This document shows, piece by piece, positions 1 to 50,087 of a stretch of 50,087 nt of DNA. The stretch comes from Anaeromicrobium sp. Lineage in GTDB: Bacteria; Bacillota; Clostridia; Peptostreptococcales; Thermotaleaceae. Where the stretch lies: NCBI RefSeq assembly GCF_025210435.1, contig NZ_JAOART010000056.1, forward strand, positions 1-50,087. Reading direction: 5' to 3'. The position numbers and the translations under genes were made by a program. Positions within the stretch are counted from its first letter, which is position 1, and each line of letters opens with the position of its first letter. A model generated the notes under the pieces. That model was not told where the DNA came from. It saw only the letters and a list, made by a program, of their open reading frames with translations, and did not search any database.

Positions 1-21
1 TAGTTAAAATGCCACAATCGA

Positions 22-119
22 AACAGCTAACAGCTAACAGCTAACAGCTAACAGCTAACAGCTAACAGCTAACAGCTAACAGCTAACAGCTAACAGCTAA
101 CAGCTAACGAATAACGAAG
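22..119. repeat. Heptanucleotide tandem array (AACAGCT)12
   Basis: Twelve perfect head-to-tail copies of AACAGCT run from 22 to 105. Two variant heptads (AACGAAT and AACGAAG) follow in the same phase and merge into the ribosome binding site of the next gene. The preceding bases (caatcg) match the flank of the other arrays (atcgt before 8731 and 11131). A GTTAGCA-type left arm, seen at the other loci, would lie left of the window. Confidence 0.95.
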
Positions 120-131
120 GATGTGATATGC

Positions 132-686
132 ATGCAATTTGAAAGTGAATTGGAAAAATATACAACAATGGGACTTGCTGGTGGTTTTGAGATAAAAGGG
201 GAAGAGAAAAAGCTCTGGTTAGGGGATTATAGGGAGAGGATAGTCTTTGCCCTTTTAGATGAGCAAATAATGAAAAAGGAAGCATTGGTTATATTGAAGG
301 AGAAAGTCAATGATGAAAGGATAGATAAGTTAGTTATAAGGAATGATATACCAGAGATGACTAGGGATAAAATAATGGATATGGCTAAATTGGCTAATAT
401 TACATATAAGGAGATTGAAAAAGATGATACTAGGGGGCCTATAGCTTTAACCCTAGCCAGTAAAGAAGCTGTAGAAGTTCGTAAGGTATTAATGGATACT
501 ATGCCCCATTTACCTGAGAAGTTTAAAAAAAGTAAGAGTAAGTATTTATGTGAAGAACATATGGAAGAATTAAAAAAAGAAGCCCCCTATTTTGTTAATG
601 AATTTAAGGAGATAAATTTCTTTGATAAATTAACTGGTGAAAAATGTGGAGTGTGCCAATTAAAGAACAATGGAATTATGATGTAA
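132..686 (+). CDS. YueI-like DUF1694 family protein with C-terminal Cys/His cluster
   Basis: The 184-residue product resembles the YueI/DUF1694 family of Firmicutes, whose function is unknown. The family-like part is the N-terminal GLAGGFEIKGEEKK stretch followed by WLGDYRERIVFALL, and it covers roughly the first 140 residues. A 40-50 residue tail follows with C-x2-H (YLCEEH) and C-x2-C (KCGVCQ) pairs, which could bind zinc; this tail makes the protein longer than a typical YueI of about 130-145 residues. I prefer ATG at 132 because GGATGTG (119-125) then sits 6 bases upstream. A GTG at 123 in the same frame would overlap that site. It is cytosolic, with no signal or membrane segment. It stands alone between a heptad repeat and a terminator. 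The family call is from pattern memory and not tested by search. Confidence 0.7.
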   Translation: MQFESELEKYTTMGLAGGFEIKGEEKKLWLGDYRERIVFALLDEQIMKKEALVILKEKVNDERIDKLVIRNDIPEMTRDKIMDMAKLANITYKEIEKDDTRGPIALTLASKEAVEVRKVLMDTMPHLPEKFKKSKSKYLCEEHMEELKKEAPYFVNEFKEINFFDKLTGEKCGVCQLKNNGIMM

Positions 687-842
687 GGAAAAAGAAAAAT
701 GTATAAAAAAAACCTCTCTGGTCAATAATCTTTAATAGTAGGGAAGATGGTGGAGCACAAATATGTTTTCGTCCCCCTTTAACATGTTTGTTAGCTGCAT
801 TTTCTTTCCTTAAAAAAAGCACATGATAGCAGATTAATTGTA

Positions 843-875
843 GCAGATGATTATATTAGGCATCTGCATTTTTTG
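843..875 (+). terminator. Rho-independent terminator
   Basis: GCAGATG pairs with CATCTGC across a 10-base loop, followed by ATTTTTTG. It ends the transcript of the DUF1694 gene and separates it from ywmB. The rest of 687-842 shows no ORF or RNA that I recognise. Confidence 0.8.
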
Positions 876-924
876 TGTCATAAAAAATTTATATTAAAGA
901 TAATTATCAGAGGAGGTTTAAAAG

Positions 925-1638
925 ATGAGGGGTATAAAAGGTATTGGAATTATATTAATAATTATTTTAGGAATTGGATTTGTATCTAGCGCACAAAATA
1001 TGGGAATGGACCATATGATGGAAAATTTTAAAGGACATTTTAAAGAGATGAATGTTAATGGACATATAAACATGGATGGTTCCGTAGACGAAGAGAAGGC
1101 CATTAGTATGTTAAAAGATATTAGCAGAAGATTAAATATGGAAGAAATTAAGATAGAAAATAATTCAGATGAGAATATTGTACAGATAAATGGTTTTTAT
1201 CATAAAGGGGATTATAATATGTCTTTAATAATACAGAGTAACAAGGGAGAAGACATAAAAGAAACTAATATAGTAATAGATTATACTTCTGAGAAAAAGG
1301 AATCTATGGAAAAGATTAAAGAGAAAATCAGTGAGGGCTTAAAAGAATATGGGGAAATAAATTATTATACTTCATTCATAGGAACCTATAATAAGAAAAT
1401 GACTAAAGAGGAAAAAAGGGATGTGGTGAAGAATTTAATAGATACATATAAAATAAGGGTAGAAGAAGAGTATGAAGATAAAAATATAGTTAGCATAACA
1501 GGATATACTAAAAACTTTAAAAAATGGATACAATATGGTGGAAAAAAGGTAAATATAAATATTGCCATGAGATATAATAATTATGATGGAAAAACTTACG
1601 TAATAATGGGATATCCATTGATTACAATAGGATATTAA
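925..1638 (+). CDS. ywmB: YwmB family protein (DUF1779, TATA-box-binding-like fold)
   Basis: The 237-residue protein starts with a hydrophobic segment (residues about 5-23, IIIILGIGFVSS) that should act as signal peptide or membrane anchor. The rest is a soluble, charged extracytoplasmic domain. The assignment rests on this domain layout and on its place immediately upstream of murA and spoIID, as in B. subtilis. YwmB is a sporulation-locus protein of unknown biochemical role, and nothing in the sequence shows an active site. The start is well defined: GAGGAGG at 910-916 lies 8 bases before ATG. A heptad hairpin repeat separates it from murA, so the two may be one transcript with the hairpin in the spacer. 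Confidence 0.75.
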   Translation: MRGIKGIGIILIIILGIGFVSSAQNMGMDHMMENFKGHFKEMNVNGHINMDGSVDEEKAISMLKDISRRLNMEEIKIENNSDENIVQINGFYHKGDYNMSLIIQSNKGEDIKETNIVIDYTSEKKESMEKIKEKISEGLKEYGEINYYTSFIGTYNKKMTKEEKRDVVKNLIDTYKIRVEEEYEDKNIVSITGYTKNFKKWIQYGGKKVNINIAMRYNNYDGKTYVIMGYPLITIGY

Positions 1639-1697
1639 TAGTATTGTTGGTTGTTATAGGTTTGGGAGATGAAAATCACATTTATTCTAACTATTTG

Positions 1698-1793
1698 GTT
1701 AGACGTTAGTCGTCTGTCGTTAGTGGTTAAAACCACAAGCATCTAACTATTAACGACCAACGACTAACTATTAACACCTAACAACAAAGGAGG
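1698..1793. repeat. Heptad-phased hairpin repeat, two arms
   Basis: The left arm (1698-1732) is five 7-mers starting with GT, such as GTTAGAC and GTTAGTC. The centre forms a tight hairpin, GTGGTTAAAACCAC (1723-1736). The right arm (1745-1786) is six 7-mers that all begin with AAC (for example AACTATT, AACGACC). The next 7-mer in phase is AAGGAGG, the murA ribosome binding site. The arms are imperfect complements of each other. Unlike 22-105 the units are not identical; only the period and the leading AAC/GT are kept. Confidence 0.85.
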
Positions 1794-1801
1794 ACGCATA
1801 T

Positions 1802-3058
1802 GTGGGAAAGTTTCTAGTAAGGAAAACAGATGAATTAAAGGGAAGAGTTAAAATTAGTGGAGCTAAAAATTCAGTACTCCCCATATTGGCAGCTAGTATA
1901 TTATCTAATGATGAATGTTTACTTGAAGAAATTCCAAATTTAAAAGACGTAGTAGTTATGCAGGAATTGCTAAAGGCCTTAGGTGCTAGTGTGTCTTATG
2001 AAGAAAAAACAGAGGTTATAAAAATTAATGGACAAAATGTAAATGTATGCGAGGCACCCTATGATTTGATTAGAAAAATGAGAGCTTCATTTTTAGTTAT
2101 GGGTCCTCTTTTGGCTAAATGTGGTAGAGCTAAAATATCATTACCAGGAGGTTGTGCCATTGGATCTAGGCCTATAGATCTTCACCTAAAGGGTTTTGAA
2201 GCTTTAGGTGCTCAGATAAAGGTGGATCATGGGTATATAGAGGCCAGTGCCGAAAAATTAATTGGAACTACCATATATTTAGATTTTCCTAGTGTGGGGG
2301 CTACAGAGAATATAATGATGGCTGCCACCTTAGCTGAGGGAACTACTATCATAGAAAATGTGGCAGAAGAACCTGAAATTGTAGATTTGGCTAATTTTTT
2401 AAATGGTTTAGGTGCAAACATAAGGGGAGCAGGAACAGATACTATAAAAATTCAGGGAGTTGAAGAACTAGGTCATTGCAATCATACTATTATTCCAGAT
2501 AGGATAGAGGCAGGAACTTTCATGGCTGCTACAGCTATTTGTAGTGGTGATGTGGAAATATGTAATGTGGTTCCAGGTCATTTAAAACCTATGATAGCAA
2601 AACTGAGGGAATGTGGAATTATAATAGAAGAAAAGGGAGATTCCATAAGGGTTATATCTAGTAAGGACATAATTCCAACAGACGTTAAAACCTTACCATA
2701 TCCGGGATTTCCTACGGACATGCAATCCCAATTTATGTCCATATTAACTAGGGCAAAGGGAACTAGTGTAGTAATAGAAACTGTATTTGAAAATAGGTTT
2801 ATGCATGTGGGGGAATTAAAGAGAATGGGTGCTAACATAAAAATAGAAGGAAGAAGTGCCGTTATTGAAGGTGTAAAAAAACTAGATGGAGCCCAAGTTA
2901 AGGCTACGGATTTAAGGGCCGGAGCAGCTTTAATATTGGCAGGAATGGTGGCAGATGGAGAAACTATTATAGATGACATTTACCATGTGGATCGTGGATA
3001 TGTAAAAATTGAAGAAAAACTACGAAGTTTAGGTGCTAATATTGAAAGAATTGAATAA
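1802..3058 (+). CDS. murA: UDP-N-acetylglucosamine 1-carboxyvinyltransferase (MurA)
   Basis: This enzyme transfers enolpyruvate from PEP to UDP-GlcNAc, the first committed step of peptidoglycan synthesis in the cytosol. The 418 residues match full family length. Visible landmarks are the K22-N23 pair in [14 protein letters not shown], the active-site cysteine C118 in [14 protein letters not shown] (the fosfomycin target), D306 in GFPTDMQSQ, and the late [11 protein letters not shown] loop. The start is GTG at 1802, with AAAGGAGG (1786-1793) 8 bases upstream; an overlapping ATG at 1800 is out of frame. Firmicutes often carry two MurA paralogues. This is the copy at the spoIID locus, as in B. 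subtilis and C. difficile. Confidence 0.97.
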
Positions 3059-3121
3059 TATGAGGATTTCCTGGGAAATATAGAAACTTTATATGGTATG
3101 GTGTCGTTAAATAGGATGGTT

Positions 3122-3147
3122 GATGGATATTGATCATCTTTTTTTTG
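3122..3147 (+). terminator. Probable terminator after murA
   Basis: A short imperfect hairpin (GATG ... CATC) is followed by a run of eight T at 3139-3146. The stem is weak, but the T-run and its place 60-90 bases after the murA stop support it. Confidence 0.5.
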
Positions 3148-3200
3148 TCATAAAAACCCCCTTTGTTGAATAAGGATTATAAGATAGGTGGCGTCAGCTG

Positions 3201-3432
3201 TAGATTTCGTATTCATAAACTTGCTTTATGTGTGCCTATTTCAGGAAAATATATTGAAAATTTTTCCACCCAAGTCCTTGTCACAAGCGAAAGCGTGAAT
3301 CTTCGTAGATAGGTTCATGAGTCATGTTTAGGTAGCATAGAATGTTGTGACGTTCCAGGGTTTCAAAAATTTTCAATAGTTTCCCTTATAGGCAAGTTAC
3401 TGTATAAATAAATCTTAGAGTTACGAAATCTA
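3201..3432. repeat. Palindromic mobile-element-like repeat, copy 1
   Basis: A 232-bp element bounded by a perfect 11-bp terminal inverted repeat (TAGATTTCGTA / TACGAAATCTA). Nested inside are AACTTGC/GCAAGTT, an AT-rich pair around ATTGAAAAT/ATTTTCAAT, ACCC/GGGT and GTCACAA/TTGTGAC, so the whole element can fold into one long hairpin with a complex apex. It is clearly homologous to 7193-7398 and 38877-39115. It occupies most of the 405-bp gap between murA and spoIID, and no ORF is seen in it. Confidence 0.9.
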
Positions 3433-3463
3433 TAAGGAATATCTAATCTAAAAGGAGGTACTT

Positions 3464-4450
3464 ATGAAAAAAATAATAGGATTAACCATATGGATTTTTA
3501 TTGTAATAATCATAATTCCAGCCATACTAATACAAAGTTGCGACATAGGAGAAAATACTATAAAAAAAGAAAAGATTATTAAAGAGGATATAGAATATGT
3601 ATACGTGTACAGAACTAAAAAAGATAAGATAGAAAAAATAGAAATAGAAGAATATCTAAAGGGCGTAGTATCATCAGAAATGCCAGCTAGCTTTGAAATG
3701 GAGGCCTTAAAGGCTCAAGCTATTGCTGCTAGAAGCTATGCTGTATCCCGAGTTAAAGCCTATGGGGGAAAGGGAAACCCAGGACATAAGGGTAGTGAAC
3801 TTTGTGATGACGTCCATTGTCAAGTATATAGGGATGAATCTGAGCTTAGGCATATAAAACCAAAAGATTGGATGAGGGATTATTATCCTAGAATTAAAGA
3901 GGCTGTAGAAAAAACAAAAGGTCTCATAATGACTTATGAAGAAAAACCCATATCTCAACCCCTATTCCATTCTACTAGCGGTGGTAAAACAGAGAACTCA
4001 GAAGATGTATTTACTAGTGCAGTCCCCTATTTAAGAAGTGTAGAAAGTCCCTATGAAAATGAAGCTCCCCATTATACTGACGAATATGTTCTAAGACCTA
4101 GTGAATTTGTATCTAAAATGAAAAAGAAATATAGGGATATTACTTTGAATTCAACAAATATTAAATCACAGATAAAAATTCTCCAAAGAAGTGAAGGCGG
4201 AAGAATATTAAAGATAAAAATAGGGAATAAAGTATTAAGAGGTAGAGATGTGAGAAGTGTCCTAGGTTTGAGATCTGCTAATTTTAGTATAAGATATGGT
4301 GGAGGAGATATAATATTTAATACGGTAGGATACGGACATGGAGTTGGCATGAGTCAATGGGGAGCCAATGGTATGGCCAAGGAAGGATATAAGTATGATG
4401 AAATATTAAAGCATTATTATATAGGTGTAGACATAATGAAAATGAAATAG
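3464..4450 (+). CDS. spoIID: Stage II sporulation protein D, lytic transglycosylase
   Basis: SpoIID is the mother-cell murein lytic transglycosylase that drives septal thinning and engulfment together with SpoIIM and SpoIIP. The 328-residue protein has one N-terminal membrane segment (residues about 5-24) and an extracytoplasmic catalytic domain. The probable catalytic glutamate is E72 in VVSSEMP, followed by the family signature LKAQAIAARSYA. H108, C114, H118 and C119 (HKGSELCDDVHCQ) form the zinc-site pattern of clostridial SpoIID. FHSTSGGKTENS and YGHGVGMSQWGANGMA are the conserved C-terminal blocks. The start is ATG with AAAGGAGG 5 bases upstream. In the family the gene is SigE dependent. 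I could not find a convincing SigE promoter; copy 1 of the palindromic repeat fills the upstream region. Confidence 0.95.
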   Translation: MKKIIGLTIWIFIVIIIIPAILIQSCDIGENTIKKEKIIKEDIEYVYVYRTKKDKIEKIEIEEYLKGVVSSEMPASFEMEALKAQAIAARSYAVSRVKAYGGKGNPGHKGSELCDDVHCQVYRDESELRHIKPKDWMRDYYPRIKEAVEKTKGLIMTYEEKPISQPLFHSTSGGKTENSEDVFTSAVPYLRSVESPYENEAPHYTDEYVLRPSEFVSKMKKKYRDITLNSTNIKSQIKILQRSEGGRILKIKIGNKVLRGRDVRSVLGLRSANFSIRYGGGDIIFNTVGYGHGVGMSQWGANGMAKEGYKYDEILKHYYIGVDIMKMK

Positions 4451-4475
4451 ATATGAAAAAAATTAGCATCTCCAT

Positions 4476-4504
4476 GTATTAATTTGTCCACTCTGGCAAA
4501 ACTA
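4476..4504 (+). promoter_or_regulatory. Candidate SigF-type promoter of spoIIQ
   Basis: GTATT (4476-4480) and GGCAAAACTA (4495-4504) match the forespore SigF pattern, -35 GYATA and -10 GG-N2-A-N-A-H-T-R. The -10 matches at every fixed base. The spacer is 14 (usually 15). In B. subtilis spoIIQ is transcribed by SigF. The predicted leader is very short, running almost directly into the ribosome binding site at 4511. Confidence 0.5.
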
Positions 4505-4522
4505 CATAATGGAGGTGTTTTT

Positions 4523-5320
4523 ATGAAAAACAAAAACAGTATTTATAAATTATTAGAGAAGAAATCCTTCTATATTGCCTTATTTTTAGGTGTTTTCATA
4601 TTAGCCACAAGTGCTGTATGGGTTAATAAAAATAAGGTAGAAGATGACAAAATAGGGGAAGATTACTTTAATAATGGAAATGTGGCACAGAATGGAGAAG
4701 ATATAGACGAACCTATAATCTTTATAGAAGACCAAATGGAAGAATTAAGGGCTGAGATGAAAGAACAACGTCAAGTTCCAAAGAAAGTTCATAAAACTAA
4801 AGATCCAACAAAAACATTAGTGTCAAGAAAAACTAGGACCATTAAAAAAGATGAAGAAGTTCCCGTATTAAAAATAGATGAGACAGAGGCAGTTCCTTCA
4901 TCTACTTTGGCTAATATGAATATGATAAAACCCTTAGAGGGAACTGTGGGTATGAACTATGCAGAGGATACACTTACATATTCAAAGACATTAGATCAAT
5001 ACACTACCCATAAGGGAATTGACATAGAAGCAGAATTAAATACTCCTGTAGTTTCTGTTCTTGATGGAGAAATAATAGAAGTAATAACAGATTCAAGACT
5101 AGGAATTACCATATCCATAGCCCATGCAAATGGATTGATTACTAAATATGCAAATTTAAGCACCACAGAAATGGTAAGTGTGGGAGATGTGGTAGAACAA
5201 GGTCAAACCATAAGTGGAGTGGGGAAAACTGCTTTATTCGAAATAAGTGAAAAGCCCCATTTACATTTTGAAGTACTATTAGATGGAAAAAATGTAGACC
5301 CAGAAAAATTCATGAAATAA
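4523..5320 (+). CDS. spoIIQ: SpoIIQ-like M23 family peptidase
   Basis: The 265-residue forespore membrane protein has an N-terminal transmembrane segment (residues about 17-34), a charged linker to about 130, and a C-terminal LytM/M23 domain. SpoIIQ binds SpoIIIAH across the engulfing septum and anchors the channel between forespore and mother cell. The metal ligands of M23 endopeptidases are present here: H163 and D167 in THKGIDIEA, and H246/H248 in PHLHFEV. Clostridial SpoIIQ usually keeps these, while the Bacillus protein has lost part of the site. I chose ATG at 4523 because GGAGGTG (4511-4517) precedes it. A longer reading from TTG at 4484 would add 13 residues translated from promoter and RBS sequence. 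Position after spoIID supports the call. Confidence 0.9.
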   Translation: MKNKNSIYKLLEKKSFYIALFLGVFILATSAVWVNKNKVEDDKIGEDYFNNGNVAQNGEDIDEPIIFIEDQMEELRAEMKEQRQVPKKVHKTKDPTKTLVSRKTRTIKKDEEVPVLKIDETEAVPSSTLANMNMIKPLEGTVGMNYAEDTLTYSKTLDQYTTHKGIDIEAELNTPVVSVLDGEIIEVITDSRLGITISIAHANGLITKYANLSTTEMVSVGDVVEQGQTISGVGKTALFEISEKPHLHFEVLLDGKNVDPEKFMK

Positions 5321-5324
5321 ATAA

Positions 5325-5354
5325 TAAAAAAACAGGGCGCTCACCCTGTTTTTT
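5325..5354. terminator. Bidirectional rho-independent terminator
   Basis: AACAGGG and CCCTGTT pair across CGCTCA, with an A-run on the left (5326-5332) and a T-run on the right (5349-5354). This arrangement can end the spoIIQ transcript on the plus strand and the convergent spoIIID transcript on the minus strand. Confidence 0.9.
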
Positions 5355-5393
5355 CTCATCTTATAATAATATGTGTACAATGTTACGAGATCA

Positions 5394-5450
5394 GGGTTAA
5401 GGTTGTAGTTATAAAATATCTTAACGCTAAACTCTAAACTCTTAACTAAG
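5394..5450. repeat. Heptad-phased repeat between convergent genes
   Basis: The left part has G-rich 7-mers (GGGTTAA, GGTTGTA, GTTATAA; 5394-5414). The right part has four 7-mers beginning AAC (AACGCTA, AACTCTA, AACTCTT, AACTAAG; 5423-5450). The layout matches the other heptad loci, but this one is not followed by a ribosome binding site on either strand. The rest of 5321-5526 holds only the terminator. Confidence 0.65.
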
Positions 5451-5526
5451 GGTTTCTATTAACTATGAGTAGAGAAAAATTTATTCTCTGGATAATCAAA
5501 AATTTCATAGTGTCTATCTGTATATA

Positions 5527-5775
5527 TTATGAGCTTCTGTATTTCATTCGAGTCGCTTTACCACCTCTAATATGTCTTTCGGCTTTATTTTTATCAAGTA
5601 TTATCTTAACTTGATTTGCAACACGAGGGTTTATCTTAGGAAGACGTTCTGTAACATCCTTATGAACTGTACTTTTGCTTACACCAAATACTCTTGCAGT
5701 TTGCCTAACTGTTGCTTTTTCATTTATAATATATTTAGCTATTTCTATTGCTCTTTCTTCTATATAATCTTTCAA
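5527..5775 (-). CDS. spoIIID: Sporulation transcription factor SpoIIID
   Basis: The 82-residue DNA-binding regulator of the mother-cell SigE regulon aligns along its whole length with B. subtilis SpoIIID. The helix-turn-helix is residues about 22-42 (VRQTARVFGVSKSTVHKDV), followed by ERLPKINP and the basic tail RHIRGGKATRMKY. The start is TTG: the minus strand reads AAAAGGGGGG, 9 bases, then TTG AAA GAT TAT, which aligns with the known N-terminus MHDYI. In Bacillus and in C. difficile spoIIID is collinear with mreB/mbl. Here it faces the other way, convergent with spoIIQ and divergent from mbl, so it must have its own promoter in 5776-6117. The neighbours keep their usual order, which suggests a single-gene inversion. 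Confidence 0.96.
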   Translation of the reverse strand: MKDYIEERAIEIAKYIINEKATVRQTARVFGVSKSTVHKDVTERLPKINPRVANQVKIILDKNKAERHIRGGKATRMKYRSS

Positions 5776-6117
5776 TTGAAATTACCCCCCTTTTGATACA
5801 TCCCTTGATAAATCATATGCAGAACTATATGGTAGTAGAACTTAAAATTAAAGGTACAAAAGGATATCTATTCCCTAGTTTATAAGGGTTAATAATAGGT
5901 TATGAATTACTAAATATGAAAATATATTGACTAAAAACTAGAGAATAGACACAATAAGTTTACAAAAAAGTAAAAATGCTAAATTAAATAAAGGATTTAT
6001 AAAGGTTATATAGAATAGATAGGATGGTAGAAAAAAATTTAATTGTAAAAATATATAGATAAATGTAGAATTGTAGGATTTTATGATTATATACGATTAT
6101 AAGGAAAGGAGTATATT
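5776..6117. other. Divergent intergenic region between spoIIID and mbl
   Basis: There is no gene in this 342-bp stretch. It should hold promoters for both flanking genes. On the plus strand TTGACT (5927-5932), 17 bases and CACAAT (5950-5955) make a moderate SigA-like candidate. It is overlapped by a long-range inverted repeat, CTATTCCCTAGTTT (5868-5881) against AAACTAGAGAATAG (5935-5948), with one mismatch. On the minus strand CATATAGT (5831-5824) resembles a SigE -10 element, but no good -35 precedes it. Confidence 0.4.
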
Positions 6118-7149
6118 ATGTTTGGATTAGGTATGGAAGTGGGTATAGATTTAGGAACAGCCAGTGTATTAGTTTTTATAAAGGGAAAAGGAATAGTTTT
6201 ACAAGAACCATCAGTAGTAGCTATAGATAAAAATACAAATCAACTATTGGCAGTTGGTGAAGAAGCTAGAAGAATGTTAGGTAGAACACCAGGCAATATT
6301 GTGGCTACAAGGCCCCTTAGAGATGGTGTCATATCAGACTATGAAGTAACGGAAAGAATGCTTAGATACTTTATTCAAAAAACTTGTGGTAAAAGAAGAT
6401 TTTTTAAACCAAAGATAATAGTATGTGTTCCTAGTGGTGTAACAGAGGTGGAAAAAAGAGCAGCCATTGAAGCGACAACAGAAGCAGGTGGAGGAATTGC
6501 CCACATAATAGAAGAACCAATTGCAGCAGCCATTGGTGCTGGAATAGATATAACGAAGCCCGATGGAAACATGGTAGTGGATATTGGCGGAGGTACGGCA
6601 GATATTGCAGTGATTTCTTTAGGAGGAGTAGTTGCTAGCAAATCCATAAAAGTAGCTGGAGATACTTTTGATGAACATATAGTTAAATATATGAGAAAGA
6701 AGCACAATTTACTAATTGGAGAAAGGACAGCAGAAGCCCTAAAAAAAGAAATAGGTTGTGCATATCCCAAAAAACAATTATCGAAAATGGAGTGTAGGGG
6801 ACGTGATCTTATTTCTGGTCTACCAAAGACCATAGCTACTAACTCGGAAGAAATGCTAGAAGCCCTAGAAGAACCAGTGATTTTAATAGCAGAGGCAGTC
6901 CATGCGGTACTAGAAAGAACTCCACCGGAGCTGGCAGCTGATATTAGTGATAGGGGAATTGTAATGACAGGTGGAGGTTCATTACTAGATGGTTTAAATA
7001 GGCTTATAGAAGAGAGAACGGGAATACCAACCTATATAGCAGAAGATGCAGTAACATGTGTAGCTAAGGGTACGGGTATAGCATTAGAGTCTTTCCATGT
7101 GTTAGAAAAGAGTATGATGAGTTCTAGGAGTTTTAGAAAAAATAGATAG
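6118..7149 (+). CDS. mbl: MreB family actin-like protein (Mbl)
   Basis: The 343-residue bacterial actin forms membrane-bound filaments that guide the peptidoglycan elongation machinery. Actin-fold signatures are visible: phosphate-1 near residues 9-18 (GIDLGTASVLVF), VDIGGGTADIAVIS near 150-163, and the adenosine motif GIVMTGGGSLLDGL near 280. The N-terminal MFGLGMEVGIDLGT is typical. Three paralogues exist in Firmicutes (MreB, Mbl, MreBH). The neighbourhood (spoIIID, flhO, flhP) identifies this one with mbl, and there is no mreC or mreD here. The start is ATG with AAAGGAG about 8 bases upstream. A terminator follows, so it may be monocistronic. Confidence 0.92.
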   Translation: MFGLGMEVGIDLGTASVLVFIKGKGIVLQEPSVVAIDKNTNQLLAVGEEARRMLGRTPGNIVATRPLRDGVISDYEVTERMLRYFIQKTCGKRRFFKPKIIVCVPSGVTEVEKRAAIEATTEAGGGIAHIIEEPIAAAIGAGIDITKPDGNMVVDIGGGTADIAVISLGGVVASKSIKVAGDTFDEHIVKYMRKKHNLLIGERTAEALKKEIGCAYPKKQLSKMECRGRDLISGLPKTIATNSEEMLEALEEPVILIAEAVHAVLERTPPELAADISDRGIVMTGGGSLLDGLNRLIEERTGIPTYIAEDAVTCVAKGTGIALESFHVLEKSMMSSRSFRKNR

Positions 7150-7156
7150 ATATGGA

Positions 7157-7188
7157 GGCAGGTACTTAGGTAGCTGTCTTTTGTTTTT
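7157..7188 (+). terminator. Probable terminator after mbl
   Basis: GGCAGGTAC and GTAGCTGTC pair with one wobble and one mismatch across TTAG, followed by TTTTGTTTTT. It lies 8 bases after the mbl stop codon. Confidence 0.6.
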
Positions 7189-7192
7189 ATTA

Positions 7193-7398
7193 TATAGATT
7201 TCTGGTGTATAAACTTGCTTTATGTGGGCCTATTTCAGGAAACCATTGAAAATCTTTTCCACCCAAGTCCTTGTCACAAGCGAAAGTGTGAATCTTTGTA
7301 TATAGGTTCATGTGTCATGTTGGAGTAGCATAGGATGTTGTGACGTTCCAGGGTTCCAAAGATTTTCAATCGTTTCCCTTATAGGCAAGTTACTGTAT
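7193..7398. repeat. Palindromic mobile-element-like repeat, copy 2 (right end lost)
   Basis: The left terminus TATAGATTTCT is the same as in copy 3. The body is homologous to copies 1 and 3 up to GCAAGTTACTGTAT, after which the terminal AGAAATCTATA is missing. The inner stem GGAAAC-c-ATTGAAAATCTTT pairs with its right-hand partner with only a C/C mismatch. With the following bases it fills most of the 430-bp gap before flhO. Confidence 0.88.
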
Positions 7399-7465
7399 GG
7401 TTAAAACTTTGGAAGGATAAGTTTATGATGGAAGCAGGTGACAGATTATGGAGTAAAAGTTTTTC

Positions 7466-7492
7466 TAAAGTTTTTGTTTTTTTTGTCGATAT
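7466..7492 (+). promoter_or_regulatory. SigD (FliA-type) flagellar promoter
   Basis: TAAA (7466-7469), 15 bases, GTCGATAT (7485-7492). The known SigD/sigma-28 pattern is TAAA-N15-GCCGATAT, so 11 of 12 positions match with exact spacing. In B. subtilis the flhO-flhP operon is SigD dependent, and this site lies about 90 bases upstream of the flhO homologue. Confidence 0.85.
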
Positions 7493-7513
7493 AATGAGTT
7501 AGAGAGATATACG

Positions 7514-7562
7514 GTGGAGAGATAGCAGTTACCAGTGACCTGTCACCAGTAACCTGTCACCA
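7514..7562. repeat. Heptad-phased repeat (GTNACCW units)
   Basis: Seven 7-mers in phase: GTGGAGA and GATAGCA, then five of the form GTNACCW (GTTACCA, GTGACCT, GTCACCA, GTAACCT, GTCACCA). It ends 7 bases before the GGAGG of flhO. GATAGCA is also a unit of the left arm at 8656. It lies in the leader made by the SigD promoter. Confidence 0.8.
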
Positions 7563-7580
7563 TACTTACGGAGGTTGAAC

Positions 7581-8651
7581 ATGTTAAGAGGACTGTATGC
7601 AGCTACAACGGGAATGAGTGTGAATACAAAAAAGTTAGATGTAATAACTAATAATATAGCTAATATGAATACGGCAGGTTATAAGAAGGATTTGGTTATA
7701 ACGGAAAGTTTTCCAGAAGTTTTAATAAGTAAGCAGGTGGATCCTAGGGAAGCCCTTGAAAGTCCAAGTAAGGGAATAGAAGTAAAAAAAGTTGGAAATG
7801 GATATGAACTAAAAACAGATAGTGGATATTTTAGAACAAAATATGATAATATGACTAGTCACGAAAGAACTTTAAAGCTTACTGTTAACGAAGATGGATA
7901 TTTAAGTACCTTTGATATGAACTCAAGTGGAAGTATAAACACTAATGGAGGTCATTTAATATTAGGAAGTAAGGGTCCTGTATTTGTAGGCCAAGGATCC
8001 TTTGAAATAAGAGAAAATGGACAAGTAATAGTGGATGGAAATCCAGTTGATAATTTGGTAATACCTACACCACCTGGAGTTATAGGGACGTTAAACTCAG
8101 GGGTTAAGATAAATAAAATAGCAACTAATTTTTTACAAGGGAACATGCAAAATACAGAAAGTGATTTAGATATGGCCATAGAAGGAGATGGATTTTTTCA
8201 AATACAAACTCCAGAAGGCATAAGGTATACGAGGGACGGAAGTTTTAAGTTGAATGATAATAAGGAATTAGTGACTCAAGATGGATACCATGTATTGGGA
8301 GAATATGGCATAATTCAGATAGATGCGGAAAAAATAGGTGTAAACGAAAAGGGAGAAATACTTTTAGATAATGAGTATTGGGATACTTTAAAGATTGTAG
8401 ATATTGAAAATAAAAAGGATTTAAGAAAATTAGGGTATAGTATGTACAAGATGGAAGATAGAGTAGAACCTATAGAAAAATCATTTAATGGGAAAGTTCT
8501 ACAAGGATTCCTAGAAGGATCTAACGTAAATCCTATTAAGGAAATGTCTAAAATGATTAGTTTGTACAGAAATTATGAAACTAATCAAAAAATAGTAAAG
8601 GCCTATGATGATACATTAGGCAAAACAGTAAATGAAGTAGGAAAGGTGTAA
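7581..8651 (+). CDS. flhO: Flagellar hook-basal body protein, FlgF/FlhO type
   Basis: This is an axial rod protein of the flagellar basal body, exported by the flagellar type III apparatus. The N-terminal rod domain reads MLRGLYAATTGM then LDVITNNIANMNTAGYKK. The central domain has the family segment DMAIEGDGFFQI, and the C-terminus (about residues 310-350, LEGSNVNPIKEMSKMI ... YETNQKIVKAYD) has the flg_bbr_C pattern. It is about 85 residues longer than B. subtilis FlhO, mainly in a Gly/Asn-rich section around residues 50-170. The start is ATG at 7581, with GGAGG (7570-7574) at 6-base spacing; an in-frame TTG at 7575 touches the RBS. It is first gene of the SigD-driven rod operon. Confidence 0.9.
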   Translation: MLRGLYAATTGMSVNTKKLDVITNNIANMNTAGYKKDLVITESFPEVLISKQVDPREALESPSKGIEVKKVGNGYELKTDSGYFRTKYDNMTSHERTLKLTVNEDGYLSTFDMNSSGSINTNGGHLILGSKGPVFVGQGSFEIRENGQVIVDGNPVDNLVIPTPPGVIGTLNSGVKINKIATNFLQGNMQNTESDLDMAIEGDGFFQIQTPEGIRYTRDGSFKLNDNKELVTQDGYHVLGEYGIIQIDAEKIGVNEKGEILLDNEYWDTLKIVDIENKKDLRKLGYSMYKMEDRVEPIEKSFNGKVLQGFLEGSNVNPIKEMSKMISLYRNYETNQKIVKAYDDTLGKTVNEVGKV

Positions 8652-8655
8652 AATA

Positions 8656-8821
8656 GTTAGCAGTAGGCGGTTGGCGGATAGCAGTAAAAAAAAACAACTT
8701 GACAACCCATAACAAAAAGATCAAAATCGTAACAGCTAACAGCTAACAGCTAACAGCTAACAGCTAACAGCTAACAGCTAACAGCTAACAGCTAACAGCT
8801 AACAGCTAACAGCTAACAAAA
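8656..8821. repeat. Heptad hairpin repeat with perfect (AACAGCT)12 right arm
   Basis: The left arm (8656-8690) has 7-mers of the type GTTAGCA, GTAGGCG, GTTGGCG, GATAGCA and GTAAAAA. A 40-bp spacer includes TTGACA (8699-8704) and CAAAAT 17 bases later, a possible promoter. The right arm (8731-8814) is twelve perfect AACAGCT copies, followed by AACAAAA and the flgG ribosome binding site. Left arm and spacer are closely related to 11061-11130. GTTAGC in the left arm can pair with GCTAAC in any right-arm unit. Confidence 0.93.
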
Positions 8822-8837
8822 AAAGGAGGAATTTTTC

Positions 8838-9629
8838 ATGCGTTCACTTTGGACAGCAGCATCGGGAATGAAAGCACAACAGCTTAATATAGATACCATA
8901 TCTAATAACTTGGCCAATGTAGGAACTACAGGATATAAAAAACAAAGAACTGAATTTAAGGATTTATTCTATGAAAAACTATCTAAGAGTAATGCGGACG
9001 AAAGTGGTGGAAAGCCAGTTAATTTAGAAGTGGGTCATGGTGTAATGCCTATAGCCACTGCTAGAAGTTTTGCTAAGGGAAACTTAGAACAAACGAACAA
9101 TGAGTTAGATGTGGCCATAGATGGTGATGGTTTTTTTGAAGTAAGGGATGCTAATGATAATTTATTTTATACAAGGGATGGTAGTTTTAAGATAAGTGTA
9201 ACAGATGGAGAAGCAAGATTAGTCACTTCTGATGGATATTTTGTTCAAAGTGATGGTGGTGATATAGAACTTGGAGAAGATTTTGAAAGTATCAATGTAT
9301 CAGGATCAGGAACAATATCTGTAAAAAGAAAAGGTGAAGATGATGCAGAAGAATTAGGTCTATTAAAGATAGTTACCTTTGCTAATAGACAAGGACTTGA
9401 AGCTAAAGGGTCCAACCTATATGGAATAAGCGCCGTATCAGGAGAGCCAGTGGAAGCAGAAGAAGGTGAAGGTGGCAATATAAAACAAGGATTCATAGAG
9501 ACATCTAACGTTCAAATAGTAGAAGAAATGGTAAAAATGATTATGGCCCAACGTGCCTACGAAATAAACTCAAAATCCATACAAACGGCAGACCAAATGT
9601 TAGAACAAGCAAATAATTTGAGAAGATAA
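8838..9629 (+). CDS. flgG: Flagellar distal rod protein FlgG (FlhP)
   Basis: The 263-residue distal rod protein matches the normal FlgG length. It begins with MRSLWTAASGMKAQQLNID followed by SNNLANVGTTGYKK, the conserved N-terminal rod motif. The middle has VAIDGDGFFEV and FYTRDGSFKI, and the end has IKQGFIETSNVQIVEEMV plus MIMAQRAYEINSK, the classic C-terminal signature. N- and C-terminal heptad segments form the coiled-coil core of the rod. The start is ATG with AAAGGAGG 10 bases upstream. It is second in the flhO-flgG operon. The spacer in front contains the 166-bp heptad repeat, so translation is unlikely to be coupled to flhO. Confidence 0.96.
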   Translation: MRSLWTAASGMKAQQLNIDTISNNLANVGTTGYKKQRTEFKDLFYEKLSKSNADESGGKPVNLEVGHGVMPIATARSFAKGNLEQTNNELDVAIDGDGFFEVRDANDNLFYTRDGSFKISVTDGEARLVTSDGYFVQSDGGDIELGEDFESINVSGSGTISVKRKGEDDAEELGLLKIVTFANRQGLEAKGSNLYGISAVSGEPVEAEEGEGGNIKQGFIETSNVQIVEEMVKMIMAQRAYEINSKSIQTADQMLEQANNLRR

Positions 9630-9633
9630 AGTA

Positions 9634-9668
9634 GTTAGCGGTAGGCGGTTAGCAGACGGCGGTTAAAT
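9634..9668. repeat. Left arm of heptad repeat, separated from its right arm
   Basis: Five 7-mers: GTTAGCG, GTAGGCG, GTTAGCA, GACGGCG and GTTAAAT. It matches the left arms at 8656 and 11061, but the expected right arm is not found 40 bp on. It appears at 10121, after the four-helix-bundle gene. Confidence 0.85.
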
Positions 9669-9736
9669 ATATGTATATATAAATTCTTCTAATGGAAATA
9701 ATACTCTTATTATGAATAGCAAGTAGGAGTGGTATT

Positions 9737-10102
9737 GTGAGTAATTACAAGGAATTAATAGTATGGAATGTAGCTCATAAACTTGTGTTAAATTTATACA
9801 AAGAGAGTGTTGTATTTCCTAAAGAAGAAAGATATGGCTATACCAGTCAATTAAGAAGAGCAGCAGTGTCAATTCCTAATAATATAGCAGAAGGGCAAGG
9901 TAGATCAAATAACAAAGAGTTTATAAATTTTATAAGAATTGCAAAAGGTTCTGCTACAGAAGTGGAATATTTAATATTATTAGGTAGAGACTTAGGTTAT
10001 ATAAACAATGATAAATATACGTACTACAATAATGAAATAATTAAAATATTAAGGATGCTAAATAATTTAATAAAATCATTGAGAAAACTTGAAAATTTAT
10101 GA
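9737..10102 (+). CDS. Four-helix-bundle protein, 23S rRNA IVS (S23) / bAvd-like family
   Basis: The 121-residue protein has the family pattern YKELIVWNVAHKLV (helix 1), then YGYTSQLRRAAVSIPNNIAEG and GRSNNKEFINFIRIAKGSATEVEYLI, ending in two more helices. Relatives were first noted as ORFs in intervening sequences of bacterial 23S rRNA and resemble Avd of diversity-generating retroelements. They form positively charged pentamers that bind nucleic acid, but a role for stand-alone copies is not established. The start is GTG at 9737 after TAGGAGTGG. It sits alone between two flagellar rod genes, inside the interval between the left (9634-9668) and right (10121-10162) arms of a heptad repeat. This suggests an insertion. 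It is not a flagellar gene by family. Confidence 0.9.
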   Translation: MSNYKELIVWNVAHKLVLNLYKESVVFPKEERYGYTSQLRRAAVSIPNNIAEGQGRSNNKEFINFIRIAKGSATEVEYLILLGRDLGYINNDKYTYYNNEIIKILRMLNNLIKSLRKLENL

Positions 10103-10120
10103 TTGAAAAAACAAAATTGT

Positions 10121-10169
10121 AACAGCTAACAGCTAACAGCTAACAGCTAACAGCTAACAGCTAACAAAA
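10121..10169. repeat. Right arm (AACAGCT)6 of heptad repeat
   Basis: Six perfect AACAGCT copies (10121-10162), then AACAAAA and TGGAGG, the ribosome binding site of the rod-binding gene. The preceding bases AAAATTGT correspond to AAAATCGT before the array at 8731. Its left partner is most likely 9634-9668. Confidence 0.93.
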
Positions 10170-10184
10170 TGGAGGTATATACAT

Positions 10185-10475
10185 ATGAAAATAACAAAAA
10201 CTCCTCAACCGCAACTAAACAATGCAAATCAAAAAAACAAAGACCTAAAAGAAGCTTGTAATCAATTTGAAGAGTATTTTGTAAATATGATGCTCAAAAA
10301 CATGAAAAACACCATAGGAGATTCAGATTTGACGGAAAAAAGCCATGGTAGAGAAATCTTTGAGGATATGCTAGATGAAAAGATTGCATCTAATATGGCA
10401 AGGGGCAGAGGATTAGGTTTAGCTAGCCAAATGTATAAACAATTAATAAAGAATAAAGGAATCAATAACTTATAG
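10185..10475 (+). CDS. Rod-binding protein (FlgJ N-terminal domain)
   Basis: The 96-residue protein corresponds to the rod-binding domain of FlgJ without the muramidase domain, the usual state in Firmicutes. It acts as scaffold or cap for rod assembly in the cell wall. The family core is LKEACNQFEEYFVNMMLKNM followed by EIFEDMLDEKIASNMA and GLGLASQMYKQL. The start is ATG, with TGGAGG about 10 bases upstream. It is last in the flagellar operon that begins at the SigD promoter, and its last codons overlap the terminator hairpin. The gene between it and flgG is foreign in type, so this gene may depend on read-through. Confidence 0.9.
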   Translation: MKITKTPQPQLNNANQKNKDLKEACNQFEEYFVNMMLKNMKNTIGDSDLTEKSHGREIFEDMLDEKIASNMARGRGLGLASQMYKQLIKNKGINNL

Positions 10476-10495
10476 TTATTGATTCTTCCTTTTTA
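10457..10495 (+). terminator. Rho-independent terminator of the flagellar rod operon
   Basis: GAATCAATAACT and AGTTATTGATTC form a perfect 12-bp stem with a TAT loop, followed by TTCCTTTTT. It overlaps the stop codon of the rod-binding gene. Confidence 0.9.
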
Positions 10496-10556
10496 GAAAG
10501 ATAGTTAGATAAATATGGAAAAACGTATGAAAAATGTGTAACATACTGTCGAATGG

Positions 10557-10585
10557 TTGAAAAAATTATCCTAGTAGGGTAGAAT
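10557..10585 (+). promoter_or_regulatory. SigA-type promoter upstream of fabZ
   Basis: TTGAAA (10557-10562), a 17-base spacer and TAGAAT (10580-10585): five of six matches in each hexamer with ideal spacing, about 34 bases before the fabZ start and after a strong terminator. It may also feed the glycan operon downstream, because no terminator is seen after fabZ. Confidence 0.65.
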
Positions 10586-10618
10586 TAAAATGCTAAGTAT
10601 AAAAAGGAGATGAACAAC

Positions 10619-11050
10619 GTGTTAAACAATGTAGAAATACAAGAAATAATTCCCCATAGATATCCATTTTTATTAATAGACAAAATAACTGAAATGGAAA
10701 TAGGAAAAAGAGCAGTAGGAATTAAAAATGTTACTATAAATGAACCTTTTTTTCAAGGTCACTTTCCAGGAAATCCTATCATGCCAGGAGTACTTATTGT
10801 AGAGGCCCTAGCACAGGTAGGAGCTGTATCTGTACTTAGCATGGAAGAAAATAAAGGAAAATTAGCCATGTTTACAGGAATTGAAGGAGCTAAGTTTAGA
10901 AGACAGGTAGTGCCTGGAGATACTCTAAGACTAGAAGTGGAAATGGTTAGCATGAGACGCGGCATGGGAAAAGGTGAAGCCGTGGCTTATGTAGGAGATG
11001 AAGTTGCTTGTAAGGCTACTATTAAGTTTGCAGTGGTAGATAATAAGTAA
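10619..11050 (+). CDS. fabZ: 3-hydroxyacyl-[ACP] dehydratase FabZ
   Basis: FabZ dehydrates (3R)-hydroxyacyl-ACP to trans-2-enoyl-ACP in type II fatty acid synthesis (hot-dog fold, cytosol). The 143-residue product begins [21 protein letters not shown], the standard FabZ N-terminus. The catalytic pair is H48 in [14 protein letters not shown] and E62 in LIVEALAQ. I chose GTG at 10619 because AAGGAG (10604-10609) is 9 bases upstream. An ATG at 10610 in the same frame directly abuts that site and would add three residues. In B. subtilis fabZ also follows flhP, so the position is conserved. Confidence 0.96.
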
Positions 11051-11060
11051 AAACTATAAA

Positions 11061-11144
11061 GTTAGCAGTAGGCAGTCAGCGGATAGCGGTAAAAAAGCTT
11101 GACAATATATAATCAAGATATAACTATCGTAACAGCTAACAAAG
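11061..11144. repeat. Heptad hairpin repeat with a single AACAGCT unit
   Basis: The left arm is five 7-mers (GTTAGCA, GTAGGCA, GTCAGCG, GATAGCG, GTAAAAA; 11061-11095). The spacer holds TTGACA (11099-11104) and TATAAC, a weak promoter candidate. The right arm is one AACAGCT (11131-11137) and AACAAAG. It is nearly the same design as 8656-8821, but the tandem array is reduced to one copy. It lies just upstream of the Wzz gene. Confidence 0.85.
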
Positions 11145-11161
11145 TTAATGGAGGTTAACAA

Positions 11162-12436
11162 ATGGAAGAAATAAGCCTAAGAGAACTCATAGAAATACTA
11201 TTAAAAAGAAAAAAAATAATATCAGGAATAACAGCCTTTTTTATCATCTGTGCAGTAGTAGTTAGTTTATTTGTACTAGATCCAGTATATGAAGCTAAAA
11301 CCATATTGATGACATCAGATATAAACAAGGTGATGAATAAAGACACTAGTGGGGTAGATGGTATATTAGACACAATAAACCAATATCCTCAAATGAATGT
11401 TCAAACATATAAGGAACAGGTTAATAATCCACACATAATAGATGAAGTAATCAAAAAATTAGAATTGGATAAATTAAATATTAATAGAAGAAGTTTGCAA
11501 AATATGATTTCTTTGGACAATGTAAAAGACACAAATCTTATAACTATTACTATAGAATACTCAGATCCTGAAATGGCAGCTAAGATTGCCAATTCCATAG
11601 GAGAAGAGTTCACTAAATTTGTATCTAACAATGCAAAAAAGCAAGCAACTAAATCAGAAGGATATGTAAAAGAACAATTAGAACAAGAAAAATCTAAGTT
11701 AAATGATACACTGGTTGAATACAAAAAATTCCTACAAAAACCAGAGGGAACTCAAGAATTATCTAAGGAAGTAAATTCAAAATTAGACATTATAACTAAA
11801 TATAAGGCTAAATTGATAGATGTGGAAGTGGAAGAAAAGAAGGCATTGGCAAAGCTAAGTAAATCAAAGGAAATATTAAACAGTACACCAGAAAAGATAG
11901 AATTAAAAAAATCTTTAGCTGATAACACTGAAATGTTTAATACTATTAAAGATAGTTTAGGACAAGGTAGTAAAGAATTATATGAAGTAAATGTAACTGA
12001 GGAAATATTAAATAGTAACTATATGTCTATGAAAAATAGCATAAACAATTTAGAAACATATTTGGCTACTGTAAAAGCAGAGAAAGTTAATGTTAAGGAA
12101 AAGATAGGAAAAACTCAAAGGGAATTAGAAAGCTTACAAATAAAATTGGCAGAAAGACAACATGAAGAGAGAATAATAAACGAAAAGGTTAAATTTGCTC
12201 AAAATACGTACGATTCTTTCTTGAAAAAATATGAAGAAATTCGCATAGCTAAAACCTCTGCAATAGGAGATGCGGCCATTAGCATAGTATCAGATGCAGT
12301 AATACCCATGGAACCAGCGGGGCCAAATAAGAAATTGAATGTGGCTATAGCTATTGTATTAGGGTTAATGATAGGAGTATTTGTAGCGTTTTTTATGGAG
12401 TATTGGAAAGAAAGTGAAAAAGAACTAGTTAAATAG
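11162..12436 (+). CDS. Wzz/GumC-type polysaccharide chain-length determinant
   Basis: The 424-residue polysaccharide co-polymerase sets the length of polymers made by a Wzy system. It has two membrane segments, residues about 20-39 (IISGITAFFIICAVVVSLFV) and about 393-414 (NVAIAIVLGLMIGVFVAFF). The long extracytoplasmic part between them is rich in coiled coil. The N-terminal ISLRELIEILLKRKK and the Pro-rich IPMEPAGPNKK before the second membrane segment are typical. No tyrosine autokinase domain is fused, and no separate kinase or phosphatase gene is seen in the window. It is first gene of the glycan locus. The start is ATG with GGAGG 7 bases upstream. Confidence 0.9.
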   Translation: MEEISLRELIEILLKRKKIISGITAFFIICAVVVSLFVLDPVYEAKTILMTSDINKVMNKDTSGVDGILDTINQYPQMNVQTYKEQVNNPHIIDEVIKKLELDKLNINRRSLQNMISLDNVKDTNLITITIEYSDPEMAAKIANSIGEEFTKFVSNNAKKQATKSEGYVKEQLEQEKSKLNDTLVEYKKFLQKPEGTQELSKEVNSKLDIITKYKAKLIDVEVEEKKALAKLSKSKEILNSTPEKIELKKSLADNTEMFNTIKDSLGQGSKELYEVNVTEEILNSNYMSMKNSINNLETYLATVKAEKVNVKEKIGKTQRELESLQIKLAERQHEERIINEKVKFAQNTYDSFLKKYEEIRIAKTSAIGDAAISIVSDAVIPMEPAGPNKKLNVAIAIVLGLMIGVFVAFFMEYWKESEKELVK

Positions 12437-12447
12437 GGGGAGAACCT

Positions 12448-14508
12448 GTGGAAAATACTTTGGGAGTAAAGAAAATCACTGGGATAGATAAATTTCTACT
12501 ATTTTGCATAAGTGTACTCATATTATATCCACCATATTTAAGAGGGCTATTTTTTGAAAAAGAGTTTATCCCTACTAGTATGGCCATAATTGTAGTTGGA
12601 TTAATATGGATATTAACTAAAAAAAATAATAAAATAATAAAATCATTAAGTGATATGTTCGTTTTAGGATTATGGTTAATGTACTTAATATCTATAACCT
12701 ATGGAGTAAATATAAGACTTGCCATTGGAGAGGCATTAAGGTATTCAGCTTATTTTGTTATATATTATGTTGTTAGATATTATGCTAACAAAGATAGAAA
12801 AATTAAACATGTACTATTGAATATCATACTTATAAGTGGTTTTGGAGTTGCTTTAGTAGGTATAGGATGTGCCATAGGTACATGGAGTTATAATGGGGCA
12901 TACACATGGGGACGTTTAAACTCTACACTACAGTATACTAATGCATTGGCATCTTATATGTGCGTATTATTCTTTATTGGAGTATACTATGCATCAGATA
13001 GATATAATTTAAAACACAAATGTTTATATGGAATATTATGTACTACTTTTTTCTTTGCATTTGTATTGACCTATTCAAGAGCTATGTTTTTAATGGTGAT
13101 TCCACTTATGTTATTATATGTGATTATAGACAATAATAGTATAAAAATACTTTTATATAATATATCCTATGCTTTGGTAGGAACTGGTTTTGCCCTTTTA
13201 TTTCATAAGAGTTTAAAGAATAATAATGGGGCTATATCATGGTCCATATATGGAACTATGTTAGTAGTCACAATATTAGTGACTTATCTAAACTACAAGA
13301 TGAGGTTTAGATTTTCTAGAATAAAGAAAAAGACTATTTACATATGTATAGGAATCATAATATTAATTTCTTCCATAATAGGAACGAGCTTTGTTGTAGA
13401 CTTGGATAAAATAGGAACAGACCAGGAAGTGAACATAGTAACTAAGACCATAATAAAGGTCACACCAAAACCATTAATGGAAAGATTTTTGATGGTTGGA
13501 AACAGGGAAAAAAATGTGGAAGGCAGAATAACATTCTATAAAGACGCATCTAAAATAATCAAGGATTATCCCCTATTTGGAACTGGTGGTGGTGGATGGA
13601 AAACACTATATCCTATGTATCAATCCTTTGATTATTACACTACAGAAGCACATAGTTACTTTGTTCAAATGTTTGTAGAAACGGGATTAATAGGAATCGG
13701 TTCTTTTACAATGATAATATTATTACTGATTAAAGATTTATTTAAGATAAAAAAATACAAACTAGATTCTATGAAAATAAGTATATTTATAAGTATTATG
13801 ACTTTTATAATACATAGTTTAGTAGATTTTGATTTGTCTCTAAGTGCTCTATCATTAGTATTATGGGCATTGATAGGTATATATGTGGAAGATGATAAAT
13901 TAACAGATCAGAAAATATCATGGAAGTATTTGGTCCTAGCAGTAATGTTAATATCCTTAGTAGGTTCTACATCCATATACTGGGCTAGTGTTAATGGAGA
14001 AAGGGCTGCAGCTATTGTAAGACAAGATCTAGGAAAGGGAATAGAGTATCTTGTGGCAGCAACAGAATCGGATCCTTTTGAGGCAAAATATAAATCTGAT
14101 TTAGGTCGCTTCTATATGGCAGCAGGGAAAAAGCAAGAAGCTAAAAATCAGTTTGATAAAGCAGTAGAATTAAGTTCATATGACAGGAATATACTTAGAA
14201 ATGCAATGTCCTTTTATTTGAGAACAGGATACCTAGAAGAAGGATTAAAAATAGCAGATAGATTAGTTGAAGTACAACCCTTGAAATTACAGAATTATGA
14301 AATAAAATCTGATGTATATTACGAAGCTGGCAAATTAATGTATGAAAAAGATAGAAAAGAAGAAAGTAGAGAATATTATAAAAAAGTAATAGAAGTAGAA
14401 AATCAATTTAATGAGTTCTCAAAAAAATCTATTAAACCTATGGAATTATCAGAGAAAACTAAAAATAATATTGAAGGTTCTAAGAAAGAATTAAAAGAAA
14501 AATTTTGA
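12448..14508 (+). CDS. O-antigen ligase/polymerase family membrane protein with C-terminal TPR
   Basis: The 686-residue protein has about ten to twelve membrane helices in residues 15-510, followed by a soluble tail. The Wzy_C/WaaL pattern is seen around residues 370-410: DYPLFGTGGGGWKTLYPMYQ, then TEAHSYFVQMFVETGLIGIG. The tail (about 530-680) contains tetratricopeptide-like repeats (YLVAATESDPFEAKYKSDLG, KKQEAKNQFDKAVELSSYD and others). Proteins of this build join glycan from a lipid carrier to an acceptor, or polymerise repeat units, in Firmicutes and in PglL-like O-glycosylation. The sequence cannot decide between these. The start is GTG with AGGGGGAG upstream, 11 bases after the Wzz stop, so the two are probably co-transcribed. 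Confidence 0.85.
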   Translation: MENTLGVKKITGIDKFLLFCISVLILYPPYLRGLFFEKEFIPTSMAIIVVGLIWILTKKNNKIIKSLSDMFVLGLWLMYLISITYGVNIRLAIGEALRYSAYFVIYYVVRYYANKDRKIKHVLLNIILISGFGVALVGIGCAIGTWSYNGAYTWGRLNSTLQYTNALASYMCVLFFIGVYYASDRYNLKHKCLYGILCTTFFFAFVLTYSRAMFLMVIPLMLLYVIIDNNSIKILLYNISYALVGTGFALLFHKSLKNNNGAISWSIYGTMLVVTILVTYLNYKMRFRFSRIKKKTIYICIGIIILISSIIGTSFVVDLDKIGTDQEVNIVTKTIIKVTPKPLMERFLMVGNREKNVEGRITFYKDASKIIKDYPLFGTGGGGWKTLYPMYQSFDYYTTEAHSYFVQMFVETGLIGIGSFTMIILLLIKDLFKIKKYKLDSMKISIFISIMTFIIHSLVDFDLSLSALSLVLWALIGIYVEDDKLTDQKISWKYLVLAVMLISLVGSTSIYWASVNGERAAAIVRQDLGKGIEYLVAATESDPFEAKYKSDLGRFYMAAGKKQEAKNQFDKAVELSSYDRNILRNAMSFYLRTGYLEEGLKIADRLVEVQPLKLQNYEIKSDVYYEAGKLMYEKDRKEESREYYKKVIEVENQFNEFSKKSIKPMELSEKTKNNIEGSKKELKEKF

Positions 14509-14529
14509 AAAGTAAATGAGGGAGATTAA

Positions 14530-15672
14530 ATGACAAAAATTCTTCAAGTAGCAGCTATAGATAAAACCATATATAAGTTTATTCTTCCTCTTATGAAAAA
14601 ACTTAAAGAAAATAATTATGAAGTCATATGTGTTTGTTCTGATACGGGAAGCAGTGGTTTAATAAGAAAAGAAGGGTTTAAAGTATACAACATAAATATA
14701 GATAGGAAAATAAGTCCTGTGTCAAATATAAAAACTATACGGAATATATTTAAAATAATTAAAAATGAAAAAATAAACATAGTACATACCCATACACCTA
14801 TAGCATCTGTGTTAGGCAGAATAGCTGCAAAGATTGCTAAAGTAGATAAGGTAATATATACGGCTCATGGATTATATTTAAATAGCAAAATATTTTATTA
14901 TATAGAAAAATATATGATAAAATATTTTACAGATTATATTTTTACAGTAAATAATGAGGATTATAATTTAGCAATTAAAGAAAAATTTTGTCACGAAGAT
15001 AAAATAAAAAATATAAATGGCGTGGGAATAAATATAGAAAAATTTAGTCCTGATAAAATAGATTCTAATGTTAGAGAGGAATTTAATATAAAAGAGAAGC
15101 ATATAGTAATAGGGTTTATAGGAAGAATTGTAAAAGAGAAAGGTATTTTAGATTTGGTGAAAGCCTATGGTAAAATACAAAACGAATATGGAAATACAAA
15201 ATTACTAATAGTAGGTCCAGATAATTTGAATGAAAGAGATAATAATACTAGAGAAGAAATAGATAAACTTATAAAACATCATGATATAAAAGAAAGTGTA
15301 ATATTTATTGGCTACAGAGATGATATTCCAGAAATCCTAAAAGGAATGGATATATTTGTATTACCATCATACAGAGAAGGAATGCCCGTATCACTATTAG
15401 AAGCCATGTCAATGGAATTACCTGTAATAGGAACAGATATAAGGGGAAGCAGAGAAGAAATAACAAAGGATACGGGAGTAATCTATTCACCTGGAGATAT
15501 TGATGGGTTAGCTAATTCATTAGAAATAATATTAAAAGATATGAAGAAAGCTAAAGAAATGGGCAAAAGTGCTAGAAAAAGAGTTACTAATCACTTTTCA
15601 GAAGAGCACGTATTAGAAAAACAAATGGAAGTATTTAAAAATCTAAAATGGGGAAACAGATTATGTTTATAA
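14530..15672 (+). CDS. Glycosyltransferase family 4 (GT-B fold)
   Basis: The 380-residue cytosolic retaining glycosyltransferase transfers a sugar from a nucleotide donor to a lipid-linked acceptor. The N-terminal acceptor domain shows ICVCSDTGSSGLIRKEGF and INIVHTHTPIASVLGRIAAK. The C-terminal donor domain starts near residue 190 (IGFIGRIVKEKGILDLV) and contains PSYREGMPVSLLEAMSMELP, the E-x7-E-type donor motif, then GSREEI. It most resembles the GT4 enzymes placed before a PglC-type phosphoglycosyl transferase, such as EpsD/PglA-like enzymes, and the next gene is such an enzyme. The start is ATG with GGGAG upstream. Donor and linkage cannot be predicted. Confidence 0.9.
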   Translation: MTKILQVAAIDKTIYKFILPLMKKLKENNYEVICVCSDTGSSGLIRKEGFKVYNINIDRKISPVSNIKTIRNIFKIIKNEKINIVHTHTPIASVLGRIAAKIAKVDKVIYTAHGLYLNSKIFYYIEKYMIKYFTDYIFTVNNEDYNLAIKEKFCHEDKIKNINGVGINIEKFSPDKIDSNVREEFNIKEKHIVIGFIGRIVKEKGILDLVKAYGKIQNEYGNTKLLIVGPDNLNERDNNTREEIDKLIKHHDIKESVIFIGYRDDIPEILKGMDIFVLPSYREGMPVSLLEAMSMELPVIGTDIRGSREEITKDTGVIYSPGDIDGLANSLEIILKDMKKAKEMGKSARKRVTNHFSEEHVLEKQMEVFKNLKWGNRLCL

Positions 15673-16250
15673 AAAATCTATTTGATAAAATAATGTCTTT
15701 AATTATACTATTAATTTTATCACCAGTATTAATAGTAATAGGAGTATTAATAAAATTAGATTCAAAGGGACCTGTATTCTTTATCCAAGAAAGGGTAGGT
15801 CTCAACGAGAAACTATTCAATGTGTACAAGTTTAGGACTATGGTGACTAATGCCTACGAAATATCAGGCTACTACACAGAAGAAAATGATCCTAGAATAA
15901 CTAAAATAGGTAAATTATTAAGAAAAACTAGCTTAGATGAGTTACCGCAACTTATAAACATATTAAAGGGAGATATGAGTATAATAGGGCCAAGACCAAC
16001 ATTAGAGTATCAAGTAAAAGAATACAATGATTTTCAAAGACAAAGACTTAAAATGAAGCCAGGAGTAACTGGCTGGGCACAGGTAAATGGACGAAACAGC
16101 ATATCGTGGCCTAATAGAATAGAGTATGATGTGGAATATGTAAATAATTATTCTTTTATGTTTGATATAAAGATACTTTTAAAAACTATAAGAGTAGTAT
16201 TAAAACGAGATGGCATATATGGTGAAGAAGAAAACTTTAAAATAAGGTGA
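15663..16250 (+). CDS. Phosphoglycosyl transferase, PglC-like (bacterial sugar transferase)
   Basis: The 195-residue monotopic phosphoglycosyl transferase moves a sugar-1-phosphate onto undecaprenyl phosphate, starting glycan assembly. It has one re-entrant hydrophobic segment (residues about 9-29), then GPVFFIQERVG, KFRTMV, the catalytic Asp-Glu in SLDELPQLINILKGDMS, and IIGPRP, with GVTGWAQVNGRN near the end. The small size (no N-terminal four-helix block) is the PglC/EpsL form, which commonly uses UDP-diNAc-bacillosamine. The neighbouring PglD- and PglE-like genes fit this. I chose ATG at 15663 with GGGGA 9 bases upstream; it overlaps the previous stop by 10 bases. An in-frame ATG at 15648 lacks an RBS. 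Confidence 0.9.
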   Translation: MFIKNLFDKIMSLIILLILSPVLIVIGVLIKLDSKGPVFFIQERVGLNEKLFNVYKFRTMVTNAYEISGYYTEENDPRITKIGKLLRKTSLDELPQLINILKGDMSIIGPRPTLEYQVKEYNDFQRQRLKMKPGVTGWAQVNGRNSISWPNRIEYDVEYVNNYSFMFDIKILLKTIRVVLKRDGIYGEEENFKIR

Positions 16251-16254
16251 TTGT

Positions 16255-16902
16255 ATGAAGAATCTAATCATAATAGGTGCAGGCGGCTTTGGTAGAGAAG
16301 TGGCCTGGTTAGTAGAAGAAATTAATAGAGAAAAAGATACCTGGAATTTACTTGGTTTTGTGGATGACGATAAACTGAAACACAATACTTATATAAATGG
16401 ATATGAAGTTTTAGGCGGATTAGATATACTAAAAAAATATCCCAATATATACGTAGTATGTGCAGTGGGAAATCCAAAAACTAAGAAAATAATATTAGAT
16501 AAAATTAATAAATATAATATAAATTATGCTATATTAATTAATCCAAGTGTACTAAAATCAAAATTTGTAACTATTAAAGAAGGTAGTATAGTATGTGCAG
16601 GAACTATTATCACTACAAATATACATATAGGAAAACACGTAATAATAAACTTAGATTGTACTATAGGTCATGATGCTGTAATAGAAGACTATAGTACCAT
16701 ACTACCAAGTGTAAATATATCAGGAAATGTACACGTAAAAGAAGGGGTCAATATAGGTACAGGAACAAATATTATAAATAATATGGGGATTGGAGAGTGG
16801 GCAACTATTGGTGCAGGTGCAGTAGTAGCAAAAAATATTCCATCACATTGTACAGCAGTAGGCATTCCTGCAAAACCAATAAAATATCATGAAGTATATT
16901 AA
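16255..16902 (+). CDS. PglD/NeuD-type sugar N-acetyltransferase
   Basis: The 215-residue two-domain protein starts with a Rossmann-like substrate domain (LIIIGAGGFGREVAWLVEE, residues 3-21). A left-handed beta-helix with hexapeptide repeats follows from about residue 95. The probable catalytic histidine is in CTIGHDAVIEDY. The end AVVAKNIPSHCTAVGIPAKPIKY is typical. PglD acetylates the 4-amino group of UDP-4-amino-4,6-dideoxy-GlcNAc to give UDP-diNAc-bacillosamine. The PglC-like gene before it and the PglE-like gene after it support this role, but NeuD/EpsM-type O- or N-acetylation of another sugar is possible. It starts 5 bases after the previous stop. Confidence 0.88.
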   Translation: MKNLIIIGAGGFGREVAWLVEEINREKDTWNLLGFVDDDKLKHNTYINGYEVLGGLDILKKYPNIYVVCAVGNPKTKKIILDKINKYNINYAILINPSVLKSKFVTIKEGSIVCAGTIITTNIHIGKHVIINLDCTIGHDAVIEDYSTILPSVNISGNVHVKEGVNIGTGTNIINNMGIGEWATIGAGAVVAKNIPSHCTAVGIPAKPIKYHEVY

Positions 16903-17353
16903 ATATATAAAAATAAGTGTATGGATAAGTACATTGATTTGGATGAGTATAATATTCTATTTTTCCAATCAGCCAGCAGAAATATCTAGGATTCAATCAG
17001 GAAAAATCCTAGTAGATATGGAGGTTCTAAAATCAGGGGAAGAGACAATAGTAGGAGATAGTAGAATATTTCAACTACAAAAATTAATTAGAAAAAGCGC
17101 TCACTTTATAGAATACTGTGGACTAGGAACACTAATGACCTTATCTATATATTTTATGAATACAAGTAAAATATATATAAAAGGTTGGTCATATTCAACC
17201 ATATATGCAGCATCTGATGAGATACATCAATACTTTATACCAGGTAGAGGAGCAATGCTTAGGGACGTATACCTAGACTCCATAGCTGCATTAACAGGAA
17301 CTATAATAATATTTATTATAATTAAAGTATTAAATAAAAGATTTAGATTTTAG
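16889..17353 (+). CDS. VanZ family membrane protein
   Basis: The 154-residue protein has about four membrane helices. It contains the VanZ-like pattern: WMSIIFYFSNQPA near the N-terminus, KSAHFIEYCGLGTLM in the middle, and DEIHQYFIPGRGAMLRDVYLD followed by a last helix. The biochemical role of the family is unknown. VanZ itself gives low-level teicoplanin resistance, and homologues are often found in surface polysaccharide loci. The ATG lies inside the end of the acetyltransferase gene (14-base overlap), so translation may be coupled. Its stop codon is within the left arm of the heptad hairpin at 17342. Confidence 0.85.
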   Translation: MKYIKYIKISVWISTLIWMSIIFYFSNQPAEISRIQSGKILVDMEVLKSGEETIVGDSRIFQLQKLIRKSAHFIEYCGLGTLMTLSIYFMNTSKIYIKGWSYSTIYAASDEIHQYFIPGRGAMLRDVYLDSIAALTGTIIIFIIIKVLNKRFRF

Positions 17354-17394
17354 GGTTTTGACTCTGAACCCTAAAATCTAAACTCTAAACTACA
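17342..17394. repeat. Heptad-phased hairpin repeat with perfect 16-bp stem
   Basis: TTTAGATTTTAGGGTT (17342-17357) pairs perfectly with AACCCTAAAATCTAAA (17367-17382). Both arms run in 7-mers, TTTAGAT and TTTAGGG on the left, and AACCCTA, AAATCTA, AACTCTA, AACTACA on the right. It contains the VanZ stop codon and ends 3 bases before the AAGGAG of the aminotransferase gene. No T-run follows, so it is not a typical terminator. Confidence 0.85.
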
Positions 17395-17410
17395 CACAAG
17401 GAGACTATAT

Positions 17411-18523
17411 ATGAAAAAAATACCTCTAGCCAAACCAGATATAACACAAAAGGAAATAGATGCAGTGACAGACGTATTAAAATCAGGAATATTAAGTATT
17501 GGACCTAAAGTAGAAGAATTTGAAAAGATGATAGCAGATTACATAGGGGTAAAACATGCCATTGCAGTAAACAGTGGTACAAGTGGTCTTCACTTAATTA
17601 TAAAGTCATTAGGAATAGGTACTGGAGATGAAGTAATAACTACTCCTTTTTCATTTATAGCTTCAGCTAATTGTATATTATTTGAAGGGGCCACACCTGT
17701 ATTTGTAGATATCGATGAAAAAACATTAAATATAGACATAGATAAAATAGAAGAAAAAATTACAGAAAAGACAAAGGCTATATTGGTAGTAGATGTATTT
17801 GGACATCCAGTAGATATAGATAGAGTTAATGAGATTGCTAGAAAATATAATTTAAAAGTAATAGAAGACTCTTGTGAAGCACTAGGCAGTGAGTATAAAG
17901 GAATCAAATGTGGTGAAAATTGTCATGCAGGAGTATTTGCCTTTTATCCTAACAAGCAAATTACTACAGGTGAAGGTGGCATTATAGTAACGGATGATGA
18001 TAATATGGCAAAACTTTGTAAAAGTTATAGATCTCAAGGAAGAGCTATTACAGGAACATGGTTATACCATAAGAGATTAGGATACAACTATAGACTTAGT
18101 GAACTACACGCAACACTAGGCGTTGTTCAGATGGAGAGAATAGAAGAAATACTTAAAAAAAGAAAAAGAGTAGCAAATACATACAATCAACTACTAAAAA
18201 ATGTAGAAGGTGTAACCATTCCATATATAGATGAAGATGTTAATAGTATGAGTTGGTTTGTGTATGTAATAAGACTTGGTGAAAATATAGATAGAAATTC
18301 AGTTATGAAAGAACTTGAAAACAGAGGTGTAGGATGTAAACCTTATTTTACACCAATACATGTACAGCCTTTTTATAAGGATAAGTTAAAAGAAAAATTT
18401 GAAGTTACAGAAAAAGTAGCAACTCAAACCATAGCACTTCCGTTTTATACAGGCATGAAAAAAGAAGAAATTGAATATGTAGTAGAGCAATTGAGTGATG
18501 TACTGAAAAAATACAAGGTATAG
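17411..18523 (+). CDS. DegT/DnrJ/EryC1 aminotransferase, PglE-like
   Basis: The 370-residue PLP-dependent sugar aminotransferase has the full family layout. There is a GTSGLHL phosphate-binding region near residue 56, D153 in VIEDSCEALGS, and the PLP lysine K182 in FAFYPNKQITTGEGG. WLYHKRLGYNYRLSELHATLG follows. The enzyme would aminate a 4-keto-6-deoxy nucleotide sugar. With the PglC- and PglD-like genes just upstream and a PglF-like dehydratase at 42014, a role in UDP-bacillosamine synthesis is the best guess. LegC-like activity is taken by another gene at 23958. ATG start, AAGGAG 7 bases upstream. Confidence 0.92.
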   Translation: MKKIPLAKPDITQKEIDAVTDVLKSGILSIGPKVEEFEKMIADYIGVKHAIAVNSGTSGLHLIIKSLGIGTGDEVITTPFSFIASANCILFEGATPVFVDIDEKTLNIDIDKIEEKITEKTKAILVVDVFGHPVDIDRVNEIARKYNLKVIEDSCEALGSEYKGIKCGENCHAGVFAFYPNKQITTGEGGIIVTDDDNMAKLCKSYRSQGRAITGTWLYHKRLGYNYRLSELHATLGVVQMERIEEILKKRKRVANTYNQLLKNVEGVTIPYIDEDVNSMSWFVYVIRLGENIDRNSVMKELENRGVGCKPYFTPIHVQPFYKDKLKEKFEVTEKVATQTIALPFYTGMKKEEIEYVVEQLSDVLKKYKV

Positions 18524-18613
18524 GAATATAGTATATTGATATACTCTATTTATTTAATCTTATAGAATAACAAGAAAAAACAGGGGAATATATATATAAG
18601 GAATGAAGAACGT

Positions 18614-20974
18614 ATGATACTAAAAATCCAAAAAATAAAAACTAGACTCATATATTTACTAATAATAACATTACCTATGATGATTTATATAAAACCATCA
18701 AAAGAGTTATTAATAAATTTTGCATTATCAGATGTTTTCATGGCTTTAATAGTATTATTATTTTGTATTGATGTTTTTAGTTATGCGAGATTAAATTATA
18801 AAACATTAAACATGCAAGAATTAAAAGAAAAGCTTAGAGAAATATTTCCATATAGATACTATTTTTTAGGTTTATTAGCTTGGATGATTATATCCAATGT
18901 ACATGCGGATTTTAACCCAAATATCAAAATAGTAGGGTCACTTACCATTTTATTAGAAATAATAAAATTTATTATTTCAGCATGTTATTTTTTTATTGCC
19001 TACAATAGCATAAATAATAAAAATGAAACTACTAAACTATTGAGAGTATGGACATACACAGCATTAGCTATTGGATTTTTAGGTATCATAGGAACTGTAT
19101 CAGCATATAATGGAAACTCACTTGATATGAAAATATTTTTAATAACTAAATATAAAAGATTAGTATCAACACTAACAGATCCAAATCTAGCATCAGCTTA
19201 TTTTAGCATATCTTTTTACATAACCATGCTATTTATAAATAATGTAAAAAATAAATCAGAAAAGGCTTTGTCAATAGTTACATTAGTTGTTTTAATAACA
19301 GCTATAATATTAACCCAATCTAGAAGTGGAACGATATCTTTTATAATAAGTTTTTGTATATATTTTTTATTAAATATAAAGAACCATTATAAATATTTAT
19401 TAATTATAGCATTTAGTATATTAATAGCATTCTTTGGATTTTTAAATATAGATAATACACATTTTGACGGATATGTACAGAATATATTGGGAAAGAGATT
19501 CCAAGAAGTTACAGAGTTTTCAGGTGAAGCCAAAGTAAGAACCAACCTAGGAAAATGTGCATATGAAATGGGAAAAGACCATGTACTAATAGGAGTTGGA
19601 AGAGGGAACTATAGAGAAAACTCTAAGGAATATTTTGAAAAGATAGGTATAGACGTAGAGGATAAAAATTATTATGAAAAATATGGTATGAAGATACCCC
19701 ACAATACATATGCCACATTTTTGGCAGAACTAGGCATGTTTGGTACATTGCTATTTATATCTATATTTGTAATATTGTTAAAAAAATTACTTAAAGCCAA
19801 TATAAACAACAAACCAAACATAATATTAATTGCCTTGTTGACGTCTTTTTTAGTACAAGCATTTGCCATAAATTTAGAAAATTTTAGAGGAATATGGGTA
19901 GCTTTAGGGCTAGCTTTTATAATCTGTAAAATTAATGATGAAAAGGTCAACTTAGATAAACAAATCCAAAAAACATTTAAATATGAATTTTCTAATAAAA
20001 ATAGAAATATATTGACAGTACTTCTTGCTATAATTTTTATGTTTGTGTATTTACCAGTAGTAGAAAAAAGCACAAACCTGATAAAAATAAAAGGTGTAGC
20101 AGTTGAGTATATGGAAGATATACAAAAAGATACAGAATATATATTAAACTATAATATATCAGAAGAAAAAAAAGACCCACAAGGCCTAACGTACATAAAA
20201 ATATATTCAATTAATAACAAAGATAGACAGATTCTAAACAAAATAGATTATTACACACCAAATGGGACTGGAAATTTACTATTTAAAACAAAACTTGATA
20301 CAGAAAAAATAATCATTGAAATTGATAATAAAGATAATGAAGATATTATTTTAAAAGATGCAAAACTTGTTTGCAAAAAAACAGGAGTGGGACAATTAGT
20401 ATTTACAGACTATAAGTATCTACCCAAAATTCTAGAAAACAATAAAATTATTAGAAAACTTGCTAATAATGAAGTTAAAGTAGATATAGAAAACTATAGA
20501 GTATTTGAAAATAGCATGTTAAAAAACAAAGATTATACAGAAATAAAAAATACAAAGAAACAATCGATATATTTTAATGGTGAATATCCAATAAATCTAT
20601 CAGATAAAATGTTGTTTTTAGGGTCTACAATAGAACAACTAGGTAAGTATAAAGCAAAAGTAAAGTTTCGATTTAAATGTATAAATAAAATGGATATAGA
20701 CTATAGAATATGGTTTCATGGAAGAGTAATAGATGATAAGCTTGTATCAAAGAGTAGGCGGAAATTTGGATTTGAAAATTGGGATCATGAATTACCAATA
20801 AAAACAACAAAATGGCAAATAGGAAAAATATATGAATATGAAAAAATAATAACAGTTAATTCAGGACAATATGATTTAGTGTTTGGGCTTTGGAATACTC
20901 AAAAGGACCCTAAAACGGGTGAAGTCTATAGATTATATCCAAGTGTGAATATAGGCAGGACACAGATAAAATAA
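18614..20974 (+). CDS. O-antigen ligase/polymerase family membrane protein with large C-terminal domain
   Basis: The 786-residue protein has about eleven membrane helices within residues 10-490. The ligase/polymerase pattern is visible: TLTDPNLASAYFSISFY, ILTQSRSGTISFIIS and GVGRGNYRENSKEYF, then PHNTYATFLAELGMFGTLLF. After a last membrane segment (about 468-490) there is a soluble region of roughly 300 residues, predicted extracytoplasmic and beta-rich (FRFKCINKMDIDYRIWFHG, VFGLWNTQKDP). I do not recognise this domain; its end looks carbohydrate-binding-like in general style only. It is the second Wzy/WaaL-type gene in the locus and has no TPR tail, so its substrate or acceptor probably differs from that of the protein at 12448. 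Confidence 0.8.
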   Translation: MILKIQKIKTRLIYLLIITLPMMIYIKPSKELLINFALSDVFMALIVLLFCIDVFSYARLNYKTLNMQELKEKLREIFPYRYYFLGLLAWMIISNVHADFNPNIKIVGSLTILLEIIKFIISACYFFIAYNSINNKNETTKLLRVWTYTALAIGFLGIIGTVSAYNGNSLDMKIFLITKYKRLVSTLTDPNLASAYFSISFYITMLFINNVKNKSEKALSIVTLVVLITAIILTQSRSGTISFIISFCIYFLLNIKNHYKYLLIIAFSILIAFFGFLNIDNTHFDGYVQNILGKRFQEVTEFSGEAKVRTNLGKCAYEMGKDHVLIGVGRGNYRENSKEYFEKIGIDVEDKNYYEKYGMKIPHNTYATFLAELGMFGTLLFISIFVILLKKLLKANINNKPNIILIALLTSFLVQAFAINLENFRGIWVALGLAFIICKINDEKVNLDKQIQKTFKYEFSNKNRNILTVLLAIIFMFVYLPVVEKSTNLIKIKGVAVEYMEDIQKDTEYILNYNISEEKKDPQGLTYIKIYSINNKDRQILNKIDYYTPNGTGNLLFKTKLDTEKIIIEIDNKDNEDIILKDAKLVCKKTGVGQLVFTDYKYLPKILENNKIIRKLANNEVKVDIENYRVFENSMLKNKDYTEIKNTKKQSIYFNGEYPINLSDKMLFLGSTIEQLGKYKAKVKFRFKCINKMDIDYRIWFHGRVIDDKLVSKSRRKFGFENWDHELPIKTTKWQIGKIYEYEKIITVNSGQYDLVFGLWNTQKDPKTGEVYRLYPSVNIGRTQIK

Positions 20975-21052
20975 TAAAATGTAAACTAATGACATTATTT
21001 GAAACAAGAAGTACAATGAGATTGCAATGTTCAAATATTGAACGAAAGAGAA

Positions 21053-21545
21053 AGGTTGCGGTATGGAATTAGGGAAAACGAAATAAATATATTAGAAGTT
21101 TTGAATAGTGAATTAAATATCTCTCAAAGAGACATAGTAAAAAAAGATAAATATGAGTTTAGGCATGGTAAATGGTTTAATAAAGAAGCGTATAAAGAAA
21201 ATGGCTAATGAAAATAGAGAATCTAAATGCAAGAAGTGTTAAATATACACTAACTCCTAAAGGAGTAGAAGAAAAACCTAGAAAAATATTAGAGTATGTA
21301 TCAAAATCCTATAGAGTTATAAAATTGATTAATACTCACATAAAAGAAGTTACACAAGAGTATATAAAGAAAGGAATAAAAAGTATCGTATTAGGCTCAA
21401 GCGATAAGATGAAAGAGATTGTTGTACAAAATTAAGGGATATGGAAGTAGATTTCAAAGGTTTTAAGGACGCTAAAGAGATAGAAGGTATTTATAAGAAA
21501 GTGATATATATATGCGAAACAAAGTATGAAAATCAAATCAATTAA
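21053..21545 (+). pseudogene. Decayed MarR-type EPS-associated regulator
   Basis: Four pieces of one protein lie in order but in changing frames. From 21053: GIRENEINILEVLNSELNIS then QRDIVKK. From 21153: MSLGMVNGLIKKRIKKMA. From 21208: MKIENLNARSVKYTLTPKGV then a helical stretch ending GIKSIVLGSSDKMKEIVV. From 21432: LRDMEVDFKGFKDAKEIEG to a stop at 21545. Together they give the winged helix of MarR-like regulators found in exopolysaccharide loci (helix-turn-helix ...SQRDIVKK...SLGMVNGLIKK, wing IENL...YTLTPKG), plus a C-terminal extension. At least three frameshifts are needed, so no intact protein is made. It may once have controlled the genes from ugd onward. The remaining bases of 20975-21607 show no other gene. 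Confidence 0.75.
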
Positions 21546-21607
21546 ATAATAAATCGGTGAAATATATAAATTTAATGAAAGAGTAGTTTTAGAGGGAGGA
21601 CAACCGA

Positions 21608-22930
21608 ATGGAAAAAATAGCTGTAATAGGTTCTGGGTATGTAGGTTTAGTTGCAGGAACATGTCTCTCGGATTTTGGACGAGAAATAGTTTGTGTAGAT
21701 AATAATAAACAAAAAATACAAGACTTAAAAAAAGGTATTATACCTATATATGAGCCGGGGTTAAGTAATTTAGTAGAAAGGAATGTTTATTATAAAAGAT
21801 TATCATTTACAACAGATATACAAAGAGCAGTAGAAGAAAGTGAAGTGATTTTTATAGCAGTAGGAACACCAGCAGCAGATGACGGTAGTGCAGATCTTCA
21901 ATACGTACTTCAAGTAGCTAAAGATATAGCTACATATATGAATGGATATAAGGTAATAGTAGACAAGTCTACTGTTCCTATAGGGACTGGACAAAAGGTT
22001 AAAAAAGTAGTACAAGAAATACTAGATGAAAGAGGAGTTGACTACAAATTTGATGTAGTATCAAATCCAGAATTTTTAAGAGAAGGCTCAGCTATACACG
22101 ATTTTACTCATCCAGATAGAGTAATTATAGGATCAGAGTCAGAAAAAGCAGAAAAAATAATGAAAGATGTATATAGAGTATTGTATTTAAATGAAACACC
22201 ATTTGTAATGACAAATATAGAAACAGCAGAGATGATCAAATATGCATCCAATGCATTTTTAGCAATGAAAATAACTTATATAAACGAAGTTGCAAATCTT
22301 TGTGAAAAAGTAGGAGCAAATGTTCAGCACGTAGCAAAAGCTATGGGAAAGGATGGACGTATTAGTCCTAAGTTTCTACATGCAGGGCCAGGATATGGAG
22401 GTAGTTGTTTTCCGAAGGATACAAAAGCACTTGCCAGTATTGCTAGAGAACATGAAGAAGTTATATCATTGATAGAAACTACTGTAGATGCTAATAGAAG
22501 ACAAAAGCTAAAAATGGTAGAAAAAATTAAAAATGCTGTAGGGAATTTAGAAGGGAAAACATTGGGTATATTAGGAATTACATTTAAACCAAAAACAGAT
22601 GATATGAGAGAGGCTCCTTCACTAACTATATTAACAGAACTTGCGAAGTTTGGAGCAAAATTAAAGATATTTGATCCAGAAGGAAAAAAAGAAGGGACTT
22701 GGAGATTAAGTCATATAAAAGAAAATATTGAGTTTTGTAGTAATGAATATGAAGCATGTGAAAGCACTGATGGATTAGTAATTATAACAGAATGGCATCA
22801 GTTTAGAAATATGAATTTAGAAAGATTAAAAGATACAATGAAAGACTATTATTTCTTTGATTTAAGAAATATATATGAAAGAGAATTAGTTGAAGAGAAA
22901 GGATTCAAATACTGCGGTGTTGGAATTTAA
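21608..22930 (+). CDS. ugd: UDP-glucose 6-dehydrogenase
   Basis: The 440-residue NAD-dependent four-electron dehydrogenase turns UDP-glucose into UDP-glucuronate, a donor or precursor for acidic polysaccharide. The N-terminal Rossmann motif is VIGSGYVGLVAGTCLSDFG. The central STVPIGTG and EFLREGSAIHDFTHPDR blocks are present. The catalytic cysteine is C267 in GPGYGGSCFPKDTKAL. The C-terminal UDP-binding domain begins near ILGITFKPKTDDMREAPS. The galU product at 46253 supplies its substrate. ATG start, AGAGGGAGG upstream. UDP-ManNAc dehydrogenase is a less likely alternative. Confidence 0.95.
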   Translation: MEKIAVIGSGYVGLVAGTCLSDFGREIVCVDNNKQKIQDLKKGIIPIYEPGLSNLVERNVYYKRLSFTTDIQRAVEESEVIFIAVGTPAADDGSADLQYVLQVAKDIATYMNGYKVIVDKSTVPIGTGQKVKKVVQEILDERGVDYKFDVVSNPEFLREGSAIHDFTHPDRVIIGSESEKAEKIMKDVYRVLYLNETPFVMTNIETAEMIKYASNAFLAMKITYINEVANLCEKVGANVQHVAKAMGKDGRISPKFLHAGPGYGGSCFPKDTKALASIAREHEEVISLIETTVDANRRQKLKMVEKIKNAVGNLEGKTLGILGITFKPKTDDMREAPSLTILTELAKFGAKLKIFDPEGKKEGTWRLSHIKENIEFCSNEYEACESTDGLVIITEWHQFRNMNLERLKDTMKDYYFFDLRNIYERELVEEKGFKYCGVGI

Positions 22931-22963
22931 TATGAAACTAGTTAAATTTAGGAGGTAGATCAT

Positions 22964-23944
22964 TTGAAAAAAGTATTAGTTACAGGAGCGGATGGGTTTA
23001 TAGGTAGCCATCTTGTAGAAGGATTACTAGAAGAAGGATATGATGTTAGAGCTTTTGTTTATTATAATTCATTTAATTCATGGGGATGGCTAGATACGCT
23101 TTCAAAAGAAAAATTAAGCAAGATAGATGTATTTACAGGAGACATTAGAGATCCTAATGGGGTAAAAGAAGCAATGAAGGACATTGATGAGGTATATCAT
23201 TTAGCTGCACTAATTGCCATTCCATTCAGCTATCATTCTCCAGATTCCTATGTAGATACAAACATAAAAGGAACTTTGAATGTATTACAAGCAGCTAGGG
23301 ATTTAGGAACAAAGAGAATTTTAGTTACATCAACCTCAGAAGTATATGGCACAGCACAATATGTACCAATAGATGAAAAACACCCATTTCAAGGACAGTC
23401 TCCGTACTCAGCTACTAAGATAGGAGCAGATCGAATAGCGGAATCTTTCTATAAAAGTTTTAAGATGCCTATTACTATTGTAAGACCATTCAACACCTAT
23501 GGACCAAGACAATCTGCAAGAGCTGTTATACCTACTATAATAACTCAGCTTTTGGCTGGTAAAGAAGAAATTAAATTGGGAACATTAACTCCAACAAGAG
23601 ATTTTAACTATGTTAAAGATACTGTTCGAGGCTTTTTAGAGATAGCTAAATCAGAGAAAACAATCGGAGAAGAAATAAATATAGCTACGCAAGAGGAAAT
23701 ATCAATAGGTGAGCTTGCGCAAGAGCTTATAGATCAAATTAATCCTAAGGCGAAAATAGTATGTGATGAGCAAAGAATGAGACCAGAAAAGAGCGAGGTA
23801 AACAGACTTTTAGGAGCAAATGAGAAAATTAAAAAACTTACAAATTGGGAAGCAGGATATTCACTAAAAGAAGGATTGGCTGAAACTATAGAATGGGTTA
23901 AAAACAACTTAGACAAATATAAAGTTGATATCTACAACATATAA
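22964..23944 (+). CDS. legB: Nucleotide-sugar 4,6-dehydratase, LegB type
   Basis: The 326-residue extended short-chain dehydrogenase has TGADGFIGSHLVEGL (NAD binding), TSTSEVYGTA and the catalytic Y-x3-K in PYSATKIGADRIAES. The stretch AFVYYNSFNSWGWLD is characteristic of the LegB group, which makes the 4-keto-6-deoxy intermediate from GDP-GlcNAc (UDP-GlcNAc in some bacteria) for legionaminic acid. It opens a tight cluster with the matching aminotransferase, nucleotidyltransferase and NeuB/NeuC/NeuA-like genes, which supports the role. The start is TTG after AGGAGG, 7 bases apart. The cluster runs without gaps to 31956. Confidence 0.9.
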   Translation: MKKVLVTGADGFIGSHLVEGLLEEGYDVRAFVYYNSFNSWGWLDTLSKEKLSKIDVFTGDIRDPNGVKEAMKDIDEVYHLAALIAIPFSYHSPDSYVDTNIKGTLNVLQAARDLGTKRILVTSTSEVYGTAQYVPIDEKHPFQGQSPYSATKIGADRIAESFYKSFKMPITIVRPFNTYGPRQSARAVIPTIITQLLAGKEEIKLGTLTPTRDFNYVKDTVRGFLEIAKSEKTIGEEINIATQEEISIGELAQELIDQINPKAKIVCDEQRMRPEKSEVNRLLGANEKIKKLTNWEAGYSLKEGLAETIEWVKNNLDKYKVDIYNI

Positions 23945-23957
23945 AAGGAGAATAGCT

Positions 23958-25133
23958 ATGAGCAATTTTATACCTTTATCAATTCCCAATTTTAAAGGGA
24001 AAGAATTAGAATATGTTACAAAAGCTGTTGAGACAGAATGGGTTTCTACAGGTGGTGCTTATATTGACCAGTTTGAAGAACAGATAGCCCAATATTTAAA
24101 CGTAGGACAAGCTGTTGCTTGCCAGAGTGGTACAGCAGGTCTTCATTTAGCGCTAAAACTTTCGGGAGTAGAATATGCTGATGAAGTGATTGTTCCTACT
24201 CTTACATTTATTGCTGCAGTAAATCCTGTGAGATACTTAGGAGCAGAACCTGTCTTCATGGATTGTGATGATACACTCAACATAGATTTGGATAAATTAG
24301 AAGAATTTTGTAACAATGAATGTCATTTAACTGAAAAGGGACTTGTAAATAAAAAAACAAACAAAGTTATAAAGGCTATGGCCATTGTCCATGTATTTGG
24401 AAATATAGCTAACATGGAAAGAGTGATGAACATAGCTCAAAAGTATAAATTAAAAGTTATAGAAGATGCAACAGAAGCATTAGGATCATATTACCTAGAA
24501 GGAAAATATGAAGGAAAATATGCTGGAACAATAGGCGATTTTGGAGTTTATTCATTCAATGGCAATAAGATTATAACTACTGGTGGTGGTGGTATGCTGG
24601 TAGGTCAAAATAATGATTTGGTTTCTAAGGCGAAGTATTTATCAACACAAGCGAAAGATGATACATTATACTATATTCACGATGAAGTAGGTTATAACTA
24701 TAGAATGACAAATCTACAAGCTGCTTTAGGGGTAGCGCAGTTAGAGCAACTGGAAAAGTTTATCGAGACGAAAAAAAGAAATTATCATCTATATAAAACA
24801 GAAATAGATGAATTAAAAGGATTAGAACTATTGAATTTTAATAAGAATATTAGACCTAATTATTGGTTTTATTCATTGGCTATAAATAAAGAACAATATG
24901 GACTAGATAGAGATCAGTTATTAAGAAAGTTGAATGAAAGCGGAATACAGACGAGGCCTATATGGGGGCTGAACCATGAGCAAAAACCTTACGTAAATAA
25001 TGAAGCATATAAAATAGAAAAAGCTAAATATTACTTGGATAGAGTTTTAAATATTCCTTGTAGTACAAATTTAGAAGAAAAAGATGTGTTAAGAGTAGCT
25101 AATATCTTAAAAGCGTTAAAATACAGTTTATAA
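23958..25133 (+). CDS. legC: Aminotransferase, LegC type
   Basis: The 391-residue PLP-dependent aminotransferase of the DegT family would put the 4-amino group on the LegB product. Its motifs are WVSTGGAYIDQFE (typical of LegC), CQSGTAGLHLAL, D170 in VIEDATEALGS and the PLP lysine K194 in YSFNGNKIITTGGGG. It is the direct neighbour of legB with a 13-base gap. The start is ATG at 23958 after AAAAGGAG. The same frame is open upstream to 23925 but has no RBS there. It is distinct in sequence from the PglE-like aminotransferase at 17411. Confidence 0.92.
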   Translation: MSNFIPLSIPNFKGKELEYVTKAVETEWVSTGGAYIDQFEEQIAQYLNVGQAVACQSGTAGLHLALKLSGVEYADEVIVPTLTFIAAVNPVRYLGAEPVFMDCDDTLNIDLDKLEEFCNNECHLTEKGLVNKKTNKVIKAMAIVHVFGNIANMERVMNIAQKYKLKVIEDATEALGSYYLEGKYEGKYAGTIGDFGVYSFNGNKIITTGGGGMLVGQNNDLVSKAKYLSTQAKDDTLYYIHDEVGYNYRMTNLQAALGVAQLEQLEKFIETKKRNYHLYKTEIDELKGLELLNFNKNIRPNYWFYSLAINKEQYGLDRDQLLRKLNESGIQTRPIWGLNHEQKPYVNNEAYKIEKAKYYLDRVLNIPCSTNLEEKDVLRVANILKALKYSL

Positions 25134-25145
25134 GAAGGGATTTCT

Positions 25146-26198
25146 ATGAATTTACAGGATTTATTTATTACTGAAGATATAACCATAAAAGAAGGAATAA
25201 AAAAGTTAGATAAAACTGCAAAAAAAATTCTTTTAATTACTGAAGACAATAAATTAAAAGGAGTTATAACAGACGGAGATATTAGACGTTGGATTTTAAA
25301 AAATGGAAATCTGTGTGAAAAGGTTAAAGTAATAATGAATAATAATCCAATGTATTTGACAAAAGAAAATGAATATAAAGCTAGACAAATAATGAAGGAA
25401 AAGCTAATAGAAGCGATTCCTATTATGAATGAAAAAGAAGAAATTGTAGATATAATATTTTGGAATGATAGCTTTAAAGAAAAATTAAATCATTACAATA
25501 GAATAGAAAATCCTGTGGTTATAATGGCAGGAGGGAAAGGAACACGATTATATCCCTTTACAAAGATACTTCCAAAACCATTAATTCCTATAGGCGATGT
25601 GCCTATAGTAGAAAGAATTATAAATAGGTTTACAGATTATGGCTGTAATCAATTTTACTTCACTGTTAATCATAAAAAGAATATGATCAAAGCGTATTTT
25701 AACGAATTGGAAAAGAATTATACAGTGGAATATATTGAAGAGGAAAAGCCTCTGGGAACGGGTGGAAGTCTTTATTTATTAAAAGATAGGATGAATGAGA
25801 CCTTTTTTGTAAGTAATTGTGATATTTTAATAGAAGGAAATTACTCCGACATGTTAAAATATCACAAAGATAATGAAAATAAAATTACTATGATTACTTC
25901 GTTAAAACACAATACTATACCCTATGGAGTTATCGAACTAGGGAAAAAAGGGACAGTTAATAATATAATTGAAAAGCCGGAGTATAATTTTTTAGTTAAC
26001 ACAGGAATGTATATACTAGAGCCAGAAACGTTAAATGATATACCAGAAAATCAATTTTACCATATAACAGATTTGATAAATGATTATATTAAAAAAGGTG
26101 AGAAAGTAGGGACTTATCCTGTAAGTGATAGAGCGTGGATGGATATGGGTCAGCTTGAGGAAATGGAAAATATGATTAACAGATTAGGTTTAAAGTAA
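25146..26198 (+). CDS. CBS-domain nucleotidyltransferase (PtmE-like)
   Basis: The 350-residue fusion has a pair of CBS domains (residues about 5-115; KGVITDGDIRRWILKNG is typical) and a sugar-phosphate nucleotidyltransferase domain from about 120. The latter carries the signature MAGGKGTRLYPFTKILPKPL and the later CDILIEGNYSDML and PLGTGGSLY. In Campylobacter jejuni PtmE, of the same build, makes GDP-GlcN/GDP-GlcNAc for the legionaminic pathway. Position between legC and the formyltransferase/legI genes points to this activation step, so LegB here is more likely to use a GDP-linked sugar. The CBS pair may sense a nucleotide. ATG start, AAGGG upstream. Confidence 0.85.
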   Translation: MNLQDLFITEDITIKEGIKKLDKTAKKILLITEDNKLKGVITDGDIRRWILKNGNLCEKVKVIMNNNPMYLTKENEYKARQIMKEKLIEAIPIMNEKEEIVDIIFWNDSFKEKLNHYNRIENPVVIMAGGKGTRLYPFTKILPKPLIPIGDVPIVERIINRFTDYGCNQFYFTVNHKKNMIKAYFNELEKNYTVEYIEEEKPLGTGGSLYLLKDRMNETFFVSNCDILIEGNYSDMLKYHKDNENKITMITSLKHNTIPYGVIELGKKGTVNNIIEKPEYNFLVNTGMYILEPETLNDIPENQFYHITDLINDYIKKGEKVGTYPVSDRAWMDMGQLEEMENMINRLGLK

Positions 26199-26212
26199 AG
26201 GAGTTGCAAATT

Positions 26213-27109
26213 GTGAATAAAAAGTTTACAATAGGGTATTTTGCCGATGGCAAATGGGCCCATGAAGCTTTCAAATTACTAATACAAGATGAAAGCATTG
26301 ATATAAAATTTATTTGTGTAAGATACGATTCTTCAGATGAGGTATTAAGAAAATTTGCTGAAGAATATAATATAGATTATTTAAGACATAAAAATATTAA
26401 TTCTAGAGAATTTTTACAACAAGTTGAAGATTATGATTGTGACTTATTTGTATCTATGTCTTTTAATCAGATTTTTAAAAAAGAAATTATAAATATGCCT
26501 AAGTTTAAGACCATTAACTGTCACGCAGGAAAACTACCTTTTTATAGAGGTAGAAATATACTGAATTGGGCTTTAATCAACGATGAGAAAGAGTTTGGGA
26601 TCACTGTTCATTATGTAGATGAACGTATAGATACTGGAGATATAATATTACAGGAAACATATCCTATAACAGACATGGATGATTATAATACTTTACTTAA
26701 TAGAGCGTATGTAGAGTGTGCCAATATTCTTTTTAGAGCTATTAAGGTTGTTCAAAAAGGGAAAGTTGATTTAATTAAGCAAACAGATATACATCCGATA
26801 GGCTTTTACTGTGGAAGAAGACAAGAAGGTGATGAAACACTTAATTGGAATCAAACAAGTAGAGAACTATTCAACTTCATACGTGCCATATGTAAGCCGG
26901 GTCCAATGGCAAGAAGTACCTTAAATGGTACTGAAATCAAAATTAATAAATCAAAATTAATTGAAAATGCACCAGCATATAAAGGAATAGCTGGTCAAGT
27001 AGTTGGAAAAAAAGAAAATGGATTTATAGTAAAGACAAAAGATGCTACGATTGAAATAATAGAGTATGGATATGATGGCAAGATAAGAATGGGGGACAGA
27101 TTAAAATGA
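26213..27109 (+). CDS. Sugar N-formyltransferase in place of LegH
   Basis: The 298-residue enzyme is of the methionyl-tRNA formyltransferase superfamily. The catalytic Asn-His-Asp set is visible: N and H in TINCHAGKLPFYRGRN, and D in VDERIDTGDIILQE. A C-terminal OB-like domain starts near residue 200 (NWNQTSRELFNFIRAICKPG). Homologues use N10-formyl-tetrahydrofolate to formylate 4-amino-sugars. It sits exactly where legionaminic clusters carry the LegH acetyltransferase, and no other acetyltransferase is in the Leg block. I infer formylation of the 4-amino group, which becomes N7 of the nonulosonic acid. The start is GTG at 26213, with AAAGGAG 9 bases upstream; TTG at 26204 abuts the RBS. ATGA overlap with the next gene. 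Confidence 0.88.
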   Translation: MNKKFTIGYFADGKWAHEAFKLLIQDESIDIKFICVRYDSSDEVLRKFAEEYNIDYLRHKNINSREFLQQVEDYDCDLFVSMSFNQIFKKEIINMPKFKTINCHAGKLPFYRGRNILNWALINDEKEFGITVHYVDERIDTGDIILQETYPITDMDDYNTLLNRAYVECANILFRAIKVVQKGKVDLIKQTDIHPIGFYCGRRQEGDETLNWNQTSRELFNFIRAICKPGPMARSTLNGTEIKINKSKLIENAPAYKGIAGQVVGKKENGFIVKTKDATIEIIEYGYDGKIRMGDRLK

Positions 27110-28104
27110 ATAATGTCCTTATTATAGCAGAAGCAGGTGTAAACCATAATGGTTCTTTAGAAACAGCAAAGAGGCTAATAGATAAAGCTAAAGAAGCTGG
27201 TGTTGATATAGTTAAGTTCCAGACATTTAAAGCAGAAAAATTGGTTTCAAAATATGCTGAAAAAGCAGATTATCAGAAAGAGACAACAGATGCCTCTGAA
27301 AGTCAATTTAGTATGATAAAAAAATTAGAGCTAGACTTAGATATGCATAAAGAATTAATAGGATATTGTAATTTGAAAAATATAAAATTCTTATCAACTC
27401 CTTTTGATGTTGATAGTGTACAACTTCTAGTGGAACTAGGTCTAGATATTATTAAAATTCCGTCAGGAGAAATAACTAATTTACCGTACTTGAGAGCAAT
27501 AGGTAAACTTAGAAAACAAGTGATTTTATCAACGGGAATGGCAACACTTGGAGAAATTGAAGAGGCTTTAAATGCACTAAGAGAAAATGGTACTGACGAT
27601 ATTACGGTGCTACATTGTAACACAGAATATCCAACTCCTATAGAAGATGTTAATTTAAGTGCGATGAACACTATAGAAGAAGCTTTTAAAGTAAATGTGG
27701 GATACTCTGATCATACTTTGGGAGTAGAAATTCCTATTGCAGCAGTAGCAATGGGAGCAAGTGTTATAGAAAAACATTTTACTTTAGATAAAAGGATGGA
27801 AGGTCCTGATCATAAAGCGAGTCTAAGTCCTGGAGAATTAAAAGAGATGGTACAAGCTATTAGAAATATAGAAAGAGCTTTAGGCGACGGAATAAAAAGA
27901 CCTTCCAAATCCGAGTTGAAGAATAGAGACATTGCAAGAAAAAGTATAGTTGCAAATTGTAAAATTAAAAAAGGTGAAGTATTTACGGAAGCAAATTTGA
28001 CGATTAAAAGACCAGGGAATGGAATATCTCCAATGAGATGGGATAATATTATTGGGAAAATATCAAATAAAGATTATAAAGAAGATGAGCTGATAGAGAT
28101 ATGA
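27106..28104 (+). CDS. legI: Nonulosonic acid synthase (NeuB/LegI family)
   Basis: The 332-residue PEP-condensing synthase joins a 2,4-diamido-2,4,6-trideoxy-hexose (or ManNAc) with PEP to form the nine-carbon acid. The N-terminal TIM barrel begins with IIAEAGVNHNGSLETAK and includes KFQTFKAEKLVSK, IKIPSGEITNLPYL, HCNTEYPTP, and GYSDHTLG, then GASVIEKHFTLDK. The C-terminal antifreeze-like (SAF) domain starts near residue 275 (RKSIVANCKIKKGEVFTEAN). Being in the legB-legC block suggests LegI rather than true NeuB. Its ATG overlaps the previous stop (ATGA), so translation is coupled. Confidence 0.93.
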   Translation: MNNVLIIAEAGVNHNGSLETAKRLIDKAKEAGVDIVKFQTFKAEKLVSKYAEKADYQKETTDASESQFSMIKKLELDLDMHKELIGYCNLKNIKFLSTPFDVDSVQLLVELGLDIIKIPSGEITNLPYLRAIGKLRKQVILSTGMATLGEIEEALNALRENGTDDITVLHCNTEYPTPIEDVNLSAMNTIEEAFKVNVGYSDHTLGVEIPIAAVAMGASVIEKHFTLDKRMEGPDHKASLSPGELKEMVQAIRNIERALGDGIKRPSKSELKNRDIARKSIVANCKIKKGEVFTEANLTIKRPGNGISPMRWDNIIGKISNKDYKEDELIEI

Positions 28105-29258
28105 ATAGAATATGTGTGATTACTGGAACGAGAGCTGAGTATGGTCTGTTAAGACCATTAATTGAAAAGATAAATGAAGATGATAAACTGAAATTACAAT
28201 TAGTAGTAACAGGAATGCATTTATCTCCTGAATTTGGACTTACATACAAGCAAATAGAAGAAGATGGTTATAAAATAGATGAAAAAATTGAAATCCTTTT
28301 AAGTTCAGATACACCTATTGGCATATCTAAATCAATGGGACTAACTATGATAAGTTTTTCTGAATGCTATGAAAGACTAAAGCCTGATATGATCGTAGTA
28401 TTAGGTGATAGATATGAAATTTTTGCAGCAGTAAATGCTGCATCTGTTTCAAAGATACCAATTGCTCATTTACATGGAGGTGAGACTACAGAAGGTGCAT
28501 TTGATGAAGCTTTTAGACATGCTATAACTAAAATGAGTTATATTCATTTTGCAACAACAGGCGAGTATAGAAAAAGGATTATTCAGCTTGGAGAGCATCC
28601 AGATAGAGTTTTTAATGTAGGAGCTATAGGTATAGAGAATATAAAAAATATGGAACTTCTATCACGAAGCGAGTTTGAAGAAAGTATAGGATTTATTCTT
28701 GGTGAAAAAACAATATTAGTTACTTTCCATCCTGTAACTTTAGAAAGTAATACATCGCAAAAGCAATTCAAAAACCTTTTAGATGCTGTAGATGAGGTTG
28801 AAAATTTAAGAATAATCTTTACTAAAGCAAATTCAGATACAGATGGAAGAATAATTAATAAAATGATTGATGATTACGTGAATAAAAATAAGGATAAGGC
28901 TATAGCTTTTACATCTATGGGACAACTTAGATACTTAAGTGCAATGCAATATGTGGATGCAGTTGTGGGAAATTCATCTAGTGGAATAATAGAAGCACCA
29001 TCATTTAAAGTTCCAACAGTGAATATAGGTGATAGACAAAAAGGACGAATTCAAGCAAAATCCACAATAAATTGTCGTCCTGAAAAAGAAGAGATTTTCA
29101 AAACATTAGATTTAGCTTTTTCTGGTGCGTTTAAAAATAAGATTAATGATAATGTTAATCCTTACGGAGAAGGAAATGTATCAATTAAAATTATACAACA
29201 AATAAAAAAAATCTTTAATCAAGGCATTGATTTGAAGAAGAGATTTTATGACTTGTAG
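28101..29258 (+). CDS. legG: Hydrolysing nucleotide-sugar 2-epimerase (NeuC/LegG family)
   Basis: The 385-residue GT-B-like epimerase would release the nucleotide and invert C2, giving the mannose-configured sugar used by LegI. Visible motifs are CVITGTRAEYGLLRPLIEK at the N-terminus, VVTGMHLSPEFG, VVLGDRYEIFAAVNAAS, HLHGGETTEGAFDEAFRHA, and VTFHPVTLE, then VGNSSSGIIEAPSFKVPTVN. These are the classic NeuC/LegG blocks. Its ATG overlaps the legI stop codon (ATGA). The true substrate could be the GDP- or UDP-linked form; the PtmE-like gene favours GDP. Confidence 0.92.
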   Translation: MNRICVITGTRAEYGLLRPLIEKINEDDKLKLQLVVTGMHLSPEFGLTYKQIEEDGYKIDEKIEILLSSDTPIGISKSMGLTMISFSECYERLKPDMIVVLGDRYEIFAAVNAASVSKIPIAHLHGGETTEGAFDEAFRHAITKMSYIHFATTGEYRKRIIQLGEHPDRVFNVGAIGIENIKNMELLSRSEFEESIGFILGEKTILVTFHPVTLESNTSQKQFKNLLDAVDEVENLRIIFTKANSDTDGRIINKMIDDYVNKNKDKAIAFTSMGQLRYLSAMQYVDAVVGNSSSGIIEAPSFKVPTVNIGDRQKGRIQAKSTINCRPEKEEIFKTLDLAFSGAFKNKINDNVNPYGEGNVSIKIIQQIKKIFNQGIDLKKRFYDL

Positions 29259-29280
29259 TTTATTATAGGAGAGAAGAATT

Positions 29281-30267
29281 ATGAAACTTGTGGTGATAGG
29301 GTTAGGATCAATGGGTAAACGAAGAATTAGACTATTAAAAAACAATTATGATTATATTGAAATAATTGGAGTAGATACAAAAGATGATAGACGTGAAGAA
29401 GTAGAAGGTTTATACAAGATAACAACGTATTCAGATTTAGATGTAGCTATAGACATGGAAAAACCTTGTGGAGCTTTAATCTGTACTTCTCCAATTTATC
29501 ATTCCAAACTTATTTTAAAGTGTTTAGATGATGGTTTACATATATTTACTGAGATTAACTTATTGAAAGATGACTATGATAAAATATTGACAAAAGCTAA
29601 TTCCGAAGATTTAAAATTATTCTTATCTTCTACCTTTTTATATAGAAAAGAAGTACAATACATTCAAAAACAGATTGAAGAAATAAGAGAAAATGTCCAT
29701 TATAGATACCATGTAGGGCAATATCTTCCAGATTGGCATCCGTGGGAAAGTTATAAAGATTTTTTTGTGGGTGATAAAAGGACAAATGGATGTAGGGAAA
29801 TATTTGCAATAGAATTACCTTGGATAATAAAAACATTTGGTAAAATAAAGAATTTACAAATTTTAAAGGATAAAATAAGTTCTTTAGATTTAGATTATAA
29901 AGATAGTTACATTGTTTTATTAGAGCATGAAACAGGGCATAAGGGTGTACTTAACGTAGATATTGTATCAAGAAAAGCTATAAGAAGTTTTGAAGCTTAT
30001 TCAGAAAGCTTACATTTATTTTGGAAAGGAACACCTAATAGTTTAGAAAAATATGACTTTGACAGAAAAGATTTAACAAAGATTACTACATATGAGAATA
30101 TTGAAAAAGATAATAGATATGCTGAAAATATTATAGAGAATGCCTATTTAGAAGAACTAGAGACATTTATAAAAAAAATAAAAGAAAATAAAGATTTAGA
30201 TAGGTATACTTTTGAGGATGACTTATATACATTAGAGCTTATTGATAAGATTGAAGGTGTTGAATAA
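29281..30267 (+). CDS. Gfo/Idh/MocA family oxidoreductase with altered EKP motif
   Basis: The 328-residue protein has the N-terminal dinucleotide-binding motif VVIGLGSMGKRRIRLL and a C-terminal alpha/beta domain. At the place where the family normally has Glu-Lys-Pro it reads IFTEINLLKDD, so the catalytic lysine is missing. A reduced or changed activity is possible. Members occur beside NeuA/LegF genes in nonulosonate and capsule clusters, including Campylobacter ptm loci, but the reaction is not known. It is followed without a gap by a second member of the family (TAATG overlap at 30267), so the two may act as a pair. Confidence 0.8.
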   Translation: MKLVVIGLGSMGKRRIRLLKNNYDYIEIIGVDTKDDRREEVEGLYKITTYSDLDVAIDMEKPCGALICTSPIYHSKLILKCLDDGLHIFTEINLLKDDYDKILTKANSEDLKLFLSSTFLYRKEVQYIQKQIEEIRENVHYRYHVGQYLPDWHPWESYKDFFVGDKRTNGCREIFAIELPWIIKTFGKIKNLQILKDKISSLDLDYKDSYIVLLEHETGHKGVLNVDIVSRKAIRSFEAYSESLHLFWKGTPNSLEKYDFDRKDLTKITTYENIEKDNRYAENIIENAYLEELETFIKKIKENKDLDRYTFEDDLYTLELIDKIEGVE

Positions 30268-31199
30268 TGAAAATATGTTTTGTTGGTATAGGTTCAATAG
30301 GAAAAAGACATTTAAAGAATTTAACAAGTATTTCTAAAGAATTTGATTTTAAATTAGAAATACATGCTTTTAGAAATAGTGATAGAGAGTTGGAAAGTGA
30401 AGTTAAAGTATTAATAGACAAACAGATTTTTGAAAAAAAAGATTTACACGATAATTATGATGTTGTTTTTATAACTAATCCAACCTCTTTACATTATACA
30501 TCTATTGATTTATTAGCAACTAAGACAAAACATATGTTTATAGAAAAACCTATATTTGAGGATATTACCTATGATATAGACAGTCTTACTTTAAGAAATA
30601 ATGGGATTTATTATGTAGCTGCTCCTTTAAGATATACTGAAGTCATCCAACACTTAAAAGAGCTCTTAAAAGAAGAAAAAATTTATTCTGTTAGAACTAT
30701 ATGTTCTAGTTATTTACCTGATTGGAGACTTGGTGTAGACTATAGAAAAGTTTACAGTGCGAAAAAAGGTCAAGGTGGCGGTGTGTCTATAGATTTAATC
30801 CATGAATGGGACTATCTAACTTATTTATTTGGCTTTCCTCAGAAAGTTTTCAATTTATATGGACAATTTTCTCATTTAGAAATTGATAGTGAAGATTTAT
30901 CTATATATATAGCTAAATATAGAGATCGGTTAATTGAGCTACATTTGGACTATTTTGGCAGAATTCCAAAACGAGAAATTGAAATTTATACTGAAACAGG
31001 AACTATAACAGGAAATCTAATTGACAATGAAATATTGTTTACTGATGGAAGAGAAAAGATAAAATTTCATGGTGATCGTAATGAAATGTATATAAAAGAA
31101 ATGAGAAACTTTTTAGATTGTATTCTTAATAATAAAGAAAATGAAAATAATATATATCATGCATACAAAATGTTAAAACTGGCAAAGGGGATTATTTGA
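30267..31199 (+). CDS. Gfo/Idh/MocA family oxidoreductase
   Basis: The 310-residue NAD(P)-dependent oxidoreductase starts CFVGIGSIGKRHLKNL. It keeps the EKP signature (HMFIEKPIFED near residue 92) that the upstream paralogue lacks. GGGVSIDLIHEWDYLTYLFG in the C-terminal half resembles the substrate/catalytic region, with the usual D-x3-H spacing (DLIHEWD). Its substrate is unknown; a keto or amino sugar of the glycan pathway is likely from context. Its start overlaps the stop of the upstream gene by one base, and the LegF-like gene follows directly. Confidence 0.85.
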   Translation: MKICFVGIGSIGKRHLKNLTSISKEFDFKLEIHAFRNSDRELESEVKVLIDKQIFEKKDLHDNYDVVFITNPTSLHYTSIDLLATKTKHMFIEKPIFEDITYDIDSLTLRNNGIYYVAAPLRYTEVIQHLKELLKEEKIYSVRTICSSYLPDWRLGVDYRKVYSAKKGQGGGVSIDLIHEWDYLTYLFGFPQKVFNLYGQFSHLEIDSEDLSIYIAKYRDRLIELHLDYFGRIPKREIEIYTETGTITGNLIDNEILFTDGREKIKFHGDRNEMYIKEMRNFLDCILNNKENENNIYHAYKMLKLAKGII

Positions 31200-31200
31200 T

Positions 31201-31956
31201 ATGGATATATTAGTTACAGTTTGTGGAAGAGCAGGATCAAAAGGTGTAAAAAATAAAAATATTAGAGAATTTTTAGGAAATCCTTTAATTAATTATACTT
31301 TAGGGGCAGCTAAGTTATTTGCAAATAAGAATGATAAATACAATGTTGATATATGTGTAAATAGTGACAGTAAAGAACTTTTAGAAATAGCTACGAGTTT
31401 TGATGGGGTCATAGGAATTGAGAGGCCTGCTTGCTTAGCCCAGGATAATTCTCCTAAAATTCCAGTAATACAGCATTCGTTGAAATATATGGAAGAGAAA
31501 TTGAATAAAGTATATGACTATGTTATTGACTTAGATATTACATCGCCTTTAAGAACAGTAGAAGATATTCAAAACGCATTTATAAAAATAATTGACCATA
31601 GTGACATAGATGTAGTCTTTTCGGTTGTAGAATCTAGACGTAATCCATACTTTAATATGGTTGAAGAAAAAGATGGGGATATTAGAAAGATTAAAGAATC
31701 CAATTTTGTAGCAAGGCAGCAAGCTCCTAAGGTTTATGATATGAATGCTTCAATATACTGTTATATGAGAAATAGTTTGCTAAATAAATTTGAAAGAACA
31801 CCGTTTGATGGAAAATGTGATATCGTTTTGATGAAAGATACTGCAGTACTAGATATAGATTCAGAAGAAGATTTTGAATTAATGGAGATTTTAAGTCGCT
31901 ATTTCTTTATGAGTGAATATAAAGAAATTTATGATTATGTAAAAAATTTGAAATGA
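31201..31956 (+). CDS. legF: CMP-nonulosonate (acylneuraminate) cytidylyltransferase
   Basis: The 251-residue enzyme activates the nonulosonic acid with CTP to the CMP-sugar donor. The N-terminal nucleotide motif is VCGRAGSKGVKNKNIREFLG, followed by NSDSKELLEIA, RPACLAQDNSPKIPVIQH, and DLDITSPLRTVEDIQNAF, and ends with AVLDIDSEEDFELME. These are the normal NeuA/LegF/PseF blocks. LegF is chosen from context (legB, legC, legI, legG). It is the last gene of the nonulosonate block. A 128-bp gap with a two-tier hairpin follows. Confidence 0.92.
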   Translation: MDILVTVCGRAGSKGVKNKNIREFLGNPLINYTLGAAKLFANKNDKYNVDICVNSDSKELLEIATSFDGVIGIERPACLAQDNSPKIPVIQHSLKYMEEKLNKVYDYVIDLDITSPLRTVEDIQNAFIKIIDHSDIDVVFSVVESRRNPYFNMVEEKDGDIRKIKESNFVARQQAPKVYDMNASIYCYMRNSLLNKFERTPFDGKCDIVLMKDTAVLDIDSEEDFELMEILSRYFFMSEYKEIYDYVKNLK

Positions 31957-31999
31957 ATTTATTTTTGATGTGATAACATAGTATTCGCAATATTAAAAA

Positions 32000-32052
32000 A
32001 TATGTTTCACAAAATGGTATATAGCAATAGTGATATACGTTGAGAAACATAT
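32000..32052 (+). promoter_or_regulatory. Two-tier hairpin before the flippase gene
   Basis: ATATGTTTC (32000-32008) pairs with GAAACATAT (32044-32052). Inside it GTATAT (32017-32022) pairs with ATATAC (32033-32038). There is no T-run after it, so it is not a normal terminator. It fills much of the 128-bp gap between legF and the flippase gene and could be a leader structure, an RNA processing site or an operator. Function unknown. Confidence 0.45.
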
Positions 32053-32084
32053 GAGGTTGATATTATTAGAAAGGCACATAAATT

Positions 32085-33512
32085 ATGGAATATGTAAGAA
32101 AAAAACTAGAAAAAATAAATTCTATTGAATTATTTAAACATGGGAAGTTCTATTTGATAGGCAATATATTGTCAAAAGGATTATTATTTTTGACAATGCC
32201 AATATATATAAGGATATTACCTTCACCAAGTGAATATGGATTATTAAATATTTATAGTTCAGTAGTAAATATGTTAGTTATAATACTTGGCTTAAATGTA
32301 CATGCTGCTTTATTAAGATATTATCATGAGAAAGATGGTCAGTTCAGTTGGTTTTGCAGTAGCATAGTAAAGTCTTTACTTATTTTTGATGTTCTAATTC
32401 TTTTTATAATAAATAGATATAAGAACGTATTTTCAATATATTTAAATATAGATTCCAATATATTGATAGTGATTGTAATAGTAACGATATTGCAAATATA
32501 TTTAAATATGTATTTGACATATTTAAAGGCAAGCAAACAAAGTAATAGTTTCTTAAAATTATCTGTATTATCTAACCTATTTATAATATTATTATCAATA
32601 GTAATAATGTTATTTTTAAAGGAAAAAAAATATCTAGGGGAAATATACTCGAAAGTTCTAATTAACTTTATAGTTATACTTTTTCTAGCCATCAAATTTG
32701 TAAAGATTTATAAGAATAAAAAATTAAACTTTAACCATATAAAATATGTATTATTATATAGTGCACCATTAATACCGCACTCGTTATCTAACTATTTGTT
32801 AGCTCATGCAGATAAGATATTAATAAATAAGTATGTGGGAAGCTATGAGACCGGAATATATTCATTAGCTTATAACATAGGAATGATAATGAATGTAATA
32901 GTTATATCACTAAATAACGCATGGGTCCCAATATTTTTTGAGAAATTACGCGAAGAAAAATATTCTGAGATAGAGTTAGTGGCAAAGAAGTATACAAGTT
33001 TTATATTTATAGCTGCATCTTTTCTGATTGTATTTTCAAAAGAACTGATAGGTTTTATAGCCAAAAGAGATTACTATGAAGGAGTATATATGATACCTAT
33101 AGTTATAATAGGTTATGTATTTGTATTTTTATATACGATATATACAAATTACGCTTTTTACTATAAAAAAACTATCTTAATATCAATGAATACTATTATT
33201 GCAGGGATTATAAATATAGCATTAAACTGTATATTTATACCAAAAGCAGGATATATTGCAGCTGCATATACTACACTATTTTCTTATGTAATATTATTTA
33301 TACTGCATTATTTTAATTCTAAATATTTAATAAAAGCTAGAGTGGTAAGCATTAAAATTTTTATGAAACCAATTATAGGTATATTTTTTACGATGTTAGT
33401 CTTTTATTTTACCAATATATATATAATTAATTACTTAGTAGGTGTATTGATTAAATTAGTTATTATAACAGTGATAGTAAGTATCATCTTAAAAATGAAT
33501 AGAAAAGGATGA
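32085..33512 (+). CDS. Wzx-type polysaccharide flippase
   Basis: The 475-residue protein has about twelve to fourteen membrane helices and belongs to the MOP/Wzx group that moves undecaprenyl-linked repeat units across the membrane. The N-terminal LFKHGKFYLIGNILSKGLLF and MPIYIRILPSPSEYGLLNIY are typical of polysaccharide biosynthesis proteins. YSAPLIPHSLSNYLLAHADK and the following ILINKYVGSYETGIYSLAYN mark the second half of the inverted repeat fold. It is the only flippase gene seen in the window, which suggests that it serves the whole locus. The start is ATG; the best upstream purine stretch is GAAAGG. Confidence 0.9.
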   Translation: MEYVRKKLEKINSIELFKHGKFYLIGNILSKGLLFLTMPIYIRILPSPSEYGLLNIYSSVVNMLVIILGLNVHAALLRYYHEKDGQFSWFCSSIVKSLLIFDVLILFIINRYKNVFSIYLNIDSNILIVIVIVTILQIYLNMYLTYLKASKQSNSFLKLSVLSNLFIILLSIVIMLFLKEKKYLGEIYSKVLINFIVILFLAIKFVKIYKNKKLNFNHIKYVLLYSAPLIPHSLSNYLLAHADKILINKYVGSYETGIYSLAYNIGMIMNVIVISLNNAWVPIFFEKLREEKYSEIELVAKKYTSFIFIAASFLIVFSKELIGFIAKRDYYEGVYMIPIVIIGYVFVFLYTIYTNYAFYYKKTILISMNTIIAGIINIALNCIFIPKAGYIAAAYTTLFSYVILFILHYFNSKYLIKARVVSIKIFMKPIIGIFFTMLVFYFTNIYIINYLVGVLIKLVIITVIVSIILKMNRKG

Positions 33513-33516
33513 AAAT

Positions 33517-34674
33517 ATGTATAATTCATTATTAAAATTAATTAAAATGATATTTAAGAATAAACATTATTTTGAGATAAGCAAAGAAATTCAGATGGAA
33601 TATCTTAATAAAATTTCAAAAAAATTAATAAGAGAAGATTTTGTTATGAGAAGTTTTTTGCAATATAAGTGCCAAACTTTTAAACAGCCGAGAATTAAAA
33701 TGTTTATACTAAATGTAGTATGTACACTAGCCATACTACCTACTATAATGGTTCTTTTTATTAGTTATAAGTACCATAAGAATAAATTAAATATATCAGA
33801 AAAAAAATATGAAAATATTGCAATTAACTTTGGATATTATGACAAAATCCCCAGTATGTTAGTTAAAAAATATAAGATAAAAGAAATGTATAAAAAATAT
33901 ATTTTGACATATGAAGATATAAGATTTTTATTTAAAAGAATTATAAGTAAGCATCCATTTAATGGATATTTTATAATGAAGAACATAATAAAAATTGCAT
34001 TGTACAGCTATAATGTTACGCTACAAAATCCTGAAGCTATTTTAGTAAATTGTGAGTATTCTTTTACTTCATCTATTTTAACACTATATTGCAATTTTAA
34101 AGGTATTAAACATATAAATTTCATGCATGGAGAAAAATTATTAATTGTTAGAGACTCTTTTGTAAAATTTGATGAATTTTATATATGGGATGAATACTAT
34201 AAAAATATATTTAAAAAACTAAAGGCTGATGAAAAACAGTTTATAGTAAATCTGCCTGAAAATTTAGAAAAATACAAGTGTGGAGAGTATTCAGAAACAA
34301 AAACTTTAACCTACTATTTACAAGGAGATGAAACTCACCAGCAACTAAACTTGATTAAAAATAAATTACAACAAATAAAAGATAGGAAGCATTTGAATAT
34401 AAGAATAAGACCTCATCCAAGATATGGAGATAGGAATGTAGTAAGTAAAGTTCTTAAAGATTTTAATATAGAGTATGATAAAAACATTATTGATTCATTA
34501 AAGGAAGCAGAATTTATAGTTTCTAAATATTCTACAGTCATATTCGAAGGGTATTTAATGAATAAAAAAATAGTTATTGATGATATAAGTAATAAAAAAT
34601 TTTATGGGAAGTTAAAAGATCTAGATTATATTATTTTAAACAAAAAACATATAAAGCTAAGTGAAGTGATTTGA
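33517..34674 (+). CDS. Unassigned GT-B-like protein, candidate nonulosonate transferase
   Basis: The 385-residue protein is not a clear member of a family I know. A hydrophobic stretch lies near residues 67-88. The second half has features shared by bacterial sialyltransferases and capsule transferases of the GT38/GT52/GT80 type: HGEKL near 205, a strand-loop IRIRPHPRYGD near 298 (His-Pro motif), and SKYSTVIFEGYLMNKK near 340 (Ser/Thr motif). These would bind CMP-sugar. No DxD motif of GT-A enzymes is visible. It stands between the flippase and polymerase genes, just after the CMP-nonulosonate pathway, which needs a transferase not seen elsewhere in the window. The function is an inference. 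ATG start, AAAGGATG just upstream. Confidence 0.5.
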   Translation: MYNSLLKLIKMIFKNKHYFEISKEIQMEYLNKISKKLIREDFVMRSFLQYKCQTFKQPRIKMFILNVVCTLAILPTIMVLFISYKYHKNKLNISEKKYENIAINFGYYDKIPSMLVKKYKIKEMYKKYILTYEDIRFLFKRIISKHPFNGYFIMKNIIKIALYSYNVTLQNPEAILVNCEYSFTSSILTLYCNFKGIKHINFMHGEKLLIVRDSFVKFDEFYIWDEYYKNIFKKLKADEKQFIVNLPENLEKYKCGEYSETKTLTYYLQGDETHQQLNLIKNKLQQIKDRKHLNIRIRPHPRYGDRNVVSKVLKDFNIEYDKNIIDSLKEAEFIVSKYSTVIFEGYLMNKKIVIDDISNKKFYGKLKDLDYIILNKKHIKLSEVI

Positions 34675-34676
34675 TT

Positions 34677-35816
34677 ATGAGAGCAGAATTATTGATATTT
34701 AATACAGTATTTTCAATATTGCTATATTTGTTTATAAAGTTTAAGGAATATAAAAGTTCATTAGTTCCGTTATATATTTTTTGGCTAGGAACGTTTTATA
34801 TACAAAACATTTATTATTATTATCTTAATGGACAAACTTATAGAATTTTTTCTGATAAAACATTGCTTATATTTATAAATATATCCACATTAGTTTTTAT
34901 GAACGCAATAATATTGTTAATATTAAAAAAAATTAAATGGTTTAAACATGTAAAAACTCGAATAAAATTCAGAAAAACCAAATTATTAAGTATATATTTT
35001 AATACAATAGCATTTGTTATAGTTATATATGCGCTAATATATATCAATAAATTTCCTTTAATTACACTGCTTAAAGGCAGTAACAATATTAGATTAGATA
35101 TATCAGGGGCAATACCTTATTATTTTACGGTTTCAACGTTTGCTTATTTTATATTACCAAGTTTTTATTTTTTTAGTGGTAAAAAAAGGTATTTAATTTT
35201 ATTTTTTTTGTTTGCAGTATTATCTTTACATAAAGGTATATTAGTGTATACAATTCTATTTATATGGATAAATTGTTTTGACTACAGACTAAACAAAGAA
35301 ATGGTAATGTCTGGGGTTTTAATAGCTCTATTCTATTTGATTGCTAAAGATAAGCTAGTCTTCAACATTGAAACTATAAAATATTTATTTGAATCTTCTA
35401 TTAGACGATTTTTTATAACTCAAGGTTCAGGGTTTATAGTAAGATTAGACATGTTAGAAAGCGGATTTAAATTTGTAGGAAAAGATATAAAAAGAGCAGT
35501 ATATGACAAAATATATGGAGGTGCTGGAGGAGCACCAACTTATTTTCTTGGAAACTTAATAGTAAGTTTTGGATATATAAAAGGTTTCATAATACACTCT
35601 AGTATATTAAGTTTAATTTATTATATATCTAGTATTATTGATTATAATTACAAGAAGAATAACGGTGTTAAGTGGATTTTCTTTAGTATAATATTTATTA
35701 TAGGAAATACAGAAATAACATTAGCTAATTTACCACGCGTAATAGCGATAATATTTAATTTCTTTATAATATTTATCTTAAATATAAATGCAAAATTGTT
35801 AAGAAGGAAAAACTAA
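34677..35816 (+). CDS. Wzy-like repeat-unit polymerase (membrane protein)
   Basis: The 379-residue integral membrane protein has about ten to twelve helices. A conserved-looking extracytoplasmic loop near residues 235-290 is rich in Arg and Gly (RRFFITQGSGFIVRLDMLES, YGGAGGAPTYFLGNL). This layout, and its place beside the flippase and transferase genes, fits an O-antigen/capsule polymerase of the oligosaccharide repeat unit polymerase group. Sequence of Wzy proteins is poorly conserved, so the call is from topology and context. I chose ATG at 34677, 2 bases after the previous stop; an in-frame TTG at 34671 would overlap it. Confidence 0.7.
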   Translation: MRAELLIFNTVFSILLYLFIKFKEYKSSLVPLYIFWLGTFYIQNIYYYYLNGQTYRIFSDKTLLIFINISTLVFMNAIILLILKKIKWFKHVKTRIKFRKTKLLSIYFNTIAFVIVIYALIYINKFPLITLLKGSNNIRLDISGAIPYYFTVSTFAYFILPSFYFFSGKKRYLILFFLFAVLSLHKGILVYTILFIWINCFDYRLNKEMVMSGVLIALFYLIAKDKLVFNIETIKYLFESSIRRFFITQGSGFIVRLDMLESGFKFVGKDIKRAVYDKIYGGAGGAPTYFLGNLIVSFGYIKGFIIHSSILSLIYYISSIIDYNYKKNNGVKWIFFSIIFIIGNTEITLANLPRVIAIIFNFFIIFILNINAKLLRRKN

Positions 35817-35970
35817 ATAAAACAAGTTATAGTAAATTAAGTTGCATAAATCATAATGGTTACATAAAAAGGGTGTTGATACTTAATGAAAAATTATTCA
35901 AGGTAAATTGAATATCATGCAAAGTAAATGGAACTTTTAAGATAAGGTCAATAATAGGAGGACGGTAAAG

Positions 35971-37290
35971 TTGAAAAAAACATGTATTAGTTTACTGATG
36001 ATTGTTATAATTAGAATGTTAATTCCACAAAGCCTTATCACTAAAAATGTTGATCAATTAGTAATATCAAAAGAAGGGGCTAGTAGAGCAACTGCTTATG
36101 TAGAAAGCAATAAAATATTGAGTTATAAAGACACTATATTTGTAACCTACTTAGAAAATGGAGATGATAATAAATTTAGAGTAATACTAGCAGAAATAAA
36201 AAAAAATCAAATTCAAAATAAGGTTTGTGTAGGATATTCGTTAACTAATCATGGAGGGGCGAGTATAAAGTTTGATAAAACCGGTAGGATATATATAGTT
36301 TATGGAGGACATATATCAGGTTTAAAAATAAGATATAGTAAAAAACCACTTGATATAAGTGATTTAAGCAAAGAAATTGACATAACTGAGGAAGGTACAG
36401 GCTTAACATATCCTTCTTTTGAGATAGATGATTACAATAATATGCACTTAATATGTAGAAAAATGAATTTAAATGAAAATTTAAGCCCATCAAAACCGAG
36501 TTTGAATTATTTTAAGATAGACATAGGGAATGGATTTAAAATATCATCAAATAAAGAATTAATAAGTTTTTCAGAATATAAATATGGGAATTTCACCTCT
36601 AGTATAGGGATAAAAGATAATGTAATAAGTATTATATATAGAATATATCTAAAAGACAATAATAAAGAACTTAATAAGACATCGTACGGATATATAAAAA
36701 GTGTAGATCTTGGACAAAATTTCGTGAATTATAAAGGTAAAAGAGTACAATTACCTATAACCTTTAATTCCAACTCAAATTTAGAGATATCAGAAAAAAT
36801 TTTGCCCTACATAAGTAATATTGCATATACATCATATGGGGAAATTAAGTTCATATTAACAGAATTAGACGAAAAAAGTGAAAATAGCTATGTTATAAGT
36901 ATTGATGACAAGATGTATAAAAAAGAAAGATTGAATAAGATATACAATTCATTAGACGAAAGAAAAATTAATGTTTATATAGGAATTTCTATAGATAGGG
37001 ATAATAATATATTTTTAGTTTTTTCGACTGTACCAAATACAAAAGATGAATTATGGGATAGTGGGAATAATAGAATAAGTTATTTTAAAATTAATAAAAA
37101 TGATGTTGATTTAATTTATAATAATATAAAAAGCGCAGAGAATATGTCTTGGCTTCCTAATATAGAGCAAAATAGGAATCATTTATCTAATAAAAATAAA
37201 CATATACCTATAATTATTTTTTCACAAGGGCAAACAACTAACGATTTATATAGAAAAGTAGATAGTAAAGTAATAATTATAGATTTTTAA
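35971..37290 (+). CDS. Secreted BNR-4-like beta-propeller protein
   Basis: The 439-residue protein begins with a signal peptide or anchor (residues about 4-20) and is otherwise soluble. It resembles the BNR repeat-containing (PF15892-like) seven-bladed propellers: GGASIKFDKTGRIYIVYGGH then ISGLKIRYSKKPLDISDL and EGTGLTYPSFEIDDYNNMHL are the most telling parts. Some propellers of this group are polysaccharide lyases or sialidase-like enzymes; others only bind. I cannot name a catalytic set. Its position among flippase, polymerase and GT genes suggests that it cuts, edits or binds the exported polymer outside the cell. The start is TTG with AGGAGG 9 bases upstream. The 154-bp gap in front holds nothing that I recognise. 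Confidence 0.65.
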   Translation: MKKTCISLLMIVIIRMLIPQSLITKNVDQLVISKEGASRATAYVESNKILSYKDTIFVTYLENGDDNKFRVILAEIKKNQIQNKVCVGYSLTNHGGASIKFDKTGRIYIVYGGHISGLKIRYSKKPLDISDLSKEIDITEEGTGLTYPSFEIDDYNNMHLICRKMNLNENLSPSKPSLNYFKIDIGNGFKISSNKELISFSEYKYGNFTSSIGIKDNVISIIYRIYLKDNNKELNKTSYGYIKSVDLGQNFVNYKGKRVQLPITFNSNSNLEISEKILPYISNIAYTSYGEIKFILTELDEKSENSYVISIDDKMYKKERLNKIYNSLDERKINVYIGISIDRDNNIFLVFSTVPNTKDELWDSGNNRISYFKINKNDVDLIYNNIKSAENMSWLPNIEQNRNHLSNKNKHIPIIIFSQGQTTNDLYRKVDSKVIIIDF

Positions 37291-37311
37291 AACATAAAAA
37301 GGGAGATAAAA

Positions 37312-38070
37312 ATGGATAACAGTAGTATTTTAATATCAATAATAACACCTGTATATAATTCAGAAAGGTTTCTAAAAAAAACTATTCAATATGTACAGAA
37401 ACAAACTTATACAAATTGGGAGATGATAGTAGTCGATGATTGTTCAATTGATAATTCTGAAAGAATAATTAGAGATATAATGGAGAAAGATCATAGAATA
37501 AAATACATTAAATTAGAAAAAAATTCAGGTGCTGCTATAGCACGAAATACGGCAATAGAAAAGGCTAAAGGAAGGTTTATAGCATTTTTGGATAGTGATG
37601 ACTTGTGGGAATACAATAAATTAGAAACACAGTTGAAATTCATGTTAGAAAATAATATAGCTTTTTCATTTACGTCATATTCTTTTATAGATGAAGATGG
37701 AAAAGAATTAAATAAGGTTGTAAGAGTACCTAAGAAGATTAATTATGAAGAACTATTAAAGAATACTATAATTCATTGTTTTACAGTTATGATAGATAAA
37801 GATAAAGTCGGAGATTTTAGAATGCCTCTAGTTAGAAAAGGGCAAGACTTTGCAACTTGGCTTTCAATATTGAAAAAAGGTTTTTATGCATATGGAATAA
37901 ATATACATTTGGGTAAATATAGGATAGTAAATAATTCTTTATCCAGTAATAAATTAAAGGCTTTAAAAAGAACTTGGAATATATATAGGAATGTTGAAAA
38001 ACTATCATTTATTAAATCTACTTATGTATTTATTTTTTATTGTATTAATGCTATTAGAAAAAGATTATAA
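37312..38070 (+). CDS. Glycosyltransferase family 2 (GT-A fold)
   Basis: The 252-residue inverting glycosyltransferase begins with ISIITPVYNSERFLKKTIQY. It has VVDDCSIDNS and the metal-binding FLDSDDLWE (DxD near residue 94). GQDFATWLSILKKG near residue 185 is the usual acceptor/base region (an ED/QD-type motif). It resembles EpsJ/WfgS-type capsule glycosyltransferases. It is about normal in length, so it was not cut by the insertion element that follows. The start is ATG with AGGGAG upstream. Donor unknown. Confidence 0.92.
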   Translation: MDNSSILISIITPVYNSERFLKKTIQYVQKQTYTNWEMIVVDDCSIDNSERIIRDIMEKDHRIKYIKLEKNSGAAIARNTAIEKAKGRFIAFLDSDDLWEYNKLETQLKFMLENNIAFSFTSYSFIDEDGKELNKVVRVPKKINYEELLKNTIIHCFTVMIDKDKVGDFRMPLVRKGQDFATWLSILKKGFYAYGINIHLGKYRIVNNSLSSNKLKALKRTWNIYRNVEKLSFIKSTYVFIFYCINAIRKRL

Positions 38071-38189
38071 ATATACAGAGGTGAAGTCTGAAATATAGGA
38101 TAAAAGTTATAACTAAATAAAAGAGCATGGTAAACAAGCCATCTAATGATGACTTTCTTAAAATTATGTTAAGTAAATTTTAAAAAATA

Positions 38190-39671
38190 TTATACAATAT
38201 TAGTTTTGATTGAATAACCATATCGTTTAACTAGCAAAATCGCCTGATCTACCGTGATTTCACGGCTTACTGGAATATCAGATTTCTTATACAGATCAGC
38301 ATTATAAGGTTCCTTTTTCTTAAGGATATGATAGATGGCTGTTAAAAGCATTCGGGAAATTGCAATGATTGCACGTTTGTGACCACGACGCTTTTTGAGT
38401 TTTAAATAGCGGTTACGGATTTGAGGATGCTTTTCGCTTTTAACCACAGCAGTTGCACACTGAACAAGAAGTGGTTTAATGTAGCAACCAGCTTTTGAAA
38501 TCCTTACTGAGTTCTTCTTGCCGGCACTTTCGTTATTAGTAGGTGTAAGTCCTGCCCAAGAACACAAATGCTTAGCTGTCGGGAACACGTCCATGTTAAC
38601 GCCTATTTCTGAAATCACTGTAATGGCGGAAAAGATGTTTTTAAAGGACGGAACAGTTAAGATTAAATTGATTTCTTCGGAGTAGGACTCGGCAAGAGAA
38701 AGAATAATTTTTTCGAGGTCAGTTTTACGAAATTGAAGATCTTCATAGTGCTGTTTAATAACCTTTAATTTTTGAGCTTGCTGTGGTGTAATAAAACCGT
38801 CAATGGCTAGTTCTAGTTCAGGAAGTTTATTTTTCATAGAACCGTGAATTAAAGGTTCGATGTCAAAGGAAGTATCTATAGATTTCTGGTGTATAAACTT
38901 GCTTTATGCGGGCCTATTTCAGGAAAATATATTGAAAATCTTTTCCATTGAAGTCCTTGTCACAAGCGAAAGTGTGAATCTTCGGATATAGGTTCATGTG
39001 TCATGTTGGAGTAGCATAGGATGTTGTGACGTTCCTCAATTCCAAAGATTTTCAATATATTTTCCCTTATAGGCAAGTTACTGCATAAAACAAATTTAAA
39101 ATCAAGAAATCTATAAAGGATTATCCAAAAGCTTGTCAATGATTTTCATGGAGCTTTTGCCAAAGGTATCGGAAACAACACTACCAAGCTGGATATTAGA
39201 CACAGTTAAAGAGTTTTGAAGACGATTTTTCTCACTTGACATAAAGTTTGTAAGTTTAAACCTATAACGCATTAGGTCACGAAGCTGTCTTATAGCAAGT
39301 GGAGGCATAAAACTTCCAGCTACAAGGTCATGTTTAAATAAATTGGCAATCCATTTGGCATCTTTTTTATCAGTCTTTTTGCCACGGATAGCCTTAACAT
39401 ATTTAGGATGGGCAAGAGTAATGTTGCAGGAATCTTCAAGTACGTTAAACACAGGAATCCGGTATTTGCCGGTAGATTCCATACACACATCCTTACAGTT
39501 GTTTTCACAAAGCCACTGTGACAGCTGTCTCAACCCATTGGTATAGATAGAAAAGCGATGGCGTTTGTAAGTAGTAACTCCCTTGTTGTTGGTAGAAGCA
39601 ATGCAAGCAACAACAAAGGTTTTGTGGACATCAATGCCACAACAGATTTGATAGACAATTTTTAAAGCCAT
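38190..39671 (-). pseudogene. IS110-family transposase split by a palindromic repeat
   Basis: On the minus strand the gene starts at ATG 39671 (GAAAGGAG upstream). It encodes the DEDD RuvC-like half: D in CCGIDVHKTFVV, E in CMESTGKYRIPV, D/D in KKTDKKDAKWIA. At 39116 the reading frame runs into the repeat (38877-39115) and stops at once. Beyond the repeat the frame resumes with DTSFDIEPLIHGSMKNKLP and continues to 38190, giving the C-terminal Tnp_20 part (VISEIGVNMDVFPTAKHLCS, SWAGLTPTNNESAGKK). Without 240 bp the joined protein would be about 413 residues, normal for IS110. It is therefore a recently intact gene, now interrupted. A start at 39752 in the same frame has no RBS. Confidence 0.9.
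38877..39115. repeat. Palindromic mobile-element-like repeat, copy 3, inside IS110 transposase
   Basis: A 239-bp element bounded by perfect 11-bp terminal inverted repeats (TATAGATTTCT / AGAAATCTATA). A 22-bp perfect inner stem runs from GGAAAATATATTG on to AAAATCTTT, with its full partner on the right. It is homologous to 3201-3432 and 7193-7398. The flanks give no obvious long target duplication. Removing 38877-39116 restores the transposase frame, which fixes its edges within a base or two. Confidence 0.93.
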
Positions 39672-39975
39672 AGGGGAAACTCCTTTCAAAGAATTACAGG
39701 GATAGATAGCATTGACTGATTGTCCAGCAATAAACGAGTAATGTTTATACAAAGATAAGTCTGCGTGCTCAAAGTCACACTTATTTGTGCTTGGAAAGAC
39801 AATCTACACATATAATTATGCGGTTACTCCACAATTGGAGCAGCCCACTCACCTCCCCGTGATTTGTAGTTAACTATTATCCCTATGACTATAGAATAAT
39901 AAAAAATTAGCTCGAAGCCAAGGCATTTCATTACGTTTTGTGCCTAGAGCGAAGCGAAAGGAATGGATTATAATT
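39672..39975. other. Non-coding left end of the IS110 element (possible bridge RNA) and junction
   Basis: This 304-bp stretch upstream of the transposase start has no supported gene. In IS110 group elements the non-coding end next to the recombinase start encodes the structured bridge RNA (seekRNA), so this region is the candidate. Small hairpins are visible, such as CTCCACAATTGGAG near 39826-39839. A second hairpin (GCTC 39910-39913 with GAGC 39947-39950, enclosing AGGCA and TGCCT) is GC-richer than its surroundings and probably marks the element end or an older insertion. IS110 elements lack terminal inverted repeats, so I cannot fix the exact ends. Confidence 0.45.
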
Positions 39976-40767
39976 ATGAATATACTTATAGTAACTCAAG
40001 AAGATCCATTTTACATACCTATTTTTTTTGAAAGATTTATGGATGTATATGTAGAAGATTTCAATATACATATTAAGGGATTAATAATTCAAGAACCAAT
40101 AGGGGAAAAATCAATTTTAGGTTTGGCAAAAAAAATGTGGAACTTTTATGGACCAATAGACTTTTTAAAACAATCCTATAGATATGGATTGAGTAAATTA
40201 AACAATATACTATATTTTAAAGGCTTAAGAAAAAGTAATTTTTCAGTAGAGTATTTTGTAAAAAGCAGAGGAGTTTCTCTACTTAATTATAAAGATGTAA
40301 ATAGTAAAGAATTTATTGATTTTGTGGAGAAAGAGGAGATAGATTTAATAGTATCTGTTTCGGCATCTCAAATCTTTAAAAAGGAAATATTAAATACTCC
40401 CCAATATGGATGTATTAACATGCATAATGCACCCTTACCATATTATCGAGGAATGCTTCCTAATTTTTGGCAAATGTATAATGATGAAAAATGTAGTATA
40501 TTGACAATTCATCAGATGGTAGAGACGTTAGACAAAGGCGATATAATATATCAAAATGAAACTAAAATAACTGAGGATATGACATTAGATGATTTGATAA
40601 GAAAGACAAAATATAATTCTGCAGATACCTTATGGGAAGTATTATTAAAATATGAAAAAGGAACAATTAAAATGAAATCATTACCTGATGTGGAAGGGTC
40701 ATATTATACATTTCCTACAAAGAAAGATGTTTATGAGTTTAAAAAGAAAGGAAAAAGATTATTATGA
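39976..40767 (+). CDS. Formyltransferase family protein
   Basis: The 263-residue protein is of the methionyl-tRNA formyltransferase-like superfamily. The catalytic Asn-His pair is in CINMHNAPLPYYRGMLPNFW and the Asp in TLDKGDIIYQNE. It lacks a C-terminal OB domain, so it is shorter than the enzyme at 26213 and more like stand-alone sugar formyltransferases. The start is ATG at 39976. The nearest purine-rich site (AAAGGA, 39957-39962) is farther away than usual, and the region just upstream belongs to the inserted IS element, so native translation signals may have been lost. The same frame runs open from 39940 through the junction. It overlaps the deacetylase gene by ATGA. Confidence 0.82.
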   Translation: MNILIVTQEDPFYIPIFFERFMDVYVEDFNIHIKGLIIQEPIGEKSILGLAKKMWNFYGPIDFLKQSYRYGLSKLNNILYFKGLRKSNFSVEYFVKSRGVSLLNYKDVNSKEFIDFVEKEEIDLIVSVSASQIFKKEILNTPQYGCINMHNAPLPYYRGMLPNFWQMYNDEKCSILTIHQMVETLDKGDIIYQNETKITEDMTLDDLIRKTKYNSADTLWEVLLKYEKGTIKMKSLPDVEGSYYTFPTKKDVYEFKKKGKRLL

Positions 40768-41591
40768 TTATCAAAAATTTTTTTACGGTAGATGTAGAAG
40801 ATTGGTTTCAAGTTGAGAATCTAAAGGAAGTTATATTAGTAGATGATTGGGAAAAAAACAAACTTAGAGTAAAAAATAGTACAAATAGAATATTAAAATT
40901 ATTAGATAAGACAAATACTAAAGCTACTTTTTTCATCTTGGGTTGGATAGCTGAGAGGGTTCCAGATTTAGTATTAGAAATATATAAAAGAGGACATGAA
41001 GTGGCTTCTCATGGTTATGGACATCAACTTGTATATAATTTATCTAAACAAGAATTTACAAATGATTTAAAAAAATCTAAAGATATACTTGAAAATATAA
41101 TAAATGATAGAATCTATGGATATAGGGCACCAAGTTTTTCCATAACCGAATGGTCTTTAGATGTACTAAAAGAGGAAGGTTTTCTATATGATTCTAGCAT
41201 GTTTTTAGTTTCTGGACATGATAGATATTCTAAATTAAATATAAATTTAAATGGAGGTGGAGCTATAAAGGAATTAGATAATGGAATTAAAGAGATATGT
41301 ATATCGACTAATAGTGTATTGGGAAAGAAACTACCTTGGGGTGGGGGCGGTTATTTTAGACTAATACCATATGGAATATTCAAAAGAGGATTTAAGAGAT
41401 CAATTAGACAAAATGATGGTGGAGTTTTTTACTGCCATCCTTGGGAAATTGATGCAGACCAACCGACTGTAGATAATATAAGACCTTCTTATAGATTTAG
41501 GCACTATTATGGATTAGAACAAACAGAAAAAAAATTAGAAGGGCTTTTGACTGATTTTAAGTTTGGAAGAATAAAAGACCATATTCTTTAA
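40764..41591 (+). CDS. Polysaccharide deacetylase (CE4 / NodB, DUF3473 type)
   Basis: The 275-residue metal-dependent deacetylase would remove N-acetyl groups from a glycan or glycolipid. The NodB motifs are visible: FTVDVEDWFQV (motif 1), HEVASHGYGHQ (the H-x3-H metal site) and YGYRAPSFSITEWSL (motif 3, with the conserved Arg). The C-terminal FYCHPWEIDADQP and RHYYGLEQTEKKLEGLL match the DUF3473 extension seen in exopolysaccharide loci (XrtA-type). No signal peptide is present, so it may act in the cytosol on a precursor. The ATG overlaps the stop of the formyltransferase (ATGA). A deacetylase followed by formyl transfer would change N-acetyl to N-formyl on the same sugar; that coupling is my inference. 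Confidence 0.88.
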   Translation: MIIKNFFTVDVEDWFQVENLKEVILVDDWEKNKLRVKNSTNRILKLLDKTNTKATFFILGWIAERVPDLVLEIYKRGHEVASHGYGHQLVYNLSKQEFTNDLKKSKDILENIINDRIYGYRAPSFSITEWSLDVLKEEGFLYDSSMFLVSGHDRYSKLNINLNGGGAIKELDNGIKEICISTNSVLGKKLPWGGGGYFRLIPYGIFKRGFKRSIRQNDGGVFYCHPWEIDADQPTVDNIRPSYRFRHYYGLEQTEKKLEGLLTDFKFGRIKDHIL

Positions 41592-41664
41592 ATAACGACT
41601 TTATTGTAAAAAAATTTGCTTGTTATTTTTTGTGATTTTAATACCATTTAATGATGGTCTTTCT

Positions 41665-41700
41665 TGATTTAGTTAATATAAATTTATATTAACTAAATCA
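41665..41700. repeat. Perfect 36-bp palindrome
   Basis: TGATTTAGTTAATATAAA is followed directly by its exact reverse complement, so all 36 bases are palindromic with no loop. It lies 74 bases after the deacetylase gene and has no T-run after it. It could extrude as a cruciform or act as a transcription end or protein site. The other contents of 41592-42013 are a second perfect palindrome (AGTATTTAATTAAATACT, 41902-41919) and an isolated TATAAT at 41976; no gene is seen. Confidence 0.85.
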
Positions 41701-42013
41701 GGAACGGCTATCGGTTATGTAGTGCAGGAGGATATAGTAATAATAAAAATTTATTAAAGAATAAAGATTATGTTATGAACATAAATTATGAACCTAAATA
41801 GATTAAGTGTGTTTGTTTTGGACATTTATTGGAAAAATATTTGTATCTATTGTAAAAATTAAGTAAATAAAGTAATGTAGATATTGTGGTAGAGAGCACC
41901 AAGTATTTAATTAAATACTATGTCATTGCTTAAATTACTTTGCATTGATTATAATTTTAAAAAATCATATTAGAATATAATAAACTAGATCGTTAGATGA
42001 AAAGAGGAATAAT

Positions 42014-43885
42014 ATGCACAAAAAATTCAATATTATTTTAGTATTATTGATAGATATGATACTTATTAATGGTTCAATCATGATGGCGTATTATTTAAGA
42101 TTTGGAACAAAATTAACCTTTGACTATTTTAAAGTTTTTTTGCATATGTCACTTTTTATAACTGCAGGTAAAATTATGTTATACTACTATTTTGGATTAT
42201 ATAAAAGTATATGGAAATATGCAGGAATAGATGAGTTAATGAATTTATTTATGGCTGTTAGTATTAGTAATGGATTTATTATTATAGTAATATATTTAGC
42301 ACAATTAAAGGTGCCAAGAAGTATATATGTCATAACCTTTTTTATAGATATATTCTTATTTGGCATAAGTCGTTTTAACACAAAAATTTTTCAGAGAATC
42401 AATCTATATTATATAATTCGGCCATCTCTAAAGAGCATAAGAAAAAGAGCTATGATTATCGGGGCAGGAGAAGCTGGGAATATATTATTGCAACAGTTCA
42501 AAAATAATCAAGATTTGGGGATAAAAACAGTCTGTTTCATAGATGATGACTTAATGAAAAAGGGAAGGAAGATAGCTGGAGTTCCTGTAATAGGAACTCG
42601 TAAAGATATAGTATCCTATGCAGAAAATATGAAAATAGATGAAATTATTATAGCCATACCATCAGGCAAAAATAGTGAAATAAGCAAAATTATAGATATA
42701 TGTAGAGAGACAAAATGTAACTTAAAGATACTTCCTAATATTCACGAATTACGAGAATGCAAAGGAGATATGAGACAGATTTTAATAGAAAGAATTAGAA
42801 GGGTAGAAGTAAGTGATTTACTAGGAAGAGAGAATATCCAAATGGATAGGGAGAAAGTTTTAGCTCATATTAAGGATAAAATAATACTCGTTACTGGTGG
42901 AGGGGGATCTATAGGTTCAGAGCTTTGCCGTCAGATAATTAAATATAACCCTAAAAAATTGATAATACTAGATATCAATGAAAACAATCTATATGATGTA
43001 GAGTACGAACTATCAAGTTATAATAATAAGATGAATTATGAGTGTATAGTAGGTTCTGTTCGTGACAATAAAAAGCTGGAGTATGTATTTAATAAATATA
43101 AACCACAAATAGTATTTCACGCAGCAGCTCATAAGCATGTACCTTTAATGGAGATTGCACCAGAAGAAGCTATTAAAAATAACGTATTTGGAACATTAAA
43201 TCTTGTGAAAAATAGTGACAAATACAAAGTAGAAAAGTTTATATTAATATCATCAGATAAGGCAGTAAATCCTACTAATGTAATGGGAACTAGTAAGCGC
43301 ATTTGTGAGATGATAGTACAAGCATATAATAATGAATCTAATACAGACTATGTGGCAGTTCGTTTTGGCAATGTATTATGTAGTAGGGGAAGTGTTATCC
43401 CTTTATTCAAAAGGCAAATTGAAAAAGGTGGACCTGTAACTGTTACTCATCCAGATATAATAAGGTATTTTATGACTATACCTGAGGCTGTAGGATTGGT
43501 TATGGAGTGTGCTAGCCTAGCTCAAGGTGGAGAAATATTCATATTAGATATGGGACAACCTGTAAAAATAGATGATTTAGCCAGAAATTTAATTACTTTA
43601 TCTGGATTTGAACCGGACAAGGATATAAAAATAGTATATACAGGATTAAGGCCTGGAGAAAAGTTATTTGAAGAATTGTTAATAAATGGAAATGATTCGT
43701 ATAAGACAGAAAATGATAAAATATATATAGAGAAACCAAGTTTTATTAATTATGATACATTAAAGTTAAAAATTAGTAAGTTGAAATATGTATTAGATAA
43801 AGATAAGAATGAAATAAAAAGTATGTTAAAAAATATAGTTCCTGAATATAATTTTCAGTGTGACAAAAAGGGGGAGTCTGCATGA
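42014..43885 (+). CDS. Membrane nucleotide-sugar 4,6-dehydratase (PglF/CapD/WbpM-like)
   Basis: The 623-residue protein has four N-terminal membrane helices (residues about 7-125) and a first Rossmann-like domain (MIIGAGEAGNILLQQF, near 150). The catalytic dehydrogenase domain starts near 290 (LVTGGGGSIGSELCRQI). HAAAHKHVPLMEIAPEEA and SSDKAVNPTNVMGTSKRICE are typical of the PglF/WbpM group, which makes UDP-4-keto-6-deoxy-GlcNAc. This would supply the PglE-, PglD- and PglC-like enzymes encoded 24-28 kb upstream. ATG start; GAGGAAT upstream is a modest RBS. Its end overlaps the next gene by four bases. Confidence 0.92.
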   Translation: MHKKFNIILVLLIDMILINGSIMMAYYLRFGTKLTFDYFKVFLHMSLFITAGKIMLYYYFGLYKSIWKYAGIDELMNLFMAVSISNGFIIIVIYLAQLKVPRSIYVITFFIDIFLFGISRFNTKIFQRINLYYIIRPSLKSIRKRAMIIGAGEAGNILLQQFKNNQDLGIKTVCFIDDDLMKKGRKIAGVPVIGTRKDIVSYAENMKIDEIIIAIPSGKNSEISKIIDICRETKCNLKILPNIHELRECKGDMRQILIERIRRVEVSDLLGRENIQMDREKVLAHIKDKIILVTGGGGSIGSELCRQIIKYNPKKLIILDINENNLYDVEYELSSYNNKMNYECIVGSVRDNKKLEYVFNKYKPQIVFHAAAHKHVPLMEIAPEEAIKNNVFGTLNLVKNSDKYKVEKFILISSDKAVNPTNVMGTSKRICEMIVQAYNNESNTDYVAVRFGNVLCSRGSVIPLFKRQIEKGGPVTVTHPDIIRYFMTIPEAVGLVMECASLAQGGEIFILDMGQPVKIDDLARNLITLSGFEPDKDIKIVYTGLRPGEKLFEELLINGNDSYKTENDKIYIEKPSFINYDTLKLKISKLKYVLDKDKNEIKSMLKNIVPEYNFQCDKKGESA

Positions 43886-44805
43886 AAGTATTAATAACGG
43901 GAGGAGCAGGATTTATTGGTTCACATATAGTTGATAAGCTTGTAGATAAGGGATATAAAGTATGTGTAATAGATAATTTATCTACAGGTAATTTAAATAA
44001 TTTAAATAAAAAAGTAAAACTATATGAAATGGATATAAGAGATAATAAACTTCATGAAGTATTTGAAAAAGAAAAGCCAAATTATGTTATACATAATGCA
44101 GCTCAAATAGACGTTCAAAAGTCTATTCAACAGCCAGCTTTTGATGGGGATGTGAACATAATTGGAACTATAAATGTATTAGAAAATTGTGTAAAACATA
44201 ATGTTGAGAAAATAATATATCCGTCATCTGCTGCCGTATACGGTGTACCAGAGTATTTACCAGTAGACGAAGAACATAAAGTAGAACCTATTTCTTACTA
44301 TGGAATATCAAAACATACTCCAGAACACTATATAAAAGTGTATAGTGAATTACATAATTTAAAATATACTATACTAAGATATTCTAATGTATATGGCATA
44401 AGACAAGATCCAAAAGGAGAAGGTGGAGTAATATCCATATTTGTAGATAAAGTTATAGAAAAGCAGCAACCTACCATATTTGGAGACGGCAAACAAACAC
44501 GAGATTATATATATGTGGAAGATGTGGCAGAAGCTAATTTAAAGGCTATGGAATCTAAAAAAAATGGAATATATAATATTAGCACAAATACAAAGGTTGA
44601 TTTAAATGAACTATATGATAAAATGAAGGAAATTGAGAAAATTGATTTAGATCCCTTGTATGGAGAAAGTAGAAAAGGTGATATAAAACACAGTTCATTA
44701 GATAATAGTAAAGCAATTAATACATTAGGATGGGAACCGAGGTTTTCCTTGGAAGAAGGCCTAAAAAGAACTATAGAATATTATAATAGTAAGAAAGCTT
44801 TGTAA
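43882..44805 (+). CDS. NAD-dependent epimerase (UDP-glucose/UDP-GlcNAc 4-epimerase type)
   Basis: The 307-residue extended SDR protein has VLITGGAGFIGSHIVDKLVD for NAD binding, and the catalytic S-S-A and Y-x3-K in YPSSAAVYG and SYYGISKHTPEHY. Its RYSNVYGIRQDPKGEGGVIS, FGDGKQTRDYIYVEDVAEA and ALGWEPRF-like end (TLGWEPRFSLEEGL) are those of GalE/WbpP-like epimerases. It would interconvert glucose and galactose type UDP-sugars for the repeat unit. Start ATG overlaps the dehydratase stop (ATGA). UDP-glucuronate 4-epimerase is another possible role given ugd at 21608. Confidence 0.9.
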   Translation: MKVLITGGAGFIGSHIVDKLVDKGYKVCVIDNLSTGNLNNLNKKVKLYEMDIRDNKLHEVFEKEKPNYVIHNAAQIDVQKSIQQPAFDGDVNIIGTINVLENCVKHNVEKIIYPSSAAVYGVPEYLPVDEEHKVEPISYYGISKHTPEHYIKVYSELHNLKYTILRYSNVYGIRQDPKGEGGVISIFVDKVIEKQQPTIFGDGKQTRDYIYVEDVAEANLKAMESKKNGIYNISTNTKVDLNELYDKMKEIEKIDLDPLYGESRKGDIKHSSLDNSKAINTLGWEPRFSLEEGLKRTIEYYNSKKAL

Positions 44806-44820
44806 ATAGGAGAAAGTTAT

Positions 44821-46236
44821 ATGATGGAAAAAACATTAAAAAAAGAAAGTAAATTATTTCATATAGTACAAGCTATAATAGATATAGCATTAGTTAATTT
44901 AGGCTTTTATATGGCCTTCATATTGAGATTTGAAAAGGGTGGAATAACAGGTCATATAGAACCATATATAGAGATAATTCCTTTAATATCCTTAACGGCC
45001 ATAATATTCTTCTATGTATATGGGGTTTTTAAGTGTGGGGAAAAATCCTATATAGAAACTGTGTATTCAACTTTTTTATCTTTAGTATTTGTAATAATTA
45101 CATCTATGGCCCTCGCATACTTTAATAGAGGTTTTCACTTCCCAAGAAGTATATTTTTAATAGGCTTTTTACTTCAATTTTTCTATCTTTGTGTATGGAA
45201 ATATGTATCGTTTAAATTATACTATGTATTCCACCAACCTATGAGAATGGCTGTAATATGTAAAGATGAAAAAAGTGAAGAACTTTTAAAGAAGATAATA
45301 ATGACTAATGGAAGTAGATATATCATAAAGTTTATAACTGATTCAGTAGATAATATTAAAGATTCTATGGATGAAATAGATGCCATATGTATAGGAACTG
45401 ATATTAGTAGTGAGGAAAAGGCTAAAATAATATCCTATAGTGCCAATTTGAATAAAACAGTATATATAATTCCTGAGTTATACGAGATAAGTTTATTTAA
45501 TGCAAAGTTAACTCAATTTGATGATGTACCAGCCTTTTGTATAGAGAATCTAAACTTAACTATTGAACAAAGGATTAGCAAAAGATTATTTGATATAGCG
45601 ATATCTTTAATAGGTATAATTCTTAGTTCTCCTTTAATGATTATGGCATATGTATCTATTAGGTTATATGATAGAGGTCCAGCTTTATTTTCACAAGAAA
45701 GAGTTACTAGAGGTAATCGAAAATTCAAAGTACATAAATTCAGAAGTATGATAGTGGATGCGGAAAAGAAAACAGGTCCTGTCCTTGCAACTGATAGAGA
45801 TCCTAGAATAACTCCCATGGGGAGAATATACAGAGCTACTAGGATAGATGAATTACCTCAGTTGTTTAATGTATTAAGGGGTGATATGAGTATAGTAGGA
45901 CCACGTCCAGAGAGAGAATTTTTCATAGAGCAGTTTAAAGAAGATATACCAGACTTTGAATATAGAACATCGGTAAAAGCAGGAGTAACAGGATTAGCTC
46001 AAGTATTAGGAAAGTATACTACTACTCCAGAGGATAAATTAAGATTTGATTTATTATATATTAGGAACTATTCTTTCATATCAGATTTAAAGATAATATT
46101 TCAAACTATAAAAATCATGTTTATGAAGGCAAGTTCCCAAGGCGTTCAAGAGGAAAAGAGTATAGAGGAAATGTTAAACAAGTTAAATTATGAGGTATAT
46201 GAAGAAATTGGAGTAACTAGGATGGAAAAAGCTTAG
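44821..46236 (+). CDS. Polyisoprenyl-phosphate sugar-1-phosphate transferase (WbaP/WcaJ type)
   Basis: The 471-residue large-form phosphoglycosyl transferase has four membrane helices in residues about 13-125, a soluble linker domain, and a further hydrophobic segment near 260 leading into the catalytic domain. Motifs are ISKRLFDIAISLIGIILSSP, GPALFSQERVTRGNRKFKVH, the Asp-Glu pair in TRIDELPQLFNVLRGDMS, and IVGPRPER. This form usually loads glucose-1-P or galactose-1-P onto undecaprenyl phosphate. It is the second initiating transferase of the locus besides the PglC-like one at 15663, so two lipid-linked glycans may be started. ATG with TAGGAG upstream; the ATG at 44824 is an equally possible start. 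Confidence 0.92.
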   Translation: MMEKTLKKESKLFHIVQAIIDIALVNLGFYMAFILRFEKGGITGHIEPYIEIIPLISLTAIIFFYVYGVFKCGEKSYIETVYSTFLSLVFVIITSMALAYFNRGFHFPRSIFLIGFLLQFFYLCVWKYVSFKLYYVFHQPMRMAVICKDEKSEELLKKIIMTNGSRYIIKFITDSVDNIKDSMDEIDAICIGTDISSEEKAKIISYSANLNKTVYIIPELYEISLFNAKLTQFDDVPAFCIENLNLTIEQRISKRLFDIAISLIGIILSSPLMIMAYVSIRLYDRGPALFSQERVTRGNRKFKVHKFRSMIVDAEKKTGPVLATDRDPRITPMGRIYRATRIDELPQLFNVLRGDMSIVGPRPEREFFIEQFKEDIPDFEYRTSVKAGVTGLAQVLGKYTTTPEDKLRFDLLYIRNYSFISDLKIIFQTIKIMFMKASSQGVQEEKSIEEMLNKLNYEVYEEIGVTRMEKA

Positions 46237-46252
46237 ATTAGGAGGAACTATT

Positions 46253-47164
46253 ATGAAAGTACGTAAAGCCATAATACCAGCAGCAGGACTTGGAACTAGG
46301 TTTCTACCAGCTACTAAAGCACAACCAAAAGAAATGTTACCTATAGTAGATAAACCAACACTTCAATACATAATAGAAGAAGCAGTAGCTTCTGGAATAG
46401 AAGAAATACTAATAATAACAGGTCGTAACAAAAAATCTATAGAAGATCACTTCGACAAATCAATAGAATTGGAATTAGAACTAGAAAAGAAAAATAAAAA
46501 GGAAATGCTAGATCAAGTAAGAAGTATATCTGATATGGTAAACATCCACTATATCCGTCAAAAGGAGCCAAAAGGCCTTGGACATGCTATCCATTGTGCT
46601 AAGTCTTTCATAGGAAATGAGCCTTTTGCTGTACTACTTGGTGATGATATAGTAGATGCAGAAACTCCTTGTTTAAGTCAAATGATAGATGTATACGATG
46701 AATACAAAACTACTGTACTTGGAGTACAAGAGGTGAAAAAAGAAGATGTATCTAAATATGGTATAGTAGATGGAAAATTTATCGAAAATGGAGTATATAA
46801 GGTTAAAGATCTAGTAGAAAAACCCGATGTAGATAAAGCTCCAACTAATGTGGCCATTTTAGGAAGATATATTATAAATCCTGAAATATTTCATATATTA
46901 GAAAATACTAAAGAGGGTAAAGGCGGAGAAATACAGCTTACGGACGCTTTAAAGACCTTAGCAGAAAGACAAGCCATGTATGCATATACCTTTACTGGTA
47001 AAAGATATGATGTAGGAAATAAATTAGGATTCTTAGAAGCAACTATTGAGTTTGCCCTAAAGCGTGAAGATTTAAGAGATGACTTTATAGATTATTTAGG
47101 AAAGCTTATGAGAGATACTGAATTAGGAGAGCGTATAAGACAAGTGGCAGTGGAGAAAGAATAA
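46253..47164 (+). CDS. galU: UTP-glucose-1-phosphate uridylyltransferase
   Basis: GalU makes UDP-glucose from UTP and glucose-1-phosphate in the cytosol and so feeds ugd, the 4-epimerase and glucosyl transfer. The 303-residue protein begins KAIIPAAGLGTRFLPATKA followed by QPKEMLPIVDKPTLQYIIEE, the nucleotide-binding signature. IRQKEPKGLGHAIHCAKSFI, LLGDDIVD and KGGEIQLTDALKTLA are the later conserved blocks. It is full length. The start is ATG with AGGAGG 7 bases upstream. As the last gene of the glycan locus it is followed by a strong terminator and then the group II intron. Confidence 0.97.
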   Translation: MKVRKAIIPAAGLGTRFLPATKAQPKEMLPIVDKPTLQYIIEEAVASGIEEILIITGRNKKSIEDHFDKSIELELELEKKNKKEMLDQVRSISDMVNIHYIRQKEPKGLGHAIHCAKSFIGNEPFAVLLGDDIVDAETPCLSQMIDVYDEYKTTVLGVQEVKKEDVSKYGIVDGKFIENGVYKVKDLVEKPDVDKAPTNVAILGRYIINPEIFHILENTKEGKGGEIQLTDALKTLAERQAMYAYTFTGKRYDVGNKLGFLEATIEFALKREDLRDDFIDYLGKLMRDTELGERIRQVAVEKE

Positions 47165-47208
47165 AATATGGTAATAGATTAGGTTTAACAGGACTGTGAC
47201 AGATGATT

Positions 47209-47245
47209 AAAAAACATTCTTACATATATGGGAGAATGTTTTTTT
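47209..47245 (+). terminator. Rho-independent terminator after galU
   Basis: AAAAAACATTCT pairs with AGAATGTTTTTT across a 12-base loop, ending in a T-run. The group II intron begins 4 bases later, which is the usual target of class C introns. Confidence 0.88.
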
Positions 47246-47665
47246 ATAGTGTGCCCAGCATGGGCGTAATCTACAGGGTGAAAGTCCCGAGCACCGAAGG
47301 TGATATAGGTGTTAGTCAATGACAAGGGTGTCCACCGCGAGGTGGAATCTGAAGGAAGTCGGATGACAAAATTCTGGTCTGAGGAACACGAATCACATAT
47401 AAGGCTGACTATAGTTGGATGAGTTTGCTATACAAAACGAAGTCCGTATCACCCGAAAGCTATTACAGTAAATGTGGCAGATATACGGAATGAAAGATTA
47501 CGTCCTTACCTGGGGAGGTCTGATAGATATGTTGAGGAAATGAACTTTGAATTAACAACCTGTACAGTGATGTATAGCTGAACTATCAGAAGTCAGCAGA
47601 GGTCATAGTACTAGTGAAGCTATAGATTCACTAGGAAGGACTGAACAATAGGAGGTTTTGAAGAA

Positions 47666-48489
47666 TTGAAAGACACAAGGAAATATGTTAAAAGCAGACA
47701 ACTTCATAAGGAAGGCTATTCTCAGGAGAGTAAAGTGGATCTTGATGGTAATGGGAAAGTGCAGAGTGTTTCTTTGACGTCAGATAGGAAACAAAACGGC
47801 GAAAATGCATATGACAGTATGTTGTTAGAAAGAATTCTTGATAGAGATAATTTAAATAGAGCATTTAAGAGAGTCAAGAAAAATAAAGGAAGCCATGGGG
47901 TTGATAAATTAATAATAGATGAACTTCTAAAATATTTACAAACCTATGGTGCAAACTTGAGACAATTCATACTGGATGGGATATATATCCCTAAACCTGT
48001 GCGAAGAGTAGAAATACCAAAGGATAATGGTAAAATTAGAAAACTTGGTATACCAACAGTAGTTGATAGAGTAATTCAACAAGCAATTAGCCAAATTCTA
48101 AGCCCAATATTTGAGATGACTTTTCTGAATATAGCTACGGATTTCGTTCTAATAAGGGATGTCATGATGCTTTAAAGAAAAGTAAAGAATATATCAATAA
48201 TGGTTACAAATGTGTGGTAGATATAGACCTTAAATCATACTTTGATACAGTGAACCATGATAAATTAATAGGATTGATATATAAGAAAGTAAAAGATATT
48301 AGGGTAATAAGTTTAATTAGAAAATATCTACAAGCAGGAGTTATGAGAAATGGTGTTGTAGTTAAAAGCCCACAGGGCGTACCGCAGGGTGGCAACCTCT
48401 CACCACTCCTTAGCAACATAATGCTAAATGAACTAGATAAAGAATTAGGAACTAGGGGTCTGCGTTTCGTAAGGTATGCAGACGATTGT
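47666..48489 (+). pseudogene. Group II intron reverse transcriptase, frameshifted and interrupted
   Basis: The N-terminal part (47666-48120) is a class C-type RT: MLLERILDRDNLNRAFKRV, NKGSHGVDKL, PKPVRRVEIPKDNGK and LGIPTVVDRVIQQAISQ. At 48121 a T is missing from a T-run, and the frame shifts. The next frame reads FSEYSYGFRSNKGCHDALKK, then VVDIDLKSYFDTVNHDKL, SPQGVPQGGNLSPLLSNIML and GLRFVRYADDC. The gene is then cut at 48488, inside the codons just after the catalytic YADD, by another intron. The thumb and maturase domain are not in the window. TTG start after AGGAGG. The frameshift means that even removal of the inner intron would not give an active enzyme, unless rescued by a slip. Confidence 0.9.
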
Positions 48490-50087
48490 GCGCCACGAAG
48501 GCGTGTCCAAGTAGCGTAGCTACTTGAAGACAGCTATGCTGTACAGATGATGGTGGAAGACCCACTGAAATCGCCATACAGGTGGAGGTTTCAAACCACC
48601 TTAAGGTGCTGTAGTCAAAAACTATGGTATTGAGCGTTAAGGAAAAGGCAGTAATAAACTGTCAGGTGTGTGTTAAGGAGATGAATGAGCAAGTGAACCA
48701 CTTACGGAAATGTCGAAAGCGTAGAGATTCCATCAAAACCAGGGGGTTGTCGTTAATCTGGGACAAGTCTAGAGGAAACCTGTTTACTGTCTAGGCGGTG
48801 GGCGGCATAAAGGTGGCATGAACTTAATACAGGCGTCTGTATGGAACGTGGGAACCCACGGACTGATGCTAAGGGAGTATTTCAAGTGGAAGAACCGTAA
48901 GAAAAGAGTACCGATGCAGTCATGGGGGCAGACTTTGTTGTAGTAGCGAAGAAGTTCCTGTAATGGGAATGGAGCGAAGAACAAGGATTATCTGGTTTCA
49001 AAGATAGGTCAACTTTGAAAAGAGGAGGAACTTATGGGAGAAACAAAGCCGTTTAATATCTCAAAAAGAGCCGTAAAATTGGCTTATGAGAGAGTGAAAG
49101 CAAATAAGGGAACTTATGGAGTTGATGAACAATCTATAGAAGATTTTAAGAAGAACTTAAAGAATAACCTATACAAAATCTGGAACAGAATGTCATTAGG
49201 AAGTTATTTTCCTAAACCAGTAAAGGCTGTAGCAATTCCAAAGAAGAATGGTGGAACTAGAATATTAGGTATTCCTACTGTTGAAGATAGGATTGCACAG
49301 ATGGTGGCAAAGCTATACTTCGAACCATCAGTAGAGTCTATGTTTTATGAAGATTCTTATGGATATAGACTAAATAAATCAACAATACAAGCAATAGAAA
49401 AGACAAGAACAAGATGTTGGAGGAAAGACTGGGTACTAGAGTTTGATATTAAAGGGTTGTTTGATAATATGAGGCATGACTATTTAATGAAAATGGTGAA
49501 AAGGCACACCAAAGAAGACTGGGTTATTTTATATATTCAAAGGTAGTTGACTACGCCATTTAAAATGGAAGATGGTACGATAGTACCAAGAACATCTGGA
49601 ACCCCGCAAGGGGGTGTTATTAGTCCAGTTCTTGCAAATCTGTTTCTACATTATGTATTTGATGATTTTATGGTAAAAGAATTTCCAACAATACCTTGGG
49701 CAAGATATGCTGATGATGGAGTAACCCATTGTGTATCATTAAAACAGGCGAAGTATCTACAAAGAAGACTTCAGAAAAGATTTGAGCAATTTGGATTAGA
49801 ATTAAATTTAGAGAAAACAAGGATAGTTTATTGTAAAGATGATGACCGAAAAGGAAATTATTCTAATATATCCTTTGATTTTCTAGGATATACATTCAAA
49901 CCAAGGGGTTCAAAGAATAAATATGGAAAGTTTTTCACAAACTTTGTCCCAGCAATATCTGAGAAAGCAAAGAAAGCAATCCGTAAAGAAGTAAGAAGAT
50001 GGAGACTTCAATTAAAAGTAGATAAAGATCTATTGGATATAGCAAATATGTTCAATAAGAAGATACAGGGATGGATTAATTATTATA
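48488..50087 (+). mobile_element. Second group II intron nested in the first
   Basis: A new intron start, GTGCGCCACGAAGGCGT, follows directly after the GCAGACGATT of the YADD codons. The following 545 bases (48488-49033) are non-coding, with domain I-like stems such as GTGGGAACCCAC, and lead into a second RT gene at 49034. Its 3' end lies beyond the window. Its RT is different in sequence from the outer one and belongs to another intron class, so this is not a duplication. Confidence 0.85.
49034..50087 (+). pseudogene. Inner group II intron RT/maturase with in-frame stop, partial
   Basis: The reading frame starts at ATG 49034 (AGAGGAGG upstream) with RVKANKGTYGVDEQSIEDF. It carries PKPVKAVAIPKKNGGTRIL then GIPTVEDRIAQMVAKLYFE, and LEFDIKGLFDNMRHDYL. 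TAG at 49544-49546 replaces what is normally a Trp codon in such proteins (IxRWLTxPF). The same frame then continues: SGTPQGGVISPVLANLFLHY, the catalytic WARYADDGV near 49706, RIVYCKDDDR and FDFLGYTF, to the window end within the maturase domain (KKIQGWINYY). One nonsense change therefore separates it from an intact RT. The C-terminus is not in the window. Confidence 0.9.

Follow-up and report, generated by a model that had tools for sequence, protein, structure and literature searches.

A non-autonomous IS630-type MITE in Anaeromicrobium sp. with a covarying internal fold as a candidate RNA

Overview

A palindromic element occurs three times in the window, the 50,087-nt stretch of DNA from a genome of Anaeromicrobium sp. 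(G000) that was analyzed here. It is likely to be a non-autonomous IS630-type MITE whose interior is a selected fold and a candidate RNA, taking this explanation as a whole. MITEs are commonly viewed as defective ends with filler sequence between them; here, four helices are kept through several subfamilies and three genomes. With about 100 distinct full copies in one genome, the family offers a natural experiment on whether small repeats are selected for RNA or DNA shape, and the same copies let one ask whether replication direction chooses the orientation of a repeat.

Element structure and insertion site

The original prediction described a palindromic element in three copies, which direct reading of the sequences confirms, with inverted repeats in all three (Table 1). 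The unit proper runs from TAGATTTC to GAAATCTA and measures 232 bp in copy 1 and 235 bp in copy 3, and the predicted copy 3 (38877-39115) includes the TA that flanks the unit (38879-39113) on each side. The proposed sharing of termini holds for copies 1 and 3, but the right terminus of copy 2 is decayed past ~7398, with homology running to about 7424. Copy 1 is preceded by TG, probably a changed TA, and followed by TA at 3433-3434. The apex of copy 3 contains a possible helix P5 (GTGAATC/GGTTCAT) and the conserved motif GCATAGGATG. The longest open reading frames of the element reach 23-46 aa (every eighth value from the list of 96 copies), that is, it carries no transposase gene; minus-strand frame 0 is the commonest frame for the longest ORF, in 50 of the 96 copies.

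Table 1. Coordinates of the element copies and of the interrupted gene within the window.
Feature	Positions	Strand	Evidence
Copy 1	3201..3432	+	TAGATTTC...GAAATCTA; sequence read directly; 254.6 bits against the family profile
Copy 2	7195..7424	+	Clean left end, TA before it; 245.1 bits against the family profile (7193-7424)
Copy 3	38879..39113	+	235 bp, TA on both sides, within IS110 transposase gene; 254.0 bits
Left target-site TA of copy 3	38877..38878	.	Comparison with uninterrupted paralogue
Right target-site TA of copy 3	39114..39115	.	Comparison with uninterrupted paralogue
Left arm of copy 3	38912..38951	+	P1 (GCCTAT), P2 (GGAAAATATATTGAAAATCTTT), P3 (ATTGA)
Core of copy 3	38955..39032	+	P4 stem TTGTCACAA/TTGTGACG and apex
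Right arm of copy 3	39036..39074	+	P3', P2', P1'
IS110 transposase, C-terminal part (target gene, not element)	38190..38837	-	Transposase_20 1.6e-16; NF033542 1.3e-30 (below whole-protein cut-off)
IS110 transposase, N-terminal part (target gene)	39111..39752	-	DEDD_Tnp_IS110 4.8e-24; NF033542 4.1e-36 (below whole-protein cut-off)

Aligned with its uninterrupted paralogue L091, the IS110 gene that holds copy 3 shows a net insert of 237 positions, or 235 + 2 as counted on the alignment, which fits insertion of the 235-bp unit together with a duplicated TA. The called ORF of the N-terminal part of this gene starts in the edge of the element.

Throughout the genome, a core pattern allowing at most two mismatches finds 229 matches, against 0 for the reversed pattern, which places the element far from chance. 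Among 41 aligned copies, nearly all have recognizable ends within unrelated flanks, the decayed ends being the left of L012, the right of L059 and the right of copy 2. Both flanks are TA in 78 of 90 copies, and none of the 95 copies in the first 812 kb lies inside a called ORF.

Probable IS630 partner and distribution

The search for a transposase with the same ends, which the original prediction had proposed, points to an IS630-type MITE. Five contig ends in G000 hold C-terminal pieces of an IS630-family transposase, and each piece closes with the inverted end AAATCTATA, within which its stop codon lies (domain matches of the resident piece: PF13358, 8.3e-21; NF033545, 5.7e-25, below the whole-protein cut-off). 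The IS-end pattern has six matches in the genome. In copy L204, all 33 bases of the IS630 end are present, followed by the element body, while 85 of the 96 full copies agree with this IS end at 23-26 of 33 bases at their left end. With regard to a possible origin of the interior by deletion from the IS, which not every MITE requires, the family profile finds only a 43-base end match (E 0.23) and its faint reverse in L132, which holds a 152-codon C-terminal piece. At a third PF13358 place (C107, with an internal stop), which the 152-aa query did not match, no such end was seen beside the transposase piece. A query with the G009 N-terminus found no IS630 body or N-terminus in the G000 assembly, and the left end of the partner IS is therefore unseen; an IS630 query found no match in the same-genus genome G001, though that genome carries old copies of the element.

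Judged from its sequence, the element belongs to the non-autonomous MITEs of IS630/Tc1-mariner type, a class indicated by its copy number, its TAGATTT...AAATCTA ends, its insertion into the IS110 gene with TA duplication and the end shared with a resident IS630, and it was probably moved by a putative borrowed transposase. A family of regulatory or small RNA genes that became repeated by other means would share the conserved structured core and the intergenic placement described above; the defined ends, the TA flanks, the interrupted IS110 gene and the shared IS end largely refute this possibility, leaving it highly improbable.

The element has a narrow distribution. Among 298 genomes from the order, a covariance model search with strict filters matches 3, its own included, whereas a DNA search matches 8 of 60, again with its own, the long matches being confined to G000, G001 and G015; the short arm-piece matches in the remaining genomes may be chance. 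Searches of plasmid and phage collections, and of viral_contigs with one exact pattern, gave no match to the element, and spread through phages or plasmids was rejected on this basis. Rfam 15 yields only group II intron parts over the whole window at the gathering threshold; over five copy-bearing loci at E<=1 it gives two weak matches, which fall outside the element. A known structured RNA family was accordingly set aside, in line with the original prediction, which knew of no named RNA with this apex, and a literature search found no published description of the element.

Comparison with known repeats

IS200/IS605-type palindromes and REP/RAYT are likewise hairpin elements, and the former are linked to lagging-strand single-stranded DNA. 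IS605-type elements are not known to have target duplications or inverted terminal repeats, whereas the present element has a TA duplication, TAGATTT inverted ends and an IS630 partner, and an IS200/IS605-type palindrome (PATE/REP) was rejected. ERIC of enterobacteria targets TA, as here. The other likenesses and differences given here rest on descriptions, not sequences, taken from parts of the cited papers. ERIC is also a palindromic intergenic MITE with an orientation-dependent effect on transcripts (PMC2229807), but it is 127 bp long (PMC2759123), belongs to another phylum and has no IS630 partner named in these descriptions. RUP (repeat unit of pneumococcus) is a short intergenic element of 107 bp and 108 copies with a TA target and inverted ends like those of the resident IS630-Spn1 (PMC2229807, PMC3049150); it is shorter than the 232-235 bp found here, lies on the leading strand in 60.9% of cases, against 117 of 129 here, and its claimed preference for IS elements is called unsupported (PMC3049150), and the portions of both papers drawn on describe no conserved covarying core. 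Correia elements of Neisseria are inverted-repeat MITEs with internal sequence whose transcripts are cut by RNase III (PMC10969869, PMC3049150), though with 26-bp ends (PMC3049150). Among the intergenic bcr repeats of the Bacillus cereus group, also Firmicutes, some families are MITE-like (bcr1-3) and others are transcribed with a conserved fold (bcr10, bcr18); as described in PMC3446304, these families are separate, while both properties are combined in the present element.

Covarying helices of the interior

The fold was evaluated on alignment A1, from whose 40 rows the 33 with more than 200 letters were used; one row with N was dropped, 12 of 14 chosen G000 copies were added to give 44, and L118, which has a deletion, was left out, leaving 43 cores from G000, G001 and G015. 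In these cores, 86.6% of cells are paired and 28 of 48 pairs show two-sided change. The 202 two-sided cells compare with 62.6+-7.7 in shuffled alignments (0 of 500 as high) and at most 39 in slid controls, although the counting tool warns that related sequences may exceed shuffles without any structure, which applies to the comparison of 202 with 62.6. Covarying helices P1-P4 are common to diverse cores from three genomes. Helix P4 takes the form GTCAC/GTGAC, ATGAC/GTCAT or ATCAG/CTGAT depending on the subfamily; it is paired in 90.4% of cells across the 43 sequences and has 2 changed cells in 8 pairs over 96 G000 copies. P5 (65-71/83-89) is paired in 78.0% of cells in the same 43 sequences, with several pairs, as drawn, failing in 13-16 of the cores; an alternative apex helix (65-71/89-95) is paired in 40.5% and was ranked behind it.

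The unpaired motifs AAGTC, GTTCC and GCATAGGATG are largely conserved across subfamilies, and a constant internal T.G mismatch at 49/125 is present in 40 of the 43 cores and in all 96 G000 copies. P4, with 16 sites, has 2 private changes, and GTTCC has none. Per site, the apex (0.48) is as changed as the arms (0.40-0.43), and the two sides of P1 are unequal (0 in 10 sites against 7 in 9), so that depletion is limited to the small numbers in P4 and GTTCC.

These features bear on arm-to-arm correction, in which the arms of an imperfect palindrome serve as templates for each other while it is replicated, by template switching or hairpin repair, so that it acquires paired changes without selection on the fold. 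Such a process is consistent with derivatives in which one arm has turned into a reverse copy of the other (around L109:9069-9142 and L105:10272-10323), and it would yield linkage of paired sites as seen below. It should, however, erase constant mismatches and internal loops, yet the T.G at 49/125 stays and the three unpaired motifs remain largely conserved; mismatched combinations are also common among the arm alleles. Arm correction is regarded as quite improbable.

Alleles and mosaic copies

The compensatory changes between the stems that were originally quoted do not all hold in the window: in copy 1 GGAAAATATATTG stands opposite CAATAGTTTCC, a mismatch. Likewise, the alleles that had been quoted as co-varying occur among the 96 full G000 copies in both matched and mismatched combinations: 70 against 26 at 64/171, where the C/A mismatch alone accounts for 23. 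Matched types comprise ACCC/AGGG (68), ATTG/TCAA (10) and ATTG/ACAA (4), and other combinations comprise ACCC/TCAA (6), ATTG/AGGG (2) and six rarer cases. The association of arm alleles is statistical, not absolute.

Copies within G000 are mosaics, with a mean r2 of 0.030 at 26-60 nt and all four gametes in 904 of 946 site pairs; this mosaic structure, like the orientation bias treated below, goes beyond what the original prediction had observed. The partner sites 72/163, 73/162, 74/161, 41/193 and 64/171 and the indel 51-52/179-180 are nevertheless all among the 26 most strongly linked of 559 long-range pairs; this list of partner sites was drawn up after the allele counts had been seen. The same ranking places two combinations of unpaired sites, 12 with 123 and 15 with 123, 7th and 12th.

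A plain MITE, in which matched arms were inherited from few ancestral palindromes, present function is absent and orientation mirrors coding bias, would agree with the occurrence of core-less derivatives and with the ability of kinship among rows to beat shuffles without structure. With r2 lowered by recombination, common descent by itself would not be expected to maintain the linkage of partners seen at 90-150 nt; moreover, P4 has three different paired forms among old subfamilies, whose loops stayed the same. We therefore regard plain inheritance as rather unlikely. That the fold is constrained, as the original prediction held, is upheld by the many copies, the compensatory-change count with its controls and the linkage of partner sites. 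The prediction had named missing covariation and a match to a described element as grounds against it; covariation is strong and Rfam gives no match in the element at the thresholds above. Its interpretation is partly supported; as to the cause of the constraint, RNA selection is favored, with DNA hairpin selection, arm correction and simple inheritance as rivals.

Strand preference of the fold

Copy 3 with short flanks (38870-39125) is predicted to fold at -83.4 kcal/mol as plus-strand RNA (z -8.4) and at -84.5 kcal/mol as minus-strand RNA (z -10.7), with 0 of 200 shuffles reaching that level on either strand. Of 24 copies tried, 23 have a core that folds better as plus-strand RNA. All 43 cores have UG, UA or CG at 49/125, and 42 of them have UG or UA at 70/84; UG, the common form at both, pairs on the plus strand only. 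In the remainder of P1-P4, read on the plus strand without the constant pair, the 43 cores have 17 G.U cells against 43 A.C cells, and G000 has 34 against 69. The wobble signature of the core thus favors the plus strand, while that of the arms favors the minus strand or neither.

The fold is probably selected and putatively read as RNA on the plus strand, which is the favored reading. It may instead matter as DNA, as a hairpin on the lagging-strand template (the plus strand of leading-oriented copies) that is needed for transposition or tolerated in one orientation only, with insertion or survival coupled to replication. The lack of a plus-strand RNA wobble preference in the arms suits such a hairpin, whereas the use of G.U on the plus strand by core pairs 49/125 and 70/84 argues against it, and TA-duplicating DDE transposition is not known to require a hairpin. 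Together with the orientation counts given below, these points make a DNA hairpin fairly unlikely.

Orientation relative to replication

Elements lie leading to lagging at 117:12, against 860:152 for genes, after setting aside 11 copies with |skew|<0.08; a smaller count gives 108:8 against 657:106. The main tables exclude hits below 130 bits (53 in one count), and most other G000 stretches in these counts were chosen because they hold copies, while 400 kb of stretches not so chosen give 9:4. Core-less derivatives lean leading too, at 31:8, some of these pieces being cut by the end of a stretch. As a gauge of whether lagging copies are younger survivors, private changes per copy are 1.8 in lagging and 2.5 in leading copies, based on only 5 and 82 copies, respectively. 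Plain inheritance with an orientation that follows the genes accords with the 85% of genes that are leading in the G000 sample, with the 9:4 count and with the pneumococcal BOX, RUP and SPRITE repeats, which are 60.8-63.3% leading and said, in the part of PMC3049150 consulted, to mirror coding bias; the leading bias of the elements nonetheless exceeds that of genes overall in both counts.

In gaps between convergent or divergent genes, where the neighbors set no direction, the ratio is 16 leading to 1 lagging, which counters an orientation derived purely from gene direction and favors the DNA hairpin, as does the bias in the same-genus G001 (18:3 among 21 hits, pieces included, with 12 of 17 stretches chosen for hits). 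Between lagging-strand genes, the ratio of 3:4 counters an orientation derived purely from replication and speaks against the hairpin.

Under the favored RNA reading, an IS630 transposase would act in trans on the inverted ends and paste the element into TA. The interior, though less surely, would be a selected fold rather than filler, with P1-P4 arranged around the apex, and would most likely form in RNA as neighboring transcripts read through the plus strand. Copies in the opposite orientation or with a broken fold would be lost more often or spread less, which would account for the biased orientation and for the linkage between paired sites, while ectopic recombination among copies would shuffle alleles and selection on the fold would hold partner alleles together. 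A stronger version is a tentative possibility: a derivative of a DNA transposon with a selected structured RNA of its own, whose fold is maintained through compensatory changes although recombination between copies continues, and which is inserted or kept in a single orientation to the fork. If true, the element would be a mobile RNA gene carried by an IS630 system, with an RNA that aids spread or host tolerance.

Architecture and abundance of the element

The three palindromic copies of the original prediction are present where it had placed them, as confirmed by reading the sequences and finding their inverted repeats, and the termini it described as shared are so in copies 1 and 3, the right end of copy 2 being decayed. 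The parts of the element are listed in the table together with the other features of the window.

Features of the element and of the window (numbers are window positions)
Feature	Position or sequence	Strand	Remark
Element copy 1	3201-3432		232 bp
Element copy 2	7195-7424
Element copy 3	38879-39113		235 bp
Element unit	TAGATTTC...GAAATCTA
Outermost part	near-inverted ends		about 35 bp each
P1	GCCTAT/ATAGGC		inside the near-inverted ends
P2			about 22 pairs, inside P1
P3	ACCC/GGGT or ATTGA/TCAAT		inside P2
P4	TTGTCACAA/TTGTGACG		inside P3
Apex	possible P5 (GTGAATC/GGTTCAT), conserved GCATAGGATG		about 60 bases
IS110 transposase gene half	38190-38837	-	one side of copy 3
IS110 transposase gene half	39111-39752	-	other side of copy 3
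Group II intron parts	47331-48667, 49034-49546		Rfam
Reverse transcriptase pieces	47666-48175, 48214-48519		with the group II intron parts
Reverse transcriptase, further N-terminal part	49034-49546
Four-helix-bundle protein	9737-10102	+	TIGR02436, 1e-36

In the assembly of the window's own genome, G000 (3.96 Mb, 148 contigs; GC 29-34% in the stretches read), a 17-mer from the element core gave 229 matches with at most two mismatches, and its reversed control none. The assembly seems to break at element copies, and the count is therefore probably a minimum. Many contigs start or stop in or near a copy (C1, C5, C12, C14, C59, C95 and others). Derivatives also occur, either with one arm turned into a reverse copy of its counterpart (around L109:9069-9142 and L105:10272-10323) or with an internal deletion that has removed the core and kept TAGATTT-like ends (L107:5726-5776, L119:12559-12618, L129:18848-18964 and others). 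In the same-genus genome G001, some copies of old subfamilies (L166, L168, L174, L175) have left ends like TATAGATAAAC and right ends like TTTATCTATA.

Mobility and the probable IS630 partner

Among 41 aligned copies, the ends are recognisable in nearly all and the flanks are unrelated; TA stands at both sides in 78 of the 90 full copies with flanks. Copy 3 splits an IS110 transposase gene in two. An uninterrupted paralogue (L091, on contig C57 of G000) is 77% and 82% identical to the two sides, the 82% relative being that of the N-terminal part, and a manual count on the alignment gave 237 extra bases at copy 3, equal to the 235-bp element plus one more TA; because the paralogue differs from the window at the insertion site itself, the TA reading of copy 3 rests also on the other copies.

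The IS630-type profile PF13358 matched three places in G000, and the best of these, used as a protein query, found five, each of them stopping no more than a few bases short of a contig end. NCBIfam assigns the query to the IS630 family transposases; as the C-terminal half alone is present, the score stays below the cut-off for a whole protein. In each of the five copies the reading frame stops inside the inverted end ACATAAAACAARGTYTTTACCANNAAATCTATA. A pattern written for that end matched G000 six times: in the five IS copies and in one element copy (L204 on contig C21, truncated by the contig end), which starts with the 33 bases of the IS630 end and then continues into the ordinary element body. 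The left end shares 23-26 of these 33 bases in 85 of 96 full element copies, with a mean of 15.7 of 24 matches at positions 10-33 against 7.5 for shuffled ends. Neither the body nor the left end of the IS630 turned up in the G000 assembly, where the N-terminus of a relative from genome G009 had no match as a query; the autonomous element is therefore deduced from the right half that is present. The IS630 query had no match in G001, where old element subfamilies occur. On contigs C39 and C42 (L141, L142), IS630 ends directly adjoin element copies.

Conserved fold and recombining copies

Covariation was assessed on 43 distinct cores from G000, G001 and the same-family genome G015, using a structure of 48 pairs. 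Of all cells, 86.6% are paired according to this structure (76.7% in shuffles), with two-sided changes at 28 of the 48 pairs (17.5 in shuffles) and in 202 cells (62.6+-7.7 in shuffles; at most 39 in slid structures), none of the three values being reached by any of 500 shuffles; the number of further pair types was reached by 2 of 500. The stems thus co-vary as had been proposed. P3 and P4 take several paired forms (for P4, GTCAC/GTGAC, ATGAC/GTCAT and ATCAG/CTGAT), while the loops mostly retain AAGTC, GTGAAT, GCATAGGATG and GTTCC. RNAalifold without an imposed structure returned 22 pairs, 12 with two-sided changes. P3 is paired in 71.3%, its fifth pair being unpaired in 37 of 43 cores, and P5 in 78.0%; since four of its seven pairs fail in 13-16 of 43 cores, P5 is a tentative apex helix in the old subfamilies.

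Within G000, all 96 full copies from 1.18 Mb are distinct, with a mean of 31 differing positions, mostly shared alleles. Mean r2 drops to 0.030 between sites 26-60 nt apart (0.059 at 61-120 nt), and all four gametes are present in 904 of 946 site pairs; the copies therefore recombine with each other. Of the 559 site pairs separated by 60 nt or more, the six most strongly linked all connect the two sides of P3. Partner sites in general rank high: r2 is 0.38-0.48 for 72/163, 73/162 and 74/161, 0.38 for 41/193 (rank 10), 0.26 for 64/171 (rank 17) and 0.19-0.21 for the two-base indel 51-52/179-180 (ranks 19-24). The predicted stem compensation thus holds in that partner sites rank high, but mismatched allele combinations exist, including in window copy 1. 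Paired changes could also arise by simple arm-to-arm correction, which is disfavoured because mismatches stay constant; selection on the fold is the likely explanation, because recombination removes most linkage, less so between partners. One strong non-partner linkage, an exception, joins the outer left end (positions 12-15) to apex position 123, with which it is unpaired (r2 up to 0.44; ranks 7, 12, 18 and 20, with 11).

Strand preference and orientation

In P1-P4, A.C cells on the + strand are commoner than G.U cells (43 against 17 among the diverse cores, 69 against 34 within G000; one constant pair omitted). This does not look like selection on a + strand RNA, although many cells are inherited or recombinant. 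The core signature is opposite: pair 49/125 is UG, UA or CG in 43 of 43 cores and pair 70/84 is UG or UA in 42, the common UG pairing on the + strand only. The + RNA also folds better than the - RNA in 23 of 24 isolated cores and 19 of 24 full copies; copy 3 runs against this trend, with a better z-score on the - strand. Modelled folding and core signature together lend mild support to a + strand RNA in the core.

Across 1.58 Mb of G000, 140 copies scored 130 bits or more. Judged by local GC skew, 117 of them are leading, 12 lagging and 11 in weak-skew regions, against 860 leading and 152 lagging genes of at least 150 aa. Leading to lagging counts were 16:1 between convergent or divergent neighbours, 3:4 between tandem lagging-strand genes, 9:4 in 400 kb sampled irrespective of copies, and 18:3 among 21 hits in G001. 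Core-less derivatives stand at 31:8 against 108:8 for full copies (Fisher p 0.03). The bias of the element exceeds that of the genes; effects of transcription and replication are not fully separable, because GC skew is tied to gene direction, the ORF caller is simple and contrary contexts are few. For pneumococcal repeats, PMC3049150 gives 60.8-63.3% on the leading strand, said to mirror coding bias.

Classification and proposed mechanism

By its tested features the element is an IS630-type MITE. Judged by described features, RUP is closest in kind; the comparison with ERIC and Correia elements likewise covers described features. In keeping with the original prediction, which knew of no named RNA or MITE with such an apex, no match came from Rfam, from viral_contigs or from the collections of phages and plasmids, and a literature search found no description, which does not prove that the element is unpublished. 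A transposable unit, a core that covaries and a pronounced preference for one strand are combined in it, which makes it more than one further member of the group.

The proposed mechanism builds on demonstrated steps, namely the ends, TA flanks, insertion, common IS end, conserved fold and orientation. An IS630 transposase would very likely move the element in trans, and we lean slightly towards the fold acting as RNA within co-directional read-through transcripts. Candidate roles for such an RNA include shielding neighbour genes from insertion, guiding RNase processing and aiding amplification; PMC10969869 and PMC3049150 report RNase processing for Correia elements, and PMC2229807 for ERIC elements.

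Elsewhere in the window, the four-helix-bundle protein has a weak match, under the cut-off (4.2e-5), to the Avd family of diversity-generating retroelements.
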